64,000 bases of DNA, from NCBI GenBank assembly GCA_000497125.2, contig CM035320.1, forward strand, positions 814,001-878,000, read 5' to 3'. Shown one piece after another: positions 1 to 64,000 of the stretch. Each line of letters starts with the position of its first letter. Positions within the stretch are counted from its first letter, which is position 1. Source of the DNA: Spironucleus salmonicida (lineage: Eukaryota > Fornicata > Diplomonadida > Hexamitidae). The notes under the pieces were generated by a model. That model ran no database searches, was not told the DNA's origin, and worked only from the letters and a program-made list of their open reading frames with translations. The translations under genes were made by a program, and so were the position numbers.

Positions 1-521
1 TTCTGCGAATGATCCAGCTTGAATTTTGCCTCTTGCGAAAAGCTCTGGCGCATCCAGTAGACTCTAACCCCCACACGTTGCGCCACCAGCGCACTATTCC
101 GGCGTGTTAGCTCCAGTGTAACTGAGTTGCCGTCGTAAGTAAAAATTTCCTGAATCCGGTGCTCGCGCACGAACGCCTGCAGATAGTTAGTGGCGATGTT
201 GAGGTCGAACGACATGTGGGGGCAGAAGCGCAGCCGTTCGTCCTCGATCACGTAGTAACCTAGGTCAAACTTCCGCCTAGAGGACTGAAACTACGATATG
301 GAACGCACTTCGAGTGCGGGGTCCCAATCATCGCCGTTCCACGAGCCAGTGGTCAGCGAAAGCACCAGAACGTTGGGAATCGACAGCAAAGTGGGTGAGA
401 AGTACAACAACTCGTCCCCAGGCTTAGCGATAAGTATCATAGACATGAAAATGGGCGAGATGGAACAGCGCGGCTCCATCCCACTTTCGGTATGGAAATG
501 CGAATCCGGAAGATTCAACAC
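1..521 (-). CDS. Hypothetical protein, N-terminal part (runs off left edge)
   Basis: Frame open from an ATG at 521 down to base 1 when TAG at about 285 is read as Gln; about 173 residues are visible. An in-frame TGA lies six codons upstream of the ATG, so the start is well bounded. The N-terminal half is acidic and mixed; the visible C-terminal half (motif YYVIEDERLRFCPHMSFDLN) looks globular. I do not recognise the family. It is divergently arranged with CZIB at 705, and an AT-rich element at 656-684 lies between the two starts. The antisense frame at 298-534 is judged a shadow. Confidence 0.6.
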
Positions 522-655
522 ATTAAATTGCTAGTTTCTCAGCCTATTCAATTTGATATCGAAATTGGAGAGTTTATACCCAATAAAACACATAAAACTG
601 GGGGTTCATGAGTTCCCAGTCAATAGTAATTTTTTTCAATTTATCATAAATTAAA

Positions 656-684
656 GTAATTATATTATATAATAATATAATTAT
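656..684. promoter_or_regulatory. AT-rich promoter element between divergent genes
   Basis: Run of TATTATATAATAATATAA type, 20-50 bases upstream of the CZIB ATG and about 140 bases upstream of the gene on the other strand. The same kind of element recurs ahead of most genes in the window, which is the main evidence for a promoter role. Confidence 0.4.
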
Positions 685-704
685 TTACCACTCCTTTCTT
701 CCTA

Positions 705-1145
705 ATGACCCAATTTAATTTCTACCTGGAATTCGAAGCTGAGAATGTGACAACAATATCGCGAACCCCGCAGCACAAATACATAGCAAATGCAGACTGC
801 ACGAAGTGCGGCCACGCGTATGCCAGCGTCCAGTTTTCTCCTGACGACACTTCCGAAATCCCAAACTCGCGCGGGACTGCAAACCTGTGCATTTCGTGCC
901 CGTTTTGTCAGGCAAGGTCCTCGCTGAATTTCTTGAAAGAGGGAAAAGCTACCGCCTCTGGGGATCTCCTGGCGGTTATCGAAGTTCGCGGTCCCTTTCG
1001 GCCGCTCGCATTCGGGCTCACTGGATGGCGCGCTGAGAGTGCCTCTGGAGCCACTTTCGACTGCTACCAGGCGGAGCTCGCCGAGTGGGATGACGAAATA
1101 TAAGGGGACGTGGTTGTGTACGACTTGAAAGGTAGCGTCAAGTGA
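705..1145 (+). CDS. CZIB: CXXC-motif zinc-binding protein, CZIB/DUF866 family
   Basis: 146 residues, within the usual DUF866 size range. Two CxxC pairs (C32/C35 and C65/C68) would hold a zinc ion; the spacing and the surrounding beta-rich pattern (FEAENVT near the start, RG.F.P. in the middle, G..F......EWD near the end) match the family. One in-frame TAA (residue 133) is read as Gln, with the true stop at TGA 1143-1145. Family role is poorly defined (redox-linked zinc binding in the cytosol). The ATG follows an AT-rich element with a short leader. A longer antisense frame covers the same bases but has no domain. Confidence 0.85.
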
Positions 1146-1254
1146 AATTTTGCGATAGGCGTTAAGAATCAATATTAAGCCAATTTTTTAGATACTTGAT
1201 AGTAAAAATATTTTAATTTGTATAATAATCATATTAATTTTTTCGTTCCAAATA

Positions 1255-1815
1255 ATGTTTAAATCATGCTGTGCCAAGCCGTTGCCATCTACTAAATAGG
1301 ATCCTGTAGGGTAGTAAAACGAGATTTATATAGAGGATATAGTGGCTCCTTTTGATTAGATCATAGAAGTTGATTCCATCTATAAATCTTTTTTAGTCCT
1401 TAATAATACTGGAAATAGTATTTCATCCTCATCCTCAATATTGCTTAGAAAAAGTACAGTATCAAGCTTTGATATTAGTGATATCAATATATCGGTATCG
1501 GAAGATTAGACATAAGATAATTTTTAGTTGGTTGATTAGGAGCTAATTAGCAGTTAAAATTCTAGCCCTTTAACCGTTAGGAGGCAATTTGTTGATTGCA
1601 ATGAAGTATAATAAATAGATTATGACTAAACTTAAAGCGAGGTTACTTTTCCGTAGCAAATAACAATTTCATTGGTCCAGGCTGAGAGAATAATAAAGAG
1701 AACTCAAAATACACGGCCGGACAAACTGACAATTGATATTAATAATTTTGATTACAAGAGTATTAGATCACTATAACCTGTTTCACAGCGCCCAAAAACT
1801 CCAGTTAGAATGTGA
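1255..1815 (+). CDS. Hypothetical protein, 186 aa, serine- and glutamine-rich
   Basis: Continuous frame from ATG 1255 to TGA 1813-1815 with many TAA/TAG codons read as Gln. The start MFKSCCAKPLPS contains a CC pair that could be lipid-modified. The body is low complexity (runs of Ser, then acidic), with a basic C-terminus (SQRPKTPVRM). No family recognised. An AT-rich element (GTATAATAATCATATTAAT) lies about 20 bases upstream of the ATG. Convergent with the Hsp70-like gene, 99 bases between stops. Confidence 0.65.
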
Positions 1816-1914
1816 GAAACACTCCAGAATTTTGTCATGGTCCGAATTTTATCATCAAACAAAATATCAGTGATTTATAATGTATCTAACGCTTACATCA
1901 TTAAAAACCATTCC

Positions 1915-3174
1915 TCACTCCATACCGCTCTATTTATCTTTTTCTACTGCCTATCTCTCAAACTCGACTAGCCCTTCAATAAACCCCGGCTCTTGGTAGC
2001 TGAAGATCTCGTTAAATTTATCCGACTTAATTTCCACCTCACCGTTAATATCACATGCAACTTTTACGTTATTCTACCTACCACTATGGCCAAGATACTC
2101 ATAAACACGGATGATGAAGTTCTGGCTCAGTATTTAAACGTGCGATTTGCTCTAAATTTACAAACTGATCTCAAACGCTGCAGGAAGTCTTGTGACGTTC
2201 TGCTCTATCACCACGACGTTGGAGTAGTCTTTCCCACCCGAACTAAGCCGTATTTCGACTGTATTTTAGGCCATAAAGTCGATTTTCAGCGTTCCTGACG
2301 CAACCATTCCAGAGTACAGAAGCGCGCCGTGCGCGAAGCATTCATCAGCATTAAGCCGTTTTTTGACATTAAAATTGCCCTTTTAAAGGTAATTTTGTAT
2401 CAAAATATCGCGAGAACCGCCCCCAACGCACTCAACGAGTACGTTTTCGCACTACAATTCCGCAAAAAGCTGATTTACAAGCCCGCTCCCAGCGTTCAAG
2501 TACGTGGCCTAATCCACGACGCAGTCCCTTTCCACGGCGTTCAGAACGCCGCGCGAGTTGACGCAGAGCATTTTTCGAGTTTTCTTGATTTCGAAGATGT
2601 TCTTATCGCTCCGAATTTGCGAAATTTCAGCCAAAATTTGGTCGAAATTCTTCGCTGAAATCGCTGAAATTCGGTGCTTTAGCACTGAAATTGCGCCATT
2701 TTGCATCTCAAAAACCGTATTCGACGAGAACGTCTCGCTGACGTTCAGGATTTGGGCTTTTAGAGGCGTTTTGAGCTGCCCAAAATACGTGAAATAGAAC
2801 GCAGAAAGCGCTGCCGCAGACGCCGGAATCAGCTAAACGAAGTTGTACAGAGGTGTCAGAGACGACTTGTAGAGCAGTTTCAATTTTATGGTCGCGTAGT
2901 CGGGAACGGTGCAAATTACGGATTGGTCGAGTTTCAGCTGCTTTTTGAGGTAGCAATGAAATGCGTAAATATTGTTGAAATCCGGCGGCGTTTGGGCCGT
3001 AAAGAGAAAATCGGTAGAGGATTTCGAAGATTGAAATGCAAAATTCCTGCTTTCTGCGAACCGGATGCTGGTGGGGATGAGTCGTTGGCCTGTTTAATCG
3101 GCTATTGGCTCGGTTGACTGCGTCGTTCTTCTGTGCACTTTCGTGAAATAGTTCCCAAGATCTACGGAGTACAT
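1915..3174 (-). CDS. Divergent Hsp70/Hsp110-like protein lacking the lid domain
   Basis: 419 residues from ATG 3174 to TGA 1915-1917. Hsp70 landmarks in order: MYSVDLGNYFTKV at the start (phosphate-1 loop, family IDLGT), GQRLIPTSIRF, CTVPDYAT, VECVGGGSRD (family VGGxxRxP) and LNADECFAHGAL (family NADEAVA.GA). The nucleotide-binding domain is shorter than usual, and only a beta-type substrate-binding remnant follows; the alpha-helical lid and a C-terminal EEVD are absent. Typical Hsp70 is about 640 residues and Hsp110 about 800. The phosphate-1 loop reads DLGNYF rather than DLGTTY/N, so ATP turnover is doubtful. No signal peptide. Shares an AT-rich divergent promoter with the gene at 3236. Confidence 0.85.
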
Positions 3175-3189
3175 TAAAGGAGCGGAAAT

Positions 3190-3225
3190 TTATTTTGTAA
3201 TTTAACATATAATAATAAGTTAATT
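3190..3225. promoter_or_regulatory. AT-rich divergent promoter (Hsp70-like / 3236 gene)
   Basis: Contains TTTAACATATAATAATAAG in the 61-base gap between two divergent ATGs (3174 on minus, 3236 on plus). Its position leaves room for only one shared control region. Confidence 0.45.
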
Positions 3226-3235
3226 TTTCCGCAAA

Positions 3236-3592
3236 ATGAACACCGAAAGGCTGTCTTTGACAAAACTGCATGCCACACCTTCCATGCAGACGTACAACCG
3301 CCAGCTAGCGTCCTCAGATGCTTCAATGCCGTTCAACGCGATCGGCACATAGCTGGTACCACAAGTTGGGACGATAGTGACGACGAGGTCCGGAAAAGTC
3401 GCATTTTCGGCTATGTAGGACAATGCAGATATCCCAGCGTGCCTAGTACAAAAAGTGAGGTCGCTGTACGCCGAAAAGCCGGTGACTGTGCGCCCGCAGA
3501 AAGTAGAGATCTCGGGCAACGCAATGCGCGGTCTGGTGGGCAGAAAGTGCTGCGAGGACACGGACTGCAGAAACTGGGAGCGCAAGGTGTGA
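3236..3592 (+). CDS. Hypothetical protein, 118 aa
   Basis: ATG 3236 directly follows the AT-rich divergent element; TGA at 3590-3592. Two TAG codons read as Gln. Basic protein with a cysteine cluster near the C-terminus (GRKCCEDTDCRNWERKV). No family recognised. Its last ten codons lie inside the left arm of inverted repeat IR1, so the right arm carries only the 3' tail of this gene, preceded by unrelated sequence. An antisense frame runs into the Hsp70 frame but lacks a credible start. Confidence 0.5.
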
Positions 3593-4340
3593 GGTATTGG
3601 TTTTGCACGATTTGTGTTCTGGCAGCCTCGCGCGGGAATGTGAGTTCGCGAAATGGAGGAACTCTGGGCCGAATTCCGCCAGCCTGTGCGTTGTGGGGCC
3701 ATTTTGGATCCATTTAAAGCAATTTGGCCGAAGAGACGAACGGGTGAGAATAAGGTGCGGCAGCAGTTTTCAGGAGACTCCCGGGCTCCCATCCGAGCGT
3801 AATCGCAAGCGAATAAAGTAATAGTGCAAATATACAGTATAATACATAGTTCCGCTTCAACAATGCCCGCGCAGATGGCACAGCGGCGCACTGGCCTGGA
3901 GATGATGTGTGATGGGACGACCGGGAGGGTTTCTGGACATGATGGGTGATGCGAGTAGACAGCCGGTATCTCAGAACGGGATGGGCGGCGGAGTCACAAA
4001 AAGAGATCGCATATGCACGACGTGGGGCTCTGCCAGGGTGCGTGGAAAATATCCGCGAGGCCATGGCTGGTGGGCGGAGCCTCAGGGCTGGAAGGTCGCG
4101 TTAATGGGCACATTTCTGCCGCAATTACCGCAGGCCGAACGCGCAAACGCACAACATGGTGGGTAGCGTTAAATGATTGGTCCCCTCTGGCGACGGCCTG
4201 CTGCAAAAAGATTAAAATGCTGCTAGCCTACCTGCTGCTCCCTTCGCCAGCACGCATCTCGCCCACGCCAACCCCCACGGCACGCAGGGTGCCGCAGATT
4301 CCCCTTCCCGTCCGCTCCACGAACCCCACGAACCCCACCA
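3593..4340. other. GC-rich stretch in IR1 with no supported gene
   Basis: Several long frames exist on both strands (for example minus 4064 to about 3330, plus 4013-4780), but their composition is poor, they contradict one another, and one overlaps E2 in another frame. A short AT-rich element near 3825-3850 and a 28-codon frame at about 3863 are the only promoter/gene-like signs. Probably 5' flank of E2. Confidence 0.4.
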
Positions 4341-4784
4341 ATGACCGCCCAGCTCTCCCGCCTCCGCAAAGAGCTCGTCGAGTTCCAGCAGTTCCCCGCC
4401 TTCGCCGGCGGCCCGGGCGACGACCTGCGGCACTGGAAGGTGGCCTTCCAGGGGCCCGCGCAGACGCCGTTCGAGGGCGGCACCTTCCACCTCGCCGTGG
4501 CGTTCCCGCTCGAGTACCCGTTCAAGCCCCCGCAGGTGCGGTTCACGAGCCGGGTGTTCCACCCGAACGTGAGCAGCGCGGGCGACATCTGCCTGGACGT
4601 GCTGAAGGCGGAGTGGAGCCCGGTGCTGAGCATCTGCCGCGTGCTGATCAGCATCCAGAGCCTGCTGGACGACCCGAACGCGATGAGCCCGCTCAACGGC
4701 GACGCGGCGCGGCTGTTCCGCGAGAACCGCGCGCAGTACGAGCGGCAGGTGCGGAAGTACGTGCGGGCCTACGCGAGTGAGTGA
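4341..4784 (+). CDS. Ubiquitin-conjugating enzyme E2, UBC4/UBE2D-like (IR1 left copy)
   Basis: 147 residues, the standard length of the UBE2D/UBC4 core. Family signature HPN at 74-76, conserved Gly81, catalytic Cys84 in GDICLDVLKAEWSP, and YPFKPP at 59-64. The enzyme takes ubiquitin from E1 as a thioester on Cys84 and passes it to E3/substrate in the cytosol. Very GC-rich, with no TAA/TAG codon used. tRNA-Ser starts only ten bases after the stop. The right-arm copy differs at residues 11 and 81, so this one is the better candidate for the working enzyme. Confidence 0.95.
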   Translation: MTAQLSRLRKELVEFQQFPAFAGGPGDDLRHWKVAFQGPAQTPFEGGTFHLAVAFPLEYPFKPPQVRFTSRVFHPNVSSAGDICLDVLKAEWSPVLSICRVLISIQSLLDDPNAMSPLNGDAARLFRENRAQYERQVRKYVRAYASE

Positions 4785-4794
4785 AGCCTCTACA

Positions 4795-4876
4795 GACTGG
4801 GTGGCCGAGCGGTTAAGGCGATAGCCTGCTAAGCTATTATACTCTGTATGCGTGGGTTCAATTCCCATCTCAGTCG
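4795..4876 (+). tRNA. tRNA-Ser (anticodon GCU), IR1 left copy
   Basis: 82-base cloverleaf: acceptor GACTGGG pairs with CTCAGTC (one G-T), D-arm GCCGAGCGGTTAAGGC, anticodon loop CTGCTAA (GCT), long type II variable arm (TATAC/GTATG) and T-arm GTGGGTTCAATTCCCAT. The long variable arm plus GCU identify serine. No intron. Discriminator base G. Confidence 0.95.
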
Positions 4877-4891
4877 ATTTGCGGGAGCAGA

Positions 4892-5284
4892 ATGGCCGTC
4901 GGAGGCGAGGATCGGCAGCGCAGGTGCGCGATCCTGGCAGCGGCTGGGAAGGCATGCGCAGTCCGCATATATCTGCGGCAGCCTGCGCAGGGCGAGAGGG
5001 ACGTCCCGTGCAGTTTCGCGTGTGGCCGTAAGCTGCAACGGGACGTCGCGAGGCAGCGTCTGCGTACTCAGCCCAGCGGAGTGCGTTATCCCGGCTGCCG
5101 CGCCTTGGGCCTATCGAACGTACTTGGTCGGCATCAATAATGTGCCGAAGTCTCCCGCGCCAGGCCGGGAGGCTGCTAGGAGAGGTGCGCCCGCCCGCAG
5201 CCATTGCGCTGTCTGGTGGGTATTCACTGCTGCCCGGCGGAGGAGGCCACTCTTGCACACTCGGCACGCCGGAGCGGAAACTGA
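4892..5284 (+). CDS. Possible small cysteine-rich protein (130 aa), uncertain
   Basis: Open from ATG 4892 to TGA 5282-5284 with TAA/TAG as Gln; basic, with about ten cysteines. It fills the gap between tRNA-Ser and the convergent leucine-rich repeat gene and is kept in both IR1 arms. However, GC-rich DNA gives long chance frames when only TGA terminates, and no family is recognised. Confidence 0.28.
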
Positions 5285-5295
5285 AAATGAAAGGA

Positions 5296-5985
5296 TCACT
5301 ATCTGACATAGACGCCGCAGTCGGGGACGATGACGCTGGGAGGGCAGTTGGTGTCGGGGATGACACAGTCATCGCAGTTCTCGAGGCCGCACTTGAAGAT
5401 GAAGTTGGGTCTGGTGGCGAGGCCGGACTCGCAGCTGAGGTCGGCGTTGCAGTCGACGTGCATCTCGACGAGGAACTTGAGGGCGACGAAGCCGGTGGGG
5501 ATGGTGCCGCTAAGCTGGTTGCAGGTGAAGTGGACCTCCTTGAGGAAGAGCAGGTTGCCCATGCAAGTAGGGATGGCGCCGGTGATGTCGTTGTTGTTCA
5601 TGTAGACGAACTGCACGTGGGCGAGCTGGCAGATGCACTGTGGGATAGCACCAGTGATGCCGGCATTGTTGGCCTGGAGGTACTGGAGCCCGGTGAGCTT
5701 GCAGACCGAGGCGGGGATGGTGGTGGTCATCTTCTGGTCGTTGAGGTACAGGGACTTGAGCACGGGGAAGGAATCAAAAACATCGGCGAGCTGGCCCGTG
5801 AGCCCGAAGCCGCTGAGGTCGAGCCCCACGACGAAGTCCTGGCTGTTGCAGGTCACGCCGGCCCAGGTGCACACGGAGGCGCTGGTGGTCCAGCCGACGG
5901 AGCCTTTCCAGCTCGCACCGCCGTTGGCCGCGTAGATGGCGTCAAGCGCTTGGCGCTGTGTGAGGACTGCCAGGATGGAAATCAT
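5296..5985 (-). CDS. Plant-type leucine-rich repeat protein, secreted-like (IR1 left copy)
   Basis: 229 residues, ATG 5985, one TAG read as Gln just before TGA 5296-5298. N-terminal cap resembles LRRNT (QALDAIYAANGGASW, then CTWAGVTC), followed by about five 23-24-residue repeats of the LxxLxLxxNxLTGxIP plant-specific type, and a Cys-rich C-terminus (CGLENCDDCVIPDTNCPP) like an LRR cap. A short hydrophobic start (MISILAVL) could act in secretion, but no long signal peptide or membrane anchor is visible. Such proteins in diplomonads are usually surface or binding proteins. Identical to the copy at 13428. Preceded by a TATA box at 6162-6170. Confidence 0.85.
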
Positions 5986-6161
5986 TGAGGGAAGGGAAAC
6001 GTGGTAGGGGCGCGTAGGGCCGCGTGGTGTAGGGTGGAGGAAGGGAGGGAAGGCATATGTCCTGGAAGGGTGCCTGGGCGCAGTCCCGGTCCTGCTGGGC
6101 TGGCGCCGCTAGCACATCGAGATGCAGCGGCATAACCTGTCTAGGCCCAGTCCGTGGTCTG

Positions 6162-6170
6162 CCTTTTATA
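6162..6170 (-). promoter_or_regulatory. TATA box (TATAAAAGG) upstream of leucine-rich repeat gene
   Basis: Canonical TATAAAAGG on the minus strand, 177 bases upstream of the ATG at 5985, in GC-rich DNA. Same in the right arm (13243-13251). Unlike the AT-rich elements of other genes here. Confidence 0.5.
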
Positions 6171-6551
6171 CTGATGGCCCGCCCACATCAAGCATACTGC
6201 GCTCCTGGATAGGTCGGGTTGAGAGCATCGTACCGCCCGCCGCCGAGATATACCTGCAGCGTACGGCATCCCCTCCTGCACGTTGAGGGTATTACGATAT
6301 AATGTAAATACTTGCGTAAATTTTTTATATTGTTTCCGAAAATAGTTACTCATGAATACATTAATAATACATTAATAAAACCCCTCATGGAAAAACTAAA
6401 ATTGCAAAAAATAATATCATTGAATATATATAATATTTTAATATATTTTAAATGAATTATACATATTATAATTGATTTAATAAACAAGATCGTTCGTAGC
6501 ATTTCTCGCCTATTTACTTTATATAATATTATGATATAAAAATCTACCAAA

Positions 6552-9500
6552 ATGATTCTATCGCATGCGCTTATAGTATTGTATACTGCCGTGGACTTCA
6601 CGAAGCTCAACAACGTCTAGAATGAGAACTTTGTCCTGAACAACAATATCACGCTGAACATCTTAAACCAGCCCTTGATCGACCAGTTTGTTGGGTCCCT
6701 CTCAGGTGCCCGAAACACGCTTAAAATCACGGAAATACAACCTGGGGGCTCTCTCTTCCAGTAATTCGGCGGTAGTTTCAGCAGCGTAAGTGTAATTGTC
6801 GAATTCGAAATCGGGTACTCCATCGTGCTCGCGCAGGAGTTGCGTGGTGCTCAGCTGCGTGACGCAGCGTTCCGTATCTAGAGTGACGGCGTGCGCAACG
6901 CCCCTGAAATTACATTTTTCAGCGAAATCACAGACGCGACGCTTGGGCGCTGCGTGTTCACCATCGTGTGCAACGCGGCTCCCAGCACGTCATACAGGAT
7001 TTTTGGGATCGCCTTTTCTATCAATAAACTACATACAGAGGGACTTGAGGTGCATATTATTGCCAAAAATGCGTTCCAAGTTGCCGGACTCTGCCGATAA
7101 CTCGGTGCCACATTCCCAGCGCTAGTAACCCTGGGAGGACAGGAAATTGAGGAGGTATTTGGTATAGCGCTCGCCAGTTCACAGCCCCTGAACGCTCTGA
7201 TAGTTCGTATTGTTATACGTGGGATGCGCCTGGTCTGTGGTATCGCGCGGGATGTGTGTGGGGTCGAAAACTCACAAATTTTGCTCATTTTCACCTTGAA
7301 AGAGGGCACTACGGTCATATACGGTGTAGCACGGTCAATTGAAGGACCGTTACATGAGTTATAATTGCAGATAGGTGGAATTTTCCGCTCCAATATGCCC
7401 GCCGAACTCGCGTTTTTGGGTGGTGATCTAGGCGCAAAAACAACGATTTCTCACGTTGCGATTCTCGCAGAGTTCAGCCTCACGGGTGGAGCCCTTAAGA
7501 TGGCGCTACTGGCATCTGGATCTGCTCTTGGCGCCGAGGTACGCTTTCTGGCGATGAACGCATCTATAGAGGCCGAACATAGCGCTTTGTAGCCGATCTA
7601 CTGTTTCTCTGCTGCGGTATAAGATGTAATTATCGAAATGTTGGCCATGAATTTCTCGCTACAGGGGTCGATATCGGGCGACTTTGGAGGTTTCGGAATC
7701 GCTCCCTCGTTAGTGGGGTGCAAATTTACGAATTTTACGATCAATTTCGCGTTGAGAATAAGCGAAATTTCAGGCACCTTGACCTACTGCGCACTGGGTA
7801 TTTATGTGGAAGAAATCAGAATCAACAACGCATCGTTTTACAACTACGTCTTAATAAGTTCTGCTGCTAACGCGATCGGTAGCACAATCTTCGGACTCGC
7901 CAAACAGCTGGTGCGGTCCGACTTGAATTATGTGATCGTATAAAACTAGATCTAGGTAAGATATGCGTCAATTTAGGCATTTGCTGGCCTCGCAGACCAG
8001 CTCATGGATGTGACGATTAACATTCTTGTGCTCTGTGGCACCGTAAATTTGCAGAACCAAGGACAGATTTGCGGAATCGCCAGAATGGGGAGAAAATCGT
8101 ATTTTGTGAGCCTCATGATCAACTTTCATATCGAGAGTTCCAACAACGCAGAGTGTATCTTGTTTTTCGATATTTGCGACAGTAACTAGTTCATAAATAT
8201 TGTCGAACAGGCGAATAACATGCGCTGTCTGAATGACGTGAAATACATCATAACCGACACAAAAAATAACAAGGTCAACTATTTTGCAATGCAAGGGTCT
8301 GGCAAAGAACGTATTTTGTAGACCATCAGCAGGGCCCAAATGAAAGCTGGAGCAGAGGTTAACGAGCTCTTGAAAACGGACAAGTGGGAAGTTGACTCTA
8401 AAAACGATGGCCTTGTGCGCCTTAAAAATTTCTTCTCCGTGAAATCTACGTAATTTGCAGAGGAGGCGAATCCAGAAATTCAGCCGTTCACTCAGTAGCA
8501 AACGACGGCCTTTTTGTACATAAACATTAAAAATCAAGAGAACCTCTGCTTCGATAACTGCTAGGGTACATTTGACGGTAAATAATTAGTATGTAAACAG
8601 GGATATACTGGCGTCGGTTGTGAAGAGTTTGAGTGCAAGGTAGATTTCTGCTAAGATGGTGCTACATGCAATAGAGTTCACGGCTGCGAGTGTGTATCCG
8701 GAAAAGGTGGGGTCTAGTGTGAGATCGACCTGTGTCCATTCTGCCTAGGTGGATATTCTAATTGCGATACGAAATTTAGCTTTCCAGTCTGCATAAACGA
8801 CTAGACAACAACTTGTCATCATGGTATTGTAGTTAATAACTTTTGCGCATGTTCAGACGGATACACAAGTGTTAGCGGTATTTGTGATAAATTTGCTTGT
8901 AAGGACTCGGATGATTGCAACGGAAATTTATGTAAGGACGAGATCTGCCACTGTGTGAGTAAAATGGGTGGAATAAGCTGCTAGTTTTGCACAACGCCTG
9001 GTTAACGGGATTGTAAAAATATATGCTCAACAGGTAGCTGCTAGTACGGTACTGCGTGTGTTTATTTGACGGGAAATAGTGGGATTTGGGAATGTTCAGC
9101 GTGTATGGTAGGTCATATTCCCCCATTGTGTTAAGACTGTTTTGTTGGCTATATTAAGCATGGTGATGCCTGTCTTTAAAAATGTGAAGAGTGTCATACC
9201 GGGGACTGCTATTTTCTAGAACCATGTGCTCAGCCAGCCGCACAATGTAATACTAAATGCGTATCATGCTTACCAGGCATCAGCGGCGAAAGATGTGACA
9301 AATGCCCAGTTGGCTAGCAATTTTATGAATACTCTTGCTACCCCTTAGAAGACGAGAAGCTAACCAATGGAGTGTGCATTAAGATTGAATCGAAGACTAT
9401 CTGTTTTTCTTGCCTTGCAGATTTTATTTTGATTGACGATTAATGCATTTTCTAGTGTCTTCCAACAAATTGTATTAATGGTGAGTGTTAACCCGACCAA

Positions 9501-12500
9501 TCTTGTCTGTGTAAACGCTACGCCCTGGGAAAACATTGTGATTCTTGTTAGTCAGGTACGGGTAGCTTTATGGGATAATGCCTTTAAATATGTAATGGAT
9601 GTAACGGAGATTGTTACTATGATCGTGGAGAGATAGTATGTTCTTCCTGCAATGATAATTTTTAAGGACCACCATGTTAGGGATGTTGGACAGGGTTTAT
9701 CAATATAGGGACTGAATGCCTAGAAGTCTGTCACAAATGCTAAGGTGATAGATGCTATATTACTATTTCTGGTAACTTTGTATGTTTGGGCCCATGCTAA
9801 GCCGGATATATCTTGGACGGTTGCTTTACTTGTGATACATCTAATGGGTTTGTGGCGGCTCTTGGCGGATGTTTTCAGCAATGCACCACGTGCTCCCAGG
9901 GGACCTGCTTCCAGACTCCATCCGGAATACAGTGTTCGAGCTGCTCTGGATCGTTCACTGGCCAGTAGTGCGATGTTTGCCTGGATGGTTTTGTCTTCGC
10001 TGAAGGCACGTGCCATACATAGGTAACCGACGATGAATGCTACATTGACGGGACTGGGAATATGATCTGCTTGCAATGCCTCGCAGGCAAGGTTCTCGTC
10101 GACCAGCAATGTCTAGTAAAGTGCGTGCTTCCAGACTGCGCGGGGGAGTGCTATCACAAGGTCCCCTCATACTTTTGCCGCAGCTGTTACTTCGGGTTTA
10201 TATTCCATGAGAACAAGTGCTACCCGCCCACTTCAAACCCGAACGGGGACTGTTTCGTTCTTCAAGACAGAACGTTATGTAGTTGCTACAAAGGGTACGC
10301 TGGACCCTCTTGTGACGAGTGCTCGGAGCTGGAGAAAGGGGGCAGCTGCTACTACCGAAACGACGTAGCCACCGGGTCTTGTTTCAGTAACGCCGACGAC
10401 TCTCTGGATAGCTTCTGCCAGCAGTGCTAGTACAACTACGCGATGCCGCTCTGTCTCAGCTGCGCAATGGGATACGCAATGGATTCATCTGGTGAGTGCA
10501 ACGAGTGCCAGCCTGGTTACACCAGCTCCAATTCTCTGCCTCCGAGCGAGAGAGCAATTATTGGAGATAATAGGTGTCTGATTTCGTGCGCAGATTGCGC
10601 TCAGGGGAACTGCTTCTATGCGGGAGAGTCGATCTTATGCGCGTCCTGTTCGCCTGGCTACGCTATTTCCACAAACTGTCTCTAGTGCGAGGATGGCTTT
10701 GCTGAGTTCGGGGGCTACTGCCTTACCTCTGGTACCAGTTCCTGTGGGGAGGACAACTCCGGCGATACGTATTGTACAACGTGCGGGCCATAGTAGTAGT
10801 CATTCAACTGCTCCTTGTGCACAGTAGAGGGCACTTTCGGGTCGGATTGTAAGCAGCACGCAACTCACTTCCCCGGAGAGTGCTACTAAACTAGTAGCAC
10901 CGTAACATGTACAGATGCACCGTGCCTTAGTTTTGACATAGCATCTAATTAGTGTCTTATCTGCAGGTCAGATCTTATAAATATAAAGGGATATTGCGGA
11001 ACGATTACTCTCCCACAAAACGACAAACTGCGAGGTAATTGCATAAATGTAGGTACTTACTAGGTATGTGGTACGTGTTAAAAAGGCTGGTCTGGAAATA
11101 TCTGTTCAGAATGTGATAAAGGTTATATAAGATGTTAATGTAATACTGAATTATTTTAACATTGTTGTTGTCCGCTATTACCATTATTGAATGGAGTATG
11201 TTTTACTACTCAACTAACCTCGATAATCTGTGAATACTGTGGACCTAGGTATGAATTATTATAAAAATAATGCGTTCAATAAAATATCTCTATTACTAAG
11301 TTAGTTACAATAGTTTTAGTTCCCATATTAACAGGATTTTTATTATTAATAATTTTGGTATTGTTGGTTAAATTATTTAAAGTAAAAAGAAGATAAATTT
11401 TTATTTCGGTGAAGCGAATCATCAAGCGTATTGGGCCGCATCTTGTATTTGTTATATTATCCTAGGCATTAGCAATTATTATTGCAATCCAGGATGTTTA
11501 TATTGGCGACTTTTTCATGTAAATTTCAGTAAATATCTTCTCAATGATACCATTCATACTGGCATTCTTCTTTTTAGCTGTTCCAACATATAAGTAATTT
11601 TTCTATAATCTACCGTCGCACTTCTTTCTTTTTGTATTATCAGCACTAATCGAACTTAGTTTCCATTTCACTTAGTATATAGTAGTTTCTGAGGTAGTAT
11701 AAAATTTTGGGGAGTAAATTTATAAACTGGCTGGACCCCTTATAACACTACTAATGTGTATATGTCTTGCTGGATTCCGGTTTAAATCTTAGTAAAAATT
11801 ATCAGTTTTTATAGCAGTTACTGTCCCACTCATATCTTAGATTATGTATGCAATTTTAGATTCTGAATAGTCAGGTTATTTTTCAGAATCATCTATTTGG
11901 AATATTATATCTGGATAAATGATGGTTACTATAGCAATCTTGTTGAATGGTGTGTAATTTTACTTGTTTGACCTCATTTTAGGGAAATATGGTGAAATAG
12001 AGGCTATTGGACGGCTTGCATTAGCTTCATTCATGGTAAATAGCATGATTGGGCTTACAAATCCTGGAGAAATAATCAATTCCATACTTTAGTATGATAT
12101 ATTCTTTTCTAGTCTATGTACGTAAATATTTTTTAACTTTATAAACATAATAATAATGATGCATATTTCAGCAGTAGAATTTGGAATTAACCTAATTTCA
12201 TCAGCTATTTGGGCATAATTTATATCAGCAGTAGGTGAATTTTATATCGCTAGTAACAATAGTTACAATATATCCCTTATATCTCTTATTTTATAGTCTT
12301 TATCATTAGTTATAGTTTTCGTTAGTTTACTATATTTTAATATAAGAAGCTCATATTGGGATCATCGTAACAATGACAAACTTTCTAAAGAGTCTATAGC
12401 AATAACAGGTGTAAATGAATTCATTAAATCCAGAAGATAATATAAACAACTGTTCAAAAAAATGCAATAAAATAAACTTCATGACAATTTGAGCTAAGTT

Positions 12501-12800
12501 ACACATAATTAAGTACTAAAAGATATGTAATCTAAATTAAATTAGATGAATTAACCATACAACTAAACTACACTGAGGTAAAATACTGGAAGTTGCTTTA
12601 TGTAAGATATAGTAAAACAAAAATCATCTAGATAAGTGTATTACCTTAAAAATAATGACACATTAATTACTAAGCTACCGCAGAAACAAAACAATAAAAC
12701 TGTTGGTTAATTGTAATTGGCCTCAGATTAAATTTGTTAAAGCTAAGATTTATCTTTTCATAGTATTCATTAATACATGGACTAAAATAAATTTAAGTGA
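6552..12800 (+). CDS. Giant EGF-like cysteine-rich polytopic membrane protein, paralogue 1
   Basis: 2082 residues in one frame from ATG 6552 to TGA 12798-12800, with dozens of TAA/TAG as Gln. Regions: short hydrophobic leader (MILSHALIVLYTA); beta-rich ectodomain, residues about 20-660; EGF/Ephrin-receptor-like Cys modules with CxxGYxGxxC-type spacing, about 665-1566; about ten hydrophobic segments, 1583-1930; Gln-rich basic tail of about 150 residues. The likely role is a surface receptor or adhesin; the multi-pass end distinguishes it from single-pass cysteine-rich membrane proteins of diplomonads. The 5' part is GC-rich, the 3' part AT-rich. AT-rich element (TATATAATATTATGATAT) just upstream of the ATG. 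It fills the spacer of IR1. Confidence 0.88.
9171..11119 (+). repeat. Near-identical tract shared with paralogue 2 (28014-29964)
   Basis: Direct copy offset by 18845 bases without net insertion or deletion, with only scattered substitutions, inside two genes that are otherwise clearly diverged at the base level. Covers mid to late EGF-like modules. Both edges are sharp. Confidence 0.93.
11430..11660 (+). repeat. Second short near-identical tract (matches about 30275-30505)
   Basis: Same 18845 offset; covers membrane segments 2-4. Flanked on both sides by diverged sequence, so identity is patchy within one alignment. Confidence 0.88.
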
Positions 12801-13109
12801 TTATTACATATAATAATGATATAATTTGTATAAAAATTTATCTTAAGATTAACTATAAAGTGTACTATTATTTCCATATCAGATATAAACTAAGAATAAA
12901 TTAACTGTTAATATAATGATTTATTAGTATTATTATACAGGCCTCTTTATTATTTTACTACAAAATTAAAGCAATACATTATTTTTATTTTGTTATGTTC
13001 TATTACACTTAATATTTAAAAATATATTATTACATTTTTAAAATACTAATTATAAAACATAGAATTTAATTACGAATTTGTTTATCATTTATTTTAATTT
13101 TATGATCTG
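12801..13109. other. AT-rich intergenic DNA
   Basis: Between the stop of the giant gene and the right arm of IR1. Simple AT-rich sequence; I see no gene. Confidence 0.7.
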
Positions 13110-13242
13110 ATTATATCGTAATATCCTCAACGTGCAGGAGGGGATGCCGTACGCTGCAGGTATATCTCGGCGGCGGGCGGTACGATGCTCTCAACCCGAC
13201 CTATCCAGGAGCGCAGTATGCTTGATGTGGGCGGGCCATCAG

Positions 13243-13251
13243 TATAAAAGG
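13243..13251 (+). promoter_or_regulatory. TATA box upstream of leucine-rich repeat gene (right copy)
   Basis: TATAAAAGG, 177 bases before ATG 13428. A 63-codon frame starting at 13280 in another phase lies in the leader and may be an upstream ORF. Confidence 0.5.
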
Positions 13252-13427
13252 CAGACCACGGACTGGGCCTAGACAGGTTATGCCGCTGCATCTCGATGTG
13301 CTAGCGGCGCCAGCCCAGCAGGACCGGGACTGCGCCCAGGCACCCTTCCAGGACATATGCCTTCCCTCCCTTCCTCCACCCTACACCACGCGGCCCTACG
13401 CGCCCCTACCACGTTTCCCTTCCCTCA

Positions 13428-14117
13428 ATGATTTCCATCCTGGCAGTCCTCACACAGCGCCAAGCGCTTGACGCCATCTACGCGGCCAACGGCGGTGCGA
13501 GCTGGAAAGGCTCCGTCGGCTGGACCACCAGCGCCTCCGTGTGCACCTGGGCCGGCGTGACCTGCAACAGCCAGGACTTCGTCGTGGGGCTCGACCTCAG
13601 CGGCTTCGGGCTCACGGGCCAGCTCGCCGATGTTTTTGATTCCTTCCCCGTGCTCAAGTCCCTGTACCTCAACGACCAGAAGATGACCACCACCATCCCC
13701 GCCTCGGTCTGCAAGCTCACCGGGCTCCAGTACCTCCAGGCCAACAATGCCGGCATCACTGGTGCTATCCCACAGTGCATCTGCCAGCTCGCCCACGTGC
13801 AGTTCGTCTACATGAACAACAACGACATCACCGGCGCCATCCCTACTTGCATGGGCAACCTGCTCTTCCTCAAGGAGGTCCACTTCACCTGCAACCAGCT
13901 TAGCGGCACCATCCCCACCGGCTTCGTCGCCCTCAAGTTCCTCGTCGAGATGCACGTCGACTGCAACGCCGACCTCAGCTGCGAGTCCGGCCTCGCCACC
14001 AGACCCAACTTCATCTTCAAGTGCGGCCTCGAGAACTGCGATGACTGTGTCATCCCCGACACCAACTGCCCTCCCAGCGTCATCGTCCCCGACTGCGGCG
14101 TCTATGTCAGATAGTGA
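13428..14117 (+). CDS. Plant-type leucine-rich repeat protein (IR1 right copy)
   Basis: Same 229-residue protein as at 5296-5985 with no amino-acid change seen: LRRNT-like cap, about five LTGxIP-type repeats and a Cys-rich C-terminal cap. Transcribed away from the giant EGF-like gene, which both copies flank. Confidence 0.85.
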
Positions 14118-14128
14118 TCCTTTCATTT

Positions 14129-14521
14129 TCAGTTTCCGCTCCGGCGTGCCGAGTGTGCAAGAGTGGCCTCCTCCGCCGGGCAGCAGTGAATACCCACCAG
14201 ACAGCGCAATGGCGGAGGGCGGGCGCACCTCTCCTAGCAGCCTCCCGGCCTGGCGCGGGAGACTTCGGCACATTATTGATGCCGACCAAGTACGTTCGAT
14301 AGGCCCAAGGCGCGGCAGCCGGGATAACGCACTCCGCTGGGCTGAGTACGCAGACGCTGCCTCGCGACGTCCCGTTGCAGCTTACGGCCACACGCGAAAC
14401 TGCACGGGACGTCCCTCTCGCCCTGCGCAGGCTGCCGCAGATATATGCGGACTGCGCATGCCTTCCCAGCCGCTGCCAGGATCGCGCACCTGCGCTGCCG
14501 ATCCTCGCCTCCGACGGCCAT
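14129..14521 (-). CDS. Possible small cysteine-rich protein, right copy (uncertain)
   Basis: Mirror of 4892-5284; the frame stays open despite base differences near 14210. Same doubts as for the left copy. Confidence 0.28.
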
Positions 14522-14536
14522 TCTGCTCCCGCAAAT

Positions 14537-14618
14537 CGACTGAGATGGGAATTGAACCCACGCATACAGAGTATAATAGCTTAGCAGGCTATCGCCTTAA
14601 CCGCTCGGCCACCCAGTC
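14537..14618 (-). tRNA. tRNA-Ser (anticodon GCU), IR1 right copy
   Basis: Exact mirror of 4795-4876; all stems intact, so probably functional. Confidence 0.94.
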
Positions 14619-14628
14619 TGTAGAGGCT

Positions 14629-15072
14629 TCACTCACTCGCGTAGGCCCGCACGTACTTCCGCACCTGCCGCTCGTACTGCGCGCGGTTCTCGCGGAACAG
14701 CCGCGCCGCGTCGCCGTTGAGCGGGCTCATCGCGTTCGGGTCGTCCAGCAGGCTCTGGATGCTGATCAGCACGCGGCAGATGCTCAGCACCGGGCTCCAC
14801 TCCGCCTTCAGCACGTCCAGGCAGATGTCGACCGCGCTGCTCACGTTCGGGTGGAACACCCGGCTCGTGAACCGCACCTGCGGGGGCTTGAACGGGTACT
14901 CGAGCGGGAACGCCACGGCGAGGTGGAAGGTGCCGCCCTCGAACGGCGTCTGCGCGGGCCCCTGGAAGGCCACCTTCCAGTGCCGCAGGTCGTCGCCCGG
15001 GCCGCCGGCGAAGGCGGGGAACTGCTGGAACTCGACGAGCTTTTTGCGGAGGCGGGAGAGCTGGGCGGTCAT
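14629..15072 (-). CDS. Ubiquitin-conjugating enzyme E2, right copy with altered active-site loop
   Basis: 147 residues, as at 4341, but residue 11 is Lys instead of Glu and residue 81 is Val instead of the nearly invariant Gly of the HPN...GxICL signature, three residues before catalytic Cys84. HPN, Cys84 and the length are intact. The change is a single base (GGC to GTC). It could weaken catalysis, mark an early decaying duplicate, or be a sequencing error. Confidence 0.9.
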   Translation of the reverse strand: MTAQLSRLRKKLVEFQQFPAFAGGPGDDLRHWKVAFQGPAQTPFEGGTFHLAVAFPLEYPFKPPQVRFTSRVFHPNVSSAVDICLDVLKAEWSPVLSICRVLISIQSLLDDPNAMSPLNGDAARLFRENRAQYERQVRKYVRAYASE

Positions 15073-16081
15073 TGGTGGGGTTCGTGGGGTTCGTGGAGCG
15101 GACGGGAAGGGGAATCTGCGGCACCCTGCGTGCCGTGGGGGTTGGCGTGGGCGAGATGCGTGCTGGCGAAGGGAGCAGCAGGTAGGCTAGCAGCATTTTA
15201 ATCTTTTTGCAGCAGGCCGTCGCCAGAGGGGACCAATCATTTAACGCTACCCACCATGTTGTGCGTTTGCGCGTTCGGCCTGCGGTAATTGCGGCAGAAA
15301 TGTGCCCATTAACGCGACCTTCCAGCCCTGAGGCTCCGCCCACCAGCCATGGCCTCGCGGATATTTTCCACGCACCCTGGCAGAGCCCCACGTCGTGCAT
15401 ATGCGATCTCTTTTTGTGACTCCGCCGCCCATCCCGTTCTGAGATACCGGCTGTCTACTCGCATCACCCATCATGTCCAGAAACCCTCCCGGTCGTCCCA
15501 TCACACATCATCTCCAGGCCAGTGCGCCGCTGTGCCATCTGCGCGGGCATTGTTGAAGCGGAACTATGTATTATACTGTATATTTGCACTATTACTTTAT
15601 TCGCTTGCGATTACGCTCGGATGGGAGCCCGGGAGTCTCCTGAAAACTGCTGCCGCACCTTATTCTCACCCGTTCGTCTCTTCGGCCAAATTGCTTTAAA
15701 TGGATCCAAAATGGCCCCACAACGCACAGGCTGGCGGAATTCGGCCCAGAGTTCCTCCATTTCGCGAACTCACATTCCCGCGCGAGGCTGCCAGAACACA
15801 AATCGTGCAAAACCAATATCTCACACCTTGCGCTCCCAGTTTCTGCAGTCCGCCCATTGCGTACCTAATGACAGGAAACGCGCATTCCTAGACTGAAAAT
15901 ACAGCAGAACTGTCATTAGGGCCAAAAACTTGTCCGAAACCCACGATCCGGACACGTTGAATATCCTAATTCTTTATCTAATTCCAAACAAAAAATAATT
16001 ATTATTATATTATAATACAATCATTTTATATTTGAAAATTTCATTTCACAAATATATACATTATTATATAAAAACTTAACA
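15073..16081. other. Mirror of E2 5' flank, then unique AT-rich DNA
   Basis: 15073-15852 mirrors 3561-4340 and shows no supported gene; 15853-16081 is unique. Just past the arm end, CCTAATGACAG (15863) and CTGTCATTAGG (about 15909) form an 11-base inverted repeat. An ATG near 15914 on the minus strand could lead a short frame into the copied 3' tail of the 3236 gene. AT-rich run at 15995-16015. Confidence 0.45.
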
Positions 16082-17017
16082 TCACATGAAACCTCCGTTT
16101 TTCAGTTTCTGCCCGAACGCTTCGAGTTCGTCAATTCCCCTCACCTCGGTCTCGCCCAGGCTCATGAAAACGAGCGCAAAGTCCTCGTACAGCTCCTTCA
16201 TTTGCGTGATGTACTTGGACTGCATTTTGCTTCGGGCCCTGCAGAAACCGCAGTCGTTTTGGCAGTCCAGGACCTGGTTAACGACAACGCTGCCGCAGTC
16301 AATATCTAGTCTCATGAGCTACTGGACGAGGCGCTCCGTCTCGTAAAGCGACAGAAACTCTGGAATGCAAACGCAGACGAATTGCGTCATGTTCGGATCC
16401 TTGAACTGCTGCTCCACCTCATCGCACTGGTCGAAAACGGCGGTTACCTTGTCCATATCACCTGCTTCGCCGCCCATCATTTAGAGCATCGGGCCCATCA
16501 TCTGCTTCATCGAGGTAAAAATCGTCTTCATCTGCTTAGCGGTCTGGGGGATTTCCAGGAAACGTAGCGTGTGGCCTGTTGGCGCAGTGTCGAAAATGAC
16601 GGTTTTATAGGTGTTCTGGGTCGCGATATCCATGACTTCCACGAATGACATGAGCTCATCCATACCTGGCATAGATGATTGCGCGAAAAGGTTCATAATG
16701 GGCTAAAATGCAGCATTTTGCTCGGCAGCATTCTCATTTTTGAATTTTTTGGTGGGGTTTATCTCCATAGCGAATAAATTCGGTACTGAGTTAACAGCTG
16801 TTGGAGTATCAGTAAACTACTGCGAGAATGCGTCGGATAAGTTATGTGCTGGATCTGTAGAAAGAATAAGTGTTTTATCATTGGTAAGAGAATTTTTGTG
16901 TGCGATTTGGATTGCGAGAGAAGAAGATGTTGTAGTCTTGCCAACACCACCTTTTCCACCTACAAATATCCAACGGAGGTTAGAGTCGATAATGTGTTAA
17001 AGATTATTTGACGACAT
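16082..17017 (-). CDS. GET3: GET3/ArsA-type ATPase for tail-anchored protein insertion
   Basis: 311 residues, ATG 17017, TGA 16082-16084, several TAR codons as Gln. Deviant Walker [10 protein letters not shown] at 20-28, switch-like [23 protein letters not shown], and the zinc CxxC pair C256/C259 (DCGFC) that dimerises GET3. The methionine-rich alpha-helical subdomain (MKQMMGPML) would bind tail anchors. It delivers tail-anchored proteins to the ER from the cytosol. Slightly shorter than yeast Get3 (354). The 5' half is AT-rich, the 3' half GC-richer. AT-rich element upstream near 17060-17080. Confidence 0.95.
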
Positions 17018-17384
17018 AAATTTAGAGGAGTGAGTTTAAATTTTTAGATTATTGGGTATCAAGATATAATATTAAATAATAATTGAAGATGTTAGGAAAA
17101 ATCATATATTTTAATTATTAGTAAGTAATAGAGTTAATAAACTATAGCTGAAGGTAAAATCGATTATAAAATTTGGATAGATAGTATCAACAAGTTAGAA
17201 TTTCTTGGCGCATACCAATGTCTTGAGATTATCATGAATGCATTTATAAAAGTTGAAAATCAATGAAAATTATCCAATAAAGTATGTAAGGTCATTGCCC
17301 ATACTGCATGTGTTTGTCGTAGTGAGATGGATGCATCTTCGAAAGCAGCCTTATTTCATTGAAAAATGAAAATAGAGAATATAG
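17018..17384. other. AT-rich intergenic DNA and start of IR2
   Basis: Holds the likely GET3 promoter (about 17040-17090), then from 17158 the 3' flank of the cathepsin gene as part of IR2. No gene seen. Confidence 0.6.
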
Positions 17385-18321
17385 TCAGACGTCCATCAAG
17401 TAGCATTGCTCCTCAATGCCACAATCGTTGGTCCCTCTTACAATCCTGAAGAATCCATTTTCACCCCAAGTTGCACTCCAAGAGTTTTTGAGGATCCAAA
17501 ACTTAACGTGGTTCTCCTCGCCATATCCGACGAAATTTACTGCGTGACCGCCAACTGGACCACCGAATACATGCTAATAAATTCCACTTTCATAATATGA
17601 AAAATCTTCATATGTGGTTAAAGCTGTTGTCACAGTACCTATCTGAAGAGCTTCAAGAATTGATTGCTCATTCTGGCAGACAAATTTAAAACTTTTAGAA
17701 CGAGTCTTCTCGGGAAGAGAAGATCCATCGTCACACTTAGTATCACATGGCAGTTAATATTATTAATAAGATAAGCAACTTTCTGGGACTGTGCCGGTCT
17801 TTTGAAGGAAATTCTAGACTAAGGGAAGATATCCACCAGTACAGCCCACCTCAAGAGTATCGCAATCAACTAGATATTACTCAGACAGAGGAGTTCTTGC
17901 ATCATCTTTGGAGGCAATACAAAGATTGTCAGCAAGCTAGTGGCTAGCAGAGAAAGCCCAGCATGATGCGCACCGGTTCTAATCACGAACAGTTTCTGGA
18001 CCAACACACTTAGGTCTAAGCTCTGGCCAAGATAATTACTTAGCAATGGGCTTTCCATTACTTGCAAATGGGGCATGCGGTTGAGATCTCTATTTAAGAA
18101 TTGGGGAAAGTCTAGCTTAAAACTCTTATCTAGTTAACTCTGGGTCAAATTTCGGTTTCCAAGTAAGCCTGGGTGTATTAATAAGTTGTTGATACACTTT
18201 TTCAGAGTGCATGAACTACGAGAGCACTGCAAGCATTTCTGGAATGGGCAGTTATACTGGTGTAATGTAAAATTATTTACATTAATTGTTAAATAAATAG
18301 CTCCCCTCCAGTTGAGCAAAT
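17158..18321. repeat. Inverted repeat IR2, left arm (1164 bp)
   Basis: Reverse complement of 20079-21242 (coordinates sum to 38400) with no difference noticed in the coding part. Contains one complete cathepsin B-like gene. Spacer 1757 bp. Confidence 0.97.
17385..18236 (-). CDS. Cathepsin B-like cysteine protease (IR2 left copy)
   Basis: 283 residues, ATG 18236, TGA 17385-17387, with TAR codons as Gln. Short N-terminus (MLAVLSQF), propeptide-like stretch (residues about 9-50), then a papain-family domain: oxyanion and nucleophile motif [10 protein letters not shown] (Cys92), His231 in GGPVGGHAV and Asn251 in KNSWSATWG. The occluding-loop His-His of mammalian cathepsin B is not visible, as in other protist family members. 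Acts in lysosome-like vacuoles or is secreted. Divergently oriented from its twin at 20164. Confidence 0.92.
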
Positions 18322-18569
18322 TTAAGAATCAAAAAGTAAAAAATTATAAAGTAGTCTATTTAACATAGATATAATAAATAAATAATCAAGATATAAATAT
18401 ATCTTTAATATACTTCATTTGGAATCATAAATAACAACTATAGTTTTCGTCAATATTGAGATATAAAAAAAGCTATGCTTAAAATAAAAATAAAGGAAAT
18501 AACCATTTATAATGATCATTCTATCAGTATTATGATTAAAATCATGAAAAATATATATATTTGGAAATG
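18237..18569. other. AT-rich DNA: cathepsin 5' flank and IR2 inner edge
   Basis: Up to 18321 belongs to IR2; the rest is AT-rich spacer. A T-run downstream of the RNA candidate (minus strand, about 18550) could end a pol III transcript. Confidence 0.5.
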
Positions 18570-18738
18570 AATGGGATAGCCCTCATCAAGTTGAGGTTAA
18601 TCTATAAAGATTCCTCTGGCAGGATGACTGTCTCTTACATCTTCCTTAGCGTGTGCTAAGGATTCCATTACTAGAGATACTTTCTATCGAAGATATGAGG
18701 AACTTCCCCTGAGCGAACTCAGAACCTGCCTTCCCATT
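18570..18738 (-). ncRNA. Structured RNA, candidate RNase P (or MRP) RNA
   Basis: About 169 bases that fold in the RNase P order on the minus strand. P1: AATGGGA (18738-18732) with TCCCATT (18576-18570). P2: GGCAGG (18730-18725) with CCTGCC (18623-18618). P3: CTGAG-TTCG-CTCAG hairpin (18722-18709). CR-I-like GGGGAAGTTCCTC (18709-18697), whose TTCCTC can pair with GAGGAA (18616-18611) right after P2 to give P4; the latter sits in CCAGAGGAATCTTTA, similar to CR-V (ACAGA...UUA). Two hairpins (one at 18661-18644, CCTTAGC-ACAC-GCTAAGG) fill the specificity side. RNase P matures tRNA 5' ends. MRP has the same core, so the two cannot be separated by eye. Confidence 0.55.
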
Positions 18739-18812
18739 AAGAAGTGGTGTTCAAATTTTAATTTTTAAAATGAATATATTAATAGATATAATATATTATA
18801 ATAATATAATTT

Positions 18813-19169
18813 TCACTCTAGATTACTTAGGATTTCCTATTGACCATTCCATAGCTCCTTCATATAAAACTCCTCAATTTACTAAATTCGCTTTTCGATT
18901 TTAAACGTTTTTTTCAATAAATGATTAGCAGCTCTTATACCCATCTTAATTTTTTCATTTATACTTAAATCGGAATCCATGTTTATCTAGTGGTCAATGT
19001 TTATCTCTTCTTAAGCATCTATCTCCTATAATGCATCAGCTAATTATAAAAATTTTGAATCTAATTAAGTTTTAGCGTTAAGTGTTCGGGGTATAGGCCT
19101 CATTCCATGCATTAATGCAAAGGCTTAACCAATATCAGCCTTCTATTATCGTTTTAGTGAATTATCCAT
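18813..19169 (-). CDS. Hypothetical protein, 118 aa, helical
   Basis: ATG 19169, TGA 18813-18815, several TAR as Gln. Sequence is helical and charged with a probable coiled-coil C-terminus (HLLKKTFKIEKRIQQIEEFY). No family recognised. Lies between the two IR2 arms, downstream of another minus-strand gene (67-base gap). Confidence 0.6.
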
Positions 19170-19235
19170 TCAATTAAAAGGAAAGGTATTTATAAAATTA
19201 TGAGTATATAATATTGATTCGGTTTAAATTTGAAG

Positions 19236-19568
19236 TCACTAGTCAAATTAGTTGCAATTATCTACCTCACTTAGATCACCACCACTCATTACATAAAGCA
19301 TCATCAAATTTTAATCATGCACATATAATGCCAGATTTTCCTTAATATGAGTAATTTATTCTTAACTTAATAGTTCTTACTATTCTTCTGGTTCGAATTA
19401 CTCTTCGACTGGACCTTCAGGTATACCCAACTCTCCTAATAAATCATTCATAACATCTCTAAAAACATCAGATGGGCAATGTTCTAATTAACTAGTGCCT
19501 ACTAAAGGTAATATCTGTGGTTTAACAAAGAAGCTTTTAAGATAACGCCAAAGGTTTGATATTATCAT
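19236..19568 (-). CDS. Hypothetical acidic protein, 110 aa
   Basis: ATG 19568, TGA 19236-19238. Begins MIISNLWRYLKSFFVKP, then an acidic Gln/Glu-rich middle (LGIPEGPVEEQFEPEEQQ). An AT-rich element at 19595-19625 lies just upstream. No family recognised. Confidence 0.6.
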
Positions 19569-20163
19569 TAAAAGGAGTGACGGATCAAATATTATTGGTA
19601 TTATATATATTATTATTATAATATTTTCTGTAACGTAATAGTAATAATTTAATCATGATAAATTTATCTAGTTACAAATTATTCAAAATTATTTAATAAT
19701 ATCTATATAGATAATTATTTTATTTATTTTATAGAAAACACACATAATGTATTACTTAAAAAAAGATTATTTAACCCAGATTTATTTAAATATGAACTAA
19801 CATTATTTTTCATAATATTAACATTCATGAACTAATAAGGATCATATATCATTTATGTTATCATACTGCAATTCTACAAACAGTTTCAGTTGACATTTAA
19901 TTTATATTTATATATATTAATATATAATTTCCAAAGCTGCGATTGCTTGGATAGTTACGATATAGAAGATTAGAAGAAATTTAGTATTGTGTTTAAATAA
20001 AAATTATGCAAGTCTTGTCAGTTGATTGCTTTAAATATATAAATAGTCTTTATTGAGCTTATTAGCCAATGTTTTTATATTTGCTCAACTGGAGGGGAGC
20101 TATTTATTTAACAATTAATGTAAATAATTTTACATTACACCAGTATAACTGCCCATTCCAGAA
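19569..20163. other. AT-rich DNA with promoter elements for two divergent genes
   Basis: Contains the AT-rich element for the 19568 gene (about 19595-19625) and the 5' flank of the right cathepsin. From 20079 it is IR2 arm. No gene seen. Confidence 0.55.
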
Positions 20164-21242
20164 ATGCTTGCAGTGCTCTCGTAGTTCATGCACTCTGAAA
20201 AAGTGTATCAACAACTTATTAATACACCCAGGCTTACTTGGAAACCGAAATTTGACCCAGAGTTAACTAGATAAGAGTTTTAAGCTAGACTTTCCCCAAT
20301 TCTTAAATAGAGATCTCAACCGCATGCCCCATTTGCAAGTAATGGAAAGCCCATTGCTAAGTAATTATCTTGGCCAGAGCTTAGACCTAAGTGTGTTGGT
20401 CCAGAAACTGTTCGTGATTAGAACCGGTGCGCATCATGCTGGGCTTTCTCTGCTAGCCACTAGCTTGCTGACAATCTTTGTATTGCCTCCAAAGATGATG
20501 CAAGAACTCCTCTGTCTGAGTAATATCTAGTTGATTGCGATACTCTTGAGGTGGGCTGTACTGGTGGATATCTTCCCTTAGTCTAGAATTTCCTTCAAAA
20601 GACCGGCACAGTCCCAGAAAGTTGCTTATCTTATTAATAATATTAACTGCCATGTGATACTAAGTGTGACGATGGATCTTCTCTTCCCGAGAAGACTCGT
20701 TCTAAAAGTTTTAAATTTGTCTGCCAGAATGAGCAATCAATTCTTGAAGCTCTTCAGATAGGTACTGTGACAACAGCTTTAACCACATATGAAGATTTTT
20801 CATATTATGAAAGTGGAATTTATTAGCATGTATTCGGTGGTCCAGTTGGCGGTCACGCAGTAAATTTCGTCGGATATGGCGAGGAGAACCACGTTAAGTT
20901 TTGGATCCTCAAAAACTCTTGGAGTGCAACTTGGGGTGAAAATGGATTCTTCAGGATTGTAAGAGGGACCAACGATTGTGGCATTGAGGAGCAATGCTAC
21001 TTGATGGACGTCTGACTATATTCTCTATTTTCATTTTTCAATGAAATAAGGCTGCTTTCGAAGATGCATCCATCTCACTACGACAAACACATGCAGTATG
21101 GGCAATGACCTTACATACTTTATTGGATAATTTTCATTGATTTTCAACTTTTATAAATGCATTCATGATAATCTCAAGACATTGGTATGCGCCAAGAAAT
21201 TCTAACTTGTTGATACTATCTATCCAAATTTTATAATCGATT
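20079..21242. repeat. Inverted repeat IR2, right arm (1164 bp)
   Basis: Mirror of 17158-18321. Confidence 0.97.
20164..21015 (+). CDS. Cathepsin B-like cysteine protease (IR2 right copy)
   Basis: Same 283-residue protein as the left copy (Cys92, His231, Asn251; TGA 21013-21015). With both copies intact and identical, either recent duplication or conversion is implied. The two genes point away from each other across a 1.9-kb centre holding the RNase P-like RNA and two small genes. Confidence 0.92.
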
Positions 21243-21851
21243 CCAATGCATCAGTAAAATCTAATTTGTTAAGTTACATATAAACAGTTATATTCTTGCG
21301 ATAGATAATGAATATTCTAATAAATTACAAATATTATACAATTTCTATTAGAATTTTAGTAAGACATTTTTGATACACGATATATTAATATAAGTTGTTA
21401 AACACTAAATAATACCATCGATAAGATTAACGTTCGGATGTGATATGATTTTTAATATAATGTTAGTTGCAATATAATTTTAATATTATTTATAGATTAT
21501 TATAGGTATACATTTAACACAAATAATAAATAATAACGTGTTAAAATAACTAATAATCAGTTTTTCCAAGGGTTTTCGTATATATAATTTATGTTAAGTA
21601 TATTAACCCTGTGTATAAATTTGCATGCTAAAGTAGATTTTTATTATTTAATATGTAATTTTACTCCTATAGATTTTAGTGACTATAAATAAGGTTTAAT
21701 GGTTGAAACTATCACACGCTACTAGTAATTATCATTAGAAAAACACCAAAGCTATATTTTACATATTGTCCAAGCAATTACCTAATTTATTGACAATTAC
21801 TGCAAGATAAACCAATTCTAGCTATAAGATTCAAAACAGGACACATAATAG
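21016..21851. other. AT-rich intergenic DNA
   Basis: Cathepsin 3' flank (IR2 up to 21242), then about 600 bases of simple AT-rich DNA. A plus-strand frame opens near 21700 and runs across the next gene, but its length is not significant with only TGA as stop. Confidence 0.55.
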
Positions 21852-22055
21852 TCATTCACTAAGTTCGAAGGTACCGGCCAGCCTTGCAGAATGTATTAAT
21901 TTGATATCTATAATTTTTAACGCATCTATAAAAGACCCTAGGCGAACCCTAGGCGAGCTAGGAGGTATGCTCTGCTGGAACATGCGGGTCTCATTAAAAT
22001 TTTACTTTGTTATTTGCTTGAGGATGTGCTTCGGTAGCCTCTAAATCCTTTTCAT
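21852..22055 (-). CDS. Small hypothetical protein, 67 aa (strand uncertain)
   Basis: ATG 22055, TGA 21852-21854. Basic N-terminus (MKRIQRLPKHILKQITKQNF), then SIPPSSPRVRLGSFIDALK. The GC-richer island argues for coding, but a plus-strand frame through the same bases is also protein-like, so the strand is a judgement. AT-rich DNA upstream. Confidence 0.35.
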
Positions 22056-22373
22056 TATGGAAGCTAATATTATTTAGTTTTATTAATTTTTATCTAGATT
22101 TTTAACTACCAGTTTTAATTTCGATATTGCTTTATATATTTATATTATTGCGAATTATCATGAAATTTTGTTTACACATTACTTTTCGAATATATTATAT
22201 TATTATATAATTACAACAAAATATTTTAATCTAATTCCAAAATATAAAATTAGTGCTTATATACACTTAATAATTCACTCCACAATTCTACAAAACCACA
22301 CCCGAACTGCCCACGCGAGACTCTGCAGTCGGCAAAAGCAGTTGGAGCCTGCCATATCGCATTTCTGCTGCAC
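22056..22373. other. AT-rich DNA with promoter-like element
   Basis: A run like ATATTATATTATTATATAAT at about 22191-22212 resembles the element ahead of other genes, suggesting a plus-strand gene starts downstream. Confidence 0.4.
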
Positions 22374-22547
22374 ATGGGAGATTTTACAACTCAAGAACAC
22401 CGTTTCTGCCCAGAGGAGCACCCACTACCGGAGCGGTTTGAGTTCACTTTCAGCGAAAGAGGCTCGCAACGTGGCCCGTGTTTGGAAGGGGGAAAAGAAA
22501 AGAATAGGAATATGTAAAATAATGCATTATACCTCCCGTAAACTTGA
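22374..22547 (+). CDS. Possible small protein, 57 aa (uncertain)
   Basis: ATG 22374 to TGA 22545-22547; acidic/Gly-rich (MGDFTTQEHRFCPEEHP). It follows the AT-rich element at about 22200. A minus-strand frame from about 22391 to beyond 22975 overlaps it, so the call is weak. Its end overlaps a perfect hairpin. Confidence 0.28.
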
Positions 22548-22570
22548 ATGCCATCGCGTTTCAAGTTTAC
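22538..22570. repeat. Perfect 11-bp hairpin
   Basis: GTAAACTTGAA (22538-22548) and TTCAAGTTTAC (22560-22570) with an 11-base loop. Possibly a transcript-end structure. Confidence 0.7.
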
Positions 22571-23239
22571 GCGCGCCGCCATACTTTTTCTGTGCAGTGA
22601 AAACCACAGTCCCGGGAAGGCCATTTCGGAGCGAATTTAGGAGATTTCAGCACATTCTGGGACAGCTTATATCAGCAGGCGAGCCAGGAAACTCGTGCTG
22701 CGAAGTAGCGCCGCGGCGCTAATTGGAAACTGTGCGAAACTTGTATGCAGATTGCACGCCCTGCTTATATCACTTCGCGATAAACTATAAACCAGAATTT
22801 GTACAAACTGACGCACTCCGTCTGCAATAAGGCATGCATTTGTGAGCGTTATATCAGCAGGCGCAAATCGCGCGGCTAGAGCCGTGTTCTGGGCAGCTTG
22901 CTCAGAAGATGCGGCCCTAAAACGCTGCTTTTGACGGGCTAGTCTTCTGGAAAACTGGAAGGCTGCTGGACGCAAATCACACGCGGCGGCTGCTGGTTTT
23001 CGTTGGTTTTGCTAGTACCGTCCAGTAAGGCAATTGGCGACTCCAAGCGCGATATTGGACCTAGAGGGCTGACATTAATTTGCTGCTCAATTTTGATATT
23101 TTTAAGCTAGTCACAGCGTGATGTAATTGTGGTTATGAGCATTCATTATTGAGTGGTAAGCAAATACGATTTTTTTATTGTCTTATATATTATATAATAT
23201 TATAATCATAAATAATTTTGTAACTTACACCAAATCAGA
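22548..23239. other. GC-richer stretch with hairpins, no clear gene
   Basis: Contains a 14-base palindrome AGCGCCGCGGCGCT (22707-22720) and a repeated TTATATCAGCAGGCG (about 22667 and 22844). A minus-strand frame is open from about 23080 to 22391 but lacks an ATG in its first two thirds. AT-rich element at 23183-23205 belongs to the next gene. Confidence 0.45.
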
Positions 23240-24886
23240 ATGAGGTATACTTTTACACTGGCGAGCTACAATCTCCAGGAAGGCGAAGTACTGAGAGTGG
23301 TGTCTAAATGCAGTGACTTTCCGGTGGATGGAATAGACCTCATATATAAAAATGAGCAGCTGTAAGGTTCGGTTATAATTTCTAAACCATTTCCGCCCCA
23401 AACGACGTATAGTTATGTCTCTAACCTAAATGACACGTATTCTGATCTAAGATTAATGTAGTTTTAATCAGTAAATGTAGCCCTATATGATGATTTTGAA
23501 CCTTCATCCAGGGACCCTTGGAACATTTCACCATTAAAAACCATCTTTCCAACCATTAAACCCGAACGCTCCATAATCGACTCCAATATTTCTACGTCTG
23601 CATTTAATTGTGTCTTGGTGTTCCGAGTCTTAGCCGCATACCCTGTGAGCCGTATGAGCGTATGTGGCTCGTTTACAAACTGGACAGACAACCTCCCCAT
23701 GCGATACGTTGGAAACCGGTCCTTTGAGGCAGAGCTTCAACTACCGAAAAATCAGTTTATCCAGTTCAAGTATTTTGCTGACGACTACGAAGCGGGGGAG
23801 CACAGGAATATTACCGCATCTGAGCCCATAACGGTCATTAACTCATTTTTCAGATTCGGTGATAACCGGCTGAAACTTGGCGGTCTGACCGTGGACATGG
23901 ACGTGCTAGCTCTAAACTATTCGAACTTGAAGACTGTAACCGATATTGCCGCCCAGAGCAGGCTTAGTGGCGTAAAACTGCTGCAGAATACACAGTGTGT
24001 GAGCTCATTTGCACTGAACCCGATATATCTGGATACCTCACTTTTAACCCTATCAGGTGACAAGGTGCTCCCCGGTGAAGCGCACATGCGTGCGTGGTGG
24101 GCGCAGAACGGCAACAATATTTTGCTCTAAAAGGCGCGGAACTGGGCCAAAAGTGCTGTAATAACATACTGGCTGCCCGGCTACTGCCTATTCATGGCTC
24201 TATCACACGAGTTCGGCTCTACAGACCCCATTACATGGCCAGAAACTTCCTTCTTCAACTAGTGTGCTTTTGAAGTGCTGAGCCCTCTGGAACGGGAAAC
24301 GTTCATTTTAGGCTTCTCGGGATTGGGGGTGCTTCAGGACGAGCTAGACACGTAACTTTACCTACAATTCGTGCTACACGGGCAGCTTCTGGGTGCAGCT
24401 CGCTACGCGGCCGAGCGGCGTATTTTCTTGCAGGGTGACTTAGAGCTAGCGGGGTCAGCGCACCCTCACGATGTCTGGCAGTTTGGAGCACTCCGGTATA
24501 ATTTTGCAGGGGCAGATTCCGCCGGCATCCTACACGCTGGGCGGATTTTTTCGTTGAAGGCGCTATATTTCGGGGCTTTTGAGCTGCTGGGGATTGCAGA
24601 TGTTTGGGAAGGTGATTTTTACGACAATTTCAGGCAGCTGAAGAGACTGACGAATAATATGCTAATAGTAGACTATTGTGATGGTGCACTCGAGCGGCTG
24701 GGAATTCTGTCACGCGATAAAGGCTGGCTAAGCTAGAGCTCATTTAAGAGCGAGGCATTGGTAGCGTATCTAGATTTAAGCTCATTTTTAGGCTGTTCTA
24801 GATAGTTATAGCTCTAGAAAGGTTGTGTGGATGAGTTGGGTGTAGAGCTATTAAAAATTGCAGAAAGTACAGGAAGGGCGTAGTGA
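23240..24886 (+). CDS. Degenerate DPE2-type 4-alpha-glucanotransferase (GH77-like)
   Basis: 548 residues, ATG 23240, TGA 24884-24886. N-terminal half has a CBM20-like starch-binding domain (VCGSFTNWTD, then FIQFKYFADD). The second half follows the DPE2 order: SGVKLLQNTQCVSSFALNPIYL (family LVQLLPVNDT..SVFALHPLY), W..AYC/FL region, LYLQFVLHGQL and LQGDLELAGSAHPHDVW (family LKGDLPIGV....VDTW). DPE2 moves glucose from maltose to glycogen in the cytosol and is usually about 950 residues. The catalytic motifs RIDH (nucleophile Asp) and EDLG (acid/base Glu) are not found; the matching places read LYFGAFELLG and IVDYCDG. Probably a pseudoenzyme keeping glucan binding. Confidence 0.75.
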
Positions 24887-25390
24887 GGGATGAATATTGA
24901 TTCGAAAATAGGCGTGTAGAGATGTAAATAGTTTTATTGGTCATTTCACATGAGAATGAATATAGTAGGTGGAGGTAAGAATTCGTACATCTGAGTGTGG
25001 TGTGAATGAAGGTTAATTTATTATCAAATAATAATGACAATAAATTTTTAAAAAACGATTTATCATTTTGTGCACATAAAAAATTACTCATTTAAAAGAT
25101 ATTAATAAAGTAAATAATTTCAAATTTTAATTTGATAAATATTATATAATATAATCATAATGTTGATAATTAGTTAGTTTCGTCTAAGTTCAAGCTCACT
25201 ATAATATGATAACTCATCATTTAGAAATTGTATTAATTCGGAGTATTAATTGTATTTTATAAAAATTAAAGTACTATTAAAATTAATTTTACTAAAATAG
25301 ATTATTCATATATTCTACTACTTAATATATGGACTTGTTAACAGTATTTGTTATATATTTATTATAATATACTTTATATAAAAACGAAAA
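24887..25390. other. AT-rich intergenic DNA
   Basis: A minus-strand frame of about 97 residues (24798-25091) overlaps the end of the previous gene and is not convincing. AT-rich elements at 25140-25155 and 25360-25380; the latter precedes the next ATG. Confidence 0.5.
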
Positions 25391-28300
25391 ATGTTTCTAA
25401 CATTGAACGTTATTTTAATAGAAAAAGCAGATGACTTTAGACAGCTTAATATACTTAAGGATGCTAATTTTGCTATTCTTACGGATTTGACAATATAAGT
25501 GTCAGAATCTTCCTCAATAAAGCAGTTTAGTGGGGCCCTATCTGGAGCGCGTAATACATTAAAAATAACTGATATTCAATAAGGAAGTATGTTTATAGAG
25601 AACTTGTCTGGTTTTCTTAGTAATATTAGAATAATTTTAGAATTCGAAATTTAAATTTCTATCCTATTGATTTAACAGTTGAACGGAGCTACTATTTACG
25701 ATTCTTGGTTTCTAATTGAAAGTAGTAATATAAATAATAACGTAGATATTTCATATTTTAACGAAATCTTTAATTCCGAATTCACCAGATGCAATTTTGC
25801 TATTACTTGCAATATAATTTTTAAGACAGACGTTAAAATTTTTGGACTATCCAAAACCATAGATAGCTTGAATTCTAGATTTTTACATATAAATTTGTAA
25901 ATATCTAATTCATCTTAAGTATTTGGACTCTGTAAAATGCTCAATAACGGTTTTCCAGTTGCTATTGTTCTTGATATAAAAGACTCTAACTAACTATTTG
26001 GGATAGCTTCAAGTTGTGTTGGTACTTTGTCATAAGTTAAGGTTAACATAATAGGGAGGGAGGTTAATGAAATTTATGGAATTTCATAAAATGCTAATAA
26101 TATTATCAGTTGCTAGATTATATTAGAAATCTGTTCTTATTCTTCATTGCCAAATATTAATATATATGGGGTTACTGATATATTGTAGGGTAACATAGCA
26201 AAATTGAAACTATAAATTAGGGTAATTTCATAGAACGCAGGAAATATTTTTATAGATTAAATAGCATAATAGATAAATTATAATATCAAAATATCTAATA
26301 TTGCAATTCAATCATATTATGAAAAATTAGATACTACATTCTTAATAACATTATTAGCCAGGAATAGTATAGAAAATGTTGAAATAGCTTCTATATCCTG
26401 TAATTCATCATTACTAATGGAAAATTCATAATCATAAGGGATTTCATACTTCTATAATAATTTGAAGAATGTTTAGCTAGATGAAGTATCACTGAATTTA
26501 ACTATTAAAGGAGATCATGATGGAGAATTTAGTAGTTTTGGTATCGGGAAGATAAATTAAAACTGTAAGTTTACCAATATCTCATATAATTTTAATATTT
26601 AAATAAATAAAATAGGATACTGTTTAAATACGTACAGTTTGGGATTAGAAACAGATAATCTAGTTATTTAGAATGCTTCATTTCATAATTATATTAACAT
26701 AAAACAGGGCTAATATCATAATAAAGGTGTTATATTTGGTATATGTAAATCTATAAAATCGAGTATATTAAATTATATAATTGTTTAAAATGAAATAAAG
26801 ATAGAGTTATTAGGTATATCTTAATTTAGTGGGGTTGCGGAGAAAATTATGGATACTAATATTAATTTCATAATAGTAAGTGGGAATATTGAATTATAAA
26901 ATACTGGAATGTTCTTTGGTGTTGTACCTACTTTTAAAAGAAATATTTTAAAGAATCTTCTTATGAATTTTGTCATTAATACCCCTGAAAGCTCAAATTG
27001 CGATATTATGTTTGATAATTCACACGATAATAAACTTTATAATATAGTTGATTAATCTACAGTTATAAACAGTGTAGATGACGCCTTTATTGTCGTATAA
27101 CAGAGCGGGAATATTTATGAGAATATGTATATAGTTAATGCATCTGGTAAACAAAATGGATCATATACTATAAGTTATGATGCTATGAAAGCTGGGGCTG
27201 AGGTTAATATTTTATTAGCAACTGGTGACTGGATAGTGGATTAAAAAAATAGTGGCTTGGTTCGGTTAAAAGGATTCTTTTCTGTTGATATTACTGGATT
27301 CGTAGAAGAAGTTATACCAGAAATTTAACCATTCACTTAATAATAAATAAAGAAATAAATATTAATAAATATTAAAAATTAAGAAAATCTATGCATACTT
27401 TAGTGCTAAGGTACGTTTAATGGCCGATCTTTGACATGTAAAGATGGATATAAAGGTTAAAATTGTGATGAATATTAATGCAAACCAGGATTTTGCTAAG
27501 ACGGTGTGTCATGTGATGAACTTAAAGGTTGCTAATGTAAGGAAGGAAAAACTGGAGAGTAATGTTAAATTGATCTTTGTAAGTTTTGTTTTGGTGGGGC
27601 TAATAGCTGTAATTTTATACCGAAATTCCCAAGGTGTAATAACGATTAAACATCAACATGTTATCATGGCTAGGTTGTTAACAATTTATGTATTTGTTTT
27701 AATGGGTATGCGAATAAGTATAGTATTTGTGATACATTTGAATGTCGGAATAAACTTGATTGCAATGATAATACTTGTTATGATAGGCACTGCCATTGTT
27801 CTGAACGATAAGGTGGGATCAGCTGTTAGTTTTGTATAGATCCAAATTAGGAAGATTGTAAAACACCTTGTAGTAAAGAATGGTGTTAGTATGGTGTAGG
27901 ATGTGTATATTTAACTGGTAATAGTGGAATTTGGGAATGTTCAGCATGTTTAGTAGGGTATAAATCGCCTTTGTGTAAAGACTGTGTAGTTGGATATGTT
28001 AAACAAGGTCAAAAATGTCTTTAAAAATGTGAAGAGTGTCATACCGGGGACTGCTATTTTCTAGAACCATGTGCTCAGCCAGCCGCACAATGTAATACTA
28101 AATGCGTATCATGCTTACCAGGCATCAGCGGCGAAAGATGTGACAAATGCCCAGTTGGCTAGCAATTTTATGAATACTCTTGCTACCCCTTAGAAGACGA
28201 GAAGCTAACCAATGGAGTGTGCATTAAGATTGAATCGAAGACTATCTGTTTTTCTTGCCTTGCAGATTTTATTTTGATTGACGATTAATGCATTTTCTAG

Positions 28301-31300
28301 TGTCTTCCCACAAATTGTATTAATGGTGAGTGTTAACCCGACCAATCTTGTCTGTGTAAACGCTACGCCCTGGGAAAACATTGTGATTCTTGTTAGTCAG
28401 GTACGGGTAGCTTTATGGGATAATGCCTTTAAATATGTAATGGATGTAACGGAGATTGTTACTATGATCGTGGAGAGATAGTATGTTCTTCTTGTAATGA
28501 TAATTTTTAAGGACCTACATGTTAGGGGTGTTAGATAGGGTTTATCAATATAGGGACTGAATGCCTAGAAGTCTGTCAAAAATGCTAAGGTGATAGATGC
28601 TATATTACTATTTCTGGTAACTTTGTATGTTTGGGCCCATGCTAAGCCGGATATATCTTGGGCGGTTGCTTTACTTGTGATACATCTAATGGGTTTGTGG
28701 CGGCTCTTGGCGGATGTTTTCAGCAATGCACCACGTGCCCCTAGGGGACCTGCTTCCAGACTCCATCCGGAATACAGTGTTCGAGCTGCTCTGGATCGTT
28801 CACTGGCCAGTAGTGCGATGTTTGCCTGGATGGTTTTGTCTTCGCTGAAGGCATGTGCCATACATAGGTAACCGACGATGAATGCTACATTGACGGGACT
28901 GGGAATATGATCTGCTTGCAATGCCTCGCAGGCAAGGTTCTCGTCGACCAGCAATGTCTAGTAAAGTGCGTGCTTCCAGACTGCGCGGGGGAGTGCTATC
29001 ACAAGGTCCCCTCACACTTTTGCCGCAGCTGTTACATTGGGTTTATATTCCATGAGAACAAGTGCTACCCGCCCACTTCAAACCCGAACGGGGACTGTTT
29101 CGTTCTTCAAGACAGAACGTTATGTAGTTGCTACAAAGGGTACGCTGGACCCTCTTGTGACGAGTGCTCGGAGCTGGAGAAAGGGGGCAGCTGCTACTAC
29201 CGAAACGACGTAGCCACCGGGTCTTGTTTCAGTAACGCCGACGACTCTCTGGATAGCTTCTGCCAGCAGTGCTAGTACAACTACGCGATGCCGCTCTGTC
29301 TCAGCTGCGCAATGGGATACGCAATGGATTCATCTGGTGAGTGCAACGAGTGCCAGCCTGGTTACACCAGCTCCAATTCTCTGCCTCCGAGCGAGAGAGC
29401 AATTATTGGAGATAATAGGTGTCTGATTTCGTGCGCAGATTGCGCTCAGGGGAACTGCTTCTATGCGGGAGAGTCGATCTTATGCGCGTCCTGTTCGCCT
29501 GGCTACGCTATTTCCACAAACTGTCTCTAGTGCGAGGATGGCTTTGCTGAGTTCGGGGGCTACTGCCTTACCTCTGGTACCAGTTCCTGTGGGGAGGACA
29601 ACTCCGGCGATACGTATTGTACAACGTGCGGGCCATAGTAGTAGTCCTTCAACTGCTCCTTGTGCACAGTAGAGGGCACTTTCGGGTCGGATTGTAAGCA
29701 GCACGCAACTCACTTCCCCGGAGAGTGCTACTAAACTAGTAGCACCGTAACATGTACAGATGCACCGTGCCTTAGTTTTGACATAGCATCTAATTAGTGT
29801 CTTATCTGCAGGTCAGATCTTATAAATATAAAGGGATATTGCGGAACGATTACTCTCCCACAAAACGACAAACTGCGAGGTAATTGCATAAATGTAGGCG
29901 CTTACTAGGTATGTGGTACGTGTTAAAAAGGCTGGTCTGGAAATATCTGTTCAGAATGTGATAAAGGATACACAACATGTGAATGCCACACTGAATAGTT
30001 TTCACGATGTTGCTGTCTACTAGAATCTACGAGAAACGGAGTTTGTTATAAAAGTTAGTGGGAACTTATACTATGTGAATACTGCGGTCCTAATTATATA
30101 TTGGTATCAAAAAGATGTGTTAAATAGATTATAACTTCAAGTAATTTGTTAAAGATAATTTTAATATCTCTGCTTATTATACTGATATTAGTAGTAATAT
30201 TAGTATTTATATTTAAAACAACTAAAAGAACTAAGCGCTTGATGATAATTTATTCAAAAAAACGTATAAAACATATTGGGCCGCATCTTGTATTTGTTAT
30301 ATTATCCTAGGCATTAGCAATTATTATTGCAATCCAGGATGTTTATATTGACGACTTTTTCATGTAAATTTCAGTAAATATCTTCTCAATGATACCATTC
30401 ATACTGGTATTCTTCTTTTTAGCTGTTCCAACATATAAGTAATTTTTCTATAATCTACCGTCGCACTTCTTTCTTTTTGTATTATCAGCACTAATCGAAC
30501 TTAGTTTTCACTTTGTGCAATACATTGCAGTAACTGATGTTGTGTAAGATTTCGGAGAATAAATTTATAAGATTGCTGGACCCCTGGTTACACTTTTTAT
30601 GTGTATATTTCTTGCTGGTTTTAGGTTTAAATTATAATAAAAACTGTCAGTATTTATAGCAGTTGCATTGCCTATCGTCACCTAAATAGTATATGCCATA
30701 TAAAAATCCTTAGACCCAGGGTATTTTTCTTAGTCATCGGATTCGAATATTATGTTTGGATAATTAATGGTATATGCAGCAATTGTTTTAAACGGAGCTT
30801 AATTTTATCTTTTTGATATAATTCTTGGTAAATACGGTGAGGTAGGTGCAATAGGTAGACTATCGATAGCTTCCTTTATAGTAAATGGCACAATTGGTAT
30901 AATATATCCAGGAGAAATCTTTAACGCTGTTCTATAATACGATGTATTTTTTTCTAGTCTTTGCACCCAAATATTTTTTAATGTCATTAATGTTATTATA
31001 ATGATGCATATATCAGCAGTAGAATTTGGTATAAACTTAATTTCCTCGGCAATCTGGGCATAGTTCATCACTTCAATAGGAGATTTTGAGATAGCAAGAC
31101 GAAATAATTATTCAAGCTCGTAGTTAGAAATATTATTGTAATCAGTTTCACTTATTATAGTGTTTGTAAGTCTTTTATATTTTAATTTATAAGGCTCCCA
31201 TTGGTATCATAGGAAAAATGTACGACTTTAAGAGGGATATTTTGGAATAACTGGTGTTAAAAGAATTTTTAAAACACGAAAACAGTATGTATAATACCTT

Positions 31301-31648
31301 TGTGATATTCGATAGTAAGAAAATCCTGATAAGAACAATATCAAGTCGAAAAAACTTTTAGCTATGATGTTAAACAATGATAGTACTAGTAATGATGATG
31401 AGAGTATAAATAATTTAACAAAAATTCCAAATTCTACATTTGAGGAACCCTTAGTTATTAATTACTAATAGCCGGATACTCATACATGTTCCATTAAATA
31501 ATATAATGCTTTGGGTAGCAAATTAACCATATAAGATCAAAGCAATATGTTTCCAACAATTCAACTTGCTTCATAGGAAATATCATATAGTCCAATAAAA
31601 GCAGATTTAAAACTACAAACGTTTTTAGATGTTTAAAACTTTAAGTGA
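25391..31648 (+). CDS. Giant EGF-like cysteine-rich polytopic membrane protein, paralogue 2
   Basis: 2085 residues, ATG 25391 to TGA 31646-31648, heavy use of TAA/TAG as Gln. Same plan as paralogue 1: hydrophobic start (MFLTLNVILI), beta-rich ectodomain (shared SGARNTLKIT and FSSFGIG motifs), EGF-like Cys modules from about residue 665, about ten membrane segments and a longer Gln/Asn-rich cytosolic tail. The N-terminal third is AT-rich where paralogue 1 is GC-rich, although the proteins align. Base identity jumps at 28014-29964 and about 30275-30505, indicating conversion from or to paralogue 1. Not flanked by an inverted repeat. Confidence 0.88.
28014..29964 (+). repeat. Near-identical tract shared with paralogue 1 (9171-11119)
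   Basis: Offset 18845, no net indel. Here the tract stands out as a GC-richer block inside an AT-rich gene. Confidence 0.93.
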
Positions 31649-32524
31649 GTTTTATTTTATAAAAATTTTTGCAAATATATTTATATTTCGACATATGAAC
31701 TAAAAAATAGGGTAACTTGCATTCATCAATTTCAGATTGTAAAAGAAAAATCAGCAGAGATACTAATATTAATTTAAGTATAATTTATGATGAATTTTAG
31801 TTTCTTAACTCGGACAGTGTAAGCAATAAAATGACATATAAAACTAAAAGTAAATAATAATTTATTTTCATTATTTAGTAAAACTTAATACGGAATAGTG
31901 ACTACTTATTCTGGTTACAATAAATAATTGTATATCTGATATTTATTTTATTCAAAATCCAATTTTTATAATGTTCAATTGAATCTGATATGTAAGGAAT
32001 TCATGGTTTATCTAATAATTTATTATGTAAATAAAAATTATCTTTATATGTATATAGATTAGTTCTAATAAACTATTAATCCAGTATGTATAATATCTAG
32101 AAATATTGTGCTAAATAATTTCATTAAATATTAGCAGGATTAATCTTATATTCGTAAAAATATTCATAAGATAATTTTACCAATAACTATGCTAAATTAT
32201 TAACATATTTTTAAATTTCAACATATATCATTTAATTATAATTATCCGACTTAATAGCTACGTGACTGCCAAAAATCATAGACCATAAGAAGTAAAAATA
32301 TTTATTGCTTAGAATAAAGTATTGTAATGTAAGATGTAAACAGTATAAGAATATTATCCTTACTAGTCTATTTATTAATTACTATCATAGAATTGAATGC
32401 AATAACTTAAGATGGAATAAATATTTATCTATTATCTAGTAAATAAATGGAGTTTAAATTATTTAATTAAGCAATATAAATTATATATTATAATTAATAA
32501 AGATAACTTTCTTTTCAATTTAGT
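31649..32524. other. AT-rich intergenic DNA
   Basis: No gene seen. An AT-rich element (AATTATATATTATAATTA, about 32475-32495) precedes SERF. Confidence 0.6.
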
Positions 32525-32695
32525 ATGACGAGAGGAAACTAGAGAGATACTGACCGCGAAAGATCTAGAAAAAGAAACGAATAGAACTAAAAGCAAGAAA
32601 AACGTGGTGATTAAACCCAAACCATGGAAAATAATGCTAATATTATGAGAGAAAAGTAGAGACTGGCTGAAGAAAAAAGAAAGGCAGAGTAATGA
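32525..32695 (+). CDS. SERF: Small EDRK-rich factor (SERF/4F5 family)
   Basis: 56 residues, ATG 32525, TGA 32693-32695, with six TAR codons as Gln. The first seven residues MTRGNQR are the exact hallmark of the SERF family; the rest is the typical highly charged, Lys/Arg/Glu/Gln-rich helix (NIMREKQRLAEEKRKAEQ). SERF proteins are small RNA- and amyloid-binding factors of nucleus/nucleolus. Usual length is about 60 residues. Confidence 0.88.
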
Positions 32696-33010
32696 TTCAT
32701 ATTTTGTCCACATCATTAGCTTAGGTATCACTAGTATTACTTTTAACGTTACATCGTTAGTTATTTAATTTATTTTTATGGTACTGGAAATCGTGTACAA
32801 AAATAATTAAATCAGGACAATAACCAAAATCTATCAAATCTCCTCGCCTCATTACAACCAAATACACCTTAATTCATAACTACTCCGAAAATTTATCAGT
32901 TCCAGCTTTTCTATAGTGCTAATTATTATACAATATAACAGATAATCTACCGTATAATGACCAAACTCTACCCGCAAACTTCTCATCATGCACTAAATAA
33001 AATAAGCTCC
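32696..33010. other. AT-rich intergenic DNA between convergent genes
   Basis: No gene or RNA seen. Confidence 0.6.
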
Positions 33011-36000
33011 TCACTTTTTCAGCACACCGCTCGCGGCCAATAACTGCATAATGCCGTCCTGGCGCGCGTTGGACTTTCCACTGCCAACCCGCTGGCTTCC
33101 GCCGCTCATCGGGCGCTGCCTGAAGCCACTTTTCGTAGCCAGCTGGCTGATCTCCAAATCATCAACCTTGGAGCTTACCGGGCGCCCAAATGCGCGCTTT
33201 ACGGGCGAGTTGAACTTCATGCTTACCGATGAATTCTGGAAGTGCACGATCTAGCTCGCCTTCTGCAGCTTGCTCTACGTGAGCTGGCTGCGCGCCTCTT
33301 TCACGGAGAAGAGCCCACGCTCTGGAGACGGGAAGTTCTCGATGAAGAGCGAGAGGCTGCGCAGCACGCGCTCAGTTGTGCGCTTTCGCTCCTGTAAAAT
33401 CAGATCGCGCTTGCGGTTGAAGCGCACTTCGAGCTCGCGCGCACGCAAAATCAGACGATCGAACACGCCCTGCGTCTCTATTTTCGTGATCTTCGACTTG
33501 TGCGCGGAGAGCACGCGGTGATGCGGGTCATACTTCGGCTGCGCATAATTCGGTGCCGACGTGATGCGATTCACGCCAGGGATGACCTCCGCGTCCTCGA
33601 AGACAAACGTTGGGTACCCGACCGCATTTTGCAGCAAATTCGACTCCAAATTGATCGCGCCGATGGGGGTGATTTTCTGGCAGTGCGGGCAGTTGTAAGT
33701 GAGCATATTGCGCGAATCCGCACCGTTCTGCTTATATCCGTTATTTCCATTCCCCAAATCCCTCAAAGTCTCGCCGTCGCCGGGGCTCAAAACGATGTCA
33801 CGCGCCATTTGCGCCGCGTGCATATCTCCATTTCTTGCGATTCCGGACCCCGGGCGGCTGTTTCCGTTCCTATTTTCCGTTCCTTTTCCTTTTACCTCCC
33901 AATCATCCTCGCCAAAATACTCGATTTCGTCCTCATTTTCGGCCTCCGCAAACACGCCAATGGCCCCAATTTTACCAGATTTGAGGCAGCCGTGGCATGC
34001 GATTTCAGGCCGCGAAGTGCGCTAATTGCAGTCCCCGCAGGCGCCGCTGACGTTCAAAGCCGCAACATTTCCATCTGATCCAACGATTTCAATGCGTGAA
34101 ATTCGGCCCGATTTGTTGCATTCTGGGCAGGCATAGAGGCTCGAATTCGGCCGCTGGCCGTCGCCGCTGAACTGCAGGTCGTCGTTTGTGGTTCGCGTCG
34201 TCTGGCTGTTGTTCAAATGCTCAGATTTGCCGCCCGGGCGCCGCTAGAAACCGTCGTCAAGGAGCGCGATTCCGGAGCTGGGGCGCTGCGAGAAATGATC
34301 GGTTTAATTTACTTAGTCTATTATATGTTAATTAGTATTTAAATTTTCCCTTCCACTTTAATTACTTTACTTTATTATATTCCCATTAATGTTTTAATTT
34401 TACCTTCCACTACCGTAGTCACCATTACACCCACTATTATATGACCTTTGCAACTAATTAGCTCCGCCCAATTACGCTGATCCTGGCCGCGACCCGAAAT
34501 TCTGCGAACCGCCCAAAATCGAATTCCGGCCGCTTCTCGAGCTGCTACAACGCTCACACTCGTACATGACCGATTTATCGACCAAAATGGCCATTCCTAC
34601 CGGCCCATCGTCCAAACTCGCGCAAATCGACGTATTGATGCCGATCTCGCAGTTCGCGCCCATCTGAAGCCGCTCCGTTTGTTGCACTGAGGGATGCAAC
34701 AGAACCGAATTTACGGCCCCAGGCGTCGGTTTCCGGTCCATTTCAGACCGTTTTTCGTACTAACCAGCCAAGTTATCAAAATCAAAATCTTCGGTTTTCG
34801 CGGATTCCGCGTCCGGGCAGAACTGCAAGCACCAGTTTTTGAGCAAACTGAGGCTCTTGGCGAGCGGTTTCAGCTGCTCTGGGGCGATTTTCTGCTTCTT
34901 CATGTCGCTCCTGAGCTGCTCGTAAGGGCTGTGGCGCTTGTCTTGAAACTGCGCAAAACGCGTTATTCCACCCTTTTCCAAATCAAATAAGGAGTGAAAA
35001 ATCGAATTTGAAGTCGCTTTTAACGCTTCATATTCGGATTTTCCCAATCTTAAGAGATTTTGCAAATCTTTTATGTCCTGCGAAACGCTCGATTCGAACG
35101 TCTAGGCGTCATTTTCGCTCCCTTTGGCGCCGTTTTCGGCCGCTTTGAGCGCGTCAAACGCCTCCTAAACGTACGCTTTCTGCCGTTCCGCTTCCTCCAA
35201 ATTCCCTTCCAATCGACGAATTTCGGACCGCAAAAAATCGATTTCCTTCAAAAATTCGGGCGAATTTCGCTCCTTTTGATCCTTTTGGCCCTTTTGGGCG
35301 TTTTCCAGCTCCTTCCGCTGCCGCTCCAAATCGTCTTTTGAGAGCGTCTGGAGCGCCTTCAGACGCGAAATTAGCGCCTCCAAATCCGCGATTTTGGCGT
35401 CCCGCTCCTCCAGAAGGTCCTCGTAGCGGCCCACTGCGCTCTTGAGCTTCTGCTGCAAGTCCGCCAGCTGCGTCTGGAGCGACAAAATGAGATGCTCGTA
35501 TTCTGAGCTGTTTCCCTGCATTTCGGACTCAAAGCGCGAATTCAGGCGCTCCAGCTCGCTTTCCAGCTGTTGTATGCGTTCTCTGAGCGCCTGGTTGTCT
35601 TTCTGGGCGTTTTGGGTTTGCTGGAGCATCTGCTGCAGCTCGGATCTGTTCTTTTCCTCGAGTTTCTTCTGTAGGTTGGCGTTCTTGCTCAGGATTTCGG
35701 CCACGATGTCGTCGTGCTCTTTTTTGGAGAACGTATCTTTCGTTTCCTGCTTCTGCTGGAAACCGTCGTAATCTGGCTTGTAGATCGTGCCGATCCGCTT
35801 GGACTGGAAGAGCATCTCGCGCAGGGCTAGGATTTCGCTCTGGAGCTTCTTCTGGATAGTGTCTTTTTGGAGCTAGATGTCTTTAATGATTTGCTCCTGC
35901 TCGACGAGTTTCCGCTTCTGGAGCTCCGCTGTGAAGTCGATTTCCTTATATTTTTTCATTATTTTGCCGTTTTCGCCTTTCCAGGAGAGCTCGGTATTCT

Positions 36001-36277
36001 GGACCAGCGTGATGATTATTGGCTCCAGTTCTTTCAGTATTTGGCACTGAAGTGATGCAAATAGCTCCTAAAAATCAGTTTTAAAGACCGGTAGCACCGA
36101 CCGGGATACCGTGTGGTCAGACTACGCGTTGCACCCTAATCTGGGCTCAAAAAGCACAAAAAATGGGTGTGAATTAACTATGGTGTGTAGGTCTTAATTT
36201 GCTAGCTGTATTTTAGACTATATTGATTGCGATAGCAAAGATAGTGTAGTAGACTGGTGCTAGATGACATCGTCCAT
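33011..36277 (-). CDS. Large coiled-coil protein with five CxxC pairs
   Basis: 1088 residues in one frame, ATG 36277, TGA 33011-33013. Layout: N-terminal 150 residues mixed; strong heptad coiled coil about 155-400 (ERIQQLESELERLN and neighbours); helical 400-510; then a region with CxxC pairs at 574/577, 717/720, 747/750, 761/764 and 863/866. Three of these are followed by a G.I..I pattern, so it looks like repeated short zinc ribbons. The C-terminal 200 residues are basic and helical. No family recognised; a cytoskeletal or basal-body scaffold is a guess. The frame was taken through 16 or more TAR codons. The AT-rich stretch at 34300-34450 is inside the coding frame. Confidence 0.75.
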
Positions 36278-36479
36278 GAATTCTGTGTATTGTTTGAATA
36301 AGGATGTCTATATATAATAATAGTATAAAATCTTAAAAAGTGAAGATATTCATAATTTGTTTGCGGTAATTCTAGATTTACAAATAAAATTGCGGTAAGT
36401 TTTAACTAAAAATATTGATATTTAATTACAGTATAATAATAATTATTAAAATTATTAAGTCAAGATTTAATGTGAAAAA

Positions 36480-36887
36480 TCACTACGTTTTCTATAAAGA
36501 GTTTAGTAGCGCTAGAATCTCATCAAAATTTTCGTATAAAGGCCTTTCATCGATTGTATCATGTTCTTGTATAACCTTTGCATGAAAGCTATTTTCGATA
36601 GTGAAACTCTTAGAGAAATTCATAGAATTGTTACTAATGGAAGCTAGAGAGGCCAAGGAATCATTATTCAACTAGGTATCAAAATGCAATTCATCATCTA
36701 GCAGCATTTCTGGTCTTCTTTGCTTGATATTATTAAACTACCTTTTAAGCTGATTTATTGACCTAGTAGAAATTCTCTATTAGATAATACTCCACTATAT
36801 TCTATTCTATGTATCTTTACAAGTAGATGTTAGCTTCACTAAGTTGCACATTTCTTTATTTGTCCATTTTTAACCTTGAGAAGACAT
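36480..36887 (-). CDS. Small Myb/SANT-like DNA-binding protein
   Basis: 135 residues, ATG 36887, TGA 36480-36482, many TAR codons. Residues about 7-60 match the Myb repeat pattern: KWTNKE (first Trp plus acidic), central IQWSII, then RISTRSINQLKRQF (the R.....Q...... third helix). The C-terminal half is acidic and Ser-rich (FHAKVIQEHDTIDERPLYENF). Single-repeat Myb proteins are typical nuclear transcription factors of diplomonads. Only one repeat is present. Confidence 0.65.
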
Positions 36888-37243
36888 TTACTGTAAATGA
36901 GAAATAATAGATCCTTCAAATATATATTTTATATCATTTATTTTTATCGTAAATATAATTTACATATAAAGAATTGCTGTAATTCAATATAGTAAAAGAT
37001 CCATAATGTTATTATACGGGATCAGATTAAAAATAATAGTATCCTGCAGTATCGAGTTTATTATTTAATAAGTTGAATAGGTTGGTAGTTTAGTAAATTT
37101 AGAGAGTTATAATAACACATATCTAGTTATATTACTTACTAATGAAGTTTCTGCTTATTTACCAATACTATTAAATAGTCATATTTAAACATAATCAAGT
37201 TCTTAAATTTCAGGTGAGTTTCCAACCCATACAAACAAATATC
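36888..37243. other. AT-rich intergenic DNA
   Basis: Likely promoter of the Myb-like gene (AT-rich runs at 36920-36965) and 3' flank of the phosphatase gene. No gene seen. Confidence 0.55.
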
Positions 37244-38188
37244 TCACCATTTACCCATAGCTCCTGGGTTGAGCATATTGCCGATCTCGGCCCTACCATC
37301 AAAATCCACACTACACTCGAATACTATGTATTCCCTAACTCCATTTTAGCCCATTTTTACTATAGCGGCCAAATTTTGCTTATTGGTATATCTGGGAGCG
37401 CTCCATACCGTGCTTAGCAGGTCGTTGAAATAGATCATGTAGCCGTCATTCTGCATCTGGTGGGACCGAAATATATGCTGAAGGTCATTTTCGTAACAGA
37501 ACTTTTTTGCTACCAGCGCCCCAAATCCACATCCAGCACCCCGTGAGCTTTTCTCGAAGGTCGATATATCGATCGATGGGTCCGACCATAGAAGGTCGTT
37601 GATGATGCACTACTAGGACTCGGGAAATTCTGAAAACCGTGGAATCGCGTTGATCTGTGACATACTGAACAACGATGGTGACAACCCCGCGTGCACTGCA
37701 AATGTCGTGTAGTCGCCTGACTTTATAGCCGCCGCGAGTGGCATTGTTTCGAAGCAATCGATCATGGCCCGCCAAATTTCCCTTGGAAAGTCTGATATTT
37801 TAGCTGTGATCTCAGTCGAAAAGCCGTAGTTGGAGCATATTTTTGCGTCCTCGTGGTTACCGCGGATCATATGAAATGAGCGCGGGTGCATGCATTTGAG
37901 GGCCAAAAGGAGCGAAATTGTCTCAATCGAATGCTGGCCCCGATCGACGTAGTCACCCAGTAGCAAATAACGAGTAGTAGGGGGAGGACCCGCGATGGTG
38001 AATATTTCCAGCAAATCGAACAGCTGGCCGTGCAAGTCCCCTACTATGGTCACTGGGGAGTCAATTTGCAGAAGATTAGGTTCTGCTGCAAAGAGTTCGG
38101 TTGCTTTTTGGACTGTTTGTAGGATTAGTGAAGTGGGAGGAAAGATATTGGCATGGATAAGCTCGATTAGCTGAGCTGGACCGTCCAT
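37244..38188 (-). CDS. PPP-family serine/threonine phosphatase catalytic subunit
   Basis: 314 residues, ATG 38188, TGA 37244-37246; a TAG pair near 37613 is read as Gln-Gln and the frame continues with the second half of the domain. All metal-binding motifs are intact: GDLHG 50-54, GDYVDRG 78-84, GNHE 110-113, then LLWSDP, SRGAG.GFG, HQMQNDGY and TVWSAPRY. The last is usually FSAPNYC; the Cys and the PP2A YFL tail are missing, so it is a divergent PP2A/PP4/PP6-like member. AT-rich element (ATATATAATATATATAAA type) upstream of the ATG. Confidence 0.92.
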
Positions 38189-38910
38189 TTGGTATTTTAT
38201 GGAGTGGATAATATTTATATATATTATATATTTAAAATGATTTTATGGTAAACTTCAAATGACACAGTAATTTACTTACTAGTGAGACGTCTAGCAAAAG
38301 TTATATTTATTGAGATTTCTGTTTATAATTAATAATTTTTCAGTTGTAATACTTATATTATATAGAAACTTTGATTTTAATTGAAAATATATCATTATCT
38401 TAACAGTAGCTGATCGAATCTATTTACTGTTATTTTTCTGATTCCTAGAAATTGGATATCATCTGTTCTGGTTTATTAGAACTTATGATTTTATATATAG
38501 TTTATTCTGTAGATATGTGTTATGCTACGACAGTCAATTCAATAAAAATAAAGGAATAGGTTATGAAGTTCATACAATGATTTTTATGATTTTTGATTAT
38601 TTGAAGTGTATAGTTTAGTAGTAGGCCAAGAAATATTTTTTGACAAATTTATCTAAATACTATTATTTTACTAATTATTTATATAAACACGTTAAATTTA
38701 ATATGATAATCAGTTAGTGAAATATTTCTTTAATTCCACTTATGGTTAGTAGTATCCACTAAGGATATTTTACTTATAAATTGTTATTCAGATTCTGTTT
38801 TTTAATAACTTAATATAATTAGATTATATTTATATATAATTTAGATTTAAATTAATATTATTATTTCGTATTGACAATTATCCTAATTGACTTAATTTTA
38901 CTTTATTAAA
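38189..38910. other. AT-rich intergenic DNA
   Basis: About 720 bases between divergent genes; AT-rich runs only, no gene seen. Confidence 0.55.
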
Positions 38911-39114
38911 ATGGGAGGGTGTATAGATTACGTTCAAAATAAGGATGAAAAGCTTTAGAATATATCTGACTTGAGTAATGGTATTCCGTTAGATGATGAT
39001 GAGTTATCCTAGGATGCAATTAAATTTGCATACAATGATTAAACACAAACTCCAATTTGTTATAGCATTATGGAGGCCAGTCAATCTAGCTATGGATATT
39101 TATTTACAGAGTGA
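38911..39114 (+). CDS. Small acidic protein with possible N-myristoyl start
   Basis: 67 residues, ATG 38911, TGA 39112-39114. Starts MGGCIDY: Gly2 and Cys4 would suit N-myristoylation and palmitoylation. The rest is acidic/polar (GIPLDDDELSQDAIKFAY) with five TAR codons. No family recognised. Confidence 0.5.
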
Positions 39115-39319
39115 TATAGATTAGCTGGTTATAAATTATTAGTATTTTAATCTTTTTTTTATAGTCAAGCACCTTCAAATTCTATTTTTCATATAATACA
39201 ATTATAAATAAATTATTATGTTTTATACTTATAAAAATTTAAAACAAACAAAATGTTTCTAAAAGTGATTGCTTTTTATATATGATATATACGTATTAGT
39301 ATAAAAAATAGATTCGATA

Positions 39320-39553
39320 ATGCATAAACATGAGAAGGATCATAATAATGCGTAATTACATCATAATTGTGAGCCAGCATTATAGCAAGACATTTAAATA
39401 GCCTAAGTTGCTACGTAGTTTGATTAAGCTGAATAAGTATAAGTTACTCATTAACATCATATAAAAGAGTGGATAGAAGATCATATGCATCATGAAAATC
39501 ACTAAATAAAAATGAAGGATTCTAATTGTGATCATTTTGAGAAACATCAATGA
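39320..39553 (+). CDS. Small histidine- and glutamine-rich protein
   Basis: 77 residues, ATG 39320, TGA 39551-39553. Fourteen or so His, many paired or spaced HxH (WIEDHMHHENH), and many Gln from TAR codons. A metal-binding role is possible but not shown. AT-rich context makes chance frames common. Confidence 0.45.
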
Positions 39554-39861
39554 TTTTTTTAATGATTACTTCAGAACTTATTTTGAAATAACTGATGCTA
39601 AATATTATTTATTTATATTAATAAAGATTATATGAAGAAATCACCAAATTTTGATATTATTTTATACACCTTAAATTATGCCAACTAATGATTTTATGAA
39701 ATATAAAAATGATTTCGTATACCTATTTATCATTATATTTCTATAATAAATTTGATAAAATTATTAATTCCTATTTGACTATAAATTTAAATATCAAAGA
39801 TTTTCAAAGTACCTAACTTATTGCGTATTAATGTATTATAAATAATGAATCTATATACCAA
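39554..39861. other. AT-rich intergenic DNA
   Basis: No gene seen. Confidence 0.55.
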
Positions 39862-40068
39862 TCAATCTGAAATTTAAGTTAGATCTGAATTTTCACTTAT
39901 AAGATTATGAAACGAAAATGTTTAATTAGGAATAGCGATGATCTTGTCATCTCCTATCAACTATTCTAGCGTTAGAATTCTTCTAAGTGAAGGAGGAAGT
40001 ATCGCGGGCTATTAATAACTATAACAGCGTATGATTGATGTTTTAGATTTTCTAACTATCTGCTTCAT
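39862..40068 (-). CDS. Small hypothetical protein, 68 aa
   Basis: ATG 40068, TGA 39862-39864. Basic start (MKQIVRKSKTSIIRCYSY), then PAILPPSLRRILTLEQLIGDD. The GC-richer island supports coding. Family unknown. Confidence 0.45.
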
Positions 40069-40452
40069 TTCAAAGGTCCTAAAATAATTTTTCAATTTAG
40101 TTTAAATACGAATAACTATATAAAATAGTTTCTTTTTCTAATTTCTTAACATCCCTTTATATGGCAAATAAGATAAGTTTCCTTTCCCAAAACTCCTCCA
40201 GGCAAAACTGCATAGTTGCCCCAATTAGTACTTAATACAGAAACTTATCAAACGTTCATACTCAAAAAAGTAAAATTAGAATTTAAACCCCGCTTACACA
40301 TATCTATTAGCACAATATCCATCAAATACGCACAATAACCACAGCCCCCTAAGCCCTGCAGCGCCATTAACTATTCCTACCTCAACTAAAATGCGTAATT
40401 CTCTCACACCCAATTTTTTCAGCACCCTACAACCCCAACCCCAACCCCACGC
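40069..40452. other. Intergenic DNA with CCCCAA-type repeat
   Basis: A plus-strand frame from 40161 is open but becomes antisense to the COP gene, so it is not called. At about 40433-40450 there is CCCCAACCCCAACCCCA (three units), directly beyond the stop of beta-prime COP. Confidence 0.5.
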
Positions 40453-42912
40453 TCACTCCATGTACTCTCCCCGGTTGCAGCCCGCCTTCCAGCTCGCCAC
40501 ATCGTCCGCACCGCCCAGCGCCGCGCGCTCCCAGGGCAGCTCAACAAGTTCAGCAAGCGCCTCCGGCGCGCTCCCGAGCACGCAGCGCGCCGCGAGCGCG
40601 ATATTGGGCCTGGCGTCGCGCTCGTAGCCGCGAATCGCATCCGCGTCGCCGAGCACGAACGCGCACAGCAGCGCCATTTCGTCGTCCCCGGCGACGCGGT
40701 ACAGCGCCAGCGCGTCACGAACGCGACCGCTGCGCAGCAGGAGCTCCGCGCCGGCGAGCACCACGGGCGCGCTCCCGAGGCCCTCCGCAACCCCCAAAAT
40801 CTGCTCGTAGAACGCGTAGCGCACCGCCAGCTGCGCCAGAACCTCGTTATCGTCGCTGAGCGACATGATATAACGACTTTTTCCGCTCCTTTTCAGGAAT
40901 TCTGCGCAGATGAAAACCCTTCCCAAATCGGCCCCAAACGCCTCGCAGCAGTACGCAGCGGCGTCCTCAGCGCCCTAATCGCCAGCAGCGCACCGGAGCC
41001 GGAATTCCACAATCGCCGAATCGAGCGGAATTTCCATCAATTCAAATTGATTTCCGATTTTCGCTCCCGCGACGCACAAAACGCCGCGCGGCCGCACCTC
41101 CAAAATCTCCAAAAGCTCCAAATTTTCGCTCCGCGGAAGCTCCAAAAACAGCTCATCGCCCTCTAAAATCTCCTCCAAAAAGCCTTAAAAGACGCCGTTT
41201 TGGCTCTGGAAAACGACCGTTTTTGCCCCAAAAAGCACTTTTTGGGCGGCCGGAATTTCGCTAAAAATCGAAATTTCGAGCGCTCGCGGGTCCAGGCGCG
41301 CCAGGAACGTCGTTTCTGCCGTCAGGATCGCGCAGAACTCGCCGGACGGCGCGCACTGGAGCGATTTTACGGCCAGCTCGAACTATGCGATAAAGGCGCC
41401 CGCGAACGTGAAAATCGCGAGAAACTGAGCGTTCGCCACGAAAACGTACGGCCCAGAAAACAGCATTGTGGGCACAAAATCCACTTAAATGGTGCAAATC
41501 GTTTCCGTAGAATTTTTTACAGTAATCTTATTATTATATAATATAACATAATATTGCTCCGCTCCAAAGGAAGGGAAAACGAAATCGTCGAGTTTTTGAA
41601 CGAAATTCGCAGCGTCGAAATCGCGCGCGAACGCGATCTGGCTGCAGCTTTCTTCCAGCTTCATTTTGCCGGTTTGCGCCGAGCAAATTACCGCTTTTCC
41701 GCTTCTAATTCCGCAGAATAATTTGCCGTTTCCGAGCATTTTCACGCTCCGAAAAGGCTCCGTTTCGAACGTTTTTGCCTCATTTTTTGAATTCAAAATT
41801 GAAATTCCACTCCCTTCTTAAACCGAAAATTTTCCGCTCTCAAATTTGCCCAAAAACGCGAATTTTCCCTCAAAAAAGTCGAAAACGGGCCGCGATTCGC
41901 CGATTTTCGCGAAAACGGCCCCCTGGTCGAATCCGATGGCGATAACGGTCGCTGCGCCGATTTAAATTGCTGAAACGCACCAGGCGCGTTCTAGCGCGTA
42001 CTGCAGCACCATAGCACGCTCCAGGCGCGCCATGTCGAAAATTTGGACCGAAAAATCCTCTGACGTCGCTAGCAGCCTCTGCTGCGCGCGGCAGTAGGCG
42101 ATTTGCGTTACTGGGCCGCTGAATGGCCCGAAAATAGCTATTTGCTGTTTGTTGAATGAGTCGAATACGAGCACCTCGCCATTGTCCGTTGCGGCCGCCA
42201 GGAATGCCAGCGGTGTTTCAGCGCCCGAAATCGTCGGGCAGTTCGTCCAGCAAAGCGCGTTTAAGCATACGCCGCAGGAGATCGTAAAGAGCGGTGTGAG
42301 CTGTCTGCAGGGGCGATTTTGGGCTGACGAGCGGCCTAGCAGCCCTTTTGCGAGCTTGTGCGCGATGTCGATTACGTTATCTGAGTGGTGTGTAGGGTTG
42401 CATTCGTCGTTTTTGGGGTCAATTTCGATATTTGTGGCGTCGAAAACACGAATTTCGCCTCCCTGGCCGCAGGTTGCGAGGCGGCCGTTCGCGAGCGCGA
42501 GGCCCAGCAGGAAGCCGCTGGAGGCGCGCGCTTCGGCGATCAGCTCGATCGCAGCGGTGAATCGGAAAACTCGCAGGAATCCGTCGTCTGTGGCGGTGAA
42601 AATGTGCGGGGCGGAGTAGATTATAGACCGGATATAGTCCGTCGAGATCTGAAGCTCCTGCAGCGTGGAGAGCGACGAGTCGGACAGGACGCGCAAGATT
42701 CCGTCGTCTGATCCTGTGAAAATGTACGGGGCAGCGTAGAAAACGGTTCTGATGGGCGTGGGCGAAATTTCGCGTTTTAGCGTTACTTGCTGCGTTTTGA
42801 GGTCAAATAGCTGCACTTCGCCTGTGTACTAGCCGATTACGGCCTTCATGGCGTTTTCGGAGAAGGAAATCGCTTTTACGCGAGAGGAACGCAGCGTAGA
42901 GGTTGTCTGCAT
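40453..42912 (-). CDS. COPB2: Coatomer subunit beta-prime (COPB2/Sec27)
   Basis: 819 residues, ATG 42912, TGA 40453-40455 (human about 906). N-terminal WD40 propeller: DYIRSII (family DYIRCIA), TGSDDGILRV, TATDDGFLRVF; then the junction LERAWCVSAI followed by IAIGFDQGAVFAKIG (family MERVWCVA...VALGYDEGSIIVKLG), which fixes the identity; second propeller; C-terminal alpha-solenoid (LLLRSGRVRDALALYR). Part of the COPI coat that retrieves cargo from Golgi to ER through KKXX tails. No introns; TAR codons as Gln throughout. An AT-rich promoter at 42930-42965 is shared with the divergent gene at 43045. Confidence 0.95.
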
Positions 42913-42929
42913 GTGATTGGGAGTGGGAA

Positions 42930-42965
42930 AATAATAATGGTATTATTATAATAAAATATTGTTAG
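42930..42965. promoter_or_regulatory. AT-rich divergent promoter
   Basis: TGGTATTATTATAATAAAAT between the COPB2 ATG (42912) and a plus-strand gene at 43045. Confidence 0.4.
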
Positions 42966-43044
42966 TAACAATAAATAATCATTCGAAACTAGCTTTCTGG
43001 ATTTTGGGGTATTGTGCCGAGGTGGTGGTTTGAAGGGTACAGAT

Positions 43045-43470
43045 ATGGTAATTAGGGGTGGGGTTCGGAGCTTGAGGTTGAAAAATGTTCGTTTGGAGGT
43101 GCGGGTGGATTCTTATGGTTGTTGTGTGAATTTCGCGTGGTAGCTGCTTCAGGTGTGGACAATTGGGGCAATGTCTTGCGAGCGGAAAGCCCTCCGTTAG
43201 TGCGCAGAGCACGCCCCGCGCGCGGCCGAGGCACATTTTGACCGTTCCAAATTCCGAATGCGCTCCATCCGCAAGACGCTGGCCCGAAAGCAGAGGCAGA
43301 TCACCGACAACGAGTACGGGGCGCCGAAGCTCCTGCCGATCGCGGAGGACCTGCCCCACCTAGAGTCGCTGGGCACGGTCTGCCTCGACCGGGACGACAA
43401 CGGGGACGGGACGCTGCTGCTGGGGAACAGGGACATCTCGAGCCAGAGCATGATGCAGGGGCCGTAGTGA
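43045..43470 (+). CDS. Hypothetical basic protein (141 aa; core 70 aa)
   Basis: Open from ATG 43045 to TGA 43468-43470 with three TAR codons; an internal ATG at 43258 would give 70 residues (MRSIRKTLARKQRQITDNEY). The longer start is preferred because it lies 80 bases after the divergent promoter, but the conserved-looking part is the last 70 residues. IR3 begins at 43198, so the right copy lacks this 5' end. Convergent with the next gene, nine bases between stops. Confidence 0.5.
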
Positions 43471-44513
43471 GACATTCGTTCACTAGAATCCCGCCGCACC
43501 GGGCTGCACCTGCCCGTCTGAGAACTGCCTAGGCAGGGGAGCGCGCAGCGAGGGCAGCCTGGCGGACTAGCCGAGAGTCTCCACGGTATGGAGCGCACCC
43601 AGCTGTGGCGGGAGCTGGAAGCCGCCCCGGAGCAGCATGGAGGCCGCGTTGCGCCGGATCCGCTGCCGGTGCGGGGACTGGCTGACCATAGGACTGGGCT
43701 TCTGGGGGCTCCGCGGCGGTACCTGAATGTAGTCGAGGTTGCACCCGGCGGGGGTGAAGGTGAAGAAGTTGAGCGGGGACGTCATTCTGCCGCCGCGGGA
43801 ACCACTGCTCGCGGTCCTGGCCGCAACCCAGAGAAACCGAAAATCCCGTTTCTCCAAAACCGCGAATAGTGACAAATACCTCACTGCGTGGTATCCAGCC
43901 CGCCAGGCTTAGAGTGGTCCGAGGAGTCCGTGGTAACCTCGAGGTTGGACTTGATCACCTGCGTCTTGGCGTAGGAGCTGTTCACGAGGCTCTCCAGCAG
44001 GCTCGTGTTGCGGTTGGCGCCAATCTTGCTCAGCTGCAGGAAGTTCACGGACTGGTTGGAGAGGAAGTTCCCCGTGTCGAACGGCTCCTCCACAGGTTCC
44101 TTCGTCTTGTTCACCGGGGTGCGTGGTGCGCTGGGCAGGTCTTCGCCGCGCTCGGACTCCTCGGCAAACCGGCCCCCGTGGCGCTCGAGGGCAAAGCGAT
44201 GGACGAGGCCGCCAATGGCGAGCAGCAGGATCGTCAGGGTCTGCACAGTGAACACGCAGTTGAAATTATAAGTGGGGTCAGCGCAGTAGATCCAGATGAA
44301 CGAGGCGATGATTGCAAGCGAGCGCACGGTGCCGCTGAAGATCGCGAAGGACCCCCCGCGGCACACGGCGTGGTGCGCCTGCACGAACGCGTACAGCGGC
44401 ATCACCATTCCGCGCAGCGCCCCGTTACGTGTGTAGCTCAGCAGCCCTGTGTAGTGGTTGTTCAGCATCGCAGTGGGCAGCCGCGAGCCCACAGATAGCG
44501 TAATAAATTTATA
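43198..44513. repeat. Inverted repeat IR3, left arm (1316 bp)
   Basis: Reverse complement of 48868-50207, which has one extra 24-base block. Left edge inside the 43045 gene, right edge inside the transporter gene. GC-rich against AT-rich neighbours. Confidence 0.97.
43480..43785 (-). CDS. Hypothetical protein, 101 aa (IR3 left copy)
   Basis: ATG 43785, TGA 43480-43482, with TAG codons as Gln. Starts MTSPLNFFTFTPAGCNLDYI, rich in Pro/Ser/Arg/Gln, no membrane segment. Intact in both IR3 arms. Family unknown; co-directional with and directly after the transporter gene (95-base gap). Confidence 0.55.
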
Positions 44514-45476
44514 CCAGCTTAAGAATATTATAATAGATGTAACTAGACCAATTAAACCGTACATCCATACATTACGATAAATGTTAGACATTCCACTTTT
44601 ATGGATAATAGATAACCTCGTACTTTAAACGTATACATCGTATAACTATCCACTGAAAATACAGCTAAGTCTCATACAATAATAATATAAACAAATGCTC
44701 AAAAGCACTACTTCCTCTCGGTTTACTTTTAATGCAATTACTATAACCAACTCTTCTGCTGCATCAAATGCTAAGAACTTTAAGAATGATAGAAGGCACT
44801 GTAATTATAGAGCTGGCCGGAATGGTTTCAATATAGAGAATTACATATAAAGATAACGCTGATCTCTGAGGATAATTGGTATAAAAATCATTCCCGGTAA
44901 GGTATATGAAACTATAAGAGTGATATTCTATGATACACTAAAAAAAGATAATACACAATATAATACTATGCTAAGTGTTGGACTTATTAGGGCTGCTATT
45001 ATTTACGACATATTCCATCGCTCTGCCTTTCCTACCTCAAACAAATGAGATATAGCTGCCTGTGAAAAAGGTGCTAAACTAAATAATATTAGATTGTTAA
45101 ATCTAGAATACGCTCCAAATCCTATAAAAAATAGTATTGAAATCAACAGATAGTGAATAATGGAGTAGTTAAAAACAACCCTACCAGCGTTAATTTATGC
45201 AGTTCCTAGTATTGGAGAAATAATTTCAAATGCAACTTTTCCTACGAGTTATGGAACTATTAATATAATTTCATAGTTTGTGATCAGGTTAAACGTATTA
45301 ATAGCATTGCTTTCGTCAAATTGTAAACAAAAAATAAAAATAAAAAATGCTCTGAAAATAACTAAAAAATGATACATAGGAGATGCGAATTAGTATTATT
45401 ATACTCTATCTTTTAGTTCATATACTAAAACATCAGTTGAAGTAGATGATTCTACTGAACGAGAATACTGTGTCAT
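43881..45476 (-). CDS. Multi-pass membrane transporter, possibly MATE-type
   Basis: 531 residues, ATG 45476, TGA 43881-43883. Ten to twelve hydrophobic segments between about 45 and 400, then a polar Ser/Thr-rich cytosolic tail of about 110 residues. The motif NGALRGMVMPLY near residue 345 resembles the G(A/V)LRG motif of MATE/polysaccharide exporters; the family call is tentative. Composition changes sharply inside the gene: codons are AT-rich up to 44514 and GC-rich after it, exactly at the IR3 edge. AT-rich element (TATATATAATT) before the ATG. The right arm holds only the GC-rich 3' part. Confidence 0.7.
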
Positions 45477-45822
45477 TTTAAAATAGTAAATAAAATTATA
45501 TATAATTCATATTTTTCAAAATTTAACTGTAAATCAGTTAAGTTGTTTGTTACTTTATGACTTGATTAATCTGCCAAAAATTATTTGGAATCTACATTTA
45601 AACTAATGTACTAGTAATAATATTATCATTCAAAATTAATTAACAATTATAAATAATTCTTTTTAATTGACTATATTGAAATGTACTAATTACTTATTAA
45701 ACACACCGGATTACATAAATTTAAAGACATTTTTAATAAATGAAAAAAAGATTTAGTATGAATAATTAAAATAACAGATATAATATTGAACTAGTAAAAA
45801 TAAATTGGTCATTCAAGATTTA
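45477..45822. other. AT-rich divergent intergenic DNA
   Basis: Promoter-like AT runs at about 45485-45505 and 45775-45785. No gene seen. Confidence 0.5.
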
Positions 45823-46035
45823 ATGGCCTCAAACGTTTTTGATGGTTACTATTATTAATTAAAAACAGTGTCATACTCTAATTGCTTAACTAATTTCAAT
45901 GAGCAAATAAACTAATCTCCTGATAATTATTAATTCTTTTATATTATATTAAGTTAGGCTGCAAAATCAAATAACATTAGTTATACTATTTCCCGATAAT
46001 GTCTCAGACTATCCTAAGTTTTTTCAACCTTTTGA
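45823..46035 (+). CDS. Small hypothetical protein, 70 aa
   Basis: ATG 45823, TGA 46033-46035. MASNVFDGYYYQLKTVSYSN then a Gln/Asn/Ser-rich rest. Overlapping frames in other phases are also open here, so phase is uncertain. Confidence 0.4.
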
Positions 46036-46616
46036 GCCTGATTAATAATTTATAAAGTTAATTATTATAATAATTGGTATCTATTCTTTTTACTACGCTC
46101 CAATTTAGCTTATTACTCTAATTTATCCAAAACAATATTTTACTAATGCAGGATTTTACTTAGCTTAGCTAGCTACTTTTCTTTTTATTAAATCTATTTT
46201 GATATTAATTTGATATCAACCATTTGCTTTTTGATATTGGTGGTAAAAATTAAATATGCATTATTAAAAGTTTTATTTGCATATTTTGTCTATTCATAAG
46301 TAAATTTACAGTACTATTAAAATAAATTTTAAATTGATGATTAAACGTTTATTCTGCGTGCTTTATTAAATTGCAACAACATTTATCTAGTAAACTACTT
46401 ATATTTTATAGATTAGCTACAAGACATTTTTGCTACTTGATATAATTATTGCTAAACTTTGTATCTTTGTATCACTTAAATCTTAATTGGTGTAAGATCA
46501 ATCATTTCTAATCTTATATTATGAGATGGTCATTATTTTGAATAATGGAATATATAGCTTATATATAATAAAATAGTTAAAAACAAATTGAAAATTATAA
46601 ATTTCGCCTCATCTAT
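46036..46616. other. AT-rich DNA; overlapping weak frames
   Basis: A plus-strand frame ending near 46212 has hydrophobic stretches, but several phases are open; nothing is supported. Confidence 0.4.
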
Positions 46617-46790
46617 TCATGAATCTTCTCTAGCAGGTCTCAAGGGGGTTAATTAACCTAGAACCGTAACCTCCCCATCTTATTGCTCTAACTAGCCTTA
46701 CATACGTTTTAATCTTAAGTCATACTTCCGACAACATGCACATTAGACTGTTTGTGATAAAAACCCATACAAACCAACAAATAGAACCAT
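46617..46790 (-). CDS. Small protein with N-terminal hydrophobic segment, 57 aa
   Basis: ATG 46790, TGA 46617-46619. MVLFVGLYGFLSQTVQ could be a signal peptide or anchor, then CACCRKYDLRLKRMQGQLEQ and an acidic tail. A GC-richer island supports coding; family unknown. Confidence 0.4.
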
Positions 46791-47015
46791 TGCTATAATA
46801 GCTAATGAATCAAATAACCTGGCACCTTATTCTTACATTTTTAATGTTTATATATGTAAGTAATATAAGATATATTTTTATTTCATTTCCTAGTATTTTT
46901 AAACTGTTGACTAAATTACATAGTATGCACAAATATAAATTAACTTGCTAAAAAATTAGACTACATATAATATTAATAATCAAAATAGGTGCAAAACAAA
47001 AATAAATACATTTCA

Positions 47016-47249
47016 TCACTTTAAACGTTTGATGCTAAGCGCTTCCAATCGTTACCGTTATGCGCGTACACCTGTACTCTCGATTATAGGTTTTTTCTCA
47101 GGATAGCGATCTACATATGCACCACCGTTAAAATGCATTTTAACAAAAGGAATTTATCTATCAATTACACGATAATTAAAATAAAGAGGTTATGATTATT
47201 TAACATGTGATTCTACATCATATCCTCGATGCTACGTCTTATAAAACAT
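47016..47249 (-). CDS. Small basic protein, 77 aa
   Basis: ATG 47249, TGA 47016-47018, six TAR codons as Gln. Tyr/Arg/Lys-rich with Pro-containing loops (HFNGGAYVDRYPEKKPIIES) and a basic end. The style resembles small microtubule inner proteins of axonemes, but no family match can be claimed. The GC-richer 3' part argues for real coding. Confidence 0.5.
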
Positions 47250-47530
47250 TTACTATGCCGATGTTGAGCGAGAAATATTAATATTCTAGCTTAGTTACTT
47301 TGAGTTGAAAAAGTTTGTCTAATTTAAAGTAAGCGTCTTAGACATTTATTTTAAGTAAACAGTCTTAGTTTATGGTGTTAAGTAAGGATCTAGTTGATTA
47401 AGCTACCGAATATTCATTTAGCAAAATGATAATATCAATAATACAAGTTATATTATATAATAAAAATGATATACTAATGCATTAAGAGTATTATATTATT
47501 AAGTTAATTAAAAATTTAACTTCTATAATC

Positions 47531-48769
47531 ATGCCATTTGACGATATTCCATCTATTTAAACAACCATTGCTGCCATTTCAGATAATTATAAAAATTATA
47601 TAATACCCTATCACATTGATCTATAATTAAACCCTCCTCCGATGCCTAACCGTCGTTTTACAATTTTAATTTTAGGTAATTAAAATGCAGGAAAATCCTC
47701 TTTTATTAACAATTGTATTGGTTAAAAACTGCTTAAAACTGGACATGGAGCCACAACAAACCATATCTCAATCATTATTCCAGGAGCATCACGTTAAACT
47801 TTGTCATTGAATTAAGCTCAGAATTTGGTGCCGTTTACCAATCTTCCCCCATAATCTACAGTTGAAATATTTGATGGTTATAAGAAAAATGACTAAGATC
47901 TATAGAATTCATAATTTTTATCATAAGTTTCAGCAATTTTTGAAGTTGAAAATTAACCAAAATCTATATCGCCTTTTATCTTCATTGATACGCCAGGATT
48001 CGTTGAAAAAACTGACTTTTAACCGCTTAAATAGCTAATTAAGCAAGTGGACTTAATTTTGCTTTTTGTAGAATCCTCTAAATTTTAGCTTACAAACTAG
48101 ACAATTGAATTAATTAATCATATAGTTAACAAAAACATTGATATGAAAATTATTCTTTCAAAAATTGATTTGGTAGGAAGTAAATTTGAGTATGTTTAAA
48201 ATGTTGTTTCCTGTAGTTAAATGATACAACGATGCATTCAATTTAAAGAATTTGATATCTATCCAATTACACTACCTAAATTTTCTTCTGCAAAATCTAA
48301 AGTTCAAAGCGAATTAAATGGGAGCGGTATGTCACTCGAAAAATTAGAAGCACCATTTATTGTAAGCAATTTCGACTGTTTGAAGGATTTTGAAGATGAA
48401 ATGGAAAATCAAATTATAATTTAATTCAGAAATTTGCTTGATAGGTTTAAAATTGACTGCAAAAATCTTAATAGAAGTATCAAGGACTACGAACAGACAT
48501 GTAAGTAGATCAAAAAATTTACTATAAAGATGTGGAGTTTAAGAGTATTTTTAATATGTTCTTTGATAGGAATAGTTATGATAAAATTTAATAAAAACAC
48601 CTAAATCTTTAGTAACTTAGTAATTATAAATATTATATCGTTGATAGCTAGTTTATTTATCTGGAAAAAACCCCTTGTTGGTATGCAAAAAATTGGTGAA
48701 ATGGAAAGCCTTGTTGATGGAAACTTGATGCAGTGCGTTAAAAAATTAGAGGCTGTTTAAATTGAGTGA
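47531..48769 (+). CDS. Dynamin/EHD-like GTPase with C-terminal membrane hairpin
   Basis: 412 residues, ATG 47531, TGA 48767-48769. G1 GNQNAGKS 49-56, likely G2 Thr75/76, G3 DTPG 153-156, G4 SKID 210-213 (canonical NKxD). The stretch QVDLILLFVESSKFQLTN between G3 and G4 follows the EHD/dynamin pattern. Two close hydrophobic segments (about 336-353 and 360-380) form a hairpin near the end, as in atlastin or mitofusin-type membrane-remodelling GTPases, but the helical stalk is short. Membrane fusion or tubulation is inferred. It is the only clear plus-strand gene in the IR3 spacer; AT-rich element TATATTATTAAG upstream. Confidence 0.78.
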
Positions 48770-48867
48770 GGAAGTTCTGTTTTTTACTATATATTTTATG
48801 TAAGAATAATAGAATTTTCATCAAAATTTTGATACTGCACATTGAGTAAAATTTAATAAGGGATTTT

Positions 48868-49500
48868 TATAAATTTATTACGCTATCTGTGGGCTCGCGG
48901 CTGCCCACTGCGATGCTGAACAACCACTACACAGGGCTGCTGAGCTACACACGTAACGGGGCGCTGCGCGGAATGGTGATGCCGCTGTACGCGTTCGTGC
49001 AGGCGCACCACGCCGTGTGCCGCGGGGGGTCCTTCGCGATCTTCAGCGGCACCGTGCGCTCGCTTGCAATCATCGCCTCGTTCATCTGGATCTACTGCGC
49101 TGACCCCACTTATAATTTCAACTGCGTGTTCACTGTGCAGACCCTGACGATCCTGCTGCTCGCCATTGGCGGCCTCGTCCATCGCTTTGCCCTCGAGCGC
49201 CACGGGGGCCGGTTTGCCGAGGAGTCCGAGCGCGGCGAAGACCTGCCCAGCGCACCACGCACCCCGGTGAACAAGACGAAGGAACCTGTGGAGGAGCCGT
49301 TCGACACGGGGAACTTCCTCTCCAACCAGTCCGTGAACTTCCTGCAGCTGAGCAAGATTGGCGCCAACCGCAACACGAGCCTGCTGGAGAGCCTCGTGAA
49401 CAGCTCCTACGCCAAGACGCAGGTGATCAAGTCCAACCTCGAGGTTACCACGGACTCCTCGGACCACTCTAAGCCTGGCGGGCTGGATACCACGCAGTGA
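48868..49500 (+). pseudogene. 5'-truncated copy of the transporter gene
   Basis: Carries only the last 210 or so codons of the 531-codon gene at 43881; identity begins at TATAAATTTATT (48868). The upstream DNA is unrelated and gives no ATG with the missing membrane segments. The frame itself is intact to TGA 49498-49500. Confidence 0.8.
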
Positions 49501-49595
49501 GGTATTTGTCACTATTCGCGGTTTTGGAGAAACGGGATTTTCGGTTTCTCTGGGTTGCGGCCAGGACCGCGAGCAGTGGTTCCCGCGGCGGCAGA

Positions 49596-49901
49596 ATGAC
49601 GTCCCCGCTCAACTTCTTCACCTTCACCCCCGCCGGGTGCAACCTCGACTACATTCAGGTACCGCCGCGGAGCCCCCAGAAGCCCAGTCCTATGGTCAGC
49701 CAGTCCCCGCACCGGCAGCGGATCCGGCGCAACGCGGCCTCCATGCTGCTCCGGGGCGGCTTCCAGCTCCCGCCACAGCTGGGTGCGCTCCATACCGTGG
49801 AGACTCTCGGCTAGTCCGCCAGGCTGCCCTCGCTGCGCGCTCCCCTGCCTAGGCAGTTCTCAGACGGGCAGGTGCAGCCCGGTGCGGCGGGATTCTAGTG
49901 A
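49596..49901 (+). CDS. Hypothetical protein, 101 aa (IR3 right copy)
   Basis: Identical to 43480-43785 as far as can be seen; ATG 49596, TGA 49899-49901. Intact, though its upstream neighbour is truncated. Confidence 0.5.
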
Positions 49902-49910
49902 ACGAATGTC

Positions 49911-50207
49911 TCACTACGGCCCCTGCATCATGCTCTGGCTCGAGATGTCCCTGTTCCCCAGCAGCAGCGTCCCGTCCCCGTTGTCGTCCCGGTCGAGGCA
50001 GACCGTGCCCAGCGACTCTAGGTGGGGCAGGTCCTCCGCGATCGGCAGGAGCTTCGGCGCCCCGTACTCGTTGTCGGTGATCTGCCTCTGCTTTCGGGCC
50101 AGCGTCTTGCGGATGGAGCGCATTCGGAATTTGGAACGGTCAAAATGTGCCTCGGCCGCGCGCGGGCGCGAACTCGGGGTTGGGCGCGGGGCGTGCTCTG
50201 CGCACTA
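49911..50207 (-). pseudogene. 5'-truncated copy of the 43045 gene
   Basis: The internal ATG (50123) and the last 70 codons are intact, with an in-frame 24-base insertion further upstream; beyond 50207 the sequence is unrelated and supplies no in-frame ATG nearby. If translation really starts at the internal ATG, this copy would be functional. Confidence 0.5.
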
Positions 50208-50750
50208 GCAGATGACATCATGTCCATGCCACGAGTAGCCTACATGCGCTAATTATCACTATTATAGCTACAATGTCCCTTTACAGCAATGCTACTTTGG
50301 CTACCTGCCTTAAGATCCAGTTATAAGTCACACTGCTATCAGGCTATTTTACGCCTTAGCACTGAAAACCTAAATAGAGCTAAAGCTTAGTCCTCTTGTC
50401 TACACCGCTAAACTCATGCACGGATTCACCGCGTAGTATCATATGACGCATTCTAGCTTATAATTTGCTCAAACCTTTATACTCACCGGAAAACCTCATA
50501 ATTTATCTATTTTCACCAATTCCTGCACTACCTCGATACCCACGTTTTAAATATTTCAACCCTCCAAATTAGCTCATAATTAACCCCCACACAACCCCAT
50601 CCAACCCCCTCCACCCCCCTCCACACCCCAATTACCACCCACACCACAAACGTAAATTCCACATCCTTCGCCATTTTCTATTTTTATTTTCTATTATTAC
50701 ATACTATTATTATACATTAATTTTCACTATACCACATTTTCCCCTTCCAA
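50208..50750. other. Intergenic DNA with C-rich tract and promoter
   Basis: No gene supported. About 50585-50640 is a purine-free-like C/A/T tract dominated by CCCC runs. TACTATTATTATACATTA (about 50700-50717) is the likely promoter element of the next gene. Confidence 0.5.
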
Positions 50751-53054
50751 ATGAATTTGGACCTGAGAATTTTTCTGCGCCATTTCGCGAACCAGGACAT
50801 CATCCAGCGCGGCTGGCACCGCCTGACCTTCCAGTTCTCGCACCCGATCGAGCTCGCGGGCGTCTCCCCGCTGATCCACGACTTCGTGGACCGGCGCGAC
50901 CCGTCGCGATTTTTCGACAGGGCGACCGATTTTTCGTACAATTCGGCCACAAATTCGATTTCCACTCCCTCTTTTCGCATCGAATTTTTCGACCAAATCG
51001 TCCAATTTTCGGCGCTGCTTTTGACGCGTTTGCGCCTCGCCACAACGAATTTCTCGCTCGAAATTTCGCTAAAACTCGATTTCACGCATTTTCCGAATTA
51101 GATTCCGGCCGCTGCGCCGAGCGTTTTTGCCACAACTTTCATACGCAAAATTCTACTGTAAAATATGCTAATCCCGTCGATTTAGCCGTTTTCCGAGTCG
51201 TTCCAGGACGTCCATTTCAGCGATTTCGAGCTCGTTTTCATGTGGCGAATTAGCAGCGCGCAGGGCGTCAAGAACGCGCAGAGCGTCCTCCTGCTGCAGG
51301 ATTACTGCTTCGAAATTTTTTACCGCGAGAGCTTCGAAAACGCGTTTCGGCAGCTTAAAAATATGAAGAATTGCGGGCAATTTCTGCTCTAGTACGCTGA
51401 GCAGAAAAAGCGCTATTCGCACGTTTTTAGCGATGCCGCGGAAGCGAAGAATTTCGCGAAATTGCAGCTTCAGCTGGTCCAGAAATTCCACTTTCTGCTG
51501 AACCAGGACGTCGCGGAAGTGAAAATTAGGCAAAAGCAGCAATAGCCGTCCTGCGTCGACTTTTTCGAGGACGAGCAGGTCTCGTCGCTGAGCGCTTCGA
51601 ATTTCGAGTTTTCGGAGCTCCAGGACGCGGTTTCCGTCGATTATCCGGGCGAAACGATTCAGAATAGCGAGAAATTCGCGGTGGTTAAAACTGATGGATT
51701 TCGCCGTAAGAACGTCTATGAGACGAAAAGTTAGCTGATTCTGAGGATCGATAGTGATAGCGAGAATTTTGGTGCGGAAAATGCTTAAAAATCAGGTTTT
51801 AGCGAGCAGAATAAGCTGGAAAATGAAGATAGCGAGTATTTAGTTGATAATGTGGGATAAATAGGGGTGGAAGGTGATGTTTAACAGTTATAGTGTGATG
51901 TTTAAGAGAAAGAACGTGATATTTAAAAGCAAAAACCTATCATTTAGCCCCAAAAAGGTGAAACTTAAGAGCAGTAATGTGTTATTTAACCCCAAAAACC
52001 TCTCTACATCGAGCAAATCGTCCCAGACGAAATCTTCTTCAAACAGCTCTTTAACGCGGCCCAGGACATCAGAATTAACGTGAAAACGTGCGTTTACCAG
52101 TCGGATTTCGCACTGCCTTTTCTCACGAAAATCGCGCAAAACGTCCCCTCAAAACAGGAATTTATCGGCCTTTTTGACGCCAAAACACAGAAATTCTTGA
52201 CCGAAAAATTCTCTCAGAAACCAAAGAAACTGCGAAACAACTTGATTGTCACAACATTTGTTCACGGTTTCTAGGGAAATTCCAACGATTTGCGCTATTT
52301 TAAGAATGTGATATAACAGCAGAACAAGGGTCCAAATCACCTGTTCCTGCTCGCCTCTAAGTTCTACAAGAACGCGGCGCCGACGGTTTCGATTTTCGAG
52401 CTCGGCTACCAGCTGGCGCTCGAAATAATACACTTTCTGGCCGAAAATAACGCTAGCATTTAGCAGCTCAAAAACATCAATTTCGTGGGGTTCTCGCTCG
52501 GAAATATCGTCGTTTAGGCTTGCATTTAGAGCAAAATTTTCGAGGATTTTCTGCCTTTTCTTGACTAAAATATCAGCATAAACGGGCCGCATTTGGGCGC
52601 TAATAGCGACAAATAGTTGGTCAATATGGGCATGTGCTTTTTGAAGTGTTTTAACAAGCAGCGGTGCATTTCTGAGCTTGAAAATCACCAAATTAGCGAT
52701 TTGCAGCGTTAAATTCCAAGATATAACGTTTTGTAAGCTGTTGATCAGACGGATTGCATGGAGTTAGTGAGTATCGGCAGTCTAGGATTTTTGTTTAATC
52801 GATAGGTTTTTATAGGAAGTCAGGGCGATGGTTACGTAAAATGCAGTTCAGCTGCATTGAATAATCGCAAGCTTTGGAAGCTTACTGGGAGCGGGGTCGG
52901 GTGTGAAAATTTGCAGTAGATAATATTGATTAATGCGAAAGAAAAATTCAAGAAAGGGCCATTTTTAGATGTTTAGACAGGAAGAAATGTGCATATTACG
53001 CCGTTAATTGATTTTTATACGATAGAACTTATAATTGACGCTTTGTGGTAGTGA
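50751..53054 (+). CDS. FAM135/DUF676-type putative serine esterase
   Basis: 767 residues, ATG 50751, TGA 53052-53054. N-terminal FAM135-like domain (residues 1-300: GWHRLTFQF, then helices), a Gln-rich low-complexity linker (about 345-430) built from clustered TAA/TAG codons, and a C-terminal alpha/beta hydrolase: TTFVHGFQGNSNDLRYF (oxyanion), nucleophile elbow GFSLG 580-584 (Ser582), INGPHLGA, and GSQGDGYV supplying the likely acid. This is the DUF676 lipase/esterase arrangement. Size is shorter than animal FAM135 (over 1000). Substrate unknown. The linker repeats IIQPQK-type units. Confidence 0.9.
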
Positions 53055-53444
53055 GTTCGTTTACCTGACTGATAATTTTATAGATTTTACAAGTAAATTA
53101 AAAAATTGGTTCGTAATGTAATTATCGCTGTAAATAATATAAACATAAGGTTTATATGTAAGGGATCTTTTTAGTGTGAGTTTATTTAATCTAGATTATC
53201 AACAAAATAAATTAATATATTATAATGATGCGTATAGTTTGAATATTTATTTTAGTATTATTTCTTATAGCGTTTAATTTATGTAATAATTTTAAGTTTG
53301 CTGTTAATCTCACTAAAATAACTCGATCAATATTTATTAATTACATATATATAAAGTATTGTATTCTTAAAAGTATTCAGTAAAAAAGGTAATGTAGTAT
53401 ATATATGCAAAGTATAAATATTGTCCTTATTTATTCTATCAAAA
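53055..53444. other. AT-rich intergenic DNA
   Basis: No gene seen; AT-rich element near 53205-53225. Confidence 0.55.
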
Positions 53445-53726
53445 ATGAGAAAGATCTCGCTAAAGTCGAATAAATCTTTCAAGATAACCAGGAGTACATC
53501 ATATTCAAAATCTGCAAATTTGCTACCCCCTATCTCTACACCTCGCATCATGCTTAAGCAACTATCATGCAAAGATGTTAAGTAGAAGGAATTATTCAGA
53601 GAATCTATCGACTCCAAGACATTAGAATTGTCTACTACGGACGATGGTTATGATGATATGTACCTTGATAGTTGTTTACTCGAAAATGTAGATTAGGTAG
53701 AGTTAGATGATGAATTTATAGAATGA
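53445..53726 (+). CDS. Small hypothetical protein, 93 aa
   Basis: ATG 53445, TGA 53724-53726. Basic Ser/Lys-rich N-terminus (MRKISLKSNKSFKITRSTSY), acidic C-terminus (VDQVELDDEFIE). The frame stays protein-like for some distance past the TGA, so it may be longer or the stop may be leaky. Family unknown. Confidence 0.55.
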
Positions 53727-54192
53727 CGCCAATTCAGCCTAACTGTGATTTAGTTTATTCGACTGTAAATATATGATGATATGTAGACTAGTAATATAAA
53801 TGAAAATTTCTAAAATATTAATATTGATAGTTTTGCTTAAATTAAAAAAAAATACAACAAATTTGTTATTATCATTATCGATTAATCCAAAAATGTATGT
53901 TTTTTTTAAATTTTACCATAAATTTTTAGACAAAATTCGTAGATGATGAGTATTTAATCGATATAATTATATAAAGAATAAATTTGTTGTATGGAATATT
54001 TATATATAAATGCATTATTAATAATGATATAGTATCTTAATATACATTAATAATTTGACAATTCCAAACAAAAAAGTAACATTATTACAAGTAATAAAGT
54101 ATATATTCATTACAAATATATTTCAGATAAGTAGTAACTGTCTATTCATTATACAAATGAGTAATAAAAGATAATTAATGAAATTTAGCTGA
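53727..54192. other. AT-rich intergenic DNA
   Basis: Simple AT-rich sequence; only the downstream extension of the previous frame is of note. Confidence 0.5.
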
Positions 54193-55146
54193 TCACTTGC
54201 TAACAACATCATTTATGAAGAAGTTGAGCACAGCCATAGCAGACCAAAGTCTGTTACCAGCTTCAGTGTAGGCGATAGATTTAGGTCCATCCATTACACT
54301 AGCAGTTTACTCATCACCACGTTAAGCAGGAAGGCAATTCATGAATACAGAGTTAGTAGCAGTAAGAGCCATAGCTTCGTCATTGATCTGGAAAGGCATG
54401 AGGTGTTTATAACGTTCAGCCTTCTGATCTTTAGAGATGTGATAAGACATCCAAGAATCAGCATACATAATGTTAACACCAGCACAAGCTTTAATATCAT
54501 GAGCGATGGTACATTTACCACCGGAAATACGGTTAAGAGTGGCTACTTCATCAATGACTTCCTAAACTGGGGAATAATCTTTATGATCAGGGCAAATAAC
54601 AACCATTTCCATACCAAGCATGGCACAAGCACGCATAATATCATAGGTAACATTATTATAACAATCTCCAGAATAGCACATTCTAAGGCCCTTGAAGGAA
54701 CCAAAATGCATCTTGATTGTCATGAAGTCACACACCATTTAAAGAGGATGCGCCCAATCATCAAGAGCATTGATACAAGGAACAGAGGCAAATTTTGCGA
54801 GCTCAGTCATAGAAGCACGAGTGGGAAGACGGGCAGAAACGACGTCTACCATTCTGGAGATAACTTCAGCAGTATCCTACATGGTCTCTTTTACACCTAA
54901 GTTAGAATTAGCACCTAATTCATAGTAAATGCAGTGACCACCGAGGTTTGTCATGGCAGTCTCAAGAGAAATACGAGTACGAAGAGAAGGCTTGGCAAAG
55001 AAGGCTAAAAGTTACTTGCCAGAGCAAGATTTTTGATATTTCTCTGGGTTAATCTTCATATCAATAGCAGTATCAATAAGGCGTTCAAACTCAGCAGGAG
55101 CAAGAGATGAGATAGTAAGAAGATGTCTGGTATTCTTGTAAGGCAT
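54193..55146 (-). CDS. OTC: Ornithine carbamoyltransferase-like protein
   Basis: 317 residues, ATG 55146, TGA 54193-54195, six TAR codons as Gln. Carbamoyl-phosphate loop SLRTR at 54-58 (OTC is normally STRTR), HPLQ at 133-136, DSWMS region near 220 (OTC DxWxSMG) and NCLPAQRG near 280 (OTC HCLPAxRG). The end (DGPKSIAYTEAGNRLWSA) is OTC-like. In diplomonads catabolic OTC makes carbamoyl phosphate for ATP in the arginine dihydrolase pathway; arginine deiminase and carbamate kinase are not in this window. The Thr-to-Leu and His-to-Asn changes are at substrate-contact motifs. Confidence 0.9.
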
Positions 55147-55881
55147 TGGGAAGTGGTGACCAAATCTAGAAAAAAGATTTAAGAATATTATTTGTTAAAT
55201 TATTAATCTCTATTATTTCCCCCTCCATTATGTTCAAAAATATATATAAATATACCATAATTATTCTACTTATTTTGTGATTTTCTTAAATATGTGAGTA
55301 TGCCTCAAAAATAGTTTTTAAATAATGACATATAAAAAAATATTACAATATTAGTAAAAACTAATATATTTTTTAATTAATAAGTTTGTTCAAATATCAT
55401 AAAGTCTGTATTGCTCAAATAATTATAACTAGACTAATAATCATTACTAATCTCCACAATATTATCTGCCACTGTATTATTACTTATAAATTTATTTATA
55501 TAATCTGTCATTGGGTTTTATATTATTAATTATTCATATCCTGTAACTTTTTAATGCACTATATATTTATTTTATAAATAATAGTAATCCTACTTCATAT
55601 TGGGTTTATATAAAAGTCATACATTTAAACATTAATATTAATTGCTTAAGTATGATAAACATAGAAGAGATATTTAATATACTTTCACATTGCAATATCA
55701 TCATCGCTCACTATGAACCACTTAACCTATAACGAATAATTACTAACCAAATACAATATTATTATCTTATATATAACTCCAAAACTATGTATATTCTAGA
55801 TCATTTATTAGTACGTAAATATACTGAATTTACAATGGTTAGTGGGGGAAAGTGTTTTTATCTGAATCAGATAATTAATTC
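55147..55881. other. AT-rich intergenic DNA
   Basis: OTC upstream region (AT-rich element about 55235-55260). A short plus-strand frame near 55712 is not significant. Confidence 0.5.
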
Positions 55882-55890
55882 TTTTCTGCC

Positions 55891-55980
55891 ATGATATCCT
55901 CAATACTCCGATTGGAAGGTCCAGGTACTACTCACGCGCACTTAATAACGGTTGCTGCAGGATGGACATTCATAAAATGA
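55891..55980 (+). CDS. 29-codon leader ORF in frame with the next gene
   Basis: ATG 55891 to TGA 55978-55980 encodes MISSILRLEGPGTTHAHLIT and nine more residues. It is in the same phase as the gene at 56059, separated by the TGA and 26 sense codons. Either a leader ORF, or the N-terminus of the same protein interrupted by a TGA that both repeat arms share. Confidence 0.4.
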   Translation: MISSILRLEGPGTTHAHLITVAAGWTFIK

Positions 55981-56058
55981 TTCCTTTCTAAATGCGTAAT
56001 AGATTCCAATACGAGTTATACTAAAAAATTAAAACCATAAAGAGGATATTTTTAACAT

Positions 56059-56817
56059 ATGAAAATACAACTACTAGATACATAATTGGTTCTGGAAACT
56101 AAAAAATGTTATATTTTACTTTCGATATATGCGGTAGATTAGTAGCAAGCCCTAATATTATTGAGTGCCTGCCACTGGTAATGCTACTACTATCAAGTAC
56201 CTAGGGTTAGTAGCTTTAGATAACTATCTAAAAATATGTATACACTAAGAAATCTGGAAATGTAACAAAAATAGCTACACTAATACCCGTCTTTACGTAT
56301 TCGCAACAATCCAGAAACACCCGAAGCTAAAATTTCGAATTTTAGCAAATATACATATGTATATTGTAAATATTCGTTTCGTAAAATTAACTATTCCCCC
56401 AATACTACTTAAGTTCTTTCAGAAACAGTTTCTGTAAAGAAGTAGTTTAAGGAAATATTATCATAAAATACGGTTATACTAATTTGTAATATGGTGAACC
56501 TTAAGCAAAAGGAAACTATCATCCCCAGTACACAACTAACAGAGTTTTCGTCCGTGAAGTCTCTAGCCCTCGCTTCAGTGAAGGCTGGAAACCTCAACAC
56601 CAGAAAGCTTGCCGAGATGGCTCCTGGGGCGAACCTGATGGAGGCAGCAGGTGATCTTGCAGCCTAGCACCGGGTGCTGGTATTCGCCCTACAGGTACTG
56701 GAAATGAACCTACCAAAATCTCAGCGAGAGCTCTGCGCGAGAATGATGCGGAACCTGACAGCAACCAGCACTACAAAGGCCTATCGCGCCATTCTGAGCC
56801 ATATAGAATATGCGTGA
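56059..56817 (+). CDS. Hypothetical protein, 252 aa (IR4 left copy)
   Basis: ATG 56059, TGA 56815-56817, TAR codons as Gln. The first 140 residues are poorly patterned; the last 105 are clearly helical and amphipathic (LAEMAPGANLMEAAGDLAAQ, then RELCARMMRNLTATSTTKAY) and GC-richer. An internal ATG at 56491 would give only this 108-residue part. No family recognised. Intact in both arms. Confidence 0.6.
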
Positions 56818-56989
56818 ATTAACTTAACCTTCGTCGTGTACATGTGAGATTTTTACTTCACCTTATTCCACTTCAAAGGGGCCATAGATCTTGTCCGGAA
56901 TATTCGTATGTAATGAGAAGAGGTAAATATATAAATAAATATTGCATGCTTTAATTTTCATTGTAGTAATTCTATAGGATCCGGGAATC

Positions 56990-57210
56990 CAATCAAAATA
57001 CAGCACACATTAGCTTATAAGCGGAGGCCTGAGGTGAATCAAGTAGGTTGACCTAGCGGGCCTTAAATTTGGTGGGATCGAATCATGGTACCAGGACAAT
57101 CATGTGATAGAGGTATACTATTCCTGGTCCGGGGAGTAAATGCTTAACTAGGTACAGCTTGATGAGCCTTTCGCAAAGCTCTTGTAATACTGGCGGGTGG
57201 GCTTGCAATA
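56990..57210 (+). ncRNA. Candidate structured non-coding RNA (IR4 left copy; strand uncertain)
   Basis: GC-richer block without convincing coding frame but with several stems: ACCAGGA (57090-57096) with TCCTGGT (57122-57128) enclosing ATAG/CTAT, GAGC.TTT-CGC-AAAGCTC (57164-57181), and AGGTTGACCT. GGATCGAATC (about 57075) resembles a pol III B box (GGTTCGANNC) and TAGCTTATAAGCGG (about 57013) could be an A box. Both arms keep it to the last base of IR4. Identity (SRP or other RNA) not established. Confidence 0.4.
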
Positions 57211-57650
57211 ATATTGTAGAAGTATAGTGTTATAATTGTAATCCTGATTAATATCGAAAATATGTTGTTATATGCTACCTATAGAATAGTGTATAAACTA
57301 TGGATACCTTTTACTAGTTAAGTATGTAAATTATATAGAACCTATCATATAATTAAGATCCTATTGAGTATATAATATCGTTAGTTTTTCCTTTGGATAA
57401 ATATATCCAGCAATTTTTATAAGAATAAATACATTGAATTAGTGATTTTAATTTTGTTATTTATTATTAGCAGTGACTTAAAGATAATAATTGGGATATT
57501 ACTTACTAAAATCAATGTAATAGCGTAAATTTATGTGCAAATCTTTTTTAAACCTATTTTTATATGAGACATGTTTATGTTTAACTACTAATTATATAAT
57601 TATATAATATTGGTTAATATTACTTTTCAAACCACTCCAAATTTCATATA
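57211..57650. other. AT-rich DNA with IFT56 promoter
   Basis: Spacer of IR4; AATTATATAATTATATAATAT at about 57590-57610 (first 20 bases of the run) lies 40-60 bases before the IFT56 ATG. Confidence 0.5.
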
Positions 57651-59243
57651 ATGAACTACGTTAAAGTTTCAGAGGCGTTTGAAAAATCAAAGACTATGGC
57701 AGCTCAACAGGCGGAAAATGAAATTCCATCACTAGCATAATTCATTGAGAAACGAGACTTTATTGGAGCTGTCACACTTCTTAATTTCTAAAAATAAACA
57801 AACACTGTTCCAGAAGGAATACATCCTGATTTATGGTTAGCGTATTGTCATTTTCACTTAGGAAACTCTGATGAGGCATTAAGAATCTATACTGAATTAA
57901 ATTAGTAAGAACCTCCTCCATAAGACCATAATTAGCTAGAACTTTATAAGGCAATATGTCTACTTTATTTAGGTAGAATGGACGAAGCTCGCTCAGTTGC
58001 AACTAAACTTCCTGCATCACCACTCTAAAACAGGTTATTATTTCATGCATGTTCTAGGTTATTAGATGAAGATTCATTATAATAATATCATTAGAAGCTC
58101 AAAAATATCTCTCCAGATTAGATGGCTCTTGCTGCGGTACATTTTTTGAGAACACATTATAACTAAGCACTTGAATGTTATGAAGAGGTATTAGCAGTAT
58201 AATAGGAATATTATGCTATATATATGCATATGGCACTTTGTTTTTATAAATTAGGCGAATATGAGAGATGTGAAGAATAGTTATAAAATTATAGAGATCA
58301 TGCTGACGATTCATTTACTTCTATTAATCTCTTGGCAGCTACTAAATTTAAGATGGGAAAATTAAAAGAAGCTAATTAACTCTTAGACTAGATGAAAAAT
58401 GATCATTCTATATCTGAATTACCATAATTTAAGCATAATAAATGTCTGTATTCTGGTTTAAATGCAGCCACTCATATTCTTTAAACATTAACATCTGCAG
58501 TACCTGAAGCACGCGCTAATCTTTTACGTCTTTATATTGAGTAACGCTAGTATAAGGCAGCATATGATTTAATGTAGAATTTTGAACCAGCGGTATCTTA
58601 AGAATATTGTTTGAAAGCGGCTGGATTCGCCTATTTAGGACAACATACTACTGATATGGAAGCTTTAACATATGCTAGAGCAGCGTATGCAACTGTGGGT
58701 TAATCTGATGCAGATAAAGATACTCTATTAGGTCGTCGTTCTATGGCTGCAGCTTACTTTTTAGATGGAGAATTTGATGATGCCGCAGTTTATTATGATT
58801 CGATCGCCGAGATACCTAAAGAATCAGAAGAATAATTTGATCTCAATTATGGTCTCACATTAGCAGCAATAGGAAAAGATGATTAAGCTCTGGAATTCCT
58901 TGCCAGACAGATTAATTCACCATATTTTACATTAATCCATAAACAATGGCTTGCTAGATTATTTATTCGCTCAAAACGTGCTAAAATGGCATTTGAACTA
59001 TATTAAAAAAGCGAATCAAACAATCCAAGAACTGCACAGTTATTGAGAATCATTGCTCATGAATGTTTTGCAGTAGGTGAATTTAAATTAAGTGCTGAAG
59101 CAAGTAAAATTTTAATTAAAATAGATTCTGCTAGCGAGAACTTAAATGAATATAAAACGATGTTTAGAGCAGCTATGGCAGCGAGCACTTTAAAAGAGAG
59201 AGGTAAAAAAGTAACGCCACCTAAAATGGTTATGGAAGAGTGA
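57651..59243 (+). CDS. IFT56: Intraflagellar transport protein IFT56 (TTC26/DYF-13)
   Basis: 530 residues, ATG 57651, TGA 59241-59243 (human 554). TPR-type helical repeats along the length. Family matches in order: FIEKRDFIGAVTLLNF (family DFLSQRDYIGAITLLEF), LWLAYCHFHLGN, LQNRLLFHACSRLLDE, ALCFYKLGEYERCEE, VPEARANLLRLYI and GRRSMAAAYFLDGEFDD. IFT56 is an IFT-B subunit that carries motility-related cargo into the flagellum. At least twenty TAR codons stand at Gln positions, good evidence for the code. It occupies the IR4 spacer. Confidence 0.96.
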
Positions 59244-59587
59244 TGGAAATACTATTTTAGTCAAAGTATTTAAAGTTGTAATTTTAAAATGAAACATCGG
59301 TATTTAGATATTATATGTAATTTTAATTTAATTCATGCTTGATTTTTCTAAAAATCTAGAAAATTAAGTATTGAAAATCATTTTTATATACTATATATTT
59401 TATATCTCAATTAATTAAATTAAAATACTGATAAATCTAATGTTAGTTATGACGGTAAAAAATTATCTCTATATATATTTTATAAAATGACATTATAAGT
59501 GTTACTATACTAACTTTATAGGAATATGATAATAGTATTATATTCTCATAAAACAGGGATTAATAGTTATTATTTATCATGTTATTG
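59244..59587. other. AT-rich intergenic DNA
   Basis: Between IFT56 and the right arm of IR4; no gene seen. Confidence 0.6.
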
Positions 59588-59808
59588 TATTGCAAGCCCA
59601 CCCGCCAGTATTACAAGAGCTTTGCGAAAGGCTCATCAAGCTGTACCTAGTTAAGCATTTACTCCCCGGACCAGGAATAGTATACCTCTATCACATGATT
59701 GTCCTGGTACCATGATTCGATCCCACCAAATTTAAGGCCCGCTAGGTCAACCTACTTGATTCACCTCAGGCCTCCGCTTATAAGCTAATGTGTGCTGTAT
59801 TTTGATTG
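59588..59808 (-). ncRNA. Candidate structured RNA, right copy
   Basis: Mirror of 56990-57210, stems preserved. Both copies end at the exact IR4 border. Confidence 0.4.
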
Positions 59809-59980
59809 GATTCCCGGATCCTATAGAATTACTACAATGAAAATTAAAGCATGCAATATTTATTTATATATTTACCTCTTCTCATTACATACGAATATTC
59901 CGGACAAGATCTATGGCCCCTTTGAAGTGGAATAAGGTGAAGTAAAAATCTCACATGTACACGACGAAGGTTAAGTTAAT

Positions 59981-60739
59981 TCACGCATATTCTATATGGC
60001 TCAGAATGGCGCGATAGGCCTTTGTAGTGCTGGTTGCTGTCAGGTTCCGCATCATTCTCGCGCAGAGCTCTCGCTGAGATTTTGGTAGGTTCATTTCCAG
60101 TACCTGTAGGGCGAATACCAGCACCCGGTGCTAGGCTGCAAGATCACCTGCTGCCTCCATCAGGTTCGCCCCAGGAGCCATCTCGGCAAGCTTTCTGGTG
60201 TTGAGGTTTCCAGCCTTCACTGAAGCGAGGGCTAGAGACTTCACGGACGAAAACTCTGTTAGTTGTGTACTGGGGATGATAGTTTCCTTTTGCTTAAGGT
60301 TCACCATATTACAAATTAGTATAACCGTATTTTATGATAATATTTCCTTAAACTACTTCTTTACAGAAACTGTTTCTGAAAGAACTTAAGTAGTATTGGG
60401 GGAATAGTTAATTTTACGAAACGAATATTTACAATATACATATGTATATTTGCTAAAATTCGAAATTTTAGCTTCGGGTGTTTCTGGATTGTTGCGAATA
60501 CGTAAAGACGGGTATTAGTGTAGCTATTTTTGTTACATTTCCAGATTTCTTAGTGTATACATATTTTTAGATAGTTATCTAAAGCTACTAACCCTAGGTA
60601 CTTGATAGTAGTAGCATTACCAGTGGCAGGCACTCAATAATATTAGGGCTTGCTACTAATCTACCGCATATATCGAAAGTAAAATATAACATTTTTTAGT
60701 TTCCAGAACCAATTATGTATCTAGTAGTTGTATTTTCAT
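59981..60739 (-). CDS. Hypothetical protein, 252 aa (IR4 right copy)
   Basis: Mirror of 56059-56817; ATG 60739, TGA 59981-59983, intact. Convergent with IFT56. Confidence 0.58.
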
Positions 60740-60817
60740 ATGTTAAAAATATCCTCTTTATGGTTTTAATTTTTTAGTATAACTCGTATTGGAATCTATT
60801 ACGCATTTAGAAAGGAA

Positions 60818-60907
60818 TCATTTTATGAATGTCCATCCTGCAGCAACCGTTATTAAGTGCGCGTGAGTAGTACCTGGACCTTCCAATCGGAGTATTGAGG
60901 ATATCAT
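60818..60907 (-). CDS. 29-codon leader ORF, right copy
   Basis: Mirror of 55891-55980; the TGA is present here too. Confidence 0.4.
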   Translation of the reverse strand: MISSILRLEGPGTTHAHLITVAAGWTFIK

Positions 60908-60916
60908 GGCAGAAAA

Positions 60917-62426
60917 ATACAATAAGACATACGGTTATCCTTGTATAAAAGATTCGATAATGTTTTTAGAAATAATCATATTTATTCATGTTTATCAGTA
61001 TAAGAACTATGCTCTTGGCAAAAATATAAATAATAAATATTTTCTAAAATAGTTAACTGTAATCATAAAATCTTAACTTAGCTAAGGATCTTTTACATTT
61101 TAATTTAAACATATTGGATTATTTTTTAGTAATTTAATAATTATTTCTAATATAACAGTAGAAATTAATAAACAGATAAAATTTGTTATCTAATATAGTT
61201 ACTGAAAAGCATTGATAAATAATACTAAAAAAAGTTCTCTTATAATAGATTTGGTTTAATTAATTTATATAATAATATTATAAGTGCTACATATAGATAC
61301 ATAAATATCAACAACTTTGTATTTTTTAACATTTAATAGTATTGCAGTATCTTAAGGAAATTGCATCTTTTAAATTAGTCTTAACAAGGAAAATCAGTGT
61401 ATATAATTTATGATACTTAATTCCGATAGTTATTAACTATTTTTATTAAATAATCTTAATATTAATAACAATTAAATTCCTAATATTCGTTTGAGCTTTT
61501 ATGTAGTAAGTACAACTATGAAAAGTAATTATTTATTAAAATGGAATCCTACTAGTAGTTATATATTAAGTAAAGGTCAAAATAATAAATTTAACAATTA
61601 TAGTAGAAATAAATTAACAATTTGTTGTTTACTTAATTTATGATTCAGATATAAGTATTTATTGCCTAATAATAAGATTTATACAGTATTAGTTTTTATT
61701 GATAATTATAAATGGAAAGCTTCTATACATTACTACTAGTTAATTCCAACTTTTTAGTTAAATTTATATTTAGCAAATAATCAGACAATGACTTGAATAC
61801 AAATGCTAGATAGTCAATCTAAGGAATTTGTTCATATACACATCAAATAATTTTAGATTAACATATATAAAATTATGAATAATAGCTAAAGGTATTGTAA
61901 TTCCTTTTTAAGAAACATTATATAAAATAAGTCTTGTTAATATCCTGAATCTATAATAAATAAAATTAAAATTTATATCATAGAAGTCTGTTAATTTTTT
62001 ATACTCTTTTATGTCTTTATATATATAATAATTGATATTTTGTTAATAAACCTCAAAACATTAAAATAGTCTAAATGTCTATATTTTATATATAAAACTA
62101 TTATCTATTGAAAATAATAAGTACTATGTTTAGTATAAAAAATAGCGACAAAGGTTTATTTAAAATAAAAATAATAATATTATATATGAGTTGAAAAACG
62201 ATAAATTTCTATTTTATACATATATCCAAAATAATACATAACTGTCGTAGAATTTTGCTGTCCGCAAAAACTAGTTTTTATTTTATAAGGAAACTATATA
62301 ATCTAATTATAGTAATCTAAAAAAACTAAAATATTAAGATATTGTTTTCCTATCATTATTTTTTTGGTAATATACTAAGTTTTCATTAACTATATTTAAA
62401 ATATATAACAGTCTCTATTATTTTTA
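60917..62426. other. AT-rich intergenic DNA, 1.5 kb
   Basis: Very AT-rich, short frames only; I see no gene or RNA. Confidence 0.55.
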
Positions 62427-62711
62427 ATGAACTTCGAAATAGAAAAAGAGTTTGCAATACGCAGCATTTTAAAAAATGATACTGATATTGAGTTCCTTCA
62501 AAGTGTTATATAAAATACGTCTAAAGCTGATATTGAAGCCTATATTTCAGAAAGAATCGATTATAGTTATATTATTAATTTCGCTCATAATTTGCTTCAA
62601 AGAAATCCCACTGATTAGGAAAGAAAGGTTTTTAGCAAAATGTTGCTATATTTAAACGAGGATAGTACTGTTTAAGCGTATGCTGAAATTTGTAAGTATT
62701 TGAACGATTGA
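62427..62711 (+). CDS. Small hypothetical helical protein, 94 aa
   Basis: ATG 62427, TGA 62709-62711, four TAR codons. Helical and charged (MNFEIEKEFAIRSILKND, later YIINFAHNLLQRN and KMLLYLNED). Family unknown; AT-rich run precedes the ATG. Confidence 0.6.
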
Positions 62712-63330
62712 ATATATATTATATGTTAATATCTATCTTAATATATTAAATAGTAAAATTCAACTTTATGTGTAATAAATAAAATTAATATTATACTAAT
62801 TTAATAAATAAGAAATAGATAACTAAAATATATTATCATTTACGATTTAACGTGGAAATGTAATGTGAATTAAGGAAATCATATTATATTCTATATCAAT
62901 GAGATCTTACTTTTCTTAAATTATAGGAAAATCTTAGTTTTTAAATAGAATCAACTTATTTTAGATAAATATGTTTTACCATAAGAAAACTACTAATAAT
63001 GTGATTTACTATATAGAAACAAGTTTCTTAACTAAACTTAATAATGTTAAAATTTAGAAGCTACAATTTTTCACATAAAGTAATTAAAATAGAATTTATA
63101 TTTGATTTGAATAACTTAATTCTTAAAAAACTATAGACTTAAGCATATATAACATAAAGCTAGATTTCAAATAGTAATTTAGTATCTAAATTCCTAAAAA
63201 CATAATAAACAAACATTTTATATAACTCAATTTTAATAATCTAATATATATTTAAGCAGGCTTATAAAAACTAATAATAGATTCAAATTTATATTTATTA
63301 TATAACAAAATTTATATAACTAAAATAAAA
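62712..63330. other. AT-rich intergenic DNA
   Basis: No gene seen; AT-rich element at about 63292-63308 before the next ATG. Confidence 0.55.
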
Positions 63331-64000
63331 ATGGATCATATTTATTCTATCCTAGATATAAAACCAGTTCTAGGGCAACATCGAGTTAAATAATTAACTG
63401 ATGGCATTCATCCATAATTTATATAAGTTCACGGGAATAATAAAAGAGTATGGCCAGAGTATCAGTCAACTAAAGTTTAAGCGCCAAATATTACTAAAAT
63501 AAAAAAATCGAATTCCAAATTAAAAAATTCAAACCCCAATCTAATATAGCAATAAATTGACAATTAACCCAAATCTCTTCTTATTAAAAAGTAAAAATCG
63601 TTAATTCCTGATCTTCCATAAGACTTTAATAAATCTAAAAATATTGGATAGACTAAGATACCATTATTTTCCAATACAATTAAATACCAGTAAACTTTTC
63701 AAAAAACACTAAAGGTAGATGATTTATAAATTGATTAACCATTATCAGAAGGTGATTTTGCAGATATGAGAAGTTAAGGTCAGAAGTTTTTCAAAGATAT
63801 AGAGGAGAGTTGGTAGTTTTAGGGACATGAATTAGGACTGTCTCGCAAAATTATATCTGATAATTTAGTCGGTTAATCATCATTGGAGTAAATCAAAATT
63901 TAGCCACAATTAGCATCTAAAGGATTAGTAAGTGACAGTGATGATATCAGCAATAGCTTATATGATAATAGTTAAGCGAATTAGAAAGAAAATGAAGGTA
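63331..64000 (+). CDS. Hypothetical protein, N-terminal part (runs off right edge)
   Basis: ATG 63331, open to base 64000 (223 codons) with many TAR as Gln. Lys/Asn/Gln/Ser-rich, largely disordered; some Pro-directed sites (KSLIPDLPQDF). No domain seen in the visible part. Confidence 0.6.

What the first reader, a model, noticed from the sequence alone, without database searches (positions are those of the whole stretch)
3561..60916. Four independent long inverted-repeat pairs in one 64-kb window, each enclosing intact genes
Arms of 2743, 1164, 1316/1340 and 1329 bp are near-identical within pairs, unrelated between pairs, and separated by spacers of 6806, 1757, 4354 and 2377 bp. Each spacer holds different complete genes (giant EGF-like gene; RNase P-like RNA with two genes; GTPase and small genes; IFT56). 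This is a repeated architecture, not a single duplication. It could be a genome-wide palindromic duplication process maintained by arm-to-arm conversion, allowing inversion of spacers, or an assembly/ploidy artefact.
Basis: partly seen in the sequence, partly recalled or inferred. Interest (0 to 1): 0.88.

Follow-up and report, generated by a model that had tools for sequence, protein, structure and literature searches.

The report
Genome-wide spaced inverted gene duplications
In what is very probably a tiny single-celled parasite of fish, many genes occur as two almost identical copies facing opposite ways a few thousand bases apart, and the two copies probably keep correcting each other; similar pairs were known in Giardia for one gene family, but here several kinds of genes have them.

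Summary
Four spaced inverted repeats have arms of 2743, 1171, 1302/1303 and 1329 bp differing at 6, 2, 1 and 0 places; pairs are unrelated to each other and flanks are unique. The genome (14.47 Mb, TAR=Gln) is very probably Spironucleus salmonicida. The pattern is not local. In the 314 kb read (two contigs), 18 of 24 near-identical pairs are inverted (16 of 20 without derived rows). Surveys lean the same way: same-score neighbouring tRNAs 18 of 25; kinases and papain-like proteases 7 of 10. Arms carry LRR, papain, pyruvate kinase, uL6, Myb, EF-hand and tRNA genes, are GC-rich (0.50 against 0.33 single-copy) and mostly end abruptly. Best reading: real inverted duplications, homogenised by (GC-biased) gene conversion and retained because recombination between inverted copies does not delete. 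Giardia's identical vsp pairs, all inverted in strain WB, are the closest known case. The 2022 genome paper reports 19.2% duplicated sequence but, in the text I read, not orientation. Read support and spacer inversion could not be tested.

The parts
3561..6303 (+). pair 1, left arm (2743 bp, GC 0.62): secreted-LRR-like ORF 5296-5985 (-), tRNA-Ser(GCT) 4795-4876 (+)
   Evidence: this ORF itself was not scanned: the LRR label rests on the Pfam hit of a 77%-identical DNA relative on C5 and on reading the translation
6304..13109 (.). pair 1 spacer (6806 bp) with Cys-rich 2089-aa ORF 6531-12800 (+)
13110..15852 (-). pair 1, right arm, reverse complement of the left arm with 6 differences; tRNA-Ser 14537-14618 (-)
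17158..18328 (+). pair 2, left arm (1171 bp, GC 0.39): papain-family protease 17385-18236 (-), inside the arm if it starts where the right-arm copy does (the open frame runs on to 18428, 100 bp past the arm)
18329..20071 (.). pair 2 spacer (1743 bp) with a 341-aa ORF 18770-19795 (weak Nrap_D2-like hit under Pfam cut-off); no Rfam match
20072..21242 (-). pair 2, right arm, with the second papain-family gene 20164-21015 (+)
43212..44513 (+). pair 3, left arm (1302 bp, GC 0.635); an open frame 43881-45476 (-) runs from the spacer into it
44514..48867 (.). pair 3 spacer (4354 bp) with dynamin-like GTPase 47372-48769 (+)
48868..50170 (-). pair 3, right arm (1303 bp): ORF of 195 aa 48913-49500 (+), no Pfam hit, GC3 0.87
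55882..57210 (+). pair 4, left arm (1329 bp, GC 0.39): ORF of 252 aa 56059-56817 (+), no Pfam hit
57211..59587 (.). pair 4 spacer (2377 bp) with IFT56 57564-59243 (+)
59588..60916 (-). pair 4, right arm, 100% identical to the left; ORF 59981-60739 (-)
9057..11172 (+). direct repeat copy A, inside the Cys-rich ORF 6531-12800 (97.2% to copy B)
27902..30017 (+). direct repeat copy B, inside the Cys-rich ORF 25160-31648

Best explanation
These are real, gene-sized inverted local duplications (spaced palindromes), one local case of a widespread architecture in what is very probably Spironucleus salmonicida. A short stretch holding one or a few genes is copied into the neighbourhood. When the copy lies inverted, homologous recombination between the two cannot delete one of them, so the pair survives. 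The arms then keep correcting each other by gene conversion, which is probably GC-biased, so they stay near-identical while DNA next to them diverges. Crossovers would only flip the spacer, which should be harmless for genes lying whole inside it (IFT56, the dynamin-like GTPase). SHOWN: presence, identity, abrupt edges in the window pairs, several gene types, inverted excess in the samples, high GC, uneven identity within one palindrome. INFERRED: conversion as the homogeniser, GC bias as the cause of the composition, survival of inverted copies as the cause of the orientation excess, spacer flips.
For: Four pairs confirmed. In C5:614001-878000 plus C1:500001-550000, of 24 non-overlapping pairs >=700 bp and >=97%, 18 are inverted; 16 of 20 without four rows derived from third copies. 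tRNA survey (62 places listed, 63 of 903 candidates scored): of 25 neighbouring same-score pairs <=30 kb, 18 inverted; 37 of 62 have such a neighbour. Kinases and papain-like proteases: near-identical-score pairs <=35 kb, 7 inverted, 3 direct; at 3-35 kb, 7 and 1. Conversion signs: (1) arms GC 0.499, other duplicates 0.587, single-copy 0.326; arm GC above adjacent flank GC in 15 of 15 pairs; none of 5000 circular shifts reaches the difference. (2) Third-position GC of nine chosen arm ORFs: 0.81-0.89 in seven, 0.35-0.40 in two; seven Pfam-supported genes outside arms 0.21-0.67. (3) In palindrome C5:788381-804032 an outer block is 90% identical (GC 0.32-0.34) and the next block 99.8% (GC 0.57), 311-359 bp apart. 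(4) C5:656240-676407 has three mirror blocks at 99.3, 99.5 and 99.95% separated by stretches that do not align above shuffles. (5) Three LRR-bearing pairs: 98.8-99.9% within pairs, the other two pairs 91% and 77% to arm 1. Kin: identical vsp genes of Giardia WB occur only as inverted pairs.
Against: No reads, no population data and no second Spironucleus genome were at hand, so conversion and survival of inverted copies are indirect. High GC could partly reflect codon choice in well-expressed genes (uL6, pyruvate kinase) or the GC of the source gene; WD40, ArsA and DUF676 genes outside arms also reach GC3 0.55-0.67, and tandem/direct duplicates are at least as GC-rich as inverted ones, so GC marks duplication, not inversion. 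In GC-rich arms several frames are open, so the choice of ORF is partly uncertain. Window pairs 2 and 4 are only modestly GC-rich and could simply be young. An unpaired LRR copy at C5:678998 is 97.1% like a paired one, so recent copying also occurs. The orientation excess is moderate: window alone 4 of 5 (p=0.375); outside the held DNA 16 of 23 tRNA pairs (p=0.09) and 6 of 9 protein-family pairs (p=0.51); all classes pooled 38 of 52, p=0.0012, rows not fully independent.
Confidence: 0.66

Rival explanations
1. Recent, independent inverted duplications by a replication-based or fold-back process; near-identity only means youth and no conversion is needed. The orientation excess is then a mutational bias.
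For: Edges of the window pairs are abrupt with unrelated flanks; pairs 2 and 4 have the base composition of ordinary genes and 0-2 differences; different gene types are involved; an unpaired LRR copy is 97.1% like a paired one.
Against: GC3 of 0.81-0.89 in seven of nine chosen arm ORFs and blocks of 90% and 99.8% in one palindrome are hard to get from youth alone; nested mirror blocks separated by unalignable gaps; three LRR-bearing pairs are 98.8-99.9% identical within pairs while two of them are only 91% and 77% like arm 1.
Confidence: 0.22
2. Assembly or ploidy artefact (hairpin reads, haplotype misjoins) in a tetraploid cell.
For: If the genome is the published one, it is HGAP on PacBio RS II reads with a 14.6-kb N50 (PMC9509377), and short reads used for polishing cannot tell the arms apart; no read check could be run here.
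Against: Missed-adapter artefacts give palindromes without spacer and without two unique outer flanks (established knowledge); here spacers are 458-19,624 bp in 14 pairs on C5 and the four window pairs have unique flanks on all sides. The four window units are 4.1-12.3 kb long, shorter than the read N50. Arms differ at 6, 2 and 1 places in three pairs. The authors checked reads at the two largest duplications only. In Giardia such pairs tended to end contigs rather than be created, and one was reported before that survey.
Confidence: 0.07
3. Arms are the long terminal inverted repeats of different mobile elements, and the spacers are their cargo.
For: Inverted arms around genes look superficially like a TIR element.
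Against: No target-site duplication of more than 1 base at 4 of 4 pairs; arms of the four pairs unrelated; arms hold ordinary cellular genes (tRNA, papain protease; elsewhere pyruvate kinase, uL6); of the four spacer ORFs scanned none matches a transposase (other spacer ORFs not scanned).
Confidence: 0.02
4. A switch: arm-to-arm crossover inverts the spacer to change expression or fusion of genes at the junctions.
For: Arms of 1-3 kb at 99.8-100% identity are good substrates for crossover; the human P6 palindrome does invert, though rarely (PMC3723533, abstract). One open frame, 43881-45476 (-), runs from the pair 3 spacer into the left arm; if it is one gene, a flip would move its 5' part to the other arm copy.
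Against: The genes supported by Pfam, or by agreement of the two arm copies, lie whole in an arm or a spacer, so a flip leaves them intact; the 43881-45476 frame has no Pfam hit and its right-arm counterpart starts inside the arm (48913); IFT56 and tRNA-Ser are not plausible variable genes.
Confidence: 0.03

Closest known systems
Giardia inverted identical vsp pairs (G. lamblia WB, PMC2996952; G. muris, PMC7641422)
   Same: Pairs of identical genes head-to-head or tail-to-tail, a few kb apart, flanks nearly identical up to an abrupt divergence point; in WB 14 identical pairs, all inverted, and no identical vsp genes otherwise (section 14 read); in G. muris seven identical pairs, two head-to-head and five tail-to-tail, plus a cluster of four identical copies (passages).
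   Different: There described for vsp genes, called 'cryptic'; here tRNAs, a ribosomal protein, enzymes, proteases and LRR genes, with arms up to 6.1 kb and spacers holding unrelated intact genes (in WB the DNA between is non-coding; in G. muris it holds genes too).
Long inverted repeats of homologous gene pairs in Caenorhabditis (PMC1803023)
   Same: Near-perfect inverted gene pairs whose structure is maintained, with gene conversion proposed (abstract and passages).
   Different: Described as rare, with short spacers in the passages seen (126 and 414 bp); here frequent and with long gene-bearing spacers. Their comparative proof across species is lacking here.
Mammalian X/Y palindromes (PMC8981503, PMC3723533)
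   Same: Arms above 99% identical and elevated arm GC (abstracts only).
   Different: Sex-chromosome, usually far longer arms (recalled); conversion measured there, inferred here.
Duplicated regions of the S. salmonicida genome (PMC9509377)
   Same: Very probably the same genome; 19.2% duplicated at >=2 kb and >=95%, GC 44.7% against 30.7% (parts 1-2 of 3 read).
   Different: The text tabulates amount and GC, not orientation, spacer or mechanism for these units, though it suggests gene conversion for the surface-protein families; arms under 2 kb fall below its threshold.
Leishmania direct and inverted repeats used for gene amplification (PMC4028189)
   Same: Repeats spread over a protist genome (title and first abstract lines seen).
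   Different: There linked to extrachromosomal amplicons; no such evidence here.

Membership tests
Gene-conversion-maintained palindrome (mammalian X/Y type) | inverted arms >99% identical around a unique spacer | tested here: met
   99.8-100% in four pairs
Gene-conversion-maintained palindrome (mammalian X/Y type) | arm GC above flanking single-copy DNA | tested here: met
   15 of 15 pairs on C5; window pairs 2 and 4 only modestly (0.39 against 0.25 and 0.22)
Gene-conversion-maintained palindrome (mammalian X/Y type) | arms more alike within than between species, or observed conversion events | not testable with these tools
   no second Spironucleus genome or reads held
Giardia-type inverted identical gene pair | identical genes in opposite orientation a few kb apart, with abrupt divergence outside | tested here: met
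Giardia-type inverted identical gene pair | near-identical dispersed genes occur only inverted | tested here: not met
   excess, not exclusivity: 18 of 24, 18 of 25 tRNA pairs
Giardia-type inverted identical gene pair | member genes are vsp | tested here: not met
   arms hold LRR, papain, tRNA and other genes
TIR transposon | target-site duplication at outer ends | tested here: not met
   0-1 base at 4 of 4
TIR transposon | transposase in the spacer or termini shared between units | tested here: not met
   no shared arms; no transposase among the four spacer ORFs scanned; other spacer ORFs not scanned
Hairpin/missed-adapter assembly artefact | no spacer, no unique flanks on both sides | tested here: not met
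Hairpin/missed-adapter assembly artefact | no single read spans the unit | not testable with these tools
   no reads available

The most novel reading that the evidence does not exclude
Across diplomonads, dispersed duplicate genes of any kind survive mainly when inverted, and the resulting local palindromes act as built-in repair partners. Arm-to-arm conversion then partly replaces allelic recombination in a binucleate, tetraploid and possibly asexual cell, and drives the GC-rich islands of these genomes.
Probability: 0.25. Interest if true: 0.78.

Novelty: new variant of a known kind. Interest (0 to 1): 0.52.

Why it matters
If it holds genome-wide, a published protist genome would have one of the densest sets of spaced palindromes known to me, touching core genes and not only surface antigens. 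It would help to explain the GC-rich duplicated islands, extend Giardia's unexplained inverted vsp pairs to a general rule, and give a natural system for testing why inverted duplicates outlive direct ones and how clonal polyploid cells keep gene copies functional.

Tried and rejected
RNase P-like RNA in spacer 2: no Rfam match. TIR elements: rejected. Residual homology beyond arm edges (11 pairs and some gaps tested): none in the window pairs; beyond C5:788381 there is clear homology outside (z 44.6; its inner z of 26.4 reaches into the neighbouring block), the inner flanks of C5:639002 score z 5.5, both flanks of C5:780064 z 3.1, and the two halves of the centre of C5:656240-676407 z 3.0. 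Sensitive BLAST at 5/-4 gave many 53-58% AT-rich matches that I treat as noise. GC as a marker of inversion: rejected, because direct duplicates are at least as GC-rich. Ras family: no nearby near-identical pairs among 27 places. In one search, 115 of the 129 kinase rows and 27 of the 36 papain rows were entered; left out were second pieces, fragments and weak hits, the kinase on small contig C17, and the weak papain hits on C6 and C28. One search prints p-values for preliminary counts (17/20, 17/21, 23/29); use. ArsA (16082-17017) lies in the one window stretch not searched as DNA against the genome beyond arm 1; its single-copy status rests on the 264-kb self-comparison.
Full report
WHAT IS THERE. 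Self-comparison of the window gives four inverted pairs and one direct pair, with no matches between the pairs. Exact arms are 3561-6303/13110-15852 (6 differences in 2743), 17158-18328/20072-21242 (2 in 1171), 43212-44513/48868-50170 (one 1-base indel) and 55882-57210/59588-60916 (none in 1329). All edges are abrupt: up to 500 bp outside and inside the arms aligns no better than shuffled sequence in the four pairs.

WHERE IT IS. The window is G000:C5:814001-878000 in a genome of 14,471,397 bases in 37 contigs. Long frames such as IFT56 open only with TAA/TAG read as Gln. The 16 5S matches listed form an array on C9 (47 of 290 candidates scored), as published for Spironucleus salmonicida chromosome 9 (40 copies), and the size fits that assembly (14.7 Mb with 284 kb of gaps; PMC9509377, text parts 1-2 of 3 read). 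The species is an inference: 37 contigs here, 42 scaffolds there. That paper reports PacBio reads of N50 14.6 kb and 19.2% of the genome as duplicated (>=2 kb, >=95%), with GC 44.7% against 30.7%. It does not discuss orientation in the parts read, and 'inverted' is counted zero times in it. The 2014 genome paper also lacks the word (passage search). Literature searches on this point: of an open-licence library only.

HOW WIDESPREAD. In this 314 kb, 24 non-overlapping pairs reach 700 bp and 97% identity: 18 inverted and 6 direct. Four rows come from third copies matching both arms of another pair; without them 16 of 20 are inverted (p=0.012). C1 alone gives 3 inverted and 1 direct. For the rest of the genome I used family surveys, taking nearby hits of equal score as near-identical copies. 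For tRNAs, 62 places are listed (the tool scored 63 of 903 candidates), and of 25 neighbouring same-score pairs within 30 kb 18 are inverted. For protein kinases (115 of 129 rows entered) and papain-like proteases (27 of 36 entered), 7 near-identical-score pairs are inverted and 3 direct; one of the direct ones (C5:1626645/1628263) differs in matched extent and is probably not a true pair. Ras-like genes gave none. Outside the DNA that I hold, the tRNA (16 of 23, p=0.09) and protein (6 of 9, p=0.51) counts are not significant alone; pooled with the held DNA, 38 of 52 are inverted (p=0.0012; rows partly dependent).

WHAT THE ARMS CARRY. Arm 1: a small secreted-LRR-like ORF and a tRNA-Ser. Arm 2: a papain-family protease. 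Arms 3 and 4: ORFs of 195 and 252 aa without Pfam match. On C5 further arms hold an EF-hand protein, an LRR protein, a pyruvate kinase, a Myb-like protein and ribosomal protein uL6; the other five of the ten arm ORFs scanned had no Pfam match. Spacers hold other genes: a Cys-rich 2089-aa ORF, a dynamin-like GTPase and IFT56. IFT56 and the GTPase lie whole inside their spacers, so a flip would not break them. One open frame, 43881-45476, crosses an inner arm edge; whether it is one gene is open.

WHY CONVERSION. Four observations, none decisive alone. First, arms are GC-rich: 0.499 against 0.326 for single-copy DNA in the 264 kb; in 15 of 15 pairs the arm exceeds its flanks, and no circular shift of 5000 reaches the difference. 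Third-position GC of nine chosen arm ORFs is 0.81-0.89 in seven and 0.35-0.40 in two, against 0.21-0.67 in seven Pfam-supported genes outside arms. Second, identity is uneven within one palindrome: 90% (GC 0.32-0.34) next to 99.8% (GC 0.57) at C5:788381-804032. Third, C5:656240-676407 is a nested set of three mirror blocks at 99.3-99.95% with AT-rich gaps that do not align above shuffles, as expected if conversion preserves some blocks and the rest drifts. Fourth, three LRR-bearing pairs are 98.8-99.9% identical within pairs, while the other two stand at 91% and 77% to arm 1.

COUNTER-EVIDENCE. Direct and tandem duplicates are at least as GC-rich (0.587), so GC tells of duplication and not of inversion. 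Some genes outside arms reach GC3 0.55-0.67. Well-expressed genes such as uL6 may owe GC3 to codon choice. Several frames are open in GC-rich arms. Pairs 2 and 4 are close to ordinary composition and may be young. An unpaired LRR copy is 97.1% like a paired one. No reads or sister genome were available.

WHY INVERTED. The simplest account is survival: recombination between direct copies deletes one copy, between inverted copies it only flips the spacer. Mutational bias (template switching or fold-back) is the alternative; my data do not separate them. The Giardia record points to a general tendency: in G. lamblia WB all 14 identical vsp pairs are inverted and no identical vsp genes occur otherwise, with abrupt divergence 139-729 bp from the coding region (section read); in G. 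muris seven identical pairs are head-to-head or tail-to-tail, with other genes between, beside one cluster of four identical copies (passages).

ARTEFACT. Unlikely: spacers and unique flanks at every window pair, arm differences in three of four, unit lengths below the read N50, and kin with the same arrangement. It stays at 7% because no read could be checked.

VERDICT. Observation confirmed; interpretation partly supported; a new, broader variant of a known diplomonad arrangement.

Noticed in passing
G000:C5:692341-710852 (loci L016-L018): Tandem array of an about 1193-bp, GC-rich unit at 99.7-99.95% identity in shifted self-matches, directly abutting the 6.1-kb palindrome 710779-724074.
   Followed up: partly
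G000:C5:656240-676407: Nested palindrome of three mirror blocks (99.3, 99.5, 99.95%) with unalignable AT-rich gaps; one block carries pyruvate kinase.
   Followed up: partly
window 6531-12800 and 25160-31648: Two giant Cys-rich ORFs (2089 and 2162 aa, 32 CXXC each) sharing a 97.2% direct repeat that drops to 80% downstream, as if partly converted.
   Followed up: partly
G000:C4 about 795-857 kb and C7 about 1147-1174 kb: Clusters of identical-score tRNA genes in mixed orientation, suggesting nested palindromes.
   Followed up: no
G000:C17 and C7:832-834 kb; C23 and C1:912 kb; C28 and C6:990 kb: Small contigs carry kinase, Ras and protease genes with scores equal to chromosomal ones; possibly alternative haplotypes or unplaced duplicates.
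   Followed up: no
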